This document shows, piece by piece, positions 1 to 64,000 of a stretch of 64,000 nucleotides of DNA. Source of the DNA: Meandrina meandrites (lineage: Eukaryota; Cnidaria; Anthozoa; Scleractinia; Meandrinidae); contig OY855905.1 in assembly GCA_963693305.1 (NCBI GenBank), positions 25,223,937 through 25,287,936 on the forward strand, given 5' to 3'. The notes under the pieces are model-generated. The model did not search any database. It worked only from the letters and a program-made list of their open reading frames with translations, and was not told the DNA's origin. A program made the position numbers and the translations under genes. The first letter of the stretch is position 1. Each line of letters opens with the position of its first letter.

Positions 1-351
1 TTCAGACACTATCTCGGCTATCCAATTTATGATGAAAATGATTACGACGAGTGCTTCAAGAGATCTTTCTCCTCGAAATGGAGTGGAGTCTTTGCGTGAT
101 ATTTCTGAGAAGAAGATTTATATCGAGTGAAGTTAACTTACCAAGCGAGACTGTTTATTTTTTTGCGCCTCTCTCATAGCCTCCACTACTTGTTGTGTTA
201 TCTGTCTGACCTCATTCTGCCAAACGGGTGTAGAAATTTCGGATAAAATAAAGCAAATCGCATGGAAAAGGACAAGCATTTAACGTGACTTTAAGTGTAT
301 ATGTAATTATGTAAATTTTAGAAAGTTTTTGAACTTTACACGTCGGCAAAC
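1..351. other. left flank, no gene supported
   Basis: No long open frame lies here. On the minus strand a short open stretch, about 142-210, is bounded by a plausible acceptor (ending GTTTGGCAG) and donor (CTTG then GTAAGT) and reads NEVRQITQQVVEAMREAQ, which could be an exon of a host or transposon gene. On the plus strand a short open stretch ends at a TGA near position 102. Neither can be assigned. No copy of the right-end terminal sequence is visible. Confidence 0.4.
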
Positions 352-1962
352 TTACTTCTTAAAAGAAAAATCGTCTATTAAAATTAAACTTACTAATACA
401 CGTTTTGTATTAGATAGGCCTCTATCTGCGTGGTCGTGTTGAGATAAATAAACCCCAAAATAGTCTCCCGGGTCTATTTTTTTTCTTTCATCGAAATAAA
501 GGGGCTCCGCATATTGGTATTTTAAACCACCAGCATTACGTACGCTTGTAAATGGGACGTTACCTCGTAAACTAGATAAAGTAAAATTAAAACCTATTCT
601 TTCATAAGTTCTAGAGGCACCCTTATTTTCAATAATTAAAGCTGAGATACCATCGAGTAAGCAAGGAAATGGCGCCATCACACGAAGGTTATTACCGAAT
701 TTAACAAAAGTTCTATTACCAGTAACATTTTCATCCGAGTTCCATTCGCCAGTTATTACTATTCTAGGTTGGAAATTCTTTAACGCATTACCGTTAAGAT
801 CTAAATCTTTTTCTAACTTGATTGTATCGCCGTCTGTTGCGAAGCCTGGATCATAATTTTTTATTTGAAAAAAGTTCATATCTAAATTTGTTTGTAGAGT
901 AAAATCGCCGTCGGAAGCGAGAAAGAAAACATCATCGTAAATAATTCCGTCTATATCTGATTGATACCCCTTTACACCGTAAATGATTAAAGCGGCCTTT
1001 TCACTAGGTGCTGAACCATCATAACCCGGATTTAAAATGTCAAAATAGATAGTGTCGTCATTCTTATCTTTTAATTTGTAAGTATTAAAAATGATCCTTA
1101 TATACGGAGGGTTATGGGTGGCAAAGCGCTTGGTGTGGTAGGTAATAGTACTGGAGGCCAACTTGTTTAAAGGGTTAAGAAACCAGTTTTGGTCGTTTTT
1201 GTTTTTAGGGTAAAAGAACTCAACACATATAGTGTACTCTCCTTCCTTTAGAGATGTTTTATTCAACGCCAAACGCGAGTTGAAAGAATTGTTACTTGTT
1301 TTTATAATGTTAAAAGTGTAAGCCTTTTTATTGACACTGTGAAGGTTGGATGTAAAGTCTTCAACGGTAACAGAAGAAATATTGTTTACAGCTGAAACAC
1401 CAACCCTTTGGGTTAAAAAACCTAAGTCATTCTTTTTATGGGCGTGCCCAGTTGTAATTGCAGAGGAGCCCACATATTTTTTCATTGAAGTGAGATTGAC
1501 AGCATCTTGATCGCCGACAGGATTTGCGAGCTGTTTGATTGCATGGTCGTTCATAACAATGTCACCAGTAACGCTAGCTGATGACATATCCCCACTATCA
1601 CCCTTTTCCCCTTTCTCACCTACAGGCCCAATAGCGCCCTTTGAACCCGCAGGTCCAGTTGCTCCAGTAGGCCCCGCCGGTCCTGTAGCTCCGGTTGGTC
1701 CTGTAGGTCCCGTTGCTCCCGCAGGGCCAGCAGGTCCGGTCGGTCCTTGTGAGCCCGTATCACCCTTTAATCCTTTTTCCCCAGCATCGCCTTTATCTCC
1801 TTTAGGACCTTGTGGGCCAGTATTTCCCTTATCACCTTTTTCACCTTTAGGGCCGGCGGGTCCAGTTGCGCCAGTCGGACCAGCAGGGCCGGCTTCCCCT
1901 CGGATTGAAGTAGACTCTTCATGTGTTTGAGTCGCACCCGTCGCACCGTTAAGATACCCCAT
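352..1962 (-). CDS. collagen-like fibre/spike protein
   Basis: A 536-residue protein with about 34 Gly-X-Y triplets at residues 22-126, rich in GPAGPTGAT and GEKGDK units, followed by a beta-rich C-terminal region. Just after the collagen stretch it has a phage-tail-fibre-type segment, DIVMNDHAIKQLANPVGDQD then AVNLTSMKKYV, and a weaker second copy near residues 360-395 (DLDLNGNALKNF). The fold suggests a trimeric fibre or receptor-binding surface protein of the virion; that role is inference. The start is set by the AAAATATATAGAG motif directly before ATGG, as in neighbouring genes. The gene lies 2 bp after the ATPase gene and is probably expressed with it. Confidence 0.82.
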   Translation of the reverse strand: MGYLNGATGATQTHEESTSIRGEAGPAGPTGATGPAGPKGEKGDKGNTGPQGPKGDKGDAGEKGLKGDTGSQGPTGPAGPAGATGPTGPTGATGPAGPTGATGPAGSKGAIGPVGEKGEKGDSGDMSSASVTGDIVMNDHAIKQLANPVGDQDAVNLTSMKKYVGSSAITTGHAHKKNDLGFLTQRVGVSAVNNISSVTVEDFTSNLHSVNKKAYTFNIIKTSNNSFNSRLALNKTSLKEGEYTICVEFFYPKNKNDQNWFLNPLNKLASSTITYHTKRFATHNPPYIRIIFNTYKLKDKNDDTIYFDILNPGYDGSAPSEKAALIIYGVKGYQSDIDGIIYDDVFFLASDGDFTLQTNLDMNFFQIKNYDPGFATDGDTIKLEKDLDLNGNALKNFQPRIVITGEWNSDENVTGNRTFVKFGNNLRVMAPFPCLLDGISALIIENKGASRTYERIGFNFTLSSLRGNVPFTSVRNAGGLKYQYAEPLYFDERKKIDPGDYFGVYLSQHDHADRGLSNTKRVLVSLILIDDFSFKK

Positions 1963-1964
1963 CT

Positions 1965-2597
1965 CTATATATTTTCGTCAAAATTTTTGAGTGTGGTTTT
2001 TTTTGGTCGGTCGTGGTATAAAAAAGAATATTTTGCGTTGGTAGCCCTTTCAAGCAGCTCTCTGTCAATTCCTAATTCATCGGCAATACGTTTATTTTCT
2101 CTGGGAAGAAAGTCGAAAACACAAAAGTGGCTGCAATTATCTCGGATGTCTTTGGGGACCTTGAAATACCTTTGAGCAAGATAAATGACGCTACAGTTGC
2201 GGTGGCGTCCGTGGATAAAATATTCGATAATATCCTTTTGATTGCTTTCACAAACCATGTCATCGAAGATTAGAATTTTTTGGTTGTCAGTAGCCAGCAT
2301 TTCCAAAGGAATAACATCGTTGGCGACTTCAATAACATTATAGCCAGCCACAGGATTGACTCTTGTGTCGAAATCATCAATCATATATTGGTACTTGTCT
2401 TGATGCAGGTTCTTAGCGCAAAGATAAATTTTGTCGTAGACCAACAGCCTGTAAAGCATATGCATGAGAATATTTGTCTTACCAGAGTTGCTTGGCCCGC
2501 AAATAAGCATCCGAAAGGTATCTGCTGGCATACAAGGGTGCCCCCGCTTGTAATTACTTTTTGTAGTCAAACTGGGGTCGTAATTGGGAATTTTCAT
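1965..2597 (-). CDS. A32/FtsK-like genome packaging ATPase
   Basis: A 210-residue P-loop ATPase expected to drive element DNA into the capsid. Walker A is GPSNSGKT at residues 34-41 and Walker B is ILIFDD at 108-113, followed by a YLAQRYF segment around residues 159-165 in the sensor region. Length and motif spacing match the short packaging ATPases of Polintons. It is divergent from the gene at 2626, with only 28 bp between the start codons, and that gap contains TATATATA. The frame is intact. Confidence 0.92.
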   Translation of the reverse strand: MKIPNYDPSLTTKSNYKRGHPCMPADTFRMLICGPSNSGKTNILMHMLYRLLVYDKIYLCAKNLHQDKYQYMIDDFDTRVNPVAGYNVIEVANDVIPLEMLATDNQKILIFDDMVCESNQKDIIEYFIHGRHRNCSVIYLAQRYFKVPKDIRDNCSHFCVFDFLPRENKRIADELGIDRELLERATNAKYSFLYHDRPKKTTLKNFDENI

Positions 2598-2625
2598 TTT
2601 TTTCTGTTATATATACGGCAAAAAT
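2598..2625. promoter_or_regulatory. shared divergent promoter between ATPase and acidic protein genes
   Basis: The 28-bp gap between two divergent start codons contains GTTATATATACGG, which is TATA-like on both strands. The same kind of motif precedes most genes in the element. The function is inferred from position and recurrence. Confidence 0.6.
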
Positions 2626-3180
2626 ATGTCCATGAAGAAGTGGCGAAAACTTGTCAGCGAAAAGGCTGAAGTTGAGCAGCAGAACGACAGCATTCTCGCG
2701 GCAATAAAAAATAACAAAATAGATAAAGAGTTTGGCCAGCTATCAGGTGAGGATTTGTTCAAACCTATCACATCGCGGCTTGACAAACTCCAAGTAGGGG
2801 CGGCACCAAAAGAAGAGGAGGAGCAGATCCCAGACTACGGTATGGAAGATTTTGATTTAAACAACCCTTTCGACGAAGATTTTAGACCGGATGCGGAAAC
2901 ACCACTACCAACACCAACACCATCACCACCACCATCACCAACACCATCACCATCACCATCACCACCAACATCAACACCGTTGCCGCCTTTGGCTGAAGAG
3001 GAAGAAACGGAATTAATGGAAAGCCCAGCGAAAAAACCGAGTAAATGGGGCCCACCAAAAGAACCAGTTATCAAGGGATCAGAGTCAGTTGACCTGCAGA
3101 CACTGAGCAGCAGGTTAACAAAAAAAAAATACAATCCGAACTATGTTGTAAAAAGCAAAAAATCAAAATTCTACGGCTAG
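2626..3180 (+). CDS. proline-rich acidic Polinton protein, N-terminal part, ended by in-frame TAG
   Basis: This frame starts at ATG 2626, after the AT-rich motif; the frame is open further upstream but that part overlaps the ATPase promoter. It encodes 184 residues: a lysine-rich start, an acidic middle, a long Pro/Thr/Ser-Pro tract (residues about 95-125, encoded by CAC/CCA repeats) and the segment GSESVDLQTLSSRL near the end. It stops at a TAG (3178-3180), yet the same frame stays open to 3486, where a related GSGSVDPNALVERL segment occurs. Either the TAG is a nonsense mutation, or it is read through. The function is unknown; a virion-associated role is likely from its place beside the capsid genes. 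Confidence 0.7.
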   Translation: MSMKKWRKLVSEKAEVEQQNDSILAAIKNNKIDKEFGQLSGEDLFKPITSRLDKLQVGAAPKEEEEQIPDYGMEDFDLNNPFDEDFRPDAETPLPTPTPSPPPSPTPSPSPSPPTSTPLPPLAEEEETELMESPAKKPSKWGPPKEPVIKGSESVDLQTLSSRLTKKKYNPNYVVKSKKSKFYG

Positions 3181-3486
3181 GCATTGGAAGACATAAAAGA
3201 GGCAAGAAATGAAATTCTTGCCAGGAGACAAGGGAAGTTTATGCCCCCCGCCGATTGGATACCCCCTCCACCTGATGAGGATGAAATTGAAAGAGAAATG
3301 GAAGGAAGCGGAAGTGTTGATCCAAACGCTTTGGTTGAAAGGCTACACTTAAGCTTGGCGTCTATACAGGCGGGCAACACTTCACTGAAGCTGAAAAAAC
3401 AGGTCCAGCAGATGTTGGGGCTGCTGGTAAAGCTAAAGGAAATAACACAAAAAGAAGCCCACGAAATTTTGAGTAAAATTATATAA
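3181..3486 (+). CDS. continuation of the same frame after the TAG stop
   Basis: An open segment of 101 codons in exact frame with the preceding gene, separated only by the TAG at 3178-3180. It has no ATG at its beginning; the first ATG is at 3241. It encodes a charged region, a PPADWIPPPPDEDE stretch, the GSGSVDPNALVERL repeat unit and a C-terminal helix with Leu/Ile heptads ending in KEAHEILSKII. It ends 5 bp before the penton gene. It is best read as the C-terminal part of the gene at 2626. It may also be made alone from 3241, but there is no promoter-like motif there. Confidence 0.6.
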   Translation, partial: ALEDIKEARNEILARRQGKFMPPADWIPPPPDEDEIEREMEGSGSVDPNALVERLHLSLASIQAGNTSLKLKKQVQQMLGLLVKLKEITQKEAHEILSKII

Positions 3487-3491
3487 GCAAC

Positions 3492-4271
3492 ATGTCAACC
3501 CATTTTCATTTCAACCTGTTGCTCGACTCGCGGCTGGCCAAACAAAACAACGCCAACAGCAAGTCACATGACTTTACAATTAACTTTGACCCGCCAATCG
3601 CTTTAGATCCCTTCAAAAAGTACAAGGCGGCGTTAAATGAGCTGGTATCCATGTCTTATTCGTGGTACAACATCGCGAAACGGTACAACAACAACGAGTT
3701 CAAATGGCGAAAAAAAACAGAGAACTGGAAAACCGTGACAATTCCGGATGGAATGTATGATTACAAAGGTCTCAACACCACCATCCAGTCGCTTATCGGA
3801 AGAGTGGATCCCAAGGATGAAAAATCCGAGTTTATTGTCCAGCTGTATTTTCACAGCACAACGTATCGGGCGGTCATTCTGTTGCAGGACGGCTACGAGC
3901 TTGACCTAAGTGGAGGTGAATTCGCCGCGTTGCTGGGTTTTGACAAGAAAACAATAGACGGAGCGAACAATAGGAGCGACCGCGTACCAAATATAACAAG
4001 AGGCGTCGACTGGATCTACATCCATTGTGACCTCATTACAAGGGCTGTAGACAACATCGGGGGTGACGTTATGTTCTCTTTTTCAACCGCTGAACTCTCC
4101 GTCAGCTACCCCTTTTCAAAAGAGCCCCGCCGCCTCCTGTGGCACCCGGTGAACAAAAACAGAATCAATGCGATAAATATCAAAATCACAGACGGACGCA
4201 ACAACATTATAGATCTGAATGACCAAGACGTGGCTTTAAGTATCATCATTGAAGAAGAAAAAGAAAAATAA
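3492..4271 (+). CDS. minor capsid protein (penton base-like, single jelly roll)
   Basis: A 259-residue protein with the Polinton minor capsid pattern. It starts with an N-terminal strand (FHFNLLLDSR), then an FTINFDPPIAL element, then KYKAALNELVSMSYSWYNI, where family members have the conserved 'W/Y-x-VALxE' segment, and it ends with a beta-rich C-terminus (INAINIKITDGRNNIIDL). Penton proteins fill the vertices of the icosahedral capsid. The start is set by TTATATAAG 8-16 bases upstream of ATG. It sits just before the basic protein and the major capsid gene, the usual order in these elements. No frame damage is seen. Confidence 0.85.
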   Translation: MSTHFHFNLLLDSRLAKQNNANSKSHDFTINFDPPIALDPFKKYKAALNELVSMSYSWYNIAKRYNNNEFKWRKKTENWKTVTIPDGMYDYKGLNTTIQSLIGRVDPKDEKSEFIVQLYFHSTTYRAVILLQDGYELDLSGGEFAALLGFDKKTIDGANNRSDRVPNITRGVDWIYIHCDLITRAVDNIGGDVMFSFSTAELSVSYPFSKEPRRLLWHPVNKNRINAINIKITDGRNNIIDLNDQDVALSIIIEEEKEK

Positions 4272-4290
4272 TTTACACATAAGTATAATA

Positions 4291-4509
4291 ATGAATCATC
4301 CGAGCGAGTGGGCGAGATATTATGACGCGCCAAACGGGACATATAGATACAGACACAAAGGTACGGGGGTTGTAAGAGACACTCTGATGAATATAGGAAA
4401 GCGGTTCAAAAAAAAGGTCACCCGTAAGACGTTGGAGAAGGCTGTAAATGAAGCCTCAAAGCAAATGCTAAAAAAAAGCCGCAGAAAAAGCAGAAGAAAA
4501 AGCGGCTGA
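4291..4509 (+). CDS. small basic virion/core protein, N-terminal part (frameshifted)
   Basis: A 72-residue frame starting at ATG 4291 behind ATAAGTATAATA. It begins HPSEWARYYDAPNGTYRYR and becomes strongly basic. The last residues (KSRRKSRRKSG) follow a run of eight A (4470-4477) and look like an out-of-frame ending, because the frame one base further on stays open to 4735 with a lysine/alanine-rich, soluble composition. A DNA-condensing or core role is inferred from charge and position between penton and hexon genes. Confidence 0.6.
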   Translation: MNHPSEWARYYDAPNGTYRYRHKGTGVVRDTLMNIGKRFKKKVTRKTLEKAVNEASKQMLKKSRRKSRRKSG

Positions 4510-4735
4510 CAAGATACAAGCGGTTTTGCGAAGTGGGGAACCCCGCACCCCAAGTGTAAAACCTAAGGGTAAAAAGACCCCACCACAGACACTTAGTACA
4601 GAGTCGAAACAAAAACTGAAGAAGATGCTAAACCCCGGGGTGTTGAGCGGGGATTCACGGAAAAAGTTGCAACAGATCTTAAACGCGGGGCGGGCTGCAA
4701 AGTTGAAAGTAAACCAATTGATAGCAGAAAATTAA
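4472..4735 (+). CDS. C-terminal part of the basic protein in the +1 frame
   Basis: This open frame begins right after a stop at 4469-4471 and has no early ATG, so it is unlikely to be an independent gene. It encodes an Ala/Lys/Glu-rich helix, a short GEPRTPS motif made by a palindromic repeat, and two related Lys-rich units (STESKQKLKKMLNPGVLSG and DSRKKLQQILNAGRAA). It continues the gene at 4291 if one base of the A8 run is lost or skipped. The duplicated unit suggests a real structural protein rather than a chance frame. Confidence 0.6.
   Translation, partial: KKAAEKAEEKAADKIQAVLRSGEPRTPSVKPKGKKTPPQTLSTESKQKLKKMLNPGVLSGDSRKKLQQILNAGRAAKLKVNQLIAEN
4533..4556. repeat. short palindromic motif, copy 1
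   Basis: GTGGGGAACCCCGCACCCC followed by AAGTG. The first 12 bases form a small inverted repeat. Related motifs occur at 6860 and 7165. Here it lies inside a reading frame and encodes GEPRTPS. Confidence 0.55.
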
Positions 4736-4768
4736 AATAATTTTTTAAAAAGATATATAGGCCGCAAG

Positions 4769-6034
4769 ATGTTCAGAAGCCACAGGCATTTGGAAAAAAC
4801 AGAGTATGTTCGTATCGGTTTAGACAAACCGATTAGTATCCCGGGAAACAATCAGCACCAGCAAAAAACTAACTATAAATTCACAGTCACCGACCGAGAC
4901 AACTGGTTTGACTGGTATAACGCCTACTTCCGGGCTGATTTTACTTTCGAGGCAACCGCGGATGGCGCGCAAGTTGCAGCAGACGCCCGGTCAGCGCCCA
5001 TTAACGGCTCATTTTCACTGATAAACAAACTTGTGGTAAAATCATCGGGCAAAAACATTTACAACGTAGACAACATTCACAAGCTCATATTTATCAAAAA
5101 CTTGTTGGATTTTTCTGATGACTTTGCGAGGAGCGCAGCGAAAGATCAGTTTTGGTATCTGGACACAACGAATAGCGATGTGACAGCCGTCGCTGCCACT
5201 AACCTTGGAATCAGACAAAGAGGTTTGCTTGCCCATGCTGGTCTTACGGTTGAAACCCTTATACCACTTAACAGGTACTCATTCTTTGAAGAGCTGAGTG
5301 ACAAACTTCTTCCCCCAATGCAGATGGAGTTCGAAATTGAGCTACAATCGGATGCAGAGCTGATTTGGCAAAATGATGGCACCAATCGTAGGGTAGTGGT
5401 GAGAAACTTCGAGCTGTGGGTTCCAATGCTGCGTTTCACCAGCGAAGGACAGAAGCTCGCAAACGAAAACTTTTTGAAACCTCAGAAATGGACGTACCTA
5501 AATGAAATGATCCAGCCCAGCAGCAGCCGGCGTGACGCTTTCGGTGCCTGGCAGATAAATCCCGGCGTAAAAGACGCAAAACATGTTTTCATTTTCATAC
5601 AACAGTCAAGGAAGAAGGACGCCTTGACTCAAAACCCCTACTTCTTTGACACCTTTAACATTGACGGAGACAATTCAGCCAAGCTAGCGACCTGCCGGCT
5701 ACAGTACGGCTCTTCACAGTACTATCCGGAGCTGGAGTACGACGAAAACTTCAAACTGCGCATTCTTAATGACTTAAAGAACTACCGGTACCGCAAAAAC
5801 GACTACAACACCGGTGTTCAGCTTCAGCCCAACAACTTCGGGACGCTGTACCCAGTACTCTATTTCGACTTACGTGAAAACAAGGATAACAAGACCAACG
5901 ACTCGAAGCGGATGGTTTTCCACTACAAGCTCAACGAGGCGGCCAACGCGCAAGACTACACCATTTATGCAGGAATTTTGTACGAGTCCGAACTTGTTCT
6001 CAGGCAGGTGGGTAATGAGCTGGTGATGGTTTAA
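4769..6034 (+). CDS. major capsid protein (double jelly-roll, hexon-like)
   Basis: A 421-residue intact protein matching the Polinton/adintovirus major capsid family by length, by position and by pattern: an N-terminal helix-rich start (RSHRHLEKTEYVRIG), DNWFDWYNAYF, a first jelly roll to about residue 200, the linker WELWVP-like segment VVRNFELWVPMLRFT, and a second jelly roll ending in YTIYAGILYESELVLRQ. Trimers of this protein would form the icosahedral shell. ATATATAGG lies 11-19 bases upstream of ATG. No internal breaks are present, unlike in several neighbours. Confidence 0.9.
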   Translation: MFRSHRHLEKTEYVRIGLDKPISIPGNNQHQQKTNYKFTVTDRDNWFDWYNAYFRADFTFEATADGAQVAADARSAPINGSFSLINKLVVKSSGKNIYNVDNIHKLIFIKNLLDFSDDFARSAAKDQFWYLDTTNSDVTAVAATNLGIRQRGLLAHAGLTVETLIPLNRYSFFEELSDKLLPPMQMEFEIELQSDAELIWQNDGTNRRVVVRNFELWVPMLRFTSEGQKLANENFLKPQKWTYLNEMIQPSSSRRDAFGAWQINPGVKDAKHVFIFIQQSRKKDALTQNPYFFDTFNIDGDNSAKLATCRLQYGSSQYYPELEYDENFKLRILNDLKNYRYRKNDYNTGVQLQPNNFGTLYPVLYFDLRENKDNKTNDSKRMVFHYKLNEAANAQDYTIYAGILYESELVLRQVGNELVMV

Positions 6035-6060
6035 AATAATTTTTGTATGAAATATAAGAG

Positions 6061-6432
6061 ATGACGACTTACTATCCGCACAAGATTTCACTTTCAGACG
6101 GGCAGAAGGTAAGCCTCGCGCGGGCCTTTGGACCAGGAGAAGCTGTTACGCTCAGATTTAAAAACGAAGCCCTAACTGGGGGCAGTGACACTTTGCACTT
6201 GACCGCCAGGCAGATCAAAAAAATAGAGCGCGCTATCAAAAACAAAACGGGCGTGGACATAGACATGAGCAAGACACAAATCAGACATGTGCGCAAGTTG
6301 GCGAGTGGAGCCGGTATGCGGGTAAAACCCCCAACAGGTGGAATGGGTATGCGTATCAACCCTCCACCATATATGCGCCCTCCACCATTTATTGGTTCTT
6401 GGGGTGACCAAAAAAAAGCCCGCCTTCGTTGA
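6061..6432 (+). CDS. Polinton basic repeat protein upstream of protease
   Basis: A 123-residue basic protein with two similar units: KISLSDGQKVSLARAF around residues 8-23, and LTARQIKKIERAIKNKTGVD with a following DMSKTQIRHVRKLA around residues 47-84. The pattern 'S-L-T/S-x-x-Q-x-x-x-I/L-x-x-A' is seen in proteins next to the protease in cnidarian Polintons, where the function is not established. The tail is Gly/Met/Pro-rich. Its last codons overlap the protease frame, and an A8 run at 6410-6417 lies in the overlap. AAATATAAGAG precedes the ATG directly. Confidence 0.65.
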   Translation: MTTYYPHKISLSDGQKVSLARAFGPGEAVTLRFKNEALTGGSDTLHLTARQIKKIERAIKNKTGVDIDMSKTQIRHVRKLASGAGMRVKPPTGGMGMRINPPPYMRPPPFIGSWGDQKKARLR

Positions 6433-6859
6433 TGTCCCCTTAACTGATTATAACTTGCAGCGATGGTGCCAATACTTGAAAATCCCCATCAAAGGTATAT
6501 TTGCGAGAGACGAGATCCACGTGAAAAACCACTCCCCTTGTATAATCAACATGGATGATCTTGGAGGGCCAGGCACCCATTGGGTATGCTGTTGGGGCGG
6601 GCGCGAATACTTTGACTCTTTCGGTTTACCTCCGCCCGCGGAATGGGAAATTGAGTTGATTCTCGAGGGTAGCAAAACCTTTCTACGAAATGACAACCAG
6701 CTTCAGTGGGAATTCAGCGTGCGCTGCGGCTACTACTGTCTGCTTTTTCTAAATGAGCGTAACAAAGGACGGTCGTTTCGAGATATTTTGAGCATGTTTT
6801 CTGAAAATACACGCGCCAACGAGGCTGTGGTGAAGGATTATTTTACACATAATGTATAA
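6338..6859 (+). CDS. adenain-like cysteine protease
   Basis: A maturation protease of the C5 (adenovirus protease) type. Numbering from ATG 6338, likely catalytic residues are His81 (PGTHWV), Asp93 (YFDSFG), Gln123 (oxyanion) and Cys130 (RCGYYC); the Gln-Cys gap of 7 equals that of adenain. The conserved domain begins near residue 28 (PAFVDVPLTDYN). The first 27 residues come from sequence that is also the end of the upstream gene in another frame, so the true N-terminus is uncertain. Either ATG 6338 is used, or the two frames are linked at the A8 run at 6410-6417. It is expected to cleave capsid precursors. Confidence 0.85.
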   Translation: MEWVCVSTLHHICALHHLLVLGVTKKKPAFVDVPLTDYNLQRWCQYLKIPIKGIFARDEIHVKNHSPCIINMDDLGGPGTHWVCCWGGREYFDSFGLPPPAEWEIELILEGSKTFLRNDNQLQWEFSVRCGYYCLLFLNERNKGRSFRDILSMFSENTRANEAVVKDYFTHNV

Positions 6860-6885
6860 GTGGGGTATCACCCCACACCCCAGTG
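6860..6885. repeat. short palindromic motif, copy 2, between genes
   Basis: GTGGGGTATCACCCCAC forms a perfect 7-bp stem with a 3-base loop and is followed by ACCCCAGTG. It begins at the stop codon of the protease gene and could form a hairpin at the 3' end of its transcript. Confidence 0.55.
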
Positions 6886-6906
6886 AATTTTTGCTAGTTA
6901 TATAGG

Positions 6907-7488
6907 ATGGATGTTTACTGTGTGAAAGAAAAGCGCTTCACACCTAATGTGGTGGGAAGTGAAACATTTGCAACCGCAAAAAACGGCAGAAGACTGCTTA
7001 AAGTAAAATGTGCTAGCTGCGGCATTACCAAGACAAGATTCATATCTGCTCAAGAAGGAGGTAATATTTTGGATCCAATATTTAAGTGGACCAGAAGGGG
7101 TTTACCCAAAAAGAAGAGAGAAGAACTTGCACGCGCTGAAAAAAGAATGTTTGGAGGTGGAGTAGTGGGGGTACCCCACACCCCTAGTGGAAGTGGAGTT
7201 TTTGATACAGTTGGAAATACAGCAGCTGAAGCTTTCTTTGAGTATGGAGTTCCTTATTTAGCAAAGCAAGGTGTGAAACAAGGAAGATACTTTGCAAGCG
7301 AGTTTCTGAGACAACCAGAGTATCAGAAGAAGTTAGCCAATAAAGCCAAACCAATCGCGAGAAAAGCTGTTAATTACACAATTGATGCTTTGTCTGGGGA
7401 TTTGTTGACTAAAGCCTCAAACAGATTAAGACCAAAAGATATGATACCGGGAAATAAGTTGAAAGGTGGGTGTCACACAGCGGCCTGA
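6907..7488 (+). CDS. DUF5679-like zinc-ribbon protein with hydrophilic tail
   Basis: A 193-residue protein. The first 52 residues (MDVYCVKEKRFTPN, NGRRLLKVKCASCGITKTRF) match the DUF5679-type small zinc ribbon seen in large DNA viruses and Polintons, but the first CxxC is reduced to CVKE, so only three of four metal-ligand cysteines remain. Nearly the same N-terminus occurs in the next gene. The rest (GNTAAEAFFEYGVPYLAKQG and a C-terminal KKLANKAKP region) is alanine-rich and possibly amphipathic, as in virion membrane-active proteins. TTATATAGG precedes the ATG immediately. The function is unknown; a virion protein is likely. Confidence 0.65.
   Translation: MDVYCVKEKRFTPNVVGSETFATAKNGRRLLKVKCASCGITKTRFISAQEGGNILDPIFKWTRRGLPKKKREELARAEKRMFGGGVVGVPHTPSGSGVFDTVGNTAAEAFFEYGVPYLAKQGVKQGRYFASEFLRQPEYQKKLANKAKPIARKAVNYTIDALSGDLLTKASNRLRPKDMIPGNKLKGGCHTAA
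7165..7189. repeat. short palindromic motif, copy 3, inside coding sequence
   Basis: GTGGGGGTACCCCACACCCC followed by TAGTG. It contains the perfect palindrome GTGGGGTACCCCAC with one extra G. It lies in the gene at 6907 and encodes VGVPHTPS, similar to the GEPRTPS encoded by copy 1. Confidence 0.55.
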
Positions 7489-7510
7489 GAATTTTCTTTA
7501 ATTATATAAG

Positions 7511-8362
7511 ATGGAGGTATACTGCGTGAAGGAAAAACGCTTCACACCCAACGTACCGGGAAGTGAAAAAAACACTACCACAAAAAATGGTAAAAGGTTG
7601 CTTAAAGTAAAATGCGCAAGTTGTGGCATTACCAAGACACGGTTTATATCAGCTCGAAGTGGTGGTAATTATGATATGAGAATTTATGCGGGTAATCGAG
7701 TAGATGACCCAACAAACCCTCTTTACCAACGTGGTGGGGCTTTTGATTTGCATAAAGCTATTGGTAAGCTGCCTAAGCCAAAAAAGGGGTGGACGCTTCC
7801 TGGTCATAACTACACAGGACCGTACAATCCCCTTGAAAAACAGCTTTCTTACGACCCCAAGACGGGAAAGATCTTGAAGATATACCAGCAACCCACAGGC
7901 GCCACGGACGCAGTTTCAATGCAGCATGACGTTGATTATGCCGTCTGTGCAGGCAAGAAAAATGAGAAAGGTTGCAAACACGCTGCTGACAAAAAAATGG
8001 TGAAGGCACTTGACGCTATTCCCAAAAATAAACGGCAATGGGGTCACGCCGCGGCGCGCAACGCAATCAGCTCGAAGCAAAAAGTGGGATTGGGTGTCGG
8101 TGAAACGATCAATAAAAATATCGGTGAAAAGATTCCGGGCTTTCAACCGGCTCAAGATGTGGCTGCTGCAATCATGGCTGTCACAGGTGGTGATAAAGAT
8201 TTGTTTAAAAAGTATTGGAGTGGTGACATCGCAAAAGGTGCCTTTAACACGAAAACCGGTCTGTTCAGCAAAAAGTTTTGGACACACCCTAAAAATACAA
8301 CTGGGCCATGTAATCAGATTGTATATAAAAATGGAAAATGGCATAACCAATATTGCGATTAG
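7511..8362 (+). CDS. zinc-ribbon/phospholipase A2 fusion protein
   Basis: A 283-residue protein with two parts. Residues 1-52 repeat the DUF5679-like module of the preceding gene (KEKRFTPN, RLLKVKCASCGITKTRFIS). Residues 95-190 are a parvovirus-type secreted phospholipase A2: calcium loop YTGPYN at 101-106, catalytic pair in QHDVDY (His139-Asp140), and a second helix with Asp160 (HAADKKM). In parvoviruses the capsid-borne enzyme helps virions leave endosomes; a similar role in this element is inference. TTATATAAG lies directly before ATG. The frame is intact and all expected catalytic residues are present. Confidence 0.82.
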   Translation: MEVYCVKEKRFTPNVPGSEKNTTTKNGKRLLKVKCASCGITKTRFISARSGGNYDMRIYAGNRVDDPTNPLYQRGGAFDLHKAIGKLPKPKKGWTLPGHNYTGPYNPLEKQLSYDPKTGKILKIYQQPTGATDAVSMQHDVDYAVCAGKKNEKGCKHAADKKMVKALDAIPKNKRQWGHAAARNAISSKQKVGLGVGETINKNIGEKIPGFQPAQDVAAAIMAVTGGDKDLFKKYWSGDIAKGAFNTKTGLFSKKFWTHPKNTTGPCNQIVYKNGKWHNQYCD

Positions 8363-8393
8363 ATTACACATTTTTTAAACACATATATAAGAA

Positions 8394-8897
8394 ATGGATT
8401 CTACATCAAAATACCGGCTGGCTGAAATAGAAAAGATGAAGAAAAATCTTGAAAACCAGTTGGCGCATTACTACCAAACCTCAGCCAAGTTTAGACGGTG
8501 GGACACGCGTTGTCAAACAGTAAGCGGGTTAACAGGTGGAGTTGCTGCCATTCTTACCGGCTCTGGGCTGGGTGCTTCACTTTCTGCGGTTGGCATTGTT
8601 GTTGGTGGACCTTTAATCGCAACTGGCCTCTTGTTTTCATTGGTGTCAACCTCCTGCATGGGCCCCATCAAATTTTTCCGACGTAAAGCGAAAAAACACA
8701 AAAAAATGCAGACTTTGGCTGAAGCTACGCTGAGCTCAATCAACACTCTCATATCAACCGCTCTTGACGATGGTAAAATCTCTGACAGCGAGAATCAAAT
8801 TATTGAGAAAAAGTACAACACCTTTACTACTAAAAAAACAAAACTGCAGTTTTCAAACCACACTGACAGTGGAGACACCTCTAAGGTAAAGGGTTAA
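8394..8897 (+). CDS. hydrophobic, probably membrane-active Polinton protein
   Basis: A 167-residue protein with an N-terminal charged coiled-coil segment (residues 8-30), a Gly/Ala-rich hydrophobic stretch at about 44-85 (GGVAAILTGSGLGASLSAVG then VGGPLIATGLLFSLVS) that could form a helical hairpin, then a basic patch (FFRRKAKKHKK) and a helical C-terminus. The glycine-rich hairpin recalls membrane-inserting virion proteins, but no family is recognised. ATATATAAG lies 2-10 bases before the ATG. The stop codon overlaps the stop of the convergent gene at 8894 inside one TTAA. Confidence 0.6.
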   Translation: MDSTSKYRLAEIEKMKKNLENQLAHYYQTSAKFRRWDTRCQTVSGLTGGVAAILTGSGLGASLSAVGIVVGGPLIATGLLFSLVSTSCMGPIKFFRRKAKKHKKMQTLAEATLSSINTLISTALDDGKISDSENQIIEKKYNTFTTKKTKLQFSNHTDSGDTSKVKG

Positions 8898-9379
8898 CAG
8901 AACCTGTTTGCCTCCAACCACCATTCGTTGAAACTTTTTTCGGCTTTATTTCTGGTTTGTACCATCTTCGGCAATCTTTTCGTGAGCTTTTTCAGTATTG
9001 CATTTTTCGCCGGCCAATCGATAGGTGAGACCTTTTGAAAATAGTTGTATAAAAAACAAACATAGTTACACGATCCGAGATTTACCTGCTTGAATTGGTG
9101 AATGATATTACCCAAAAAGGTCAGCCCCATTTCGTCGCCGACCTGTTCTAAAGAAATGCCGGTTTTTTTAAATACTGCAATTAAATACCATAATTTTGGT
9201 TTGGGAGGGTGGCTCATCTCTTCGGGCTCAGGGTAGAATTCCCCCTCGTAACGGTAGTCAAGATCTTTTTCAGGCTTGATTTCTTTTTTTATTAACGCTT
9301 CCTGCTCTTCTACCAACATTTCGTTAAGCTCTTTTTTTCCACACCCCTTGGGTAAAACCAAACTCATTTTTGTTGTCAT
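8894..9379 (-). CDS. unassigned Polinton protein
   Basis: An intact frame of 161 residues from ATG 9379. A longer version from 9397 is possible, but a TATATAC motif sits between the two ATGs, just before 9379, as at other genes of the element. The product is charged, with a KELNEMLVEEQEALIKKE helix, a Pro-rich PEPEEMSHPPKPKLW hinge and a C-terminal helical domain with aromatic residues (NEWWLEANRF). No motif was recognised. It is divergent from the integrase gene (28 bp between start codons) and tail-to-tail with the membrane protein. Confidence 0.6.
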   Translation of the reverse strand: MTTKMSLVLPKGCGKKELNEMLVEEQEALIKKEIKPEKDLDYRYEGEFYPEPEEMSHPPKPKLWYLIAVFKKTGISLEQVGDEMGLTFLGNIIHQFKQVNLGSCNYVCFLYNYFQKVSPIDWPAKNAILKKLTKRLPKMVQTRNKAEKSFNEWWLEANRFC

Positions 9380-9407
9380 GTATATATGTCCGCGCATAAT
9401 TATTTAA
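9380..9407. promoter_or_regulatory. divergent promoter region of unknown gene and integrase
   Basis: The 28-bp gap between divergent start codons contains TATATGT and TAATTATTTAAATGG. It mirrors the 28-bp divergent gap at 2598-2625. Confidence 0.45.
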
Positions 9408-10394
9408 ATGGATAGAAAATTAGAGCGGCGTTATTACAGCCCACAGGGTTACTGGAAAGGTATCTCTGCCATTAAAAAATTAGCGGTCGCTGCAAAGGTA
9501 CCTGAAGTTGTTGCCAAAGAATGGTTGTTCAAACAAGCGCTCTGGCAGATTTACCTCCCCACACCACGCTACATTCCTCGTCTAAAATTCGACGTGCCTA
9601 CACCCAACAAAGTGCATCAGGCAGATCTTCTTTTTCTGCCACATGACAAAGTGGGCCGTAGCACTTACAAATACGCGCTTACTGTTGTTGATATTGCCAG
9701 CAGATTCAAAGAAGCTCAGCCTTTAACCTCCAAAGATTCTACTGAGGTTGCCAAAGCTTTTAAGACAATTTATACACGTGGACCTTTGAAATGGCCTCAA
9801 CTGTTGCAGGTTGATCCTGGGCGTGAATTTATGGGCGCTGTTACAAAAGAAATGGAAAATCACAAAACTTCTATCAGACGTGGCCACCCTGAAATTCATA
9901 GAGACCAAGCTATTGTTGAACGTTTCAATCGTACCTTGGCTGAGCGTTTGTTTGGCCACCAGTACGCGGTTGAAATGCGTTCACCTGAGGGTCTGCGGTC
10001 TACTGTGTGGGTAAAAAGGCTCCCCAAAGTTGTTTCTGCTCTGAACAACCAAGTCACTCGATTAATTGGTATGAAACCTGCTGCCGCAATCAAGAAAAAA
10101 AATGTTTATGCGGAGCCATCAACTAAATATTTGCGACCCGTTGGTTTGAATGAAAAAAAGCTCCCATCCAACGTTATGCTTCGGTATTTGTACGAACCTG
10201 GTGAGCTTGAAGGTGGGACAAAAAGAGCCACTGATCCAATCTGGTCTTTAGATGTCTTTAACCTTGAACGTTCTTTTACCAAACCGAATCAACCTGTTCT
10301 CTACTTTTTGCGCGACGGACCTAAGCGTGGTTTTGTACGTGAAGAACTGCTTGTTGTGCCACCAGATACAGAATTACCTCCAGCTGTGGGTTGA
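9408..10394 (+). CDS. retroviral-type (RVE) integrase
   Basis: A 328-residue DDE integrase expected to join element ends to host DNA. The catalytic triad is complete: Asp73 (HQADLLF), Asp136 (QVDPGREF) and Glu171 (IVERFNRTL), giving the classic D-x35-E spacing. The N-terminal 60 residues are helical, without a clear HHCC zinc finger. The C-terminal part (VLYFLRDGPKRGFVREELLVV) is beta-rich, as in chromodomain/SH3-like integrase tails. No frame damage is seen. It is convergent with the polymerase operon. Codon content is like that of its neighbours. Confidence 0.92.
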   Translation: MDRKLERRYYSPQGYWKGISAIKKLAVAAKVPEVVAKEWLFKQALWQIYLPTPRYIPRLKFDVPTPNKVHQADLLFLPHDKVGRSTYKYALTVVDIASRFKEAQPLTSKDSTEVAKAFKTIYTRGPLKWPQLLQVDPGREFMGAVTKEMENHKTSIRRGHPEIHRDQAIVERFNRTLAERLFGHQYAVEMRSPEGLRSTVWVKRLPKVVSALNNQVTRLIGMKPAAAIKKKNVYAEPSTKYLRPVGLNEKKLPSNVMLRYLYEPGELEGGTKRATDPIWSLDVFNLERSFTKPNQPVLYFLRDGPKRGFVREELLVVPPDTELPPAVG

Positions 10395-10654
10395 CAACTC
10401 AGTTGCTGTTCCGGATTTGACAACAAAGTTGCCGTCTGCGGGTATGGGATGTATTGTCTCAAGCTCTTCACTTTTAGCTTGCTGAAATACCACACTTTTT
10501 TTCGGATTTGTATGTTTACCGCCTCCCACCCCCGCCGCTCCCGGTGTTTTAGTTTCATTTTGATGTATTCTCCCATAACCCGCTCTCTGTGCTTTTCGGG
10601 AAGGTTTTGAATTTTTTCCACCATATTCTCTCCCGCTATACTCAGTCCTGCCAT
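10301..10654 (-). CDS. small basic protein downstream of polymerase (uncertain)
   Basis: An open frame of 117 codons starting at ATG 10654, behind GAATATA and 8 bp after the end of the polymerase tail frame. It begins MAGLSIAGENMVEKIQNLPE and is basic in the middle (KHRERRGWEAV, IRKKVW). Its last about 30 residues overlap the integrase gene on the other strand and look like low-complexity shadow sequence, so the real protein may have been shorter. No family was recognised. Confidence 0.35.
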   Translation of the reverse strand: MAGLSIAGENMVEKIQNLPEKHRERVMGEYIKMKLKHRERRGWEAVNIQIRKKVWYFSKLKVKSLRQYIPYPQTATLLSNPEQQLSCQPTAGGNSVSGGTTSSSSRTKPRLGPSRKK

Positions 10655-10661
10655 ATTATAT

Positions 10662-10781
10662 TCAGTCCCCCATTTTTTGTTTAATATGGTATTCAATAGG
10701 TTCTGTGTGAATTCCGTCTGGCAGGACCCATCGTTTGTCATAATATGCACTCAACCCCAGCTTCTCCTGTTCGTAAGTTAC
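10662..10781 (-). pseudogene. conserved C-terminal tail of DNA polymerase in the -1 frame
   Basis: After the TAA that ends the main polymerase frame (10778-10780), the frame one base back is open for 39 codons and contains residues typical of the end of Polinton polymerases (GLSAYYDKRW followed by a GIHTEPI segment). The switch point is A_AAA_AAG (10782-10787 plus G) directly before the stop. This is either a one-base loss in an A run or a -1 recoding site. Confidence 0.65.
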
Positions 10782-13700
10782 TTTTTTCCATCCCGCATCC
10801 GGAACCCTCTGTTTGTTGCCATATCCTTATTTCCTTCTAACGCTGCCTTAAAACGATACCAGTTTATTTCGTTTTGCTTCTTGTTCATCCCTTTTGTGCT
10901 GAGCTTCTTTTTATCCCCCCTATCATCCGCGAAATAACATTTTGAGCAGAGTGCTATCATCCGCTCCCCCTCAAACTCCTGCTTAAACAAACCGGGTGTT
11001 CTACCGCTCCACTTGTCCCATGCCAACCAATTCTTTTTTTCTTTCTCAAATTCTTCTCTCAGCTCCGGCTTTACGATGTCTTCGAGCTTTTTTCCTGATA
11101 TTGCCATATAGTTGCTGTCCGTGTCCATCTGTATCAGCTCAAAATCTTTTCTGTCAAAGTACCTGTCAAGGAAGTCGTAATAGAATTCCAACATCCTCAG
11201 CTTTGCCAGCTGATAGACTGCGATTCCAATCTGAAACGGTCTTCTGATTGTGATTCGTGACTTCCGACTTTCTAACTCATATGCCTTTCCAATTTCATCA
11301 AGATCTGAGAAATATGCGCTTCGCAGGGCTCTGTCAACTACCTTCTCATCTTTGGTGTAAATGACGTTTGTTTGCCGTTCTAAGGCTTCGATCAGCTTTC
11401 CGTACCCACTGTTTCCCAACAATTTGAATATATCCGCCAGCAGTGCTTTGCTTTTTTCTACATCTCCTGTCCGGCGAGCCTCCGTAACTTGTTCCACAAA
11501 CCAGGGAAAGATTTTGGCCGGTGTGTAGTCAATTGTACGATAAACTCTTTTGATAACTGCCCCGTGATTCACATACCAGAGTAGTAGAGGAGCGTACACA
11601 AGTATTTTCTGCGCTGACAACGTTCCCATTAGTTTCTTGTCTTCTCCTCTTTTTCTTCCTGTATCGCGCAAGTATTTAAGCATATGCTCTGGGACAGCTT
11701 TGGTGGGTACCGGTTTGTTATGAAAGAACGGACACATTTCCTCAAACTTTTGGTGTAAGTGATTTGGAATCTCAATATCTATTTCTGCATATCCAAACCA
11801 GCTTCTTTCTTTGAGTCTGTGCGTTAGTACTGGTGCACCGTCTATTTGGTACTCATCTGTATAGTGTACAACCCTTTCCTTTCCACAAGGCATACCTCTT
11901 AACATTGTTGAGAGATACAAGGCGTTGGCATCATATCCGAGGATGTTTTGGCAAAGTTTTGAATCAGCAACTTGATGAGATCTTATTCTTGTTTTCCCCA
12001 CTTCATGGTATCTTGTGAAAACGAGGCTCGGTCCTCCAACAACTGCTTCTTTTAACATCTCATATGCTTCTTTGCTTGGGCTGTAAAGCTCTGCGTTGCG
12101 TTCAATAGCTCCTCTTAAAAGGTAATGCAAACTCACACCTGGTATGCTGACTGCGTCTTTCATTATATCGATTCCCTTCCCAGTGTAGAAGTTTCTCATC
12201 TTTTCTAAAGCCTCAAGTCCGGGGGCTACATCTAGATTATTGTAGTACCGTACCCAATCTTTGAAGGTTTTCATTTCCTTTTCTCGGAACGTTTGTTTAC
12301 AGGCTTTCCATTCTGACAGTTTTAGTGTGAATTCATTTTTTAACTTTGAGTGCCAATGCGGGTAATCCGGCAATTCCGGGTAATCCAGCTTGTCAGGTCT
12401 GTCAAACCACTCGTATGGAAACCACGATTTTGGTGCCTTGCAGCCGTATGCCTTTATCCATTTGTCGTAACTCACCCCCGGGCCGAGGTAATTTATTATA
12501 TCCAGAAACCGAAAGCCTGAAGTGAGTAAGAACATGATTTTGTTTCCATTCTTTGCCACTCTGACTTTGTTGGTTGTGTCCGCTAGTTTTTCAGCGAAGT
12601 ACTTTTTTATCAGATTGAGATCGTAAGTCCCTGAGTTAAAGCCCAGTACTGGGACCTGATCACACCATTCTTCTATTTTTTTTCTCTGGTCTTTTGGTAG
12701 CAGGTTTACGTCTGCTGGCATAAATTCATCTCTTACTTGTTTCCTTATGTTTTTTCCGCGTCTCTCCAACTCTTCCATAAACTTACGGACCAGCTCTGCG
12801 GGATCTTTTTCACAGATATGGGTTGTTTTCATTTTGAGGGTGTCGGGCTCTTTTTCGAGGGTGTCGCCGATGCTCACCGAGATTGGTATGTGCTCATTCT
12901 CAATCGTTAAGCTGTCTGTCGGTTCCTTTCGTTTGTTTTTGTCTCCGTACGCCTCAAAATCATACAAAATAGCGTGTGGGTAACTTTTTGTTTTCACTTC
13001 TGGCAGTTGTTCAACATATTTGTCCCCGACTTCACATGCCCAACACTCTATCACTTTGTAACCAGCTTTTCTGAGATAAGCTGTTCTCCTCATTGTTGCT
13101 TGAAAGAGATCTTCTCTTGATCTGTCGCCACGATCAATTATTTTGTTACGATCAGGGTAACATTTTGGACAACCGTGCCAGTAGCATCCGTGATACTGTA
13201 ACACCAGATTTTTCTCATGGTTGTAGCCATCAACTGGTCTTTTCTCTATCCAACGCTCTCCACCGTGTCCTGACATTGCGTGGTGAATGGGGATTTTCCA
13301 ATTCTTTGCTACGTACTCAAGCCACTGAATTGATTCTTTTGAGGCTTTATGTTTCGGATAAAATGCTTTTTCATAAGCTGTCTGTGGCGCTTCGACCTTT
13401 TCACCTGGGCAATCGATTACAGTTTTACCTTGGGCGCACCTTTCTGCATGACGTTGAAGATTAGTAGCCTTTGTGAATCTTGCGTTGCAGTGGATGCATG
13501 CATAAGTTTTTGCCAATTTGGTTATGTCTTTTATTAAGAATGCGTGCTTTCCAAAAATTCCTATTGTCATAACGTTTTTAAACTGGGGTGCAGGATTTCT
13601 TGTGAGGTGCCATACCACTTCTTTATCGTCTACACGCTCTGGCATGTATACCCTTATTCCCAGCCAACCTGAAAAAGCAGTCCCCTTATTTAGATGCATT

Positions 13701-14644
13701 TCTACCTTTTCTAATTCATCTAGTGATGTTTTAACGCAGTTCGTCGGTGTATCTCGGAGTTTGAAAAAACTCTTGGCTAGACCTTGTGCCGCTTTTGTAC
13801 TTCGATCTGGTCTAGCCCCTTTGTGTACAGCAATACAACGCCATAGACACATGTTATCTCTATAGGTATCCAGTGCCACCATTGAACGACTATGTGCAAG
13901 GTTGCGCAGCCAGTTTGGTAAGGGTCCTGTTCCCATCAGTGGTTGCCGGTCAAGCACAACCTTTACATCAACATTAAAATGTTCCTCGAAAATCCACTTT
14001 GTGTCTGGTCTTTCGATACTGTCCGCATCCAGACGTACAGCCTCCCTATTTCTTAACCAATTCTCCGCTTCTCCATATGTTTTCATCCAAGGGGAGCCTT
14101 TATTTTGGTAGTAGAAAATTATGGTACCGTCTTCAATGTTACGTAACATATACGAATAAACGTGCCTCATGTAAAATGATGTCCGTACGTTCTCTCTTAT
14201 TTTTTCCATAAATTTTGGTGTGAGGTCTTTATTCAGTTCTTTTATGATGCGCCATCTCTTGAACCGCCTCCCGCTGCTCTCTTCTATACCCTCGAATTTT
14301 GTGTCTTCGTACAGGTCCAGAATCTCATTCTGGTAGTCTGCCACATTTCTTATGTTATTCGGTTGAATGGGATCTAATTGTCTCAGAAGTTGTCTTTTGT
14401 TCTTATTACTCGGTGGTGGTATTGGTTGGAAAGGTTTTGGTTGTAAAGGCGGTTTTAATCGCTTCTTTGTGGTTTCTGGAATTGGTTCTTCTAGCACATT
14501 CTTTATTATCTTTTTCGCTGCGGGTACGTTTTCTAAAAGAAGTTGTGATAAATAACGCAGTTCTGCGGGGTCTATTTTCGCAAGTTCTTGTTCGAGAGAT
14601 TCAGTGGTGACATTATCCAATGAACTGAAGTCTATTTCGTCCAT
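10778..14644 (-). CDS. polB: family-B (protein-primed type) DNA polymerase
   Basis: A 1288-residue polymerase that would replicate the element. Exonuclease motifs are ExoI YDFEAYG (561-567), ExoII LGFNSGTYDLN (667-677) and ExoIII YNNLDVAP (801-808). Polymerase motifs are YDANALYLSTM (904-914), KLLGNSGYGK (1074-1083) and the catalytic MDTDS (1173-1177). The long N-terminal region adds a DTYRDNMCLWRCIAVHKG block (259-276), a C2HC-like zinc finger at 383-403 (C-x2-C-x12-H-x3-C) and a GCYWHGCPKC element at 486-495, the latter typical of animal Polinton polymerases. The frame ends early: the conserved C-terminal tail lies in the -1 frame. A TAATATACA motif precedes the ATG. Confidence 0.93.
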   Translation of the reverse strand: MDEIDFSSLDNVTTESLEQELAKIDPAELRYLSQLLLENVPAAKKIIKNVLEEPIPETTKKRLKPPLQPKPFQPIPPPSNKNKRQLLRQLDPIQPNNIRNVADYQNEILDLYEDTKFEGIEESSGRRFKRWRIIKELNKDLTPKFMEKIRENVRTSFYMRHVYSYMLRNIEDGTIIFYYQNKGSPWMKTYGEAENWLRNREAVRLDADSIERPDTKWIFEEHFNVDVKVVLDRQPLMGTGPLPNWLRNLAHSRSMVALDTYRDNMCLWRCIAVHKGARPDRSTKAAQGLAKSFFKLRDTPTNCVKTSLDELEKVEMHLNKGTAFSGWLGIRVYMPERVDDKEVVWHLTRNPAPQFKNVMTIGIFGKHAFLIKDITKLAKTYACIHCNARFTKATNLQRHAERCAQGKTVIDCPGEKVEAPQTAYEKAFYPKHKASKESIQWLEYVAKNWKIPIHHAMSGHGGERWIEKRPVDGYNHEKNLVLQYHGCYWHGCPKCYPDRNKIIDRGDRSREDLFQATMRRTAYLRKAGYKVIECWACEVGDKYVEQLPEVKTKSYPHAILYDFEAYGDKNKRKEPTDSLTIENEHIPISVSIGDTLEKEPDTLKMKTTHICEKDPAELVRKFMEELERRGKNIRKQVRDEFMPADVNLLPKDQRKKIEEWCDQVPVLGFNSGTYDLNLIKKYFAEKLADTTNKVRVAKNGNKIMFLLTSGFRFLDIINYLGPGVSYDKWIKAYGCKAPKSWFPYEWFDRPDKLDYPELPDYPHWHSKLKNEFTLKLSEWKACKQTFREKEMKTFKDWVRYYNNLDVAPGLEALEKMRNFYTGKGIDIMKDAVSIPGVSLHYLLRGAIERNAELYSPSKEAYEMLKEAVVGGPSLVFTRYHEVGKTRIRSHQVADSKLCQNILGYDANALYLSTMLRGMPCGKERVVHYTDEYQIDGAPVLTHRLKERSWFGYAEIDIEIPNHLHQKFEEMCPFFHNKPVPTKAVPEHMLKYLRDTGRKRGEDKKLMGTLSAQKILVYAPLLLWYVNHGAVIKRVYRTIDYTPAKIFPWFVEQVTEARRTGDVEKSKALLADIFKLLGNSGYGKLIEALERQTNVIYTKDEKVVDRALRSAYFSDLDEIGKAYELESRKSRITIRRPFQIGIAVYQLAKLRMLEFYYDFLDRYFDRKDFELIQMDTDSNYMAISGKKLEDIVKPELREEFEKEKKNWLAWDKWSGRTPGLFKQEFEGERMIALCSKCYFADDRGDKKKLSTKGMNKKQNEINWYRFKAALEGNKDMATNRGFRMRDGKK

Positions 14645-14710
14645 TGTATATTATGTAGAAAAATATTTTTTTATTTAATTAATTGTTTATACACTTGTTG
14701 GTGTGTTTCT

Positions 14711-14914
14711 CTAATTGGTTGGTAAAAGAAGATTCATTACATCTTGTGGGCTCATTTTTTGCATTTGCACCACTAGGACATTATCAACCAATATTACTGG
14801 CTGGCTTTTTGCTTGGTGTTTGCTGGTGGTTGTCCGATATACTTCAAAATTTGCCTTTCTTCTTCTGTGTTTAGTCCTGGTTTGGTCTATGAAATGATTT
14901 CTACCTCTTCCCAT
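14711..14914 (-). CDS. small basic protein near the right end
   Basis: A 67-residue frame starting ATGGGAAG behind TATAAAAGGCAGAA, the clearest TATA box of the element. The N-terminus is basic (GRGRNHFIDQTRTKHRRRKA) and the C-terminus hydrophobic (VILVDNVLVVQM). It lies upstream of the polymerase gene in the same orientation. A terminal-protein or regulatory role is possible but nothing in the sequence proves it. Confidence 0.45.
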   Translation of the reverse strand: MGRGRNHFIDQTRTKHRRRKANFEVYRTTTSKHQAKSQPVILVDNVLVVQMQKMSPQDVMNLLLPTN

Positions 14915-14989
14915 TTCTGCCTTTTATACAGCATGGTGTCAATTCTCTAACTGGTTGTCCCCGCGCCCCCCTGTTTCTTTTTTAACGTA

Positions 14990-15196
14990 AGTAGTATAGT
15001 CGGAGTCAAACAAATACTATCTTTGGTAAGCCTAAATTTTAACCTCTTTAGGAGACTATAGTCAGGGGGGCATAACCGGACCGCGCGAGCTGTGAGAGCG
15101 TGGTTTGGTTATGGTTCCCCTGACTACTAGTCTCCTGAAGAGGTTAAAATTTAGGTGCACCCAAAGTGGTATTTGTTTGACTCCGACTATACTACT
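14990..15196. repeat. 207-bp palindrome, probable right terminus of the Polinton
   Basis: The two arms (14990-15079 and about 15107-15196) are inverted copies. The outer 28 bases of each arm are identical, starting AGTAGTATAGTCGGAG; inner parts diverge moderately, and a 27-base centre (GACCGCGCGAGC region) separates them. An AG start fits Polinton termini. It may be the element's own terminal structure or a small palindromic MITE inserted there. A (GTT)n tract follows directly. Confidence 0.7.
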
Positions 15197-15998
15197 GTTT
15201 TTGTTGTTGTTGTTGTTGTTGTATGTTCGAAATATAAAAAAAAAAATGTATGGGAATATCGAAATGGTTTTATTATCGTAAAAATATGGTAAATAATGCC
15301 TACGTTTAAGCTCAGAATAAATGTTCATGACTTACCTCAAATGGCGAATTTGAGCGTTTTGAATGATTTTGCGTTGACTGTTATGCGTCGATGACATTGA
15401 ACGTAAAACGGTAAAACGGTAAAACGGTAATAGGATCCTTTCGATATGCTTTAGGGGCGTAGCCGGGATGTTTCCTTGGGGTGGGCCCAATACCGTTTTC
15501 GGAAATTTTGGTTAATGTTGCGTATAACTAGTATATATCTTTTGACAGGATCGTACATACGTATTGATTTATACTTGCCTTGATAGAGTTCTCGTTTCTC
15601 ACTTTGCTGTTATTCTTTTAGAATTTGTAGGTGGAAGATGAAACTGTTGCAACTACTGATAGTTAATACGGTTTCCGCTGAAAAATCGAGTAATAAAGGA
15701 AAAAATAAAGATACCAAAAAAACTCAAAACATGTTACCAGTTTGAATACAGTTAAGAAGGGTAACCGTTAAGAAGAACTTATCGAAACTTTAGCCCTCAA
15801 GCTGACCCCGCGAGAGAAAAATGAATTTGAAGTTTATCCAGACTGAAATACATTTAAAATTAGAAAGTTCAATAGTGAGTAAAAAAGAAAATGAAAGGAA
15901 GCACATAGTGCCAGATAGTGTTTTGAAATATGAATGTCTCAAGTTAAATTTTAACGTGCTAACCGTGGAATACACCTGTAGACCACCAGAACTGAAGA
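15197..15998. other. intergenic region, simple repeats
   Basis: This holds a (GTT)n run just after the palindrome, a tandem AAAACGGT motif near 15405-15432, and at about 15450-15490 a GGGGCGTAGCCGGGATG stretch that looks like one end of a decayed DNA transposon. No gene was recognised. Confidence 0.5.
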
Positions 15999-16012
15999 TT
16001 ATCTGTAGCGTT

Positions 16013-16939
16013 TCAGCCCCTTTTTAAATTCAGCAGAATAAAATCCGTAAATAATGGGATTGATGAGAGGGTTTCGATGAGATAACTTGACAGTTGAAGT
16101 ATAAAAGCGAGAAAGGTAATCGCCACTTGGTCCATTAAACTGAACGATTTCATCAAGTCGAATAATTGTGGTGCTTCCAAGCAGACCACAAAACCAACAA
16201 CTACCAACACAAGCATGCGAAGTGCCTTGCCTTTGGATTTCAGAGCAGCTTGATTGATCATGCGATTACGACTTCTTATCCACAGAAAAACGGCGATTTT
16301 GGAGTACGCAACCGTTATCATTAAGAGCGGCACGAGAAATCCCAGAACGAAATAAATCATAGCCACTATTTTTTGACTTGAACCCTCGTTTGACGGCGAG
16401 CAGAGGTGGAAGGCAAATGTGTTGTTTTTTCCCTTGTAAGAAGAAGTAACATTTATAGCAGACGCTCCAGCATTATACATCTGCGGAAATGCGCAAACAC
16501 TGGAATATCCCACGACCAAAAGGTATTGGTAGAATTTGGGTTTGTGGCGCAAACGTTTGAACGGTCTTGTGATGCTTTGATGCCTGTCGCAGGCGATGAT
16601 CACCAAACTTGAAAAAACAGCTGTGTTGAACATGTAGATAAAAGTCTTGGTGACTTTACAGAATATCGTTGGCTTGGTTTCAAACGGGTACAGTGTAGAA
16701 ATATACTGGGCAGGTACAACTATTAGGCGATATGCAATGTCTGTAATCGCAAGGTGAAATAGCATGAAGTTTGAGAGGTGTCTTTTAAAGCGTCCGCCAC
16801 GAACCATTACGACGAAAACAGTCATGTTGGCGATAAGTCCAGCGATAACGAGACAGAGAAGAAGAGGGAGCATCGTCAGTGGAGGTAACAGGGAATTAAT
16901 CCATTGAATGCGCGAATTAATAACAGCAGAACTGTTCAT
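16013..16939 (-). CDS. class A (rhodopsin-like) GPCR, TM7 out of frame
   Basis: An intronless receptor of 308 residues. TM1 contains GLIANMTVF with Asn38 (1.50), TM2 LAITD with Asp67 (2.50), TM3 starts near Cys94 and ends in CDRH (118-120, a DRY variant), and TM6 has CLEAP where CWxP is usual. One N-glycosylation site is at Asn2. From about residue 280 the frame loses the expected TM7. The NPxxY motif (NPIIY, encoded at about 16047-16061) and the FKKGLKR helix-8 tail lie in another frame that ends at 15999. The gene is thus a recent pseudogene, or it holds a sequence error. The ligand is unknown. Confidence 0.8.
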   Translation of the reverse strand: MNSSAVINSRIQWINSLLPPLTMLPLLLCLVIAGLIANMTVFVVMVRGGRFKRHLSNFMLFHLAITDIAYRLIVVPAQYISTLYPFETKPTIFCKVTKTFIYMFNTAVFSSLVIIACDRHQSITRPFKRLRHKPKFYQYLLVVGYSSVCAFPQMYNAGASAINVTSSYKGKNNTFAFHLCSPSNEGSSQKIVAMIYFVLGFLVPLLMITVAYSKIAVFLWIRSRNRMINQAALKSKGKALRMLVLVVVGFVVCLEAPQLFDLMKSFSLMDQVAITFLAFILQLSSYLIETLSSIPLFTDFILLNLKRG

Positions 16940-18668
16940 AACTTAGAAAAGGACGAAAGAACACTTGTTTTTCTCGTGTTAAAACGAGCTTTCGTTTCCT
17001 TTCGGCAAACATAGTCTCAAAACAAGAAAGCTATCGAAAGCTAACTAATAGCAAGTACACCGAGTTATTTATATAACCATTAGGAAGATTGTTTCTTTTG
17101 ATGAACTGATGGATTCTGCTGTTACATTAATTGGAGAACATTAATAGTCTTGTCAGTATTTTCTTCCTATTTCCTTCCTGTTTCCGAGTGGACGCAGGCA
17201 GAAAATACGAGACTTCCTCACGAAGAGAAGGCTAGCTTATCAACATACATAACGCCTTATTTTTTACATTCTCTGGCCTCATATGGCCTGAACCTCAGTG
17301 GTTGGAATATCCAACCGATGTACAGAAGGTCATCGGTTAGTTTCCCGTCGGATACTCAGACGTTTTCTTTGTCCCACGCTCGTGACAACAGAAAAGCACG
17401 TTTTTATCACTTAATTTTTTTGTAGGCTTTCACGGGATGCAAAGTGTCGGTCGACATCGACGTCAATTTTTGTAACAGGTGTCACAAATGACCTCATTGA
17501 TAACAATTTGTTAACATAAAAAGTAAACATAAACTTAAGTTAACATAAAAATTCAACTCACTATTCTAAGTAGTCGTTTCGCCTAGTTTAATTTAACTGG
17601 ACAAAAAAACTACTCAAACTAGTAAAATTTTGACGTTTGAATTTTTTTGTGAAGTATTTTCCAATAGAATGGATAAACAGTAGTCAAGTGGTCATTACAA
17701 AAACAGCATAATTTTCTTTTTCGTGTTATTCATATTTGTAGCAAAATAAAACGACTGTTGTTGTTATTGTTGTTGTCCCTTTCTTTGTTGGAAATGCTTG
17801 ACCTTGCATAACTGGCCAGCTCCTTGAGATTGTAATCTCATTCTCAAATATTACTTTTTTGTTGTAATTAATTGCAACATGCGTATTCCTTTTCATTCTA
17901 ATCAAAATTCGAGATGTCAATTGCTTTCAAGATTTTTATCCCTTCCGTTTGGTGTGTAACAAAAAACATCAACAGTTTTCAAATTTGTGTTGTCTAATAA
18001 GCCTCCGTAGTCTGAAAAAAATAAAGATTTTATCGTTATGGTTAGAAAACGTTGCAGGGCTGAATCCTTTTTTTCATTATTACAATGAAAACAAACGACC
18101 CGATCGAGTAGTTGCTTTATCTGGGTTGTAACACACAGATGGTGGAAAAAAGAACAAAACAAGAAACAAACAAGTACTATATATATTAACAAATAAAAAA
18201 TAAATAAGTAGCAATTAAAGGCAGAAAATAGACAAATAGAAAAACAGTACCAGTTAGTGATAGAACCAATGTTTGAACATCGCTTCATTTGGTGCGAAGG
18301 GAAAAATAACAATACTAAGCCAGCATTTGCCGCAAGTGCTTAAGAAATTGTTAGTCATAGTTGCTTAAACGAGCGAACGCAAAGAAAAAAATTAATTCTT
18401 TAGCTAAATTATCCCAGACAGAAAGAGCAGAGAAGTGCAAGTTAAAAACAAAAGGAAGCCTTCATATATGGATTGTAACGATATAAAACAAAGAAGCATG
18501 CTAGTACGACCAGAAGTGGGAAAGACGGAAACGAATGGCCTAAACGTGTATGAAAGTCCCGGTCTGCAGTTGTCAGAAAGCCTCTTCATTTGTTTATCCT
18601 CGTTCTTACTAGCGACGCAAACATAACCGCAAGCACAACAATCCAAATAGACACTGAGAAACGCCAAT
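16940..18668. other. non-coding region upstream of the GPCR
   Basis: This region is AT-rich, with a (TTG)n run near 17756-17776. Short open frames on both strands show no recognisable domains and no splice support. Nothing else was identified. Confidence 0.5.
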
Positions 18669-18753
18669 GTGAGAGAAGGGTATGGGTGCTAACGTTACCC
18701 AGGCTTGTACCCATTCGTGCTTTATTTATAGCGGGACATGGGCGCGGGAAGTG
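18669..18753 (+). repeat. 85-bp direct repeat, copy 1
   Basis: This starts GTGAGAGAAGGGTATGGGTG and ends GGCGCGGGAAGTG. It contains an imperfect hairpin, ATGGGTGC to GTACCCAT, and resembles copy 2, which starts 277 bp further on. The GCGCGGGAA end resembles an E2F-type site, though no gene follows it. Confidence 0.6.
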
Positions 18754-18945
18754 TGTTTTGCATCCGTTGTAATTTATCAGTGCATTTTATCCATCAAATA
18801 ATTTTTGTGCGTGCGATTGGTCCAAACACGTCACGTGATGCTAAACAAACAACTAAACATTTTGAATAGACTAGCAGTATTTTGAACGCCGACAAAATGA
18901 CTTAGGAGTTTAATTTTTAGAAATGGTCTCCCAAATTGCGGTCTT

Positions 18946-19030
18946 GTGAGAGATGGGCATGGGTGCTAGCCTTACCCAGGCTTGTACCCATTTGTTCTTT
19001 ATTTGAAGCAAGGCATAGGCGCGGGAAGTG
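18946..19030 (+). repeat. 85-bp direct repeat, copy 2
   Basis: This has the same length and ends as copy 1 (GTGAGAGATGGGCATGGGTG to GGCGCGGGAAGTG), with roughly 80 percent identity by eye. Both copies keep the TACCCAGGCTTGTACCCAT core. It may be the remnant of a small repeat family or a duplicated regulatory block. Confidence 0.6.
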
Positions 19031-21714
19031 ATTAACCGCGCGACTCAATCCACTTTTGTGCTACACATGAAGAAAACAAAAATACCCATACTCCATCCTC
19101 TTAACTGGTTCTCGAACACAATTCACAGCCTATATTTTACAATACTAATCTTCTACATCATTTCCTTTAGCAGAAAGCGCAAAAGTCTTGGTAATAGTGC
19201 GGTCGTCTTCAGTAACACATGAGAACCTGCAGCAGCCTTAAAATAGTATTGTCTGACATTTTATGCACGTAGGCAATCGTTGAAACGAAATTTAGAATTT
19301 TCCGGATCAGAAAAATGTACTAAATTGACTGATTATTTAATCTAATAATCGCCAATTTGGAATATGGTACGTCTTTTCCCTGATAAAATAAGATTGGAAA
19401 TTAAAGCAAGTAGTTTGAATTTTCTTAGCTTCCAGAAAACACACGATGAAATTTGTGTTTGGCTTTTATGTCACTACAATCTATATAAAGAAAACAAAAG
19501 CCACTGTCCCTTCTCCGTCCATTCAGAAAAATAATACAAGATAATTTATGAAAAGGAAATTTCTTACACTCTTCCATCATCTTAATTGGCAAGCATAATA
19601 ATTTTAACCATGTACTTTTATTATCATTTACGCAGTCTATGAGGTCTGTTCTTGCAAATTAATGTAACGAAAACGTTGTATTACAGAAAAAAATCTACTT
19701 AAATCTGTTATTGATGAATAAAAAAATAACTTTTTCTTGTCGATTGTTGAAGACAACGTTCTTGCATTGCTTTACTGGTGGTTTTGCTGTTTGCATGTGG
19801 GTCACCCCAGGGACATAAGACTCGAAGTTGTAACCAGACCAACTAAAAACCGAAAGGAACTATTGACGAATTTCTATAAACTGTTTCATTGAGTGAAATC
19901 ACTTCAAGATCGAGAGGAAAGCCGCGAACTTGGATCAAAAAATGATTTTTTGGAAACGTTTTCCCACTGTTCGATGCCCCTATGTGAATATCTTAGCCTT
20001 TCTAAGGAAGGCAAGTCTTCTACCACACTAACAGCACCTTATTTTCAATGTCACTAAGTTGTCCTACGTGTTGGACATTTTGTCGACCAAATGCCCTGGT
20101 GCAGATCTCTCTTGGTGAAATTTAAACGAATTGCACATATACTATAGAAAACTGAATTCGCTACTTAGATGGTTTATTCTTCAATGAACCGCGTTAATTT
20201 ACAGTTCTTTACACTACATAACTATTGATAAATTACAAAGGTCAATTTTTTCTCTGCCCAATCTCAGTTTTTATTGCAGAAAAGAACTGAACGATGGCAC
20301 GATGTCACAGTTAAGTCATTTTTCTGCAGCAAAAAAAATCACTTTCAAATTGAACGACTTAAACCTCACAAGGCACACTGAAGAAGAGCAATATAATCAT
20401 GGATAAATGAGAATTTGGTAGGTGTTTATATAGCGGGCCTCTTAAAACAAGTGTATGGATAAAAGAAATGTAGCTATCTGAGGCGATGCTGAAAAATTAC
20501 AGCATAAAACCGAAAAGATAAACTCTAGGATAACTTACTTGGTATAAAATCGTTGCAACAGGTTCTCATAGACAGTGTATGAACAAAAAAGGACTGATTT
20601 CGCATCACGTTATAATTCGATAATAACATGAAACTAAAAATAAATTATGTAGAGGTTAAAACGTTAGTCTGATAGATGATTAAATAATAAGCCTCAAAAA
20701 CCAGTACATGTATGACTGTTAAATGACCGATTGGTCTAAATAAATGTTATGCATAGGAACTAAAGAGGCATAATCAAATATGTAATGACAAAACTCTATC
20801 CGCATAAATTCTTACATAAAGGACTTAACCTTAGTGCATGGAAGAAATACTTGATTAGATGTGACAGTGATGAATACATCAATCAAGATGGTATTAAAAA
20901 CTTACAAAGTACTTGCTGTATTGGATTAAAAATTAGCCTAGAGGCTAACTCTGTGAACTTTTTAGATATCAAAGATGACAAAAGAATGCTAAATGACCTC
21001 AAAAAGTAACAGTTTGTTGAGTCTAACGATGAAGTCACATTGAGGTGTTGATCGCGACGATTAGACTGTAAAACTGCAAGTCGGCACGATGCAACGAGGT
21101 CGATTGTTTACGTACCGTTATTTGTGGCACATTGGTTCGCTACTATCAGTCCATTTCTATCCACATTGTTATTCAGACATCAAGTTCCGTTAACAATAGA
21201 ACTGTTCACAGGTAATGCTAAATTCACAATGTCTAGTAGCATTTGATTAAATATTAAAGAGTAATTAAGTCCGCACGAGCAATTATTCCCTGTCTGAATA
21301 AGGATTGAAACTCACGTTATGTCGTCAAAATATGACAAGGTCAAATATCAGCAGTGCGTCGACTGCGGCCAACGAGTTATGATGCAGTGAGGCCATTGGC
21401 TAAGCACTTATGAAACTAGAGATCCTTTCGGCACTTGCGTTAAAACGATAAGCTAGTTTCATGCAGAAAATTATTGGCAAGCTAACTTCAGTGTCACTTT
21501 ATTCCTTTTTTAAAATTCCTTGCACCAATAACTTGGCCTGCATTTATAGACAACATCAATGGTACTCTTAGCCTGTTGTAAACTTGCTAAGAGTGCTACT
21601 ATCATTTTAAAAGGACTTAATTAACCCAAACTCCAATAAGTCCACTACCTAGTATATCGTTCGAGTAGACAAAACCATGAAATATTCTCTCAAGAACACA
21701 CATAAACTTGATGA
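19031..21714. other. non-coding AT-rich region
   Basis: No open frame with a recognisable domain, no RNA gene and no clear terminal repeats were found. The longest open frame (20785-21009) has no supporting signals. Confidence 0.5.
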
Positions 21715-22369
21715 TTAAGGGGGGTCCTTCTTAACTACTAAGTTGTTGCTAAGGAAGGTATCTAACCGCCATATTTTGGAAACTTGACCTGCTACGGATA
21801 AGCTTTTTTCGCAACTTTGTTCAATTGAAGAGTCCTTCAAGAGTTTCAAATAACGGCCATATTTGACAAGTGGCGTGGCCAGAATAGAAAAAACCCTAAA
21901 ACTGAAAGGGCATATAAAACTGAAAGTTAAAATCAGTGCCAATAAATAAAGAATGTCCACATGCTTAATGCTTCGTATGGGTTTTACAAAATTTGCATTA
22001 TTGTAAAAGTTATGACATAATAAACACCCGTATTTTCAGACTTTCTTCAGTAGCGCTTTTTTATTTCTTGTAAACGGTAATCCCATACGTAGGATTATAA
22101 AGAAGGCTATGTTATCTCCGATTCTTTAAAAAAATCAGAACTCTTCCTTTTTTCCTCCAAGTTTTAGGGATTTTAAATTCTAACGCGCGGTTTAGGACTG
22201 GCACTAGTTATGCAGGCGCAATGTCAATATTTCAAGCAGGTATTTCCTGCCCCACAAAATTTACCATTCAGCGTCACAAAACGGTTCAAAATGGCTTGCC
22301 ACTAAAACTGGTCTTCAGGAATTCCCTAGCAACTGCTCTAGATCTGTAGTTAAGAAGGACCCCCCTTAA
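21715..22369. mobile_element. piggyBac-like MITE flanked by TTAA
   Basis: A 655-bp unit whose ends are perfect 24-bp inverted repeats counting the flanking TTAA: TTAAGGGGGGTCCTTCTTAA on the left (21715) and its complement on the right (ending 22369). The similarity continues inward past a short gap (GTTGCTA on both arms). A TTAA target duplication with a GGG/CCC start is characteristic of piggyBac elements. There is no transposase frame, so it is non-autonomous. Confidence 0.75.
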
Positions 22370-23902
22370 GTATCTTTTCAAATGTCCTTCCTTGTTTCCG
22401 TCATTCATGCATTCTAATAAAACTTTTCCAAAAAGAACAACTACGTACAGACAAAAACATCACTTTAAAACACATACCATCAAAGGTCGCCAACAACCAG
22501 TCCTGCAAAAGGTTTTTTGATGTCATGTGACTGAATTGTCTAGGTTCCTAGCGTCCTAGCATCCTAATGGAAAACCAGAAAATACGCCGAATGGTTAAAA
22601 CAATTATAGGTTTTATTTCACTATAGATATACCAGCTGAAGCTTACCTCTAATTTAATTTGGTGACAGTGCGGACAATACAAAAATTAGTTCCACTGTAC
22701 CATTTTTCGTCTAGTGTTTTTGTCCAGTTTGGTGTTTAAAAAATCCTATAAATGGAACCATCAGTGGTCCAATTTTACATTTTCCTTTGTTTCATATTCA
22801 TTATGATATATTACCATTAACTATAAAAAAGTAAAATACCAAATGTACCAAGAGTAAAACTGAACTACCGTATACACCTTCTGATATTTTGCATTCTAAC
22901 ACAACTAGCGAGATGGTGCTCCTAAAAACACTGTAAACGAGTACTGAAATCTTTTATCAGTAAACAGAGTCGAATCCAAACAACCCCAAAATTCGTTGCC
23001 ATGTCAACGTAAAAAGAAACATTTCTGACCGTTTGAAACCAATAACCTAAAAAACGAGAGGTGAGCAACTTGTATCCCCGCTTAATGGTGAATCCACCCG
23101 CAAGTGGCAGTTAAATCCTCTCTAGCAAGTCTAACAATGTCAACCTTCTACCCTATTAACAGCACCTTATGTTTTGTGAACCAAATGTTTTCTTCACGGG
23201 GAATGATCCCTATGGTAACTACTGGGAAATGAATGACAGAACCGTTTAAACCTATGAACGACTAACCCCCCCCCCCCCCCCCCCACCAAAAAAAAAATAA
23301 TAATAATAAATAGATTGTGTTTAAAAGTATTTGAATTTCACCCAAAATCTAGAAAAAACGGGTACACAAGGTAGGGTTAAGAAAACACAATAAGCAGTAA
23401 CAGGTTTTCAATATAAACACCTGTTAAACTTGTTCGTGCCCCTGGTTTCCCTTTTCAACTCTTGTGGGCTTCACGTGTATTAGTTTTCACTCTCATGTTC
23501 TAACCTCTGCTAAAAGTTGTTTCTATGGTCAACTTTTTTTATATGATCGCTGGCGATTGCTCTGTAGCTAAGAGGATAAAAAAACAGTATTAATCCTGAG
23601 TAATGACAAAACAGTGGCATTTCATTTTGTTTATAAAATATTGATTAAAATGATATTTTTGGTAATTACTGATCGATATAGCATTCTATTACGAATAAAT
23701 CTCAAAAACAGGAAAAGATTTGGAAATTCTTTTTTTTTCTTTGACAAGAAGCTTTACATTTGTAAAAAAGAAACCAAGTAGAAATAAAATAAATAGCCCA
23801 TGAAAAAAAATGGTACCAGAATCCTTAGCGCCAAGGACCTGTTATTAAGTGTTTTCATTGTCCTTATTCCTACTGATATTCAGTCGACTTAGAATCAAAT
23901 CA
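22370..23902. other. non-coding region with a C homopolymer
   Basis: An uninterrupted run of 18 C near 23267-23284 is followed by poly-A and an (ATA)n stretch. No genes or terminal repeats were recognised. Confidence 0.5.
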
Positions 23903-24024
23903 CGCTACAATAAATATCATAGTTCTTTCATATTTGAAAGCCCTACGCTTTAAGAACAGAAAATTTATTTCTGTATTTAAAGCGTGGGGCTTTTAAATAT
24001 GAAACAAATATATTTATTATAGCG
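23903..24024. repeat. imperfect palindrome (hairpin MITE-like)
   Basis: The arms CGCTACAATAAATAT ... TTTCATATTTGAAAGCC and GGCTTTTAAATATGAAAC ... ATATTTATTATAGCG mirror each other around a short centre at about 23957-23978. No target duplication is clear. Confidence 0.55.
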
Positions 24025-26395
24025 CGTTTTTAGTACGCAAATTTTCTCCAGTGACCGCTTAAGTTATGCATCACTTAAAAACGCATTATGTAATTCAACA
24101 GCCTTTGGTTTTTTATCGCACGAGATCAGGTTTAAGAAACGTTCTTAACAATATTTTTTTTACCCTGATCATTAAGAAAAAGAGGTAGTATTGTTGAGCT
24201 AATTATGTTGATTTAATGAACATATTTTCGTAATAGGCCTGGATCAGCTGTAATATTTGGCTCCAGGTAAAAGTGAAAAAAAGAACTCTTGTTTAGTCAG
24301 TAGAACTGCGCCTGTACATATTCATGTTTAGAAACATAAAATTTACTTTTTAAAGCATACGCTATAAATTATTCGGTAACTTTAACCAGTGCAAAGATAT
24401 TTTGCGTAAAACCTATTTGTCAAACGAATAAAAATTTGAAGCGAAGCTCTGCTGTAACTGAATTATTAGATGGTCCGAAATCAGGACAGCTGAACAGTGG
24501 AGCCACATATGGCTCTAGTGAGATCCATGTTTGAACACTTTCGAATTTCTTTAAACCAGTCACATTTTTATCCGGAAAGGAAAAAAAAGGGGGAGTAAGA
24601 TTTTCTTTTGCCCGCTCATCCACAACCACATGTAAGGAACTTGATAAACCCTGTATTTTGACTTGGGAACAATGAAAATGTCAACCGTGGTGTCGTGACT
24701 TATCCCGCCTGCAGTGCACATGGTGAGGAGTATCTAACAAGCGATAGCAAATGGACACAATATGATTCTTTTAATACAAACAAAAATTGACACGAGACAA
24801 AAACCCTTTGCTTTGGATTCAAGAATGTTCTAATGGTCATTTTAACTTTGGTATAACGGATTTGACGGCCTTATGGATAGAACAAAAGCCTGGCAGGACC
24901 TGCCCAATATCTTAAGAGCGTACCATGCCATGAGTTCATAGCTTGAAACGAGCACCCGTTATTCCTGTTGGAGATTTGACTGCTTAGACGTGGCGAGGGT
25001 TACGCTTTTGACTCATTCACACAACGACGGCAATCTGGCCATGACATTTGATCGGAGAAGAGGGTAATTCTTCACAGAAAAAGTGTTTAAACACCTTAAA
25101 GGTAAGGAGAAAGAGATAACGTCGAGGGCATTTTAATAGTTATGCACCGCCCTAAAAGGATGTCATTTTTTAGCATGTAGGTTTATTGTGTTTTAGTTCG
25201 AAATGTGCCCATAACATGTTACCTTTTGTCTCAAAATAACATATATTTGTAAACGAATTTTTACATGTCTACATCTCTCTTAATGTATTTAACTGAACAC
25301 AAGAGAGGTGGTAAATCGCGATTATTGAACACTTCCAAGGTGCGAGTTAGAATTTAAATATATAAAAAGTTAGGGCGCCTGAAATACGATACAGTTGGAA
25401 TAGTTGGCATCCGCAAAAATGCCGGCCAAGAAATATTGGAGAGGATATCAAGAATCGGCAAACATGCCCGACGCGGTTCCACATTTCGCTCAGTACCAAA
25501 ATTAGGCCGGTATTACTGGGTTTTGTTCGAGCACGATTTTATTAAGGATGTGAGTTCAAGAAGCACTCAAAGTGATAAGAAAGTCTTGCAGTCCACTACG
25601 CATATATCTCGGCTTAAAACGGAATGAAATGTTCCCTATAAATTTTAGTGAGTAGCTGTTTCAAAAAAGAACAGATGACAAATGGTTTGGTTAAAAGTAA
25701 AAACTATATATTATAGATTTAGTCAAGCCTACTACATACGTGCGCACCCACCAACAAAGCCACTATATAACAAGCCTTGATGAAAATAAAAAAAATTGAA
25801 AGCATGATTCGCCTATTTCTCTATGTTTATGGGCCTTTACTTCGCTTCGTTATATATTGAGGCGAATGAATAAAGCGAATGAACCATAAGCGAGAAGTGA
25901 TTGCCCGCCAACGCTGCGAGCTGCCCTCAGAGCATGCGTGTCTCAGGCGTCTAGGGCAATTGAAAATTCAACGGCAAAGCAAAGAACTACCTACGTTTTT
26001 AAAAGAACCAACTTGTCCCCCAAGAAAATTAAACTGAGAAATTTCGCACGTGTGATACAATTTCATACACTTGTCTAGGTTTTGTACCACCAAAAGTGGA
26101 TTTAGGCCTTAGAGAAAAGTTTATGCAAATAATAGGAGCTTGTGTAACACATCACCCGATTGAGTTCATGTTTCTAATCTTATATCGCAAACTTCACGGC
26201 TTGATTCCGTTAAACAGATCTATTTTGTGCAGGCGAGGTTGCAAAGTACAAAGAAATCGATATGCAGTTTGGCAATTTCTAGGAGTTGGTTTGGAGAAGG
26301 GGACTACCAACAGAACAAAACGAGTACGGCACCATTGAAAAGAATAACATTATATAGATATGCAACAGCTACGCCAACAGTTGCAAACAATAAAC
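24025..26395. other. non-coding region
   Basis: Nothing coding is supported here. Short open frames (for example 24420-24629 minus and 25436-25627 plus) lack domains and splice signals. Confidence 0.5.
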
Positions 26396-26398
26396 CAG

Positions 26399-26543
26399 GC
26401 CCCAGTTGTTCAAAGGGTGGATAACGCTATCCACCGGATAAATCGCTATCCAGTGGATAGTGTAGTTTGTTTTGCTAACACTTATCCGCTGGATAGCGAT
26501 TTATCCGGTGGATAGCGTTATCCACCCTCTGAACAACTGGGGC
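26399..26543. mobile_element. palindromic Harbinger-like MITE, TSD CAG
   Basis: A 145-bp nearly perfect palindrome beginning GCCCCAGTTGTTCAAAGGG and ending with its complement. Inside are several TATCC(A/G)(C/G)(T/C)GGATA units. It is flanked by CAG on both sides (26396-26398 and 26544-26546). Three-base CWG duplications fit the PIF/Harbinger superfamily. Related copies lie at 28170-28406 and, decayed, near 46608 and 42090. Confidence 0.72.
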
Positions 26544-26546
26544 CAG

Positions 26547-26931
26547 AACGTTACCTCCCTCACTTCCAGTCAGTAAGACACTACCTCTCTAGAACCTCTA
26601 TTTTTATTCGCCCGCTGTAAACACTACCTCTATTGTTATTCAGGGCTAGGTGCATTGTTATGACCTATTGTCTATTGTTTTAAGAACCAATGAAGTAACT
26701 CGTTCCGAGAGGTAGTGGGCGACCCCTTCCAGTTACCTACCTACCTACCTACCTACCTACCTACCTACCTACCTACCTACCTACCTACCTACCTACCTAC
26801 CTACCTACCTACCTACCTACCTACCTACCTACCTACCTACCTACCTACCTACCTACCTACCTACCTACCTACCTACCTACCTACACTTCCTATTTACCTT
26901 ATTAATGTTGCAGAACAAAAGCGGGAATAAG
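26547..26931. repeat. proximal upstream region of the large host gene with (ACCT)n microsatellite
   Basis: An uninterrupted (ACCT)n tract of about 150 bp lies at 26733-26884, ending only about 48 bp before the proposed start codon of the host gene. The tract creates a spurious open frame of LPTY repeats. The number of units is likely to vary between individuals. Confidence 0.8.
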
Positions 26932-27001
26932 ATGAATTTGGCGTCCCTTGGATGTCGGACACTCCTTTTATTCATACAGCTGTTGTGTTACACCAATGCA
27001 G
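26932..27001 (+). CDS. exon 1: signal peptide
   Basis: The ATG at 26932 opens a classic signal peptide with a short N-region and a hydrophobic core (CRTLLLFIQLLCYTNA). It ends in phase 1 at a GTAACT donor. The 113-bp intron that follows is short. The upstream sequence is the ACCT microsatellite, so the promoter must overlap or precede it. Confidence 0.75.
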
Positions 27002-30000
27002 GTAACTTTTGGGTTAGTTTCAACAATGCTAAGTTGTTCACATTCTTTGCAACTCTTCATGGTCCTAATTTTTAAAATTACATAAATAAGTTATTTTTCT
27101 TTTCCTTATCGAAGAACAAGAAGAAGATCCAGATCACATTTTCAGTGGCGATGCTGTCCTTTTTACCATAAATGAAGCAACCGAAACGTCACCATCTTGG
27201 TTAGCTTGCAGCAAAAATGACTGCAATTTCTCAAAGCGTCAGACAACGGAAAATGTGTATACTCACGCGAAGAAAGTATTCCACATCTACGGCAAGGGAA
27301 GACTTACAACAAATGACCCTATCCGCTACGGAGACGAAGTGGCACTGTTCTACAGGGTGAATGACGACGGAGACGGCTTGTGGTTGGGCTGTGCAACAGG
27401 AAGGAAACGCTGTGGACTGGGAACCTGTCCCGGATTGCCACATTTAAACCACTGGATGTGGAACAGCAAACATTCATGCGATGAGAACAAGTTTGTTGTA
27501 ACTGGAAATATGGGTCTCCAGAATGGTACCTTATCAGGACATCCCGTTAAAATTGAACACCAAATAAAGCTGGTCAAGAAATCAAACTATCTATCGATTA
27601 CAAGTGGAAAGAGAAATATGGGTGAAAATTCATCAATGGTAATAGAAACGCCTTTCCTTGACAATTTTGGGAACTGGGTGATCACCAAAGGTACGTACAA
27701 TGAACAAGCCAAAACCTTTTTGGGTCCTGAACGGGTTAGCTACAGAAAAAAGCCCACGCGAAATAGATGTTAGAATTTCATTTAGTTTTTGCTAGTTAAG
27801 CGTGTCTTGTTGATCGTATCAGTTGTGATGATTCTCTCTTCCAAATGTTAACACTTGTTATCAAAATTTCCGCGTTTTGCGTCCTTAAAAAAGTTATGAT
27901 AATAAAAAAACTATTACGTCACGTAGTTACTTAATGTATTTTGAATTTAATAGCTTTTGATACAGTATAGGTAAAGCCTGCGTCGAGGCAAGTGGCCCTT
28001 ACCGCCGGAACATATCCCGGTTGCCAAAGTATTAAGCGGCTGGGAGTATTTGTGCTCCCTCCTGGATAGGATGCTGGTCCATGGCATTATGTGCCGATAA
28101 ACACAGCGCAATGACAAGAACACAACACAACGACCCCAGACAGGGTTCGAACCCGGACCGTTCGATCTGGCACCACTTGTTCAAAGGATGAATAACGCTA
28201 TCCACCGGATAAATCCCAATCCATTATCAACACTTATCCACAGGAAAAATTCTTACTGTATCTTCGATCGGAAATCCGTGGGCCACAGGTTTGTCCGTCA
28301 GTCGCAAGACTGTTATGTGCAACCCTCGCTAAACACTGTAGAATTTTTTAAAGCGATTTATCCGGTGGATAGCGCTATGATAATCCAGCGTGTGAACAAC
28401 TGGAGCCTGGAGTCCAGCGCGCTAACCATTAGGCCACTGCGCCTAGCATAGTGCATGTGTTAAATTACTCTCGCAATTCTTTTATTTCCAGATATGATTG
28501 GCAAGTGTGGAAATAAGCATTATGATGTCCGTTATAACGTGTGTGATAGATGTGGTTCTAAACCTTATGTTCGTCACAAACACGAAACCTGGCGATGTTG
28601 TGCTGGAGAGAAGCCCTATAATACCAAAACATCTCTCTGCTGTGGTGGAAGTGTTAGCCTTTTGTACAATTTGCACAGAAGTGCAAAGGAGGCCAGATGT
28701 TGTAGTAATGTAGCTTTCTTTCCTGACAAACAGGTTTGTTGTCAAGGTAAGATCATATATTTTTCTTTCTTTAGCTGTTTGTCTTCTTGTAACTACTATT
28801 TAACGTATTATGAAATATTTCATACCAATGAAAATGACTAAACGGTTATAAAGCAGAACTATCTTTTTATATTTCTACAACGATTTTTTTAACCTTTAAG
28901 AAAAAGTCCGCGACCTTCCTGGACAAGACACGGATGCTGATGATACTACCGTGCAGTGTTGTGGGAGTGAACCTTACTTAGCAACCCATGGAATCTGTTG
29001 TAATGATGTTATTACACCATTCTACCCATTGAAGATGGACAACAAAGACGCTTTGGAATGTTGTGATGACCAAGGGTTCAATAAACGTACAAGTTTTTGT
29101 TACTCTTGTGGCGAAAAGAAACACGTTTTGCCGCTCAGTGAGAAACAATTGTGGAGTTGCTGTAAAAACAAGGAAATATACAAAAATGAAGAATCCAGGT
29201 GTTGTCACTATGGACTGGAAAAAGGGACACAATGTAAGTTCTCTGTTTATTCATTGCTATACCGAGATTGACAGTTTGATAACTGTCTGAAAACAAGAAA
29301 ACCATTATCATAAAATGTTTCGCTCCGGAGGCGGAGAGAATCGTGAATCTAAGTAAGCTAAACGACTCACAGATTCTACAAGGCTAAGGTTTATTATGCG
29401 AGCTGTTACAGCGATCCTGTATGGTAGGACGTGTCGGGGCGAACGCGCTAGTAGGTTCTGAGTTAAGCAGCAATAATCTGAGGTTTTCCCGATATTACCC
29501 GAAGTTACCCTTGGAGCCTAAATAGATTTTACATGTGTTTGGGTTTTTAAAGGTATCGTCACGAGACAGCTAAGCGAAAAACCATTGGACGTAAATGCGG
29601 TTAAAAAAGGAAATAAAGAGAATTCTACGGAATGAAAAACAGAGCACACAGGTGCCGTTACAAAATGTATTTGGCTGCCAACTTATTAAAAAAAAAAACA
29701 ACAAATCATAAGCAGCATAGTCATAAGCCACTTACACCGCATGTTCGATTCAATGCATATGTGAATGAAAGAGAGAATTTGAACAAAAATATTTCTCCTA
29801 ATCACGTTAGTTCTTCTATTTTGAGGATTTGTTTGTAACCCGTTATCTCATGGATTAAGTGACCATGAAATGAATAACGCTCACTCACTGCATTCTCTTA
29901 CAAAATTAATTTCCGCATTAAACCGGTTTTAACCCAAATCATCCATGAGCTGGCTCACAGGAGTCTTTGATAACCTTATTGATTAAAGCCCGCAATGCAA

Positions 30001-33000
30001 CTCTATCGCTTAGCCCGCTTGCCGACTCGGTCTCACGGCTTCACCGGTCGTGCGTGCCACCCAAAGGTAAACCTGTTTCGCTAGGTTCTCAAAATTGTTG
30101 ATGTCATTACAATAACAAGCAATGCAAAATGTATTATATTAACAAGTGTGTGTTTTTGGTTTAACGCCTACGAGGTTAAGGGCGGTTTGAATTAAGACAT
30201 TTGCATGCAAAATAAACTCAATACTAATTGGCCTCAGTTTCATGTTTTATCTAAATGTTAGTGTAGCAAAACTAAACAAGATAACAAGGAAGATCATGTG
30301 AAAATAAGTCATTATGTAGTTTATGAGAAAAATGTACATGTAGACATATTTTTTGTTTGTTTTCATTTAGGTAAGTGTCTGTTTCAGAACAACACGTACC
30401 TTTCTGGGCAGCGTTTCTTAGATGGGTCAGCCTCTACGTCTTGTCGTTCTTGCGTTTGTAACGATGGAGACCCCGTTTGTGACACGGTTGTATCCTGTCC
30501 GTCTAGAATACCCAGTGAATGTACCTTTTCCCCTGCAAATGATGAGTGTTGTCCAATTTTTCAATGCTTCAATAGTGGTAAGTGATCAGGATTTGTAATG
30601 ACAAAAATAATTGTATTAAAAATGGTAAGGTTTACAACGAAACAAAGCTACAGTCAGTGAAAAAGTCTAGAACTGAATTCTCTTCTTGACAAAGGAATTT
30701 GAACAGACTTTAGCAGCAAGAACTTTTTAGGTGCATTAAGTTAAAATAATATCACGGAAACGCGTTCTTCACATATTGGGTTAGACGTAATGTTCAGTTT
30801 AAGCTAGCTAAAACTTTTAATAAATCTTTAATGGAAGTTGTTGCATTACATCAGTTATTGTCACTAACACCGTTTCGGTTGTGTAGTGAAAATATTTTTT
30901 TTTGCAATTTAGAAATTCACAACTACAAGCTGTTCCTTAGACGAAAGTCCCATGTGTCCTTAGTAACAGCCATTCCCGAGATGACCGCGATGACCATCTC
31001 CTTCTGGATGAAAACTCAACAGGATAGTGAAGGAACAGCTCTTTCTTACGCAACTCGAAGTCAAGTTGACGAAATAGTCATCAAGACACATCCCAGTGTG
31101 AGGGTGATCCTCAAGGGTTCTTCCCAGGGTGATGAAAGGGACTTGGACTTAAACGATGGACACTGGCATTTCTTGTGGATCACGTGGGAGTCCTCTACTG
31201 GCCATTTGTACATCCGTGAAGGGACAAGTACCATCGGTCCTCTGACTTATACTCGAACATCACTAGAGGGGGGTGGATACCTTGTACTTGGACAACGACA
31301 GCAAACCCAGAAACAGTTTATCGAAGCAAAAGCCTTCGTGGGCGAAATTTCCCATGTAAACATATGGAACGAAAAGAGAACAGATTTTGATGTGATGCGA
31401 AAGGACTGCATTGGCTTACACGCTGGCACTATATTTCACTTGTCAGATGATACACTTGACTCCCATCAAAGTGCGTCTATTATCGCGGCGGATACCTGTC
31501 CAGGTGTGCTATCATGTTTATTGACGTTTTCTGTCAATTCTTCACATGTATGACACTTTAGAAAACACTAATTTTTAAATCCAGGTAAGATATATTCGTC
31601 ACTGTATGTTATAAATGTCAACTAATGATTTTCTTATTTTTGTTTCTTCTGAATTAAGACATGGCTTTACAGTTCCGTAACAAAGGGGTCGATGACTTTG
31701 TCAGAATATCGGGCATGCGCAGTTTGACGGCGTTCACTGTGTGTCTGTGGATGAGTTCGAGTGACAGTCAAGGAAGTCCTTTCAGTTATGCTGTATCAGG
31801 CCAGGATAATGAGCTGCTCATATACTGCAACAAATATTTTGAATTGAACATCGGTGGCGAAAGCAGGTACAGAGAGAACGAATTAATTGTGTGCAACATA
31901 TAATTTAGCTTGTTTTGATTTGCTGACTGACTAGTGGCATATCCTGTCCTGGAAAGAGTAAGCGAAATGTACCTGTTCATTTGATAGGAAAAATTATGTC
32001 AGTTAGCACAAATTCAATATTTCAGCCCAGAAAAGAACATCGGAGTACAATAAAAGAAGCTTCGGGCTAGAAATAAAGTGGTGATCTGAACGAAGACGTA
32101 TAGCTTGTCAGCGATCATACCTGTATAGCCTTTTTACTGGCACTTTGTCTATGAGATTTAACAGCTACACGAACAATACAAACATAAGGCGTTCAAATTT
32201 TTACAGGGGAACATCAGTAACGCCTAACGACGGCGTGTGGCACCATATCTGTGTATCGTGGGAAAGCAGTTCGGGATCATGGAAATTCTACAAAGATGGT
32301 GAGGTTAAAGAGGAAGGCACGAACTTCAAGAGGGGGCATACGATTACACAAGGTGGCTCCTTGGTGCTGGGGCAGGAGCAAGATTCGGTCGGTGGTGACT
32401 ATGACGCCGACCAATCATTCAAAGGAACGTTATTGAATGTCAACTTGTGGGATAAGGTTCTTTCTCCTACAGAAATCGAGGAGATGTCAACATCATGTCT
32501 GCTAAATGAATGGAATGCCGGAAACGTTTACAAATGGCGACATTTCGTCTGGGAATCCGAAACAAGACTTGTAAAACAATCCACTTGTGAGCCGCTGGGA
32601 ACTGGTAGGTGACATTTCACGACTAAGAGGTTTTATAAATGTTCAAATCACAGCGTCAAGAATTTTCGATATTTGTTTTGAATGGGGAAGGATTTTGGTA
32701 GGGAAGAGGTAAAAATTATTTTAACTCAATGTTCTCCTTGTTTATTCTAACGAGTCAGGCTTTTTATCACGCCATTATTAGAGCAAGACAACTTGAATAA
32801 ATAAATATCTTTTATCAAGATTTCGAGAGAAATAATTAAGTGAAAGATCCGACCGGGATTGTTCGCTCACTGTAAAACAAAGGCATTTAGTTTTCGTTCC
32901 AAAATCAACCAATTAGATTGCCGCTTTCTTTTTTTTTCCTTTCCGACCAACCGACCCAAAATCAGAAAACGCATTCGACAATAAACGAAAACAAAAGAAG

Positions 33001-36000
33001 ATGGCCTAATACTTATTATTAAATTCTCAACCTCGGATAATGCAATTCTAGCTTTCTGATTGGTCCACTAGATCTCGGTTATCAGCCATTATACCTGCGT
33101 TTGACCTTATATGGGAAACGAGTGCGGCAAGTGCCGCTCAGTTTAAAAATTTTCCTGCGGGAAGCGAAAGTTCCTTCAGAAAAATGGCAAATTTGACGAG
33201 GTTTATAAGCTAATACAAGAAATAATCGACAGTGCCTTCCCTAAAACCACACTGAAATACCACAAAATGCCATAGTTGACTCAACTACGTAAAACTGAAA
33301 GGATTGATGCGAAATGTTTAATTAAAAATACTTGTAAATGTACAACAAGAGCGACTAAACGAAGAAGAAAAGCAGAAAATAATTTACGGGAAGACCAGAA
33401 AACTGACACAATTTCATTCAGTGTTAGACGTAAATGTGGCTCAGCACTTCAGTTAAGTTTGTTACCTTTCAATCTTGATCTTGTCCTTTTATACTTCAAT
33501 AAACTTCATCGAATCTGAGTGCAATTTCGCTTCAGCATAATGTAGTAGTCTTGATGACAGCCGTGGAGCCGTAAACAAGTACAATATGTAAACACTTGCT
33601 TCGCTTGTCTTGCACGAGGCGTATAATTTCCAGGAAAGCTATTGCTTCGGATCTCCCGTAAACCTTAATTGTTGTCACAATTTTTCAGGAAGAAAAGACG
33701 ATTTACGAGGAGATTTTTCGAGGAAAATCTTCAGAAGAAAACTCTCTCGCTCGCTTTCCTCGCGTGTTTCATTCAACTCAAAAAGTGAACACCGCGCCAC
33801 AAATTTTCCCGCCTCCTCATACTATCACTTCGTTTACATCAAAATGAAATGTCCAGTTGATTTATACTAAAGAAGAATTTAATAAAACAATTATTCCATT
33901 CGCCCTTGTTGGATACGAGTGGTTATAGCCAACTCGGCGCTTCGCGCCTCGTTGGCTATTTACCACCTCGTATCCAACGCGGGCTCATGGAATAATTGTT
34001 AATTATATGGCCGTGTCTCAAAAAGACTGGGAACTACCAAATTCGCGAATTTGATTGGCTAAAATCGATATTGACCGCGGTCAAGATTTTCCCATCCAGA
34101 TCTAGATCGGTTGCACTTACGTTGAGAAGTTTACAAAAAAAAATGCAAAAACGTGGACTTTTTTCTGCTAAAAAAATTATTCTTTAGTATAAATCAACTG
34201 GACATTTCATTTTGATGTAAAGGAAGTGATAGTATGACGAGGCGGGAAAATTTGTGGCGCGGTGTTCACTTCTTGAGTTGAATGAAACACGCGAGGAAAG
34301 CGAGCGAGAGAGTTTTCTTCTGAAGATTTTCCTCGGACAACCTCCTCGTAAATCGTCTTTTCATCCTGGAAAATTGTGTCAACAATTAAGGTTTACGGGA
34401 AGATCTAAAGCAATAGATTTTCTGGAAATTATACGCCTTGCCCAAGACGAGCGAAGCAAGTGTTTACATGTTGTCCTTGTTTACGGCTCCACGGCTGTCA
34501 TCAAGACTACTACATTATGAAGTTCATTGAAGTATAAAAGGACAAGATCAAGATTGAAAGGTAACAAACTTAACTGAAGTGCTGAGCCTAATTTTACGTC
34601 GAGCACTGAATGAAATTGTGTCAGTTTTCTGGTCTTCCCGTAAATTATTTGCTGCTTTTCTTCTTCGACCAGTCGCTCTTGTTGTACGTTTACAAGAGTT
34701 TTTAATTAAACATTTCGCATCAATCCTTTCAGTTTTACGTAGTCGAGTCAACTATGGCATTTTTGTGTTATTTGTGTGGTTTTAGGGAAGGCACTGTCGA
34801 TTATTGACGCGAAAAAAGGTTAACAAGAACGAGCAAACTTTGGCAAATTTTCGTTCAGTTCGCAGGCACGAAATCAAAACACCAGCTAGAAATGAATATG
34901 CGAGGTAATTGCAAGGTGAGATGTTAAAAGCACTAAACACGATTAAAAGCAACTAAAATACCCGTAAGAATATTCTATCAGTCGATTAAAGAGGCTAGAG
35001 AAGTTGAAAACGTACCTGCCGGTGATATCGACCTTCTCTTGTTCTAATTTTTCCGCGATGGCCGTTCACTAGCAACATGTCAGCGAGTATGGCGAACCGA
35101 AGCGAATTTTTCAGCTAGAAAGGTTTCCTAGTTTAGCCATATAATAAACATCTTATTAACCGAGCTTAGTCGGTCTGTATGGGAGAATCTTGACCTCGAT
35201 CAAGATTCACTGCGTTCGGTCTGTACTCACGACCTCGGTCAAGATTCTCCCATACAGACCTTCTGCTCGGTTAATAAGAGCTAATTAAACAGTGTATCAC
35301 ACATAACGAAATTATAAAATAAGTTGGCTGAGATAAAATCCATCAACCTACTAGATAAGTTGTGTTTTCATGCTTTATTTGGCAAACTAATACCTGTTTT
35401 TCACATCTCTCCAGACAATGCTTTCCATTTTCCAAAGAAGGGAATCAATGACGTTGTCAAAATCTCTGGCATGCGCAGTTTGACGGCGTTCACAGTGTGT
35501 CTGTGGATGAATTCGAGTAACACTCAAGGGACTCTTCTCAGTTACGCTGTATCAGGCCAGGGTAATGATAACGAGCTGGTTATCGACTACAACGGAAATC
35601 TTAGGCTGTTAATCGATAACACAAACAGGTAACGTAAATGATAAAGATGAATTTTTTCATTTGTCACGAACGTGTAACAAAGTCCCCGACGGGAAACGAA
35701 CCCATGGCCTTCCAGATACCGGTTGGGCGCTCTAGCACTGAGTTACGAAAGACTCTTGGTGAGCTAGGCGTTCTGCAACTGCTAGGAACAGCAATGCCAA
35801 AAGCATCAAATAAACGAGCTGAATAACAATTACCTTGAATATAAATATTAAAATAGTTAACACCGACTTTCCACATTTGGCGATACCGTCATTAGTATTA
35901 AAAACACCCAAGAAACTCTGGGAAAAGGCTGGCTCTTGTAACAACGATTTTACCTCCGATCCCCATTCTTGAATGGCTGCAAAAACAACCAACAACTACT

Positions 36001-39000
36001 AACCATTTTTAGGACTACGGAATGGGTTCTTCCTTACAAAGTTCGCTTTTAAGGTGGTCTACAACGTTGAAATGTCTAATTCAAACACCATTTGGCTGCA
36101 ACATTCAGATTCAACGCTGACTTTTTTCTCCAACGGAGATTTGAGAAACTCTGCTGTCGTTTTTTCCCCACAAAATTTAACAACAGGCTAACACGAATCT
36201 TACATGGAGGGCCTCTTGACTGCACCAAATGTTCTATAACGTTCAGGAAATGCTGCTTTCGATTAAGGTTAATTCAACGCACTAACAAGCTCGAGTACAA
36301 GTAATGCTGAATAAAATTGAGAATATATAATAGAGCATCGAAACGATTTACTTTATTTTACTAAAAGTTATGAACAATTATCTACAGAGATACATCAGTT
36401 ACCGCCTTTAACGGCGTATGGCATCACATTTGCGTAACTTGGGAGAAAAACCAAGGATCATGGAAATTCTACAAGAATGGCGACCTCAAAGCGCAGGGAA
36501 CAAATTTAAAGAGAGGTTACACGATAAGGTCAGGTGGCACTTTGGTGCTGGGACAAGAGCAAGATTCAGTCGGTGGTGACTTTGATGCCACTCAGTCCTT
36601 CCAAGGAATGTTGTCAAATGTTAACTTATGGGATCAAGAGTTAGATGCTACAAAAATCAGGGATATGTCTTTATCATGTCACCTGGACGAAGCAGCTGAT
36701 CGCAAAGTATACAAATGGCTCGATTTTATCCGTAAAGGCGGAGCAACGGTCATTAAACCATCTCCCTGTACATTGTTGGGGGCAGGTAAGTTCTTGAATA
36801 CAGGGGTGCTTGCCATTTAGCCAACAAATCCGGAAATTTCGGTTGAAAGTCAAATGGAACAGTAATTTTCCGGAAAATCCGTTCGCAAATTGTGGACTAC
36901 CTCCAGAGGTAGTCCTCTTTTTCCGTTCGGAACGGAACGTCGGAAATTTCCTTACCATTTGCACGATTTCCCAGTTCCAGTCTCTCATCAACGGAAAACA
37001 ATAACAGGAAACTGAACTGGTAAACTGAAATGGTAAGCGCCATCTCGTTCGGTTGGTTTGCTGATTTTGGAAAATCCCTTACCATTAATCAATGTTCATT
37101 CCAACCGGTTCCTTCCGACAAATGGTAAGCACCCCAGGTTACTGATTCCACAGGGAGTTTATCCTTGAGGTGCAAACACATAAAAAACCTAGTAAAGAGA
37201 CCTTCAATACACCGATTTTATTCGTGTCAACTACTAGGAGTGATGAAAACTTTTGCGAGGGGGGGGGGGGGGGGGGAGGAATCATTGAAGCTTCTGCACT
37301 TTATAGAGAATCGACCACACCTTCGGAGCCTTCTGTCATATCTTATCGCAAAGGAAAAAGTCAAGCACATTATTAAAGCTCAGCTATACCTTTTTACTTC
37401 GTCTGCATGAGGTACAATATGTATTGGGGGTAAGAAAGCTTCTAAACTGATGCGTTTCTTTCTAATTCTTACATATCTCGTCAGACTATGCTTTCCATTT
37501 TCCGGAAAAAGGAGTCACCGACGTTGTCAAAATCTCGGGCATGCGAAGTTTGACAGCGTTCACGGTTTGTCTGTGGATGAGTTCAAGTAACAGTCAAGGG
37601 ACTCTTTTCAGTTACGCTGTATCAGGCCAGGGAAAGGATAATGAGTTGGTCATCGACTACAACAGATATTTAAGGTTACTGATCGACAATGCAGTCAGGT
37701 AAATATTACAGAGATCATTTTATTAACTTACTTCGGAGCAAGATTCCCGCGCAGTGACCGCGCGGGCATTATGGAGTTGCTAATGTCAATCAAATCGTCA
37801 GTAGAATTGTGCGTTTTGCCGTGAAAAGTGCAAACAAATTTTCGAAGGTAATTTTCGTTATCTTAGAGAGGATTTACGAAATAACAAACGCGCAATCAAA
37901 AGGCAAAAAATTAACAAGAAATACGATGAACGCTACGTAATTTGACCATATTAGAGCTGGAGAACACGAGCAATACGATACTTTACCACAAGGAAGCAGT
38001 AACACACTTTGGAGCAATTGCAACATGACAATAAAATTTAGTGGAAATAAACAAATCGTCATTTCTTTGATGGGTTTACAGGTAATAATCGCAGACATAC
38101 TCATTTCTCGCATTTTTCCTATTCCTTGTTGGGTTCGGACAAATACTACGATAGTTACACAATATTCTACAAAAACCGTTAATAAGGTGTATATAGCCAG
38201 CTTTTATTAATTAGTCACTTAACTGAACTATTTCTCCTGACACAGGGATACTTCCGTCTCTGCCAGCGACGGCGAATGGCACCAAATCTGTGTATCGTGG
38301 GAACGCGGTGCAGGAACATGGAAATTCTACAAAGATGGTGGCCTAATTAAGGAAGGCACGAACTTAAAGAGAGGTCACACTATACGACATGGTGGCACTT
38401 TGGTGCTAGGACAAGAACAAGACTCGGTCGGTGGTGGCTTTGATGCTGATCAATCATTGCAAGGAATGATATCAAACGTCAATGTGTGGGATCACGTACT
38501 TGATCCTGATCAAATCCAAGAGATGTCAGCATCATGTTTGCCAAGGAATGAAGGTGATAATGGAAATGTATACAAATGGCTCGACATCCTCCGAGAAGGA
38601 GAACCACGGCTCATTGAACCATCATCTTGTGAATCGTTTGGAACGGGTGCGTGTGTGATTCCAATACATGTACATATAACATAGCTAAATTTATCAAACA
38701 AACCACTCATTAAAACAATATCGATAACAATGAAAGTAATAAAGATAAAGCCAAAGCCTAAGGAAATTGTGGGGTCAAGTCATTAAACTTTTGATATAAA
38801 ATGAGCGGTCGATTTCTATTGGTTTTTACAATGGCGAGCCGATCAAATACCCATACAAATCGGGCGCGAATATTGTATCGGACTTGCAGAAATGAATACG
38901 AAATGTTTATTGCTTTAAAGCTTCAAAACAGTAAATTGATGTAATCAATTAGTCCCAATCTGTATCAAAATTACAGAGTGCCTATTCTGTATTAAGGTCA

Positions 39001-42000
39001 CTGGCGACAGTTTCCAGCACTTGCCAAGACTTTTAATGGGATTTTAATGGGTCATTATAACGACGCTTTATCAGTTAAAACTACAATCATGGTCCAGTGA
39101 TTGTTATCATTTTTATTTCACAGTAGATTGCCATTGCAACAGTATTACCTCCTAAATACAGCAAATAACTAAAACTAGCTTGGTGACCCCTATTTTTTAT
39201 TATGAAAAGTGATAGGGCATCTGCTTGATACCATAACTGTTGCGTCAACTGAAAAATGTCCGTAGTATTGATCCGTCAAAAATGAGGTACTGACAAATGC
39301 TTGAAACTGTTTTGAGCCACCTTAAGATAACAGTATGCCTAAAGTCTTTATTACTCCACTATTGCGCCATTTTACCACATTAGGTCAAGAAAACACGTAA
39401 AAATGACACGTTATTGCACCGTAGAACAAGACAAAAATACGGACGGGAAGCGGAGCAACAAAATGGCCGGACTGAACGACCCAAACTTAGTGGAATAATA
39501 AATCCCGGGGCATTTTGCTCACTGCGCGAATTATATGTTAAACTACTGAATACGGTGTATGCATTGTGATGTACCTACAGCCATACTTTATCTTTTCTCA
39601 GTATCTCTCATTCAGAAACCAGCTTCCCGTGTTTGACAAAATTGATGACATTTGAAACAGCGTTATTAAATGATCGCTTATTGTTCCTTGCCAATCTAGA
39701 TTACGCTTTCAATTTTCCGGACAAAGGTGTCACTGACGTTGTCAAAATCTCGGGCATGCGAAGTTTGACGGCCTTCACCATTTGTCTGTGGATGAGTTCA
39801 AGTAACACTAAAGGAACTCCTTTCAGTTACGCTGTATCAGGCGAGGGAAATGATAACGAGCTGGTCATCGACTACGACAGATATTTTAGGCTAACCATCG
39901 ACAACACCAACAGGTAACGTAGTCAGGTAACTCGTTACCATTAAGCCCAGGCCAAACGCCTATGAGAGTTTATGAGAGTTGAAACTCTCGCTCACGTTTG
40001 GCCTGAAACTCTCGTGCACTCTCATCGACTCTCTTGCGCTCTCATCGACTTTGAACATGCTCAAATTTTTCATGAGAGTTTTGTGTCGTTTGTAGTCACT
40101 CTTGACGGATTCTCGACGACTCTCATTCCCGTTTGGCGAAAGTTGATGATAGTCGATGAGAGTTGACAAAAACTCACATAAGACTCAACTCTCATCAACT
40201 CTCATTCTCATTTGGCCCAGGCTTTACCTTCATACGATCTTACATTTCACATTGGTTTTTCACATAAACAATGCACTTTGCGCCCATTTAACTCCTCTTT
40301 CGAAGCGAAGGCCACGACGGCCTCCAAGTGATTTTAAGCAGAGGCATAGAAGATCAAGACTGATACTCAAACGCAATTTTGTGATCAGGTAACGTGAATT
40401 ACTACTGCAGGTGGCAGACTCATTGGTAATCTGTATCTATTTTGATTTTCTAAAGAGACACATCAGTTACAGCTAACGACGGTGTATGGCACCACATCTG
40501 TGTATCGTGGGAAAACAATGCCGGATCATGGAAATTCTATAAAAATTGCATCCTGAAAAACGAAGGTACGAACTTAAAAAGAGGTTACACCATTAGGCAA
40601 GGTGGCACTTTGGTACTGGGACAAGAGCAAGACTCGGTCGGTGGTGGCTTTGACACCTCTCAATCCCTTCAGGGAATATTATCAAACGTCAATGTATGGG
40701 ATCACGTACTTTCTGCGGCACAAATCACGGAGATGTCAACCTCTTGTCAGCTGGATGAATGGAATGAAGCGAATGTATACAAATGGACCGACTTTCTTCG
40801 CCAAGGAGGCACAAAGCTACTTAAACCATCTCCCTGTGAGCCATACAAGATTATGGGTAGGTGACACTGTTTATTATACTGTTATGGGCAGATCGAAAAG
40901 GTTTCAAGCTATTTTATAGCTTTATTGACTTTGTCCCTTCGAAATTAACTTCAAATTATTGACAAAGCACTGTTATTGTACTAATCGTTCCTTGAGAGAG
41001 CACCAATAAGACGGTATGTTAGCATAAATCAAGGGAGGATGATCAAAGATAATGACTTTTCCGCGGACCTTTCTCCGAATTTTTTAACAACATTCATCCA
41101 AAGCTGCGGGTTGAAGGATGGCTGCTGATTGGTTCAAAGCTCTTACAAAGAATAGTGCAACAGCCACATCCTCATGCAAATAAAACTAATGGTGACAGTT
41201 TCTTCAGTTGTTATGGCAAAGGCTTGGTTAGAACACTAAATACCAAACACCTTTTATAAATGTGTTATAACGGTTACGTTTTCTCGTTTTTGCGATCTGG
41301 CCACTGAACGTCTAAAGAAAATCATATTTATCAATATCAATTACAGTTGGGGTACCGTAAGAAAAAAGTGGCCAAATACCAAAGGATGATATAAACTCTG
41401 GAGCAAACGTAAATGACTTTGACGTTCTACAGAGAAAGTCTCTTTATAAGAATTAGTTAAAATTTTAAAATTAAAAAGAAAAAACGTTATTCTCTTATTT
41501 TCAAAACAATCGTTGAATTGAGATATGTATATTTTGTTTTCTGTGAGTGTTTTGCACTGTAGACGAGACGGTAAACATGGGTGTAACATGAAACTAAGCT
41601 ACTTAAAGGGATCTGTTCCTTTTTTTGTTATCATTCTAGACCACGCTTTTAATTTCCCGGAAAAAGGAGTCAATGACGTTGTCAAACTCTCAAACATGCG
41701 CGGTTTAACGGCGTTTACCGTTTGTCTATGGATGAGTTCCAGTAACGCTCGAGGAACTCCTTTAAGTTACGCTGTATCACGCCAGGATAACGAGCTGGTC
41801 ATCGACTACAACAGATATTTTAGGATCACCATCGATAACTCAAACAGGTAACTTTAACGTTAAGAAGGTATGGCAGATAATGCGAGAGCGACGTCTAGAG
41901 TATAACGGGGCCTGATTGTCAGTTTTGAAAAGCGAACGACACTGTCCACCTTATAATGAACTGCTTAAAGAATACAACAGATACTTTGACATGCTAATTG

Positions 42001-45000
42001 GAAACACAAAGGGTAAAGTAAACACCAGTACTCAAGTAGCGTAATTACCGTAATGCGCGAGCTGCTGCTCTTCGACTACAACTGGCATAGGTTGTTCAAA
42101 AAAACACCGTCTATCGTGTAAATCACCATTCACTGTTTTTTGAATTATTCCATCAATAGGCTTAGCCATCCTTTTGAACAAGATTTATGTCACCACCATC
42201 TCCATACCTTGAATACACGTCAAAATAAAATAATGAGCATCGCGCGAATTTGTTGAATAACACTGCAGGAGAATCGAAAAAGGTTCGAGTTAACGGGAGG
42301 TTTGAGTTATTGAGGGTTCGAGTTATCGGGATTCATTTAAATTTAGAATATTCATAGTCATAGTCATAGTCATAGTCATTTTTCTTGGACAATTGTTTCC
42401 AAAGGGGAAAGGCACAATGAGGTTCACCCTATGTGAAGCACCAACCAGTGAAACAAGGCCAGACAACAACACCTGCTAACCTAGCTTGCTCGAGACATGC
42501 TGGGGATTATTGGCCCTCGGTATTTTTGTACGAAATTGCTGCGCTCGGTTCGTACTGCCACGACCTCTGGCCAGTATTCCCCAGTACGAGCCTCGTGCTT
42601 GGTAAGAAAGAGGTTGTTACTCAACAAATTCGCGCGATGCCCATATATGTTCAGAAAGTAATTGTTATCCGTCATCCCTCCATAACAGATATCCTTAATA
42701 ATTATTCATAATTATTATTGATTATTATCTTATTTATAAGACATAATAGATAGCAGTTATGTCGCGTATGGTTTTACGCCTCTGTAAGACAACCTTTTTC
42801 AAAACCTCTGTATTAAGAAAACTATCGTTACAAATATTGAATATTTCAAGCCTAGAATTGTAAATCAAATGCAGCACCCGAGTAACATAATTGCTGCAGT
42901 GCTCTGCCTGATTTGCTCGATCGATTTTTGACAGTCAAACATCAGTAACAGCTAACGACGGAGCATGGCACCACATCTGTGCAACGTGGGCAAGCAATTC
43001 TGGAACATGGAAATTCTACAAAGATGGCGACCTAAAGGGGCAAGGCACGAACTTCAAGAGGGGTCACTCGATAAGACAAGGTGGTACTTTAGTACTAGGA
43101 CAAGAACAAGACTCGGTCGGTGGTGGCTTTGATGCCTCTCAATCCTTCCAAGGAATGTTATCAAATGTCAACGTTTGGGATCGAGTGCTTCCTGATGCAC
43201 AAATTAAGGAGATATCAACATCGTGTGTGTTGGATGAATGGAATGAAGCGAATGTATACAAATGGCCCGATTTCCTCAGCCAAGGTGGCACAATGCTTCT
43301 AAAGCCATCTCCATGTAAACCGTTTGAGACGTTAGGTAAGAGCGTAACAGCACTGGCGATAGAGAGAATTGTGCTATGACTGATTGTTCATCGAACGAAA
43401 GAAATGAGAAAGAAGTGTTTGGTGAGGTTCACACGCTTAAGGCGTCTCAATACAGTTTTTCTGGTCCATACGTAACATTTTCAATTGGCCGTTTAGCAGC
43501 CTTTCCGGACTAGGATCGATGTGAAATATACACCACGTATTGGAATTGGATTGAAGTTTGATAAAATATATTGTTTAGGAACATCGATATTTCCATGGCA
43601 ACGATAAACAGAAAAACACGAGATCACTTAAACTTGAATTCTACGCGGGCGAGAAGCTCTGAAATTTTGAAGCACAGTTCAGTCCCAGTTTGGCGATGTA
43701 AACCCAAACTGCCGCTCATTTACCGCAATCTGTTGACATATATTCAACAATTACTGGGCAACAATAATCGTCTTGTCTCGCAAAAGAATGACATTTGATA
43801 TTTAAGTTTTTGAACGAAAAGCAGAAACTGCAGAATTTTTTTGTACGAAAATGAAAACCAGAAACTGAGAAAACGAAAACGGGGTTCGAGGAAGGTCAAC
43901 AGCAGCCAATCAGCACATTGCACAGCTGCGCAGGGACAACTTCCCTTTAACCAAAAAGAAAAAGCAAACATTTTCCATGTTTTATTGAGTCATGGAATGG
44001 AAGATTGGAAGAGAGAGATACGCTGTGCTAAAGAAAAAGGTGTAGAAGAGGGCTAACATGGCAACGAAAAAGCTAAGCCGACAGCTTCCATTCTTGCAAT
44101 TTTCAGAAAATTTATAGCTTCTAATATTACTAATTGTTTCTAGCCGTGTCAAGTTCACTTATGATTATGTTGTTATACAGCTAGTTTAATCGACAGACAC
44201 CAACTCGTTTCAATGGTTTAAGTTGTATGAAAGCTTGACAAAAACTTATGGTAATGAAAGTGACCTGTTCCTTCACTATTCTTCACACTTTAGACTACGC
44301 TTTGCATTTTCCGGACAAAGGAGTCAGTGATTTTGTCAAAATCTCGGGCATGCGCAGTTTGACGGCGTTCACCGTGTGTCTGTGGATGAGTTCGGGTAAC
44401 AGGAAGGGGACTCTCTTCAGTTACGCTGTATCAGGCCAGGGTAATGATAACGAGCTGGTTATCGACTATAACGGAAATCTAAGGCTGCTCATCGACAACA
44501 CCAACAGGTAACGTTAATAGTAACCCGGCAAGTTGAAATAACATAAATTTTCAAATTTGAAGTTACAAATGGCTTAGTTCCCGGGCTTAGTTTTCATCAA
44601 GTGATTAACGCTGTCTTCTTTACTTAGGAATCAAAACTTCTCAAGTTAATAGGCCTTAACAAAAAAATACTGATTTATATCATTCGATCAACTAGTTATA
44701 GATTTTGCAAAAAAGAACACATGCACAGTTCCTTTTAAACATTAAGTTTCACAGACGAATAACTGCAAGGTATACGTAACGTTCAAATAAATATGACTAC
44801 TTAGCTACCGTAAGTTCTTTTATCACAAAATTAAGCATGTTCCGCGTGTCATTCCTTCCGGTTCTAACTTCCTCTTTTGGTCACGGTCTTTGAACCAATC
44901 TGCTAGGACTAGGATATGAGTGGATAAACCCATGTGATGATTTACAGAGTACAAATTATGTTACATATATTGCATGTAAAAGTTATATATTTTGCCGTGT

Positions 45001-48000
45001 CATTTTTATGCCGAATGACTGTCAAAGATTTTTGATCAAAACGTCTTTTTCACAGACATTCAATAAAAAGTAGAAGAATATAAGAAGTTTATGGAACCTT
45101 TCAAATGTAAAAATCTAAAATAAGTGCAAGATTAAGTGCTCGATTAACGAAAACTACTGCAGTTAAACATATGGCTCTTAGCATCGCTTATTTTCATAAT
45201 AGCGTAACAACAGTATCAGCTCACGACGGAGCGTGGCACCACATCTGTGTTTCGTGGGAAAGCAGTTCCGGGTCATGGAAATTCTACAAAGATGGCGACC
45301 TGATAGGCGAAGGCACGAATGTAAAGAGGGGCTACACGATAAGGGCAGGCGGCACGGTGGTGCTGGGACAAGAGCAAGACTCAGTCGGTGGCAGCTTTGA
45401 CTCATCTCAATCCTTACAAGGAATGTTATCAGATGTCAACGTATGGGATAAAGTGCTTCTTAATACAGAAATCAAGGAAATGTCGGAATCGTGTCAGGTA
45501 GATGACGGGAATAAAGGAAATGTATACAAATGGTCCGATTTTCTGAGCGAAGGAGGTGCAAAACTGGTTCATCCATCCCCCTGTAAAAAGGTGGAAGTTG
45601 GTATGTGACAGCTTAATACTTCATTCATAAATTTATATGGCTCATCGTTCGCCCTGTTCACTCATTATTTTACTATGGAATAACATTATCATGGTTTTTT
45701 TCATTCGTTGCAACGGGAGGGAGGCGCGGTGGCCTAATGGGGAAGATACTTTACTCTCATAGTGCCTCTCTCCACCCAGGTGTGTAAATGGGTACCGGCG
45801 AATCTATTGCTGGGGGTAACCCTGCGATGGACTAGCATCCCGTCCAGGGGGGAGTAGCAATACTCCTAGTCGCTTCATGCTAAGGAAACCGGGATAAGCT
45901 CCGGCCTGATGGGCCCCTAGGCTCGTATACAGACTTTACCACAGTTATTTGTTTACATCAGTGCACTCTATCTGTGAAAAACAAGATGTTGAACATATGC
46001 GATGAAAGGCGGTAGTTAGTAAGCCAATAAACCAAGAAAACGGTAAGGGGGTTGGGGGTACAGTTGTAGGTACACTTTTGGTGCTGTTTAGACTTTCAAA
46101 TCCAAAATCAACTCATTGTCCGCTCACGTGTGAGTACTGGTTACTGGATTGCAAATTATTCCTCATGTCTGAAAGCTACTATAGGTAGAAATTCATGGAC
46201 ATAAATGTGATAACAACATGGACAATTTTAAAATTGAATCAATTTTTATAATTTGTCTTTCTCGACGTCGCGATGGACCATGCATTCATTCTTTCTTGTA
46301 TATTTTTTTGTCAATTTAGATTACGTATTCAATTTTCCAGAGAAAGGAGTTAATGATGTTGTAAAAATCTCTGGCATGCGCAGTTTAACGGATTTCACGG
46401 TGTGTCTGTGGATGAGTTCTAGTAACACTCAAGGAACTCTTCTTAGTTATGCTGTATCAGGCCAGGGTAATGACAACGAGCTGGTCATCGACTACGACAG
46501 ATATCTCAGGCTGATCATTGACAACACAAACAGGTGACGTCATAAATATTAACTTGGTGGGTGTGGGATTAGTAACACAGATAACGCATGAAATCCTCCT
46601 GGAGCACAGGTTGTTCAGAAGAACAACACTATCCTTCCTTCCTAAAAATCGCTATCCGCTAGTGAAAATGCTAACAACAACAACGCTTTCCACTGGATAG
46701 TGATTTATCACATGTATGACGTTGATCTCCTTTTAAAGGACCGATTTCATGCATTTTTAAAAAGTCGGTGTGATGGACCGTACCAACCTAGATAATATAG
46801 TTTCCAACACAGATAAAAGAAAATAACGTCCTTAAAATCCTAAAATGAATGCCTTTCTCAGGTGACATAGTCTCGCGTGATGATGGACTTCTATCTGGCA
46901 AACAATTATTGTCTCCACAGGCAAACATCAGTAACAGCTTTTGACAGCGTATGGCACCACATATGCGTTTCGAGAGAACGCAATTCGGGAGCATGGAAAT
47001 TCTGCAAAGATGGTTATGTGTTAGAGCAAGGCACAAACTTCAAGAGAGGTTACACAATAAGAACAGGTGGCACTTTGGCTTTAGGGCAGGAGCAAGACTC
47101 GGTCGGTGGTGATTTCGATGCCACTCAATCCTTCCAGGGAATGCTTTCAAATGTCAACATATGGGATCACGTGCTTACTGCTGCAGCAATCGAAGATATG
47201 GCATCGTCCTGTCTCTTGGATGAAGGAAATGTGGGAAAAGTATACAAATGGCTTGATTTCATTCGTGAAGGAGGAGCAAGTCTTGTAGAATCATCCTCCT
47301 GTGAACCGATGGGAACAGGTACAGGTGTAGGTAGCAGTATAAGTAACAAGCTCGCCTGCAATGTGTTTAAGTTATCTAAACTGTCTTTTTGATACACTGG
47401 AGCTCTCTTTCTTTCTGGCTTCCTACTGTGATATGTTTAAGTTCCATGTAAAATACATTTTGATAAATTTAAGATGTCCCTCTTTTTCGTTTTCTCCAGT
47501 GGGTAGTTGGGAGCAGGTAGGAAATAGTACAGTTACACACGCAATACACGGCAACGTTGTCCTGTTATGTTTTATGCTAAACGTCTTTTGATAAATTTCA
47601 GCTACCTCTTTCTAGGTTTGTAGTGTCAGCAGTGTATCATTTATAAACTATTAACTTCAATACTACATCCACATCCTATATATCAGTTACGAAGTACTAA
47701 AACAGATCCAGATCCTTCAACTGAAATCGCCAAAATTATATTTTTGTCTCTTTAGACTACGCTTTCCACTTTCCGGAAAAAGGAGTTAATGACGCTGTTA
47801 AAATCCCGAGCATGCGTAGCGGTTTGACGGCGTTCACCATTTGTCTGTGGATGAGTTCGAGTAACACGCAAGGAACTCCTTTCAGTTACGCTGTATCAGG
47901 ACAGGGTAATGATAACGAGCTGGTTATCGACTACGACAGATACTTAAGACTGACCATCGATAACACAAACAGGTAACGTCAATAACAATGTTAATAATTC

Positions 48001-48910
48001 TAGTTTCTATAATGGCCGTGCATCACAAGAACTGACAACTACCGAATTGGCGAATTTGACTGGCAAAAATCGATATTAAGCGCGGCCTAGCTAGATTTTC
48101 CCAGCTAGACCGGCATCTAGACCGGTCCAGCTGTTACATTTGTGGTGAGAAATATACAAACAAAAATTTCTAAAACCAGGGCTAGTTCCTGCCTTAAATC
48201 TAAAAGGAAGGGCCAAAAAGCTTGCCGTAAAAAAGAGAAGTGAATGAGCGAACGCTTTGGCAAATTTAAGTTAGCTCAGGCATGCAGCTGCAGACGAAAT
48301 TTCGAAGCTTTTGCAAGCACCCAACACGATTAAAAGCGACTCAAATACCCGTAAGAATATGTTTTCACACAATAAGGCTAGAGAAAATGACATTGAACAC
48401 AGTGAGATTGACCCTCCTTTGTCCAAATTCCGTTTTCGTTCGTAAGCAAAAGACAGTGAGAGCAAACCGTCGTCATAAGCGAATTTAGTGTTCTTGTTCG
48501 ACCATGTAATATACATCTTTTTAACCAAGCTTTGTCGGTCTGTAGGGGAGAATCTTGACCTCGGTCGTGAGTACAGACATCACTGTGCTCGGTCTATGCT
48601 CTCCACCTCGGTCAAGATTCTCCCACACAGACTCCTGCTCGGTTAATAAGAACAAAGTAAGGCTGATAATAAGCTTGTGACGTTTAGAGTATAACTGATC
48701 CTGATTGTTTTGAAAAGTGGATAACACATTGATGGCAGAAGCGTATTGTATATATGTGGTTAGAATACAAGCAAACAAAACAAAGCAACAATAACAGAAG
48801 CGTATATTACAAGTATTACAAGACAAAAACCTCTAGGTGATAATGGGTGGCACAATCGAACACAGGGTCCGAAATTGCGACTCACTGGTCGCCAATGCGA
48901 CCAAAGATTG

Positions 48911-48941
<31 letters not shown>

Positions 48942-51900
48942 GCCAGTAGGCGACTAACATTTTGTCCCTTCGGCATTTGAAATTCCAAGGTAAAAAGGCT
49001 TTTTTTAAAAGAAAACATAAAGCTCTCGTGGACAATTGTAGTAAAACGAAGCGATGATTCTACGATCGCCATATTTACCCGGCGCCATATTGATTCAGCG
49101 GCTTCTCCCATTACGGATACCGCGGGCGAAAACGTCGCGTGGCGAAATCGTTTTCGTTCTGTTTCGGCGAAGAACAGATCCTTTAGTTGCACACTTAGTT
49201 GAATCTATAAGAGGGCCCACATATGTCTTATACACAGAACTTAACAGGATACCAGCATCTTTTCAGCTACATGGAAATAATAAGAGAAAGAAATCTGAAG
49301 CCACCGCAAGAACGTTGACAAACACGCTCATTTAGATGTGACTTTGTTACCGTTGCACGGTTTTTGTGAGTTTCTCCTTTAATAGCTGTATGTATATTGC
49401 GTTAAATGAAAACATTTTGCTGAAAGGTTATTTTTTTTGCTTTACTGTAAATTAAGGTAAATTATACCCTGGGTTCCAGAGGGATTGTTTTCATTGGTTT
49501 GCGGCAAATTGAACGGCGAAGCCGCGATCGTGGTGTGGCACGCAAGAAACCAAAATAAAACACTTGTCTTTGGCGACCAAAGCCTTCTATTTGGCGACCA
49601 AAATTTTTAGGTTAGTCGCCAGTTGGCGCCCTTAGGAAAAAGTTAATTTCGGACCCTGGAACAGGGTGAATGTCAATATAAGTACAGCCAAAAACAATCA
49701 TCCTCGAGTATTTTGATTCAAATAATATCAGCTCTCACGCCAATCCGAATGCCACTATAAGAATTTGACATCAGTAATAAATATAAGAAACGGGCCTATT
49801 TCGAAAACATCTCCAGCACTATGAAAAGAAACAGTGGGTTTCAGCTAAAGATAGAAGCCAAACGTAACGTTAGCACGTAGATGTGCGACGGTGGCAACTA
49901 TGTCCAGTTGAACCGCGTTAGTCTGGTACTGCATTGATACAACGTTAAAGTTTGTAACGTTTATTTTGAGTAATTAACATTTCTTCAAAAAAGTAAAAAG
50001 TATTAAAAACGTGGAATGTTTGAAGAAAAATGCGGTGTTTGAGTCACATAAACTGGCTCCTTGATCTGTTAACCACTAAATCTGTTTTCAGGCGAACATC
50101 AGTAACAGCTAACGACGGAGTATGGCACCACATTTGTGCATCGTGGGAAAGCAGTTCGGGTTCATGGAAATTCTACAAAGACGGAGATCTAAAACAGCAA
50201 GGTACGAACTTCAAGAGACGCTACACGATACGACAAGGTGGCACTTTAGTACTGGGACAAGAGCAAGACTCGGTCGGTGGTGGCTTTGACACCTCTCAAT
50301 CCTTTGAAGGAATGCTATCAAATGTCAACGTATGGGATCAAGTGCTTTCTGAGGCACAAATCACTGATATCTCAACGTCATGTCAGCTAGATAAGCAGAA
50401 TGAAGGGAATGTATACAAATGGCCTGATTTCCTCCGCAATGGGGGAGCAATGCTGATTAACCCATCTGCCTGTGAACCTTTTGGAAATTTAGGTAAGTGA
50501 TTTTTATTTTATACAGCTTCAATAAAGATGTGCTGTAAAGCATTCTGCTTAAGTTTCACGCCACTATATTTCTTATTCTAAGTTATTGTTGTACACAATC
50601 TCGTCTTTGTTTTAGTCCAAGCTAATAATTTAGTATAATCCTTCTTAAACATGAATCAAAATTCTTGGTTACCGCAGTTATTGTAAAAAAATAAAAAAGC
50701 AAAACAAAATAAATTGAAACCTGAAGAAAATAAGAACGCGGCTCTTACGAATTCTTCTCGCAATCCCTAGGCATTCTTAAAATTTCCAACTCTGCGTATA
50801 ATTTGAGTATAACTTACTAAATATTTTATAACAATTGGCTGAAATAAGAGATGAAAATGATGCTATATGAAAAAACGTCAAAGTGCAGTTTAACTCTGAA
50901 GCTAGACAAGAATGACGTATTTCTACATAATACTCTCCACTCTAGACTACGCTTTCGACTTTCCGGACAAAGGAGTCCATGACGTCGTCAAAATGTCAGG
51001 TATGCGCAGTTTGACGGCTTTCACTGTGTGTCTGTGGATGAGTTCGACGAACACGCGAGGAACCCCTTTCAGTTACGCAGTATCAGGAGAGGGAAATGAC
51101 AACGAGCTGCTCATCGAATACAACGGATCTTTTGACATGCTCATCGGTGGCACACGCAGGTAACTAAAACATGTGCTATCTATCCTTGTTCTTGATTTAC
51201 CGGTGGATGACTTCGTGTAACATATTTCAGTCTTAAAAGTGTATAATGTACACCTGATTTGATTCCTATATTATCCATTCTATCCTATCTTTAGTTTTTT
51301 TTGTTCTTATGATCCTATCCTTATTTATTGCTTGTGGTTCAACTCGAGTTTAAAGCATTTCATAACGTCTAATAGTGTAGACAATGGAAAAATAACATCG
51401 ACTGCTATCTGGAAGCTTGCACTTTAAAAACCATTATGACTTACTCGGTTATGCTGCAGACGTTTTAACAGCTTTCGTGACTGAGTTGTCTGTCCTTTTT
51501 CTACAGCGGAACATCAGTATCAGCTAATGACGGCTCATGGCACCACATCTGTGTATCGTGGGAAAACGGTTCGGGATCATGGAAATTCTACAAAGACGGC
51601 GATCTGGAAGAAGAAGGTGACAACTTCAGGAGAGGTTACGAGATTAGGCGAGATGGCACTTTAGTACTGGGGCAAGAACAAGACTCTGTTGGTGGTGGGT
51701 TTGACACCACTCAATCCTTTCAAGGAATGCTAACAAATGTCAACTTATGGGATTCCGTGCTTTCTGGTACACAAATCCAGCAGATGTCAAAGTCATGTGT
51801 GTCAAATGATGAAGGAAATGTGTACAAATGGTTCGATTTTCTTCGTGAAGGAGGGCCAAGGCTAGTTGGGTCATCTACATGTAAACCGGTAGAAGAAGGT

Positions 51901-52567
51901 ACGTGATGACTAGTAACATAGTTCGGGGCTATATATATCGGTCTTGATTCTTCGCTGATTAGGTATTCCATGATTGTAGATCATTTGTGTCTCATTCCAA
52001 ACTACTGTAAAATTGGTTTCACAACATCATAATTACGAATCCGTGATCAGCGCACGCATTCACCGACGATCTTCCATTGGTTAGTTTACTTGGGATTTCA
52101 GTCTACCCTTCAGTCCATGTAAGGTTATATCATCAAGGGAAGTTCTATTGTTCTCTCGACATAGTCAAGTTCCGTTAAATAAATTCCCCCTAGGCAATTT
52201 ACCTGGGGATGTTAAATTGGTCAGCTTTCCCTTGGTAAACTGTTCACAAACAAAGTTTCCACAGTGTTGTATCCCCCAAAAACTCCCCTTTAAAGAAGTG
52301 TCCCGTTAACGTACGAGTGCCAGCAGTTGTTGATTTCTCTGCTAAAAGCAGCCACAAAATTAAAATAAGCGCATACATGATTCTGTCACACATTTCCGCG
52401 ACAGTAAATTTCCTTAAATGGGTATGATATTCATTCATCCCTGGATTAGTACAATATCTTTCCTGTTTTAAAAGCTGTACGATTGTTCTTCGTGGCACTT
52501 AATTGACGTTTAGAAATTTTCTTTGATACTGTAGGAAAATCCATTACCTGACTCGTGAATTCCACGT

Positions 52568-52630
<63 letters not shown>

Positions 52631-55600
52631 TCAAGTGAAATTTAACGTGGAATTCACGAGGTCAGGTAATGGATTTTCCTTGAATCGCATAACCTTTTAA
52701 AAATGAAAATTTGGTGAATGTTGCGAATTTTATCGTGCGCTGGAGTAAAGCCAACTGTCAAACTGTCAGATGCCAGCGAATAAGGAGAAACGTTGCAGTA
52801 AACGTTTTTTGGTAAGTTAGAAACCTTCGTTTTTAATTCTTCACACAAGCTTTACCAGATGAAATAACCTGTTGTTTTTTTTTTATAACGGTGCAATATC
52901 GCGCAGCCTCACTTTCAAGTCGCAATACCGCGCTGAATACCCTCGCATCTCTAGCCAATCAGAGCGCGAGAATTCTATGAGCTATGCGATTCTGAAAAAA
53001 ATTGTCTTTTTTCTTTTAGTCTCGGGAGCAAAATCGTTACCCAATACAGGTAAGAAAAATCTTAGGGCGCTTACCATTACTCAAGAACCGACCAGTCAGA
53101 CCAGTATGTTCGAGAACAGAATTCCGTTTTTTGGTCAAATTTTTCCAGTCAGATCAGTCAATTATATTATACACCGCTATGGTGGATTCAGGAAAAAAAT
53201 CTTGTCAAAAGGCCCATTTCATATTCAAACCAGCCGGACTGGACCGGCAGTCCAGTTCTGACTAAAGGTAAGCTCCCTTTGTTGAAAGTTCAGGCAATAA
53301 CAAATTTATCCTCAAAGATGTAAATTCACTATTTGAGTTTTATGAGGTAGTTCCAGCGAATAATTAGCCGAATACAAAAAAGGTAACATTTGATTACTGT
53401 TGTTGCGATGACGATGATGATGATGATGATGATGATGACATTGATTTCATTATTATTATTATTGTCATTTTTTCATTATTATTATTGTTATTATCAATTT
53501 TGTAAAACTTACGCTGCTCACGTTCCGGCCATATTTACTAAATTCTTTTGTAAACTTGGATACTTGCTTTTTGCATTTTAAAGGTGATTGGACTTACTGG
53601 AACGGCCATTATTACTACTTCCGAGAAAAAACAGCAGCAAATTCCTGGTTTTCTGCCGAAGGTGTCTGTCGGGAGCATGGCGAAACTGTCCATCTGTCTT
53701 CAATTCACAGTCAGCAAGAAAACGACTTTGTTAAGTCACTCTCCTCGGGCGAAGAACAATGGATAGGACTCACTGACCACAATGCTGGATCGAATTCATT
53801 TCAATGGATAGATAGGTCACCTTACGGAGATTTTACGAATTGGGCGGATGGAGAACCAAACCAGGCTACAATAGATGAAGACTGCGGTGCAATGAGACCC
53901 GATGGAACATGGATAGACGTGGCTTGTAGAAAGCAAAGACTTGACAGTGACAAACCCTTCGACAGGAGGGCATTTACATGTAAAACTTCTGGTAAGTAGT
54001 TTTATATATATTTTGTTGTGCTTAACCTTTTCATCGTTTTTGGACTGCTGTGTCACTCCTTATTCGTATCCCTAACATGGCTGATGATAAAGCTTATGAT
54101 AGAAAGAACGAAGTACACTTTTGTCTCATATGGCCTACTTTACGCTACAAGCAAATTTACACAATGTGGCATTATATCTACAATGTAGGTGATATCTTAG
54201 CATTGTTATTGAGTGCTATCATCCACACTATTTGTACTAAGTATTTCTACATGCATAGACGTATATATTTCAAATCAAGCTTCCAAGGACCCCGATCGAG
54301 CATCGTATTGCAAATGCATATCGCAAATTCAACGTGTCATTGGTTTGCCTCTTTCCCGGGCTAATATTTACTTTCAACGTTCAACCCGAAATAGCTTCAA
54401 AGTAGTACTTAAATGGCTGCACACCAGTGGACCAAATTCGTAGTTTAAGCCATAGAATAACATGCTTTAAAATGCCCATATATACAACCACAAGAAATTA
54501 ACCAACGCCAATTAAAAGTATGAACGTAATGAAAAGCATAAATTAAAAATTCCTTTATTAACGGAAAATAATCTATTTATTGACAGGAAACACAGTGAGT
54601 TATGGAACCCCACCTTCTAAACCAAAAAAGGCAGGTTTTGATTATTTTTAGGTGACTGGCTACCGTTCCCAACACTTTCTAAGACTTGATGGATCATTAA
54701 AACCATTATTTATCTTTTGATGCTACAATCATGGTGTCGAACAAATGCCCAGTGATTGGTGAACACGTTGGTATCATTTTTTATGGCACAAAACGTTACC
54801 ATAGCAACTTCTAATTACACCCTCAATTTTAGCTTTAACTTCCAATAACTCAAAAACGAGCATGATGACCCCTATTTTTTATCATTAAATTTCGATCAGC
54901 AAAGCAAGATGCAACTTTTGACAAAGTGCGTATGGGGTTAAGAGCAGCATTAAATTTTCGTAAATTTAAGGTGGCTCTAAACGCCACGCGCAGAATTTTT
55001 TAAACTTTGATGAAAGTTGCATCTTATCCTGTTGATTATAATTCGATAATAAAAAAATGGGGATCACCGGACTTTTTTCGAGTTATGAGCACTTAAAGCT
55101 AAAATTAAAGCTGTTTTTAACAGGTTATACCGTTGCTATGGTAACTTGCAACGTCAAGAAAAAAGACCATTGCTAGTTCACCAGTGATTGGGCATCTGTT
55201 TAATAGAAAAAATTTTGCGTGGACTGAAAATGCCTTGTAGTATTAATCCGTCCAAGTTGAGGTGCTGAAAAATGCAGGAAACTGTTCTGAGCCACCTTTA
55301 AGGCCGCGCTGGACCCTTGCTCATTAATAAATTCATTAGCAATTAATTTTGACGGGGTGTTATGTTGAAAATGTTTAATTCTTCGAATTTTGAACACCGA
55401 TTCCTTCAAAACTTATCAAGGATAATAGGGGTTGATGGAATTTTATCATGATTGGCGTTTTACTGAGAGATGACCGTTTACTTTGAGGTTACAAGCTCTT
55501 AAGTGTTAATCTGCAGATAATGCGATTTTGTGTCCAAGTTTCCAGCTAGAATAGCGCACCAAATTAAACGACTATATAACCTAGTGGTAAATCACAACCT

Positions 55601-58600
55601 CTTTTGTGTTCTGGTCAGAACGAAATTCTCGAATTCAATAATTACTAGGAGTTATTGGCTCCTAAGAGGGTAAAAATGTGAAATCTAAACTTTGAAACGT
55701 GCTATCTTCTTTTTGAAAAGGGATTTTAAAAATCCGTTTTGACCAGAACACAATAGAGTACACCAAGTTTATGTTCCCTGCAAATCAAGTCATGAAATTC
55801 TGTATCGGTGGAGAAAACTTGGACACAAAATTGCAGGTTTTGCCGCTTCCAAAGACCTACCGAGTCAGTGTTTACAACAATGTGCGCTTTATTCGAAGCT
55901 AATTATGCTGAATTATGATAATTCCCTACGTTCCAGCGCACAGGACACAAAGCGGAGAACAATAACATTTAGTATATACACACTCAGTGATCTTGGCTAT
56001 TCCAGCAATCTGATTGGTTCGCTATCTCGGGCTAATGCCGCATTATTCACTCGCTAGCGAGTGGATAATGCATTATCCCATAAAACAGAAACAAAATGGC
56101 CGGCGTAAACTCACGTTTCGCTAGCATTTCGGAATCAAAATAGTGCAAATAAAAGACGACAGCGAGCCAGAAAACACCAAGAAGGCAACGAACTCTGGCC
56201 TCAAAGTTTTTAAAGATAAGTGAAGAAGTCATGTTTTACAAACCAGTGTTTTTCAGTTTGTTTATCGAGATAATTACTGTGATCAATTCGACCTATCGCT
56301 AAATAGGCAGCAATTAATCTTCACGACTACAATTTGTCTCATTACGAGTATTTTTGTAGACTGGTTTGCCTGACAGAACGAATTTCTCACCGAAATCGAG
56401 GAAATAGAAAAAGAAGAATTGAAGTTTTATATCTCCGCGAGAAAACAAGACAGGTCATATTACAACAAGGCAACACTCACCTCAATTCGAGGCGCCATTG
56501 ACAGGCACCTTCGCAACGAGCCAAACAACAAGCCTTTCTCGATAACTTCGAAAACTTTGTTTGATCAGTTATCGATTTCCAAGCAGACTTTCGATTAAAG
56601 TTGCCGATTTGAACTGTGTAAAAGGACCATTTTGACGAGGACTTTATCGAAGATTGTGTATTTGCCATGTTAAAAGAATCTGTAAATAGTTTTGTACGTG
56701 TTTCACGCATGAATTGAGACGTCAAATTAGACGTCAATAAAATTGCCTTTCATAGGTTTCTTTTTGAAAATGTCTAGTTGTCTGTTTTGAGATCACTTCG
56801 TGTGTATATACTAAAACAATTATTCTTTTCAATCTCGGTGAATAGCGGCAGAATATTTACCTCGCCGCTACGCGGCTCGGTAAATACTCTGCCACTATTC
56901 ACCTCGATTTCAAAGAATAATTGTTAAGTAATTACTTATACAAAGAACTTTAAGAAGTATATTCTCATGAATATTTCGATTGTTGTCGGCTTCAGTCGTC
57001 GCCGTTCGTGCATACTCTTAAAATAAATGCATACATAATTATAGCAAGGGTCCAGCGCGACCTTAATGCTTTTTTTTCTTGTTTCCACATTCAAAATAAT
57101 AAGGGGAAAAAGAAAAGGAAAGAAAAGAAAAAGATGAACTTATAATTAGATTCTTTTTCTTTTTATCTTCAATTATCAACAGGTGAAAGAGACGCACGAG
57201 CCTGCAATCACGGTTGTTGATCTTATCTCTGGTGGTCAATCAAGTAAAATTTCTTTCTTTACTGGTCTCCACCACATCGCTCCAAACGGCAAGTTTTCTT
57301 CCACAGCCGAGAAAGTTCAAAAGGGCGCTCTCTTAAAGTTCGGAGGGTATGTTCATATGACGTCAGAGCAGCTGGGTCCTTTGAATTCCCAACGTCGCCG
57401 TGATACAACGCAACGAAAGTCTGGAGCGACAATGAATGACGAAGATGATCTTAGCGGAGTAGCTGATCTTGATGGAATTGTTGACAAAATCGAAATTCCG
57501 CATTATTCAGACATGAGCACAATGGGTTCAACCAGTTCACCTGGCTTTTCTATTGAATTCTGGATAAGACCTCGGTGTATGCCTGTCGATACAAGTCCAA
57601 TGGCTTTGTTTTTCAAATCATCTCCATCATCTGGTTCAATAAGTTTAAACTTGAACTTAGATGGCTCTCTCACGTTCTCCATGATTCTTAATAGGGAAAC
57701 TCGATTGACTTGCACAACTGACGTATCGGACGAAACTCATAAAGTAAGAGCTTTGATATTTCAGCACATAGCGGTAACTGGAACGGTCGGAAGCTCGCTA
57801 TTTTTAAAAGTAAACGGAGAAACTGCCTGTCAAAGAACCACATGGCAAGGTATTACAGTCTTAGCTGCCTCAAATGAGGGAACACTGGTGTTTGGCGAAA
57901 ACGATGTCGATTCAAGCCAGCTCAAGAGGTTTAATGGCCAAATAAGCAATATTCAACTCTTCAATACGGAAAGAACAAAGCAGCAAATCGATAGAAGCAT
58001 TGAGGAACCAAATCCGACAGCTACCGGTGCCATTGGTTTCTGGTCCTTGAGGCAGTCGGACGAAATAAACGTAGTTCACTACGCCATTTCAAATTCACAA
58101 TCTGTATTCCAATTAGAGGTTCTGGAGGATTATGATCCGGCATTGACTGGCTTGCCAGTGGAGGCAGTTGCTCGAGGTGAAAAGATCTACATAGTTCGTG
58201 CGACAGGAGAAGGTCATGTCGTAGCAAAGAAATTTACACTCAGTGCTGATAAAAGAACCATTGCACCTCTTCCTGGTAACCAAAGAATCATAGAATCAAG
58301 CCAAGCAATAAAGGGTTGTTTAGCAGCAACACGAGACGAAGGGCGAGATCGGTTGATCGTAATAGAATGTTTTCCGGAAGACCAATCTCCCGGAGCCGTA
58401 CGCTTTAAATGGAATGTATTTGAAATTAATGAACAAGAACAAATAAGGCCTACAACTCAAGCTGGGGGAACAGGTTCTTTACTCGTGACAGGCATTGGCA
58501 GTCTCGATACGCGGCTTTCTGCTAACATTGTGAACAATCACCTCTTACTTACGGCCGGGACAACGTCAAGTGCTTCCATCCTTTTCGTTGATGTAACACT

Positions 58601-61600
58601 CGACTCAAACGGTGTACCATCGATTTCAGTTGATCAATTAGCGGCGCGACCTGTTGGTCCTGAGGTAGTGAATAACGGCGCTACATATTACGCATATCTT
58701 AAAAAGGAGAGTGACAGCCCTACAAAGCCCTTTTTACGACGGCTTCGTCCAGAAAATGGTCAGCAATCGAACAGCTACATCATAGACGTAATAGACGTTG
58801 ATCCACGCAGTCTCGTGGCCACTGATCCCATTGGCAGTAACATGCCGGACAATGACTGGTTTTGGTTCTTATTTAAAATTAGCACGTCAAATAGTGAAAT
58901 TGCCATCCAGAGTGGAGAGAGAATTAACATCCAAACCCCCGATAACAATCCTCAAGGCTGGAGTTATGTGAAGCTTAGTTGCCAAACTCTACAAGCAAAT
59001 CAACGTGCTGAGCAGTTAAACTTCTGGATATTTAAAACAAGGTCATGTGATCCGAAAAATGGTGGATATTCCGTTGTGTCTGGTGAAATTGGCCCAAATG
59101 ACTGCATTTTACTTTGGCCGAAAACAGAGCAATTTGCACCTGGTAACTACAAACACATTCTTGCTCTTCCAACAGATAGAGAAATTGAGAATGGCAAAGT
59201 AAGGTTTGGATCCTGGTTTGGCCCCTTGCGTCTCATGATTCCCATGGAACCTTCACAACGTCCGATACCAGTGACAGCTAACTCATCGCCAAATTCACCA
59301 AGATACGTTTATCAGGGCAACAAATACTCCCTTCTTCATTTTGGCGAAGGTATCTCGCTTGCAACACCTTCACCACAGGCAGGAGTAAGGGGTGGTCTTC
59401 TTCAGTTTGCTAAGACCACCGTAGCACCAATTATAGTATCAAACAACGGAAACCCAGCTTTAATTAAACTTATCTTCAGAGGTAATGGGGGATCGTTTCC
59501 TCTTGCGGCATTTCCACATGATCAAAGGGCTAAACTTGAAGTTCTATTCAGCACTGTTTATCAAGAGGGAAGCTATGCCCAACGAAGAATGACCTCAGGA
59601 TTATTTTACAGTATTTCATACACTCCACCCGCAGATTCATCATCTCCAGGGGAGTTCAAAAATCTTGCTCGAATAGGTGGTCTTGAATCTCTTGAATATC
59701 CAAATCCTCCAACTTCATTCATTTGGCTGATTCCACCTCCTTTTAAAGTAACTGGGATGTGTGCTGCAATATCTACACTCTTTCAGTTTAACGATGACAC
59801 GGTGAAAAACACAGCTCCAAACTCGGTTGCTTCTTTGACAGAGGTAGTTACTAACGCATTTGGTCCAGGTAGTTTTGGAGAGGGATTGTTCAAGCCATTC
59901 CTTTCCGTGCATTTTGACGTTACCATACTGAATGAGATTGGTGAGCAAATACATCAATCGCTAATGCGCAAGATAAATGAACATATCCCTAGACCACCAC
60001 CTGCAAGCCCCACTAATAGGCCACCGAGTGGCGCACACAGTTGGCAAGAACTTGGCGATTTGGAAGCGTGCGTGTCATTATCTAACACAACATTTTGGGA
60101 GGACAAAGTCCGAATACAAAAGATCAAAGATAAACTTACTCAAGTTTTGCAGTCGAAGTGGATGAACAACGAAATTTACCAGATACGTGAAGAAATTGCA
60201 CCGAACTTTCTTCGCGACGCTTCTGCTAGATATTCGGCATATGGTGGGATAGCCGTCTTAATTGCCACAAGACTTAGAAGTAAAGAATTTTTAGAAGAAC
60301 TACTTACCAACGACAAATCGTATATTCAGCCTATTTTGGATTCACATCTAAAAGTCTTAGACTTTATTCGACCAGACTTGGGAATAGCGGTCAGAGAGGA
60401 CATCATGAGCGCACTCCTGGCAAAAGAAATAGTTGCGAAGGTTTGTTTCACATTGTGGACAAATTGATGTGTTTTGTAGACTTAAAACAGCCAAATCCTG
60501 ATATACAGTAAATTCACGATATGGTTATATACCAAGGTTTAAGTATATCAAAATCATAAACTGAATTTTTGACTTACGTTTCTCAGTCTCATTGAAAAGT
60601 TTCCAGGATTACGCTTAGTAAGGGTCGTTGTCTCTTTCTATTTTCTGTCCGTAATCAGGTGTGATATATTAAAAAAAATTTCTTTTCGTTTCCAGAAAAC
60701 CTAAAGGTCATATCGCTTCCTTTTTTCCTAAAAGATAAAAAGGTAAATAAAATGAATAAGTATAATTTCCAAAGTTGAATATAAGAATTGGACATTCTGA
60801 TTGGAAGAAAAGCTTGGTTTATGACACTGTATTCACCACTGGGAGGGGTGAATATAACATTTCAAAGCTTGGTTACTCAACCACGACACCTTTGTCATTC
60901 ATTCAAGTAAACATTTTTACAAATGATTACAATGGCCGTTAGACCAAAAAGATCTTTATAAAATGGATAACAGATCGTACCGTGGTTTCGTACATCGATC
61001 ACGGATCACACGGCCACGACAAACTGTGTCAGATCAAGTTTATTCTCTTCATACCAGAGCTACTTGTTAAAGTGATAAGCACAATTTTCCATAAGTTAAC
61101 AACGGTTAAACAAACAAATTACCAAATAATTGTATTTTTCGTAGTGTTTCTTTTGTTCCGTTTTATTGCCTAACTTGTGAGTGAACTGTTTCGCAACCGA
61201 TGTGTAAACTGGTTTCCATCTATGCAAGCCAACACTTGTGTTTGCTATTTCCCTGTATTCTCTCGTGTTTTTTTTGTTTGTTTGTTTCTTTTCTTTTCTT
61301 TTCTTTTTATTGCAGTTCTTTATATTCACTCCATCCTCGGAGACCCAGGGGCAGTTAGTCGGGGCGAAACGAAGTAAACCGGGCAGAAATCGTAGCGGCG
61401 AAAGTTTTCAGGAGAAGTGATAAGAGCCCCTGGAATACGAGTCTCTCCAGACCATTTCCAAGCGGCTCTGCGAATGCTGGCTTCTGATTGAGCAAAAAAA
61501 AAAATCCTTTGTATTATTTTGCCCAATCGGCGAACAGTAACTTCAGAGTCACTTTCGTGTGTTCTTACACTGCAGTTATTGTATCGGCCATATTTTATTT

Positions 61601-63892
61601 TAATTAACATAAGATAACAGAAAAAGGTCATTTCGGATGTCACTAAAAATGATATCTCGACATCCACCGGTAAATTATGTTTGGACCGATCAGAGGTATC
61701 GTAAATGTAAATAGTGTCTTATTTACCTGTGCAATACATATTTGGGGCGGTTCGGCATACTCGTCTGGCCCGCACTGCGTGCATTTCTTTGCAGCACGGG
61801 AATATTCCAGTTGGCCGAAATATCCGAAAATAAAAAAAATACATAAATAAAAATGAAATGGGTGATTGATGTGAACTTCTAGGTATTAAAAGTACTGGCT
61901 TATATGTATGATTTTACGTTTTTCTGACTTCATCTCAATATTTTGCGGCCGACCGCAATTTTTTCGCACGTGCCAGACGAGTGTGCCGAACGGCCCCCAA
62001 TACGTCGCAAATAGGTAAATAAGCCACTATTTTCGATTCCTTTGACCAGTCCAAGTGAAACTTTCCTGGTAGGTCTTGAAATATATTTCTTCCTGACATC
62101 CAAAATGATTCCCCGAATTTTTTTGGTTCTCTAATGAAAATTAAAACAAACTGCTGTTTGAGAACACACGAAAGTGACTTTGAAGTTACTGTTCGCCGAT
62201 TGGGCAAAATAAAGGATTTTTTTTGCTCAATCAGGAGCCAGCATCCGCAGAGCCGTTGTAAATGGTCTGGAGAGACTCGTTTCCCAGGGGCTCTTATCAC
62301 TTTTCTTGAAAACTTTCGCCGCTACGATTTCTGCCCGGCTTACTTCGTTTCGCCCCGACTAACTGCCCCTGGGTCTGCGAGGATGTATTCACTCCTGAAA
62401 ATTATACTAAAACAATTCGTCTCGGGAAATGTTGTCCGAGATTCGCTTCGCCTTCGGCGAATAATTGTTAAATGTGACAAATAACAGTATAAAAAAAATT
62501 CAAATATTTTTGGCGCGCGCGATAGGTCAAAACGTCACTTAATGCACTTAATGGGGAATATCAGATGGTATTTCCTATGTGATATTCCCTAGTTTATGAA
62601 CTTGCAATTTACGTTAGAACATTTTCTTAAATTAAAATGAATAGAAATGAACATGAATTTTTTTTTTACCAAAATGGGTAGTTCACACGAAGAGATTTGG
62701 TTCCCGGGACTAGTCGCAGAAACTAGTCCCCTCGTGTGTGCCGACCTTTAGCACTGACTAATACAGAGCACGTCGAAGCTAGCATTAACTATAAATGTTT
62801 TTGTTTCCACAAAGCCTTGGACAATACTGCAGTCTCTGGACAAGGAAAAACAAAGGGAGGCCATAAGTGCCGCGATTACAGCAATATATGAAGGACCGAA
62901 TGTACGAGAAGAAGTCCGAACCACATTCATAGGTGTAATGGAGGGATTACTCAATATCATTCTTTATCCCATTACAAGCACGCAGCTCGGAGTTTTTAGC
63001 AACTTTCTTGATATGAAAAAGCTCGACGTCTTACAACATGTTGAACGTTCGCGTGCAAAACAGTTCAAAGAGAGGTTTCTGGATATTTTCGTTCAAGAAC
63101 ATCCTGAAGATGTTGCAAATATTAACGAAGCAAAACAAGCAAGAAGTGAGGCATACAAAAACTTTGATTCCCTGATTGAAGATCCCTGGGACACAAGCGA
63201 CATAGGCCCATGGGAGGAAAATTATAGAGAATTTGAGAAACTAACTAAGATGAGTCAAAAAAGGTATCAGCTCCGCGCGCTATTTAGTGACAAGTTGGAA
63301 AACGTAGACCTTTCTTTTACCGAGACACCACCCAATGTTCTCCACGCGGTTATACTCAACAATCCTCGTTTGGTCGCTGGTATGTCGCATACGTTTAACT
63401 TGTTAGGAACAATTGGTGCTACCTATAGCGTATTTAAAGAAGTCTTCACTCCAGGCAGTGACTTTCGCCAAGGTGACCCGAGAGCTGTCATGTCTGTCGT
63501 AGCAACCGCTATTGGTGGCGTAGGATCTGTTAAAGGAACGTTCGACTTACTTAAAGTTTTGAAAGAAAAATTATTCGGGCCACACGAAACTCCAAAGACC
63601 TACTCCTCTCTTAGAACTCCCGAGGAATTAGCCACATTCGAGGAAGAGTTAGTAACAGAGGTTGGTGTGGACCTGACAAACATGGAGAGAGCTAGTAGCA
63701 GGCTGGCTCGTATGGCGGAGGCCAAAACAATAGGACGCGTTTTTACAGCTTTTGGGGTTGTTGCTGACGGCATTTTCTTTGGTATAAGCGTGTATGACCT
63801 GTACATGGATTTCAACGCAGACACCAAGGATGATTGGAAAATAGCAGACGACTTCTTGTTCGCAGCTTCTGCCGGCATAGGAGCTGCTCTTG
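26932..63892 (+). CDS. giant secreted galaxin/VWC/multi-pentraxin/C-type lectin protein gene, 3' end outside window
   Basis: Gene-level entry. I propose 29 exons: 26932-27001, 27115-27690, 28492-28746, 28901-29233, 30371-30577, 30913-31503, nine pentraxin exon pairs from 31659 to 51898, 53020-53049, 53584-53991, 54587-54594, 57183-60440 and 62815-63892. Every junction has GT/AG and matching phase, with a total of 12319 coding bases and more than 4100 residues. A signal peptide makes it secreted, and pentraxin plus C-type lectin domains point to calcium-dependent binding of microbes, glycans or matrix. Introns 29234-30370, 40857-41639, 43336-44293, 44508-45202, 50493-50945 and 51160-51506 show nothing recognisable. 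The 3' half being the same gene depends on the 8-nt microexon. Confidence 0.75.
27115..27690 (+). CDS. exon 2: Cys/Trp-rich N-terminal domain, possibly beta-trefoil-like
   Basis: The acceptor is TTCCTTATCGAAG and the donor GTACGT, phase 1 to 1. The 192-residue segment has two similar halves of the kind 'GDAVLFTI ... WLACSKNDC' and 'YGDEVALFYRV ... WLGCATGRK', then FVVTGNMGLQNGTLSGHPVK and a YLSI ending. Repeating GD-V-L units with W-L-x-C suggest a beta-trefoil or similar carbohydrate-binding fold; this is a guess from pattern. The frame runs on to a stop at 27773, so intron retention would give a short secreted protein of about 243 residues. Confidence 0.72.
27969..28443 (-). mobile_element. 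tRNA-derived SINE interrupted by a MITE
   Basis: On the minus strand the unit starts AGGCGCAGTGGCCTAATGG, an RNA polymerase III A box, and later has a GGGTTCGAACCC B box, then a body with ACCAGCATCCTATCCAGGAG and the end GCAGGCTTTACCT. The A-box and B-box halves are separated by the palindromic element at 28170-28406. It lies in intron 2 and ends 48 bp before exon 3. Confidence 0.75.
28170..28406. mobile_element. Harbinger-like MITE nested in the SINE, TSD CTG
   Basis: The ends GCACCACTTGTTCAAAGG and GAACAACTGGAGC match the MITE at 26399. CTG lies on both sides (28167-28169 and 28407-28409), and removing the element restores a continuous tRNA-like SINE head. The centre differs from the 145-bp copy and carries about 100 bp of unrelated sequence. 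Confidence 0.75.
28492..28746 (+). CDS. exon 3: galaxin-like di-cysteine repeats
   Basis: The acceptor is TTTTATTTCCAG and the donor GTAAGA, phase 1 to 1. The 85-residue segment has four CC pairs spaced as in galaxin (RCCAGEKPYNTKTSLCCGG, then ARCCSNVAFFPDKQVCCQG), plus CDRCGSKPY. Galaxins are coral extracellular matrix proteins built from such repeats, but the domain also occurs in non-skeletal secreted proteins. Confidence 0.8.
28901..29233 (+). CDS. exon 4: second galaxin-like block
   Basis: The acceptor is TTTAACCTTTAAG and the donor GTAAGT, phase 1 to 1. It has five CC pairs in 111 residues (VQCCGSEPYLATHGICCND, LECCDDQGFNKRTSFC, WSCCKNKEIY, SRCCHYG). An acidic linker (GQDTDADDTT) begins the exon. 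The alternating CC and CC-like spacing is the galaxin signature. Confidence 0.78.
29234..30370. other. intron 4, nothing recognised
   Basis: This is AT-rich sequence with no terminal repeats, RNA genes or open frames of interest. A short open frame at 29632-29838 has no support. Confidence 0.5.
30371..30577 (+). CDS. exon 5: von Willebrand factor type C domain
   Basis: The acceptor is TTTTCATTTAG and the donor GTAAGT, phase 1 to 1. The 69 residues show the VWC cysteine pattern (KCLFQNNTYLSGQRF, CRSCVCNDGDPVC, ECCPIFQC) with ten cysteines. VWC domains usually bind growth factors or mediate assembly of extracellular proteins. Confidence 0.82.
30913..31503 (+). CDS. exon 6: single-exon LamG/pentraxin-like domain, degenerate
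   Basis: Phase 1 to 1, 197 residues. It aligns by eye with the downstream pentraxin domains (AMTISFWMKT, WHFLWITWESS, GGYLVLGQRQQ, FVGEISHVNIWN), but the two conserved disulphide cysteines and the calcium-binding EQDS motif are replaced, by Leu/Ser and RQQT. Unlike the others it is not split by an intron. It may be the ancestral or a structural, non-calcium-binding unit. Confidence 0.75.
31659..32604 (+). CDS. pentraxin domain 1 (exons 7 and 8)
   Basis: Exons 31659-31866 and 32207-32604, joined at phase 2. The first half has FTVCLWMSSS and FSYAVSGQDNELLIY; the second has HHICVSWESS, which fits the PROSITE pentraxin pattern H-x-C-x-[ST]-W-x-[ST], and the calcium-site motif LGQEQDSVGG with FDxxQSF-type residues (DYDADQSFKG). 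The two cysteines are those of the conserved pentraxin disulphide. This copy lacks two codons (GN) in the first half and has an extra Cys (IYCNK). Confidence 0.85.
32605..33219. other. intron 8, first part, nothing recognised
   Basis: AT-rich intron sequence before the foldback element; no gene or repeat was recognised. Confidence 0.4.
33220..34806. mobile_element. foldback element with arms of about 650 bp
   Basis: The left arm 33220-33874 and right arm 34180-34806 are inverted copies with roughly 90 percent identity by eye. They enclose a 305-bp spacer that contains a nested hairpin element (33886-33999). Both arms hold a similar open frame (plus strand from 33276, minus strand from 34751) reading LRKTERIDAKCLIKN. 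This frame lacks a recognised domain and is probably not a gene. No clear target duplication was found. Confidence 0.65.
33886..33999. mobile_element. AACAATTATT hairpin element, copy 1
   Basis: The palindrome starts AACAATTATTCCATTCG and ends CATGGAATAATTGT, with the inner stem GTTGGATACGAG and a small CGGCGCTTCGCGCC loop stem. TAA lies on both sides (33883-33885 and 34000-34002). Copies 2 and 3 lie at 56815 and 62411. Confidence 0.65.
34807..35285. repeat. interspersed repeat ending in a hairpin, related to 48003-48655
   Basis: Segments near 34010-34110 and 34820-35285 recur at 48010-48120 and 48230-48655 (shared TCGATATT and AATACCCGTAAGAATAT blocks). The right end is a large hairpin at 35153-35281: CTTATTAACCGAGC and GGGAGAATCTTGACC against their complements. 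It is probably the decayed end of a non-autonomous DNA transposon. Confidence 0.5.
35415..36785 (+). CDS. pentraxin domain 2 (exons 9 and 10)
   Basis: Exons 35415-35628 (214 nt) and 36388-36785 (398 nt), phases 1-2-1. The first half starts DNAFHFPKKGIND with FTVCLWMNSS; the second half has HHICVTWEKN and LGQEQDSVGGDFDATQSFQG. The disulphide cysteines and the EQD calcium ligands are present. The last PROSITE position is Lys instead of Ser/Thr. It ends CTLLGAG before a GTAAGT donor. Confidence 0.85.
35684..35769 (-). mobile_element. tRNA-like SINE fragment
   Basis: On the minus strand this reads GCCTAGCTCACCAAGAG, then GTAACTCAGTGCTAGAGCG (A-box-like) and GGGTTCGTTTCCCGTCGGGG (B-box-like). It looks like a tRNA-derived SINE head rather than a functional tRNA, because the acceptor stem does not pair. 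It lies in intron 9. Confidence 0.5.
36803..37135. mobile_element. small TIR element in intron 10
   Basis: The ends GGGGTGCTTGCCATTT and AAATGGTAAGCACCCC are inverted with one mismatch, about 333 bp apart. Repeated TTACCATT and GGAAATTTC motifs lie inside. There is no transposase and no clear target duplication. It starts only 17 bp after the donor of exon 10. Confidence 0.55.
37485..38646 (+). CDS. pentraxin domain 3 (exons 11 and 12)
   Basis: Exons 37485-37698 and 38246-38646. The first half has DYAFHFPEKGVTD and FTVCLWMSSS; it is not visible as a long ATG frame but is open throughout. The second half has HQICVSWERG and LGQEQDSVGGGFDADQSLQG. The donor of exon 12 is the weaker GTGCGT. The second-half exon is one codon longer than in domain 2. 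Calcium ligands and cysteines are kept. Confidence 0.82.
38992..39325. mobile_element. TTAA-bounded MITE in intron 12
   Basis: The unit runs from TTAAGGTCACTGGCGACAG to GAGCCACCTTAA. Its sequence recurs around 54648-55301 (shared CTACAATCATGGT, CCAGTGATTG and GGTGACCCCTATTTTTTAT blocks). The terminal similarity is short and imperfect; the TTAA bounds suggest a piggyBac- or Kolobok-type origin. Confidence 0.5.
39700..40856 (+). CDS. pentraxin domain 4 (exons 13 and 14)
   Basis: Exons 39700-39913 and 40456-40856. The first half reads DYAFNFPDKGVTD, FTICLWMSSS and SGEGNDNELVIDYDRY. The second half has HHICVSWENN and LGQEQDSVGGGFDTSQSLQG, ending CEPYKIMG before GTAGGT. All calcium-site residues and both cysteines are present. 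The intron between the halves contains a 280-bp MITE. Confidence 0.85.
39944..40223. mobile_element. MITE rich in GAGAGT motifs, TSD TTA
   Basis: The ends AGCCCAGGCCAAAC and TTTGGCCCAGGCT are imperfect inverted repeats, flanked by TTA (39941-39943 and 40224-40226). The interior is made of many ATGAGAGTT/ACTCTCATC units in both orientations, so it can fold extensively. A TTA duplication fits the TWA preference of Harbinger elements. Confidence 0.6.
41640..43335 (+). CDS. pentraxin domain 5 (exons 15 and 16)
   Basis: Exons 41640-41847 (208 nt, lacking the GN codons like domain 1) and 42935-43335. The first half reads DHAFNFPEKGVND with KLSNMRGLTAF; the second half has HHICATWASN, which fits the PROSITE pentraxin pattern, and LGQEQDSVGGGFDASQSFQG. 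It ends CKPFETLG before GTAAGA. The ligands are intact. The intervening intron holds a decayed Harbinger-like MITE, a (TCATAG)n run and a palindrome. Confidence 0.85.
42352..42379. repeat. (TCATAG)n microsatellite
   Basis: About 4.5 copies of the hexamer TCATAG lie in intron 15. Confidence 0.75.
42476..42605. repeat. imperfect palindrome in intron 15
   Basis: The left arm CTAACCTAGCTTGCTCGAG with CTGGGGATTATTGGCC mirrors the right arm GGCCAGTATTCCCCAG with CGAGCCTCGTGCTTGG. The centre contains TACGAAATTGCTGCGCTCGG. It is probably a hairpin MITE. Confidence 0.5.
43336..44293. other. intron 16, nothing recognised
   Basis: There are no terminal repeats or coding signals. A short open frame at 43841-44056 lacks support. 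Confidence 0.5.
44294..45600 (+). CDS. pentraxin domain 6 (exons 17 and 18)
   Basis: Exons 44294-44507 and 45203-45600. The first half has DYALHFPDKGVSD and SGNRKGTLFSYAVSG; the second half starts SVTTVSAHDGAWHH rather than the usual RxTSVTA, then HHICVSWESS (fits the PROSITE pattern) and LGQEQDSVGGSFDSSQSLQG. It ends CKKVEVG before GTATGT. Calcium ligands and cysteines are kept. Confidence 0.85.
45721..45940 (+). mobile_element. tRNA-derived SINE in intron 18
   Basis: The head GAGGCGCGGTGGCCTAATGG is A-box-like. The body has GTGTAAATGGGTACCGGCG, then GCGATGGACTAGCATCCCGT and CCAGGGGGGAGTAG, and the end is TATACAGACTTTACC. The body and end resemble the SINE at 27969 (ACCAGCATCCTATCCAGG, AGGCTTTACC), so both belong to one family in opposite orientation. 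Confidence 0.7.
46320..47318 (+). CDS. pentraxin domain 7 (exons 19 and 20), Trp lost
   Basis: Exons 46320-46533 (donor GTGACG) and 46921-47318 (donor GTACAG). The first half reads DYVFNFPEKGVND and MRSLTDFTVCLW. The second half has HHICVSRERN: the conserved Trp of the pentraxin signature is replaced by Arg and the neighbouring strand has an extra Cys (WKFCKDG). The LGQEQDSVGGDFDATQSFQG calcium motif is intact. It may be a weakened unit. Confidence 0.83.
46608..46712. mobile_element. decayed Harbinger-like palindromic MITE
   Basis: GGTTGTTCAGAAGAACAAC, ATCGCTATCCGCTAGTG and CCACTGGATAGTGATTTATC match parts of the element at 26399. The right terminus is lost. Confidence 0.45.
47756..50492 (+). 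CDS. pentraxin domain 8 (exons 21 and 22)
   Basis: Exons 47756-47972 (217 nt) and 50092-50492. The first half has no internal long ATG frame but is open; it reads DYAFHFPEKGVND with an extra Gly codon (MRSGLTAFTICLW). The second half has HHICASWESS (fits the PROSITE pattern) and LGQEQDSVGGGFDTSQSFEG, ending CEPFGNLG before GTAAGT. The 2.1-kb intron between the halves, the largest splitting a pentraxin domain, carries an interspersed repeat and a hAT-like element. Confidence 0.82.
48003..48655. repeat. interspersed repeat related to 34010-35285
   Basis: The left part matches 34010-34110 (AACTACC(A/G)AATT blocks) and the right part matches 34820-35285, including the terminal hairpin AACCAAGCTTTGTCGG ... 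CTGCTCGGTTAATAAG. This copy lacks the foldback arm found in the first copy. Confidence 0.5.
48863..49658. mobile_element. hAT-like non-autonomous element, TSD GAACA
   Basis: The termini are CAGGGTCCGAAATT and AATTTCGGACCCTG, perfect 14-bp inverted repeats beginning CAGGG as in hAT elements. A 5-bp direct repeat GAACA flanks them (48858-48862 and 49659-49663). Subterminal (T)GGCGACCAA motifs are repeated at both ends. There is no transposase frame. Most hAT elements give 8-bp duplications; 5 bp is known for one hAT group. Confidence 0.75.
50946..51898 (+). CDS. pentraxin domain 9 (exons 23 and 24)
   Basis: Exons 50946-51159 and 51507-51898 (392 nt, two codons shorter than domain 1). The first half reads DYAFDFPDKGVHD and SGEGNDNELLIEYNGSFD; the second half has HHICVSWENG and LGQEQDSVGGGFDTTQSFQG, and ends CKPVEEG before GTACGT. 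It is the last of the nine split pentraxin domains. Calcium ligands and cysteines are conserved. Confidence 0.85.
52533..52680. mobile_element. long perfect-stem hairpin element
   Basis: The 148-bp palindrome has AGGAAAATCCATTACCTGAC at the left end and its complement at the right, inner CCGATATCGCAC and a short CGCGAAGCG loop. The stem is close to perfect over about 65 bp, which suggests recent insertion or ongoing correction. It lies in intron 24. Confidence 0.65.
53020..53049 (+). CDS. 30-nt linker exon
   Basis: A TTTTTTCTTTTAG acceptor and a GTAAGA donor frame 30 bases that keep phase 1 to 1 and encode VSGAKSLPNT when joined. It links the last pentraxin domain to the C-type lectin exon. 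Support is splice-signal quality and phase only. Confidence 0.55.
53390..53490. repeat. (GAT)n and (ATT)n microsatellites
   Basis: GATGAT units at about 53408-53438 are followed by ATTATT units to about 53490. They lie in the intron before the C-type lectin exon. Confidence 0.7.
53584..53991 (+). CDS. C-type lectin-like domain exon
   Basis: Phase 1 to 1, 136 residues. The fold is recognisable from DWTYWNGHYYYF, SWFSAEGVCREHGETVHLSS, EQWIGLTDH and DFTNWADGEPN with CGAMRPDGTWIDVACRK and FTCKTS. The EPN motif of mannose-type calcium site 2 is present, but the WND partner is WID, so sugar binding may be weakened. It is a single exon placed after the pentraxin array. Confidence 0.88.
53992..54586. 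other. intron after the C-type lectin exon
   Basis: AT-rich sequence with no recognised repeats or genes; an open frame at 54050-54364 has no support. Confidence 0.45.
54587..54594 (+). CDS. proposed 8-nt microexon
   Basis: GAAACACA lies between TTTATTGACAG and the strong donor GTGAGT. It changes phase from 1 to 0, which is exactly what is needed to join the C-type lectin exon (ends in phase 1) to the large exon at 57183 (open in phase 0). It would add Gly-Asn-Thr. No other exon with this property was found between them, but the evidence is indirect. Confidence 0.4.
54648..55301. mobile_element. composite TTAA-bounded MITE copies
   Basis: The left part matches the element at 38992 (GGTGACTGGCTACCG, GATGACCCCTATTTTTTAT). 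From 54966 the sequence TTAAGGTGGCTC is mirrored by GAGCCACCTTTAA ending at 55301. Internal blocks appear in both orientations (GTTACCATAGCAAC and GTTGCTATGGTAAC), so two copies probably inserted head to head. Confidence 0.5.
55298..57066. mobile_element. TTAA-flanked 1.77-kb element with 20-bp TIRs
   Basis: TTAA at 55298-55301 and 57063-57066 flank inverted ends GGCCGCGCTGGACCCTTGCT and AGCAAGGGTCCAGCGCGACC, which match at 19 of 20 positions. The interior has no transposase; it contains a hairpin copy at 56815. The left TTAA is shared with the end of the neighbouring MITE. The piggyBac or Kolobok superfamily is likely. Confidence 0.65.
56815..56924. mobile_element. AACAATTATT hairpin element, copy 2
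   Basis: The palindrome begins AACAATTATTCTTTTCAATC and ends AAAGAATAATTGT, with the inner stem GAGGTGAATAG and loop CCGCTACGCGG. TAA lies on both sides (56812-56814 and 56925-56927). It is nested in the 1.77-kb element. Confidence 0.65.
57183..60440 (+). CDS. large exon: LamG-like domain plus long unrecognised region
   Basis: 3258 nt, phase 0 to 0, 1086 codons without an intron. It is preceded by a long pyrimidine tract and CAACAG, and ends at a weak GTTTGT donor; reading past the donor gives a stop at 60467. Residues about 90-290 form a LamG/concanavalin-like domain (GIVDKIEIPHYSDM, FSIEFWIRPRC, FQHIAVTGTV, GQISNIQLFN). The rest has beta-rich segments (GEKIYIVRATGEGHVVAKKF, PGNYKHILALPTDREI) and a helical C-terminus; no family was recognised. 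If the microexon is wrong this would be a separate gene with an unseen start. Confidence 0.7.
60441..61331. other. intron between the last two exons, first part
   Basis: AT-rich, with a polypyrimidine TTTTC-rich tract near 61280-61310. No gene or repeat was recognised before the foldback element that starts at 61332. Confidence 0.45.
61332..62385. mobile_element. Mutator-like foldback element, 9-bp TSD
   Basis: A 1054-bp element with long inverted arms (61332-61667 and about 62100-62385) beginning CATCCTCGGAGACCCAGGGG on the left and matching on the right. TATTCACTC flanks it (61323-61331 and 62386-62394), a 9-bp duplication typical of Mutator-like elements. A second hairpin (TTCGGCATACTCGTCTGG and its near complement, about 61750 and 61970) lies inside. 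Open frames in the arms mirror each other and are not genes. Confidence 0.78.
62411..62468. mobile_element. AACAATTATT hairpin element, copy 3 (short)
   Basis: This starts AACAATTCGTCTCGGG and ends CGGCGAATAATTGT, with TAA on both sides (62408-62410 and 62469-62471). It is a shorter, internally deleted relative of copies 1 and 2. Confidence 0.5.
62815..63892 (+). CDS. exon with helical and hydrophobic segments; gene continues
   Basis: The acceptor is TTTTGTTTCCACAAAG and the donor GTAAGT, phase 0 to 1, 359 codons. It starts PWTILQSLDKEKQREA, is largely helical, and has three hydrophobic stretches: AVMSVVATAIGGVGSV, FTAFGVVADGIFFGISVYDL and FLFAASAGIGAALG. Such Gly/Ala-rich helical hairpins are seen in pore-forming or translocation regions of large toxins and in some membrane-active proteins. 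No family is recognised; the comparison is by eye only. Confidence 0.7.
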
Positions 63893-64000
63893 GTAAGTGA
63901 TAAAGAATGTTCCTCGATCACCTTCTTCGTGTGTGGATCTTCATTGTTGATGAATGGTCCACCATCGATATATCAAAATCTAAACCAACGTCCCCCGCCC
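63893..64000. other. start of an intron running off the window
   Basis: GTAAGT follows the last exon; the remaining 108 bases show no further coding signal. Confidence 0.5.

Follow-up and report, generated by a model that had tools for sequence, protein, structure and literature searches.

Pentraxins are individual subunits, and their avidity arises when these assemble; the neuronal pentraxins (NP1 and NP2), CRP, SAP, and PTX3 each possess one pentraxin domain per chain. In C-type lectins, the EPN (or QPD) and WND sequences are the calcium motifs. We analyzed a 64,000-nucleotide stretch of the coral Meandrina meandrites genome (hereafter the window; C3:25223937-25287936, contig OY855905.1, in an assembly of 551 Mb) that contains a giant lectin gene on the plus strand. 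Its pentraxin domains share the fold family, the canonical cysteines, and the calcium-site letters with NP1/NP2, CRP, SAP, and PTX3, whereas the coral chain would hold nine such domains along with other lectin modules, in contrast to the single domain of the classical short and long pentraxins. Like CD23, langerin, and LY75, it possesses a Lectin_C domain with an EPN motif (residue 2605), but WID is present where WND is usual and no WND was found; this lectin is a single domain at the hinge between the array and the tail. Galaxin_repeat, which is shared with the galaxins, is confined to a short part of the head (two exons above the cut-off).

Polydom/SVEP1 is reported to be a large secreted mosaic protein with a pentraxin domain in cnidarians and vertebrates (PMC12549020). 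It contains one central pentraxin accompanied by VWA, Sushi, EGF, and hyalin repeats, as opposed to nine pentraxins in the coral chain. The Pfam families for VWA, Sushi, EGF, and hyalin were absent at E 0.01 from the Oculina patagonica counterpart described below, in a scan that was not fully sensitive (it also missed Lectin_C). Among the best-listed titles and abstracts of open-licence PMC papers we found no pentraxin array of this kind, in agreement with a preliminary description of the locus that had called its architecture unfamiliar.

Gene model and domain composition

The window contains 28 in-phase exons of the gene (26932-63892; 12,331 nt; 0 stops), and three exons located beyond the window complete a model of 31 exons encoding 4,254 amino acids with 102 cysteines (Table 1). 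The preliminary description had confined the gene to 26932-63892, with 29 exons and 12,319 coding bases; all of the domains that it named were recovered on the plus strand, but its exon and base counts differ from ours and its 3' limit required revision. From the start codon through the C-type lectin exon, 25 exons (7,951 nt) encode 2,650 amino acids with no stop. The predicted chain begins with a signal peptide, an N-terminal domain without an assigned family, two galaxin exons, a VWC-like domain, a degenerate pentraxin/LamG domain, and nine pentraxins, followed by the C-type lectin, a linker, a ConA-like domain, a beta region without an assigned family, and a helical C-terminus with three hydrophobic segments. 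The first automatic model contained micro-exons (48280-48401, 49623-49665, 52102-52118, 53020-53049, and 53234-53267) that were dropped or corrected by hand, as were a linker that was too short and a pentraxin 1 that started late, at 31800.

Table 1. Exons of the gene model, in window numbering (continued past the window end for exons 29 to 31).
Feature	Position	Strand	Evidence or remark
Exon 1, signal peptide MNLASLGCRTLLLFIQLLCYTNA with start codon	26932..27001	+	judged by eye from letters
Exon 2, N-terminal domain without assigned family, phase 1-1	27115..27690	+	33 relatives; 3 genomic places
Exon 3, galaxin repeat	28492..28746	+	PF24748 36.1 bits, cut-off 28
Exon 4, galaxin repeat	28901..29233	+	PF24748 34.5 bits, cut-off 28
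Exon 5, VWC-like domain	30371..30577	+	PF00093 25.3 bits, E 1.9e-5; below cut-off 27.6
Exon 6, degenerate pentraxin/LamG-like domain	30913..31503	+	Pentaxin 44.6 bits, Laminin_G_3 43.4 bits
Pentraxin 1, first half	31659..31866	+	exon model
Pentraxin 1, second half	32207..32604	+	PF00354 103.8 bits
Pentraxin 2, first half	35415..35628	+	exon model
Pentraxin 2, second half	36388..36785	+	PF00354 88.8 bits
Pentraxin 3, first half	37485..37698	+	exon model
Pentraxin 3, second half	38246..38646	+	exon model, PF00354 above cut-off
Pentraxin 4, first half	39700..39913	+	exon model
Pentraxin 4, second half	40456..40856	+	PF00354 above cut-off; whole domain matches NP2, NP1
Pentraxin 5, first half	41640..41847	+	exon model
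Pentraxin 5, second half	42935..43335	+	exon model, PF00354 above cut-off
Pentraxin 6, first half	44294..44507	+	exon model
Pentraxin 6, second half	45203..45600	+	exon model, PF00354 above cut-off
Pentraxin 7, first half	46320..46533	+	exon model
Pentraxin 7, second half, signature Trp to Arg	46921..47324	+	exon model, PF00354 above cut-off
Pentraxin 8, first half	47756..47972	+	exon model
Pentraxin 8, second half	50092..50492	+	exon model, PF00354 above cut-off
Pentraxin 9, first half	50946..51159	+	exon model
Pentraxin 9, second half	51507..51898	+	exon model, PF00354 above cut-off
C-type lectin domain, phase 1-1	53584..53991	+	PF00059 (Lectin_C) 60.5 bits, cut-off 22.6; solved relatives
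Linker exon, 44 nt, phase 1 to 0, GC donor, lectin-to-tail join	54587..54630	+	likeness to Oculina linker
Tail exon A, 3,258 nt	57183..60440	+	PF13385 (LamG_3) 45.5 bits; fold match
Tail exon B, helical region, 1,078 nt	62815..63892	+	Oculina P0002 and P0027 join it to tail A
Exon 29	64056-64263	+	past window end
Exon 30	66089-66270	+	past window end
Exon 31, last	66876-66919	+	past window end; ends at C3:25290855

A TACC microsatellite (window 26734-26884; ∼38 copies, 100% matches) ends 47 bases 5' of the start codon. Start exons resembling exon 1 are located upstream of both paralogues described below and in the Oculina model LOC144642208 (P0028). The N-terminal domain gave no Pfam match and no PDB match better than E 0.12; a protein search with it retrieved 33 proteins. 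The VWC assignment of the preliminary description stands as a domain-like exon with a score short of the Pfam cut-off, and its LamG domain, although matched by Laminin_G_3, scores slightly higher as a pentraxin and is better named pentraxin/LamG-like. We call this exon a degenerate tenth pentraxin-like domain, the calcium motifs of which appear by eye to have been lost.

The nine tandem pentraxins that had been proposed were recovered as 18 exons, each domain comprising a 208-217 nt exon (phase 1 to 2) and a 392-404 nt exon (phase 2 to 1). PF00354 exceeds its curated cut-off of 25 at ten places in the window: all nine second-half exons and exon 6. The nine domains are 60-80% identical to one another, and, in comparison with solved structures, pentraxin 4 is closest to the neuronal pentraxins NP2 (E 2e-35) and NP1 (E 2.5e-35). 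The motifs DNE, QEQD, and [FY]DxxQS, which we take to be the letters of the pentraxin calcium site, are present in 9/9 window pentraxins. When all 36 domains of the four arrays are considered, the N and the QD are invariant (36/36), the first D is kept in 29, the E of QEQD in 19 (D in 17), and the Q of the last calcium motif in 26. Both canonical cysteines are found in 36/36 domains, along with two more invariant cysteines per domain. The retention of these calcium-site residues makes ligand binding by the pentraxins plausible. The Trp of HxCx[ST]WxS, presumably the pentraxin signature, is kept in 31/36 domains (8/9 in the window); Arg replaces it in the other 5/36, including window pentraxin 7 and position 7 of the Oculina array. 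The genome as a whole yielded at least 150 pentraxin matches (150 scored of 286 candidates), with other clusters on C1, C2, C8, C9, and C12.

Upstream of the gene, window 352-14650 is occupied by a Polinton- or adintovirus-like element, with a collagen-like protein, a Pox_A32-type packaging ATPase (61.3 bits), and an integrase core (28.4 bits, below cut-off); a 1,290-aa open reading frame within it resembles DNA polymerase B by eye and gave no Pfam match. A rhodopsin-type GPCR is encoded by a single open frame on the minus strand at 16013-16942 (7tm_1, 94.5 bits).

Copies in the coral genome and in Oculina

Searches of the 551-Mb assembly located the N-terminal domain at three places, tail A at four, and tail B at four plus one fragment. 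Each head locus coincides with one of the four tail loci, and head, array, and tail occur together and in order at 3/3 loci bearing a head. Two paralogues extend from start to tail B on the same chromosome (C3:25.306-25.344 Mb and C3:5.084-5.118 Mb), each with the same exon order and nine pentraxins. Their exon limits were chosen with the window phases or an open frame required; in a control that chose the best splice site up to 30 nt away with no phase demand (26 exons per paralogue, start and linker exons left out), 49/52 acceptors and 47/52 donors matched the window phase. Values of dN/dS (NG86) were 0.11-0.48, below 0.5 in 48/48 segment comparisons, and are rough because dS reaches 1.45. 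The gene is under purifying selection. The lone tail-B-like fragment (C3:25200279-25200536, minus strand, 49% identical) is situated ∼23 kb before the window on the other strand.

The fourth copy, on C5, possesses the lectin, a linker candidate, and the tail, and tail A is open in all four places. No head or pentraxin exon was detected at E 0.01 in the 55 kb upstream of its lectin. F5/8 type C exons are located upstream (C5:18.910-18.927 Mb) and could provide a different recognition head; judging by eye, the nearer of these appears to exit in a phase compatible with the C5 lectin, and we infer that these exons belong to the C5 gene.

A protein search with the lectin part returned a single match among 2,040 candidates, Oculina patagonica ACROYT_G005997 (P0027; 4,218 aa). 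This protein exhibits the whole domain order in one annotated chain, with 71% identity over 4,054 of 4,110 residues and ten PF00354 stretches; as annotated it is without the signal-peptide exon (6/23 residues aligned, 17% identical). The domain order, for which a search of other anthozoans had been suggested, is thus present in P0027 and in the two paralogues of the coral's own genome. The search with tail A gave 26 proteins, including that of the window. A tree built from 27 tails places the window with P0002, P0003, P0004, and P0023 (100/100) and P0027 with P0009, P0010, and P0011 (99/98). P0027 lies outside the window's clade and is therefore a paralogue as judged by its tail, so that the domain order and the number nine predate the split of the two lines, unless whole arrays were exchanged. 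The downstream paralogue is probably P0010 itself; both are 74% identical to the window.

Comparison of the downstream paralogue with the Oculina pentraxins placed 9/9 best matches on the diagonal (75.6% identity on versus 60.2% off). The positional signal of the window array was weaker, being reached by 4, 6, and 0 of 50,000 permutations. Window pentraxins 2-8 (seven of nine) form one clade (support 95/92), which suggests homogenization within this array. For contigs of at least 100 kb, six equal sizes are common to 10 head contigs and 11 tail contigs, a coincidence only suggestive of head-tail linkage.

Tail structure and possible function

Tail exon A encodes a short N-terminal part, a tribasic RRR linker, the ConA-like domain (LamG_3), a beta region, and a helical end; the predicted model has a mean pLDDT of 59.9. 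Residues 97-293 of this model match the folds of the PAPP-A LamG and PTX3 pentraxin domains; the likeness found is one of fold, and the PAPP-A protease is outside the match. A sialidase reading suggested by NanB rows was rejected (rmsd 14 in those rows, no Asp-box pattern found), and the sialidase and clostridial binding-domain rows most likely share just the common jelly roll with the modeled tail. We also set aside the idea that tail A was recently acquired from bacteria or viruses: scans with two short patterns each, which constitute weak evidence, gave 594 and 16 stretches, none of which was confirmed. RRR is kept in 17/23 relatives covering the site, where the model shows a low-confidence linker, and is missing in 6/23, the two most distant among them; this site may split head from tail. 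The C-terminus is modeled as helical at low confidence (mean pLDDT 44.5), with hydrophobic stretches at residues 4057-4078, 4098-4116, and 4124-4142, the last of which ends 112 residues before the C-terminus, and with five cysteines in the last three exons. The tail had been described as toxin-like; among the families tried, no curated cut-off was reached, and sub-threshold matches of the P0023 C-terminus to Colicin (16.8/23.4 bits, E 0.0065), TcdA_TcdB_pore (10.4/27, E 0.19), and RTX (9.4/26.8, E 0.98) are located over the hydrophobic helices. None of these three families matched P0002.

We propose that the nine pentraxins would bind ligand through calcium, and that their presence in one chain would supply the avidity that other pentraxins gain when separate subunits assemble. 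With the C-type lectin added, they could form a multivalent molecule that recognizes and agglutinates, its targets being microbes, symbionts, or extracellular matrix. The lectin and tail would constitute a conserved C-terminal unit that anchors the molecule or carries out its effect, with the tail perhaps being membrane-active or anchoring. The N-terminal head may be exchangeable between family members because the C5 copy has lectin and tail, no galaxin/pentraxin head that we could find, and F5/8-type C exons upstream.

Recognition of microbes or matrix by this route would have to compete with a role as a matrix or skeletal scaffold, in which the galaxin, VWC, and jelly-roll domains build or bind organic matrix while the pentraxins bind matrix glycans and calcium. 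The galaxin exons exceed their cut-off, pentraxins are reported in the Corallium rubrum skeletal proteome (PMC7853314), and cnidarian Polydom, with its pentraxin, is reported to belong to the sea anemone matrisome (PMC12549020). Three hydrophobic tail segments are not expected of a plain scaffold, however, and we regard this role as doubtful.

We consider it unlikely that the protein is a lectin-guided, membrane-inserting effector, whereby the pentraxins and lectin would choose a surface, cleavage at RRR would free the tail, and its helices would enter the target membrane. The P0023 matches to pore formers, the helical C-terminus, and the prevalence of RRR are consistent with such an activity. 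Those matches all fall below their cut-offs and do not extend to P0002, however; hydrophobic helices match pore-former models by composition, the C-terminal model is too poor for fold comparison, and several relatives are devoid of RRR. A shade less likely again is a one-chain recognition-and-attack protein in which the array and lectin pick the target and the protease-released tail inserts into its membrane, with the head exchangeable and the lectin-tail unit constant.

The same hydrophobic stretches near the C-terminus could be transmembrane helices tethering a very large lectin ectodomain to the cell, making the protein a membrane-anchored recognition receptor. This possibility appears improbable: no Pfam domain follows the hydrophobic stretches in Oculina P0002 or P0023, the cysteines of the last three exons would be unusual for a cytoplasmic end, and the C-terminal model is of low confidence.

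One gene or several

Against the reading of a single recognition protein stands the view that the locus comprises several neighboring, separately transcribed genes (one for the galaxin head and the pentraxin array and another for lectin and tail, or a larger number of pieces), and that the apparent joining is an effect of modules that are mostly phase 1-1. The preliminary description had relied on perfect phase agreement. The exons do join in phase, but such agreement is weaker evidence than was held because most extracellular modules are symmetric 1-1 and it comes cheaply. Stronger tests are the order, splice phases, and selection in the paralogues, the linker exon, and the annotated Oculina protein.

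The lectin exon exits in phase 1, whereas the tail exon is entered in phase 0; the two do not match directly, and a linker exon is needed. Among phase-1-to-0 candidates in the lectin-tail gap, the 44-nt linker exon ranked first of 293 (score 35, next 25) against the Oculina linker peptide. The best candidates in the three other genomic copies are at the matching place (GNTVSYGPSPSLRK, GNAVSHRPTTSFVEK, and GNTFDYGPSPSVQET, which ranked first among 71, 159, and 642, respectively), with phases required and three or four overlapping versions tied for the top in each; that of the C5 copy is the least certain. The score of the window linker in this cross-copy search carries no meaning because the window is one of the two references. 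The chosen candidates of the other three copies use GT donors, and GC is found only at the window linker. A second tail acceptor is compatible with the letters in the three other genomic copies. Direct splicing of lectin to tail via acceptor 57190 (phase 1) was rejected: as translated, P0016 (...FQVKE) and P0025 (...LQVLPENE) point to a start at CAG|GTG, P0025 leaves no room for the other acceptor, and a linker candidate exists. The linker-tail intron also contains an open reading frame (window 56374-56598) that we take to be a fragment resembling a Crypton-type recombinase.

A candidate internal start exon encoding a signal peptide (52977-53049; MSYAILKKIVFFLLVSGAKSLPNT), with a good donor after 53049, is in phase 1 and lies downstream of pentraxin 9, immediately ahead of the lectin exon; it speaks for several genes. 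Our hydrophobic-start filter, set to recover all three known start exons, yielded this one extra start in 27115-63892, fewer than the six that chance gives on the reverse complement of these positions, and gave no start-exon candidate in the pentraxin 9-lectin gap of the two paralogues. The best local scores of the 52977 peptide in those gaps were 32 and 29, compared with 29 for the 95% level of first-gap shuffles. The C5 copy has one candidate start before its lectin, which is in phase 0 and hence unfit for a lectin in phase 1. A second, shorter lectin-tail transcript from the window copy is possible, although conservation does not point to such a transcript. On account of the 52977 candidate, we slightly raised the likelihood assigned to several genes and slightly lowered that of the single-gene reading.

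NCBI divides the Oculina counterpart of the window copy into two models or more, with the head in LOC144642208 (327 aa) and the tail in LOC144642213 (1,541 aa), a division that also favors separate genes. LOC144642213 starts inside tail exon A, and LOC144642208, which bears the signal peptide, loses frame within the second galaxin exon as read from the letters. Against this split, one Oculina annotation joins all parts, head, array, and tail co-occur in order wherever a head is found, and linker candidates are present at matching places in all copies. We therefore regard several genes as quite improbable. A pseudogene or artefact was rejected on the basis of the 0 stops in three copies (partly by construction, since exon limits required an open frame), the open tail A at 4/4 places, and the dN/dS values.

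The single gene that had been claimed is thus borne out by sequence comparison, through the annotated Oculina chain, the paralogue order, the linker candidates, the 0 stops, and dN/dS; one gene encoding nine pentraxins covalently linked within a single secreted chain appears well supported. On balance we lean, with modest confidence, toward the complete reading of a single intact gene whose product is a secreted coral mosaic lectin of 4,254 aa that acts in multivalent, calcium-dependent recognition. The conserved C-terminal unit of ∼1,600 residues, from the linker on, is largely unclassified. Every one of the four head-bearing genes examined (three from the coral's own genome and one from Oculina) has nine pentraxins, and this conserved number raises the question of whether a geometry or stoichiometry is set by nine. 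The coral protein would also represent a large recognition molecule from an early animal lineage for which the choice of microbes and symbionts matters.
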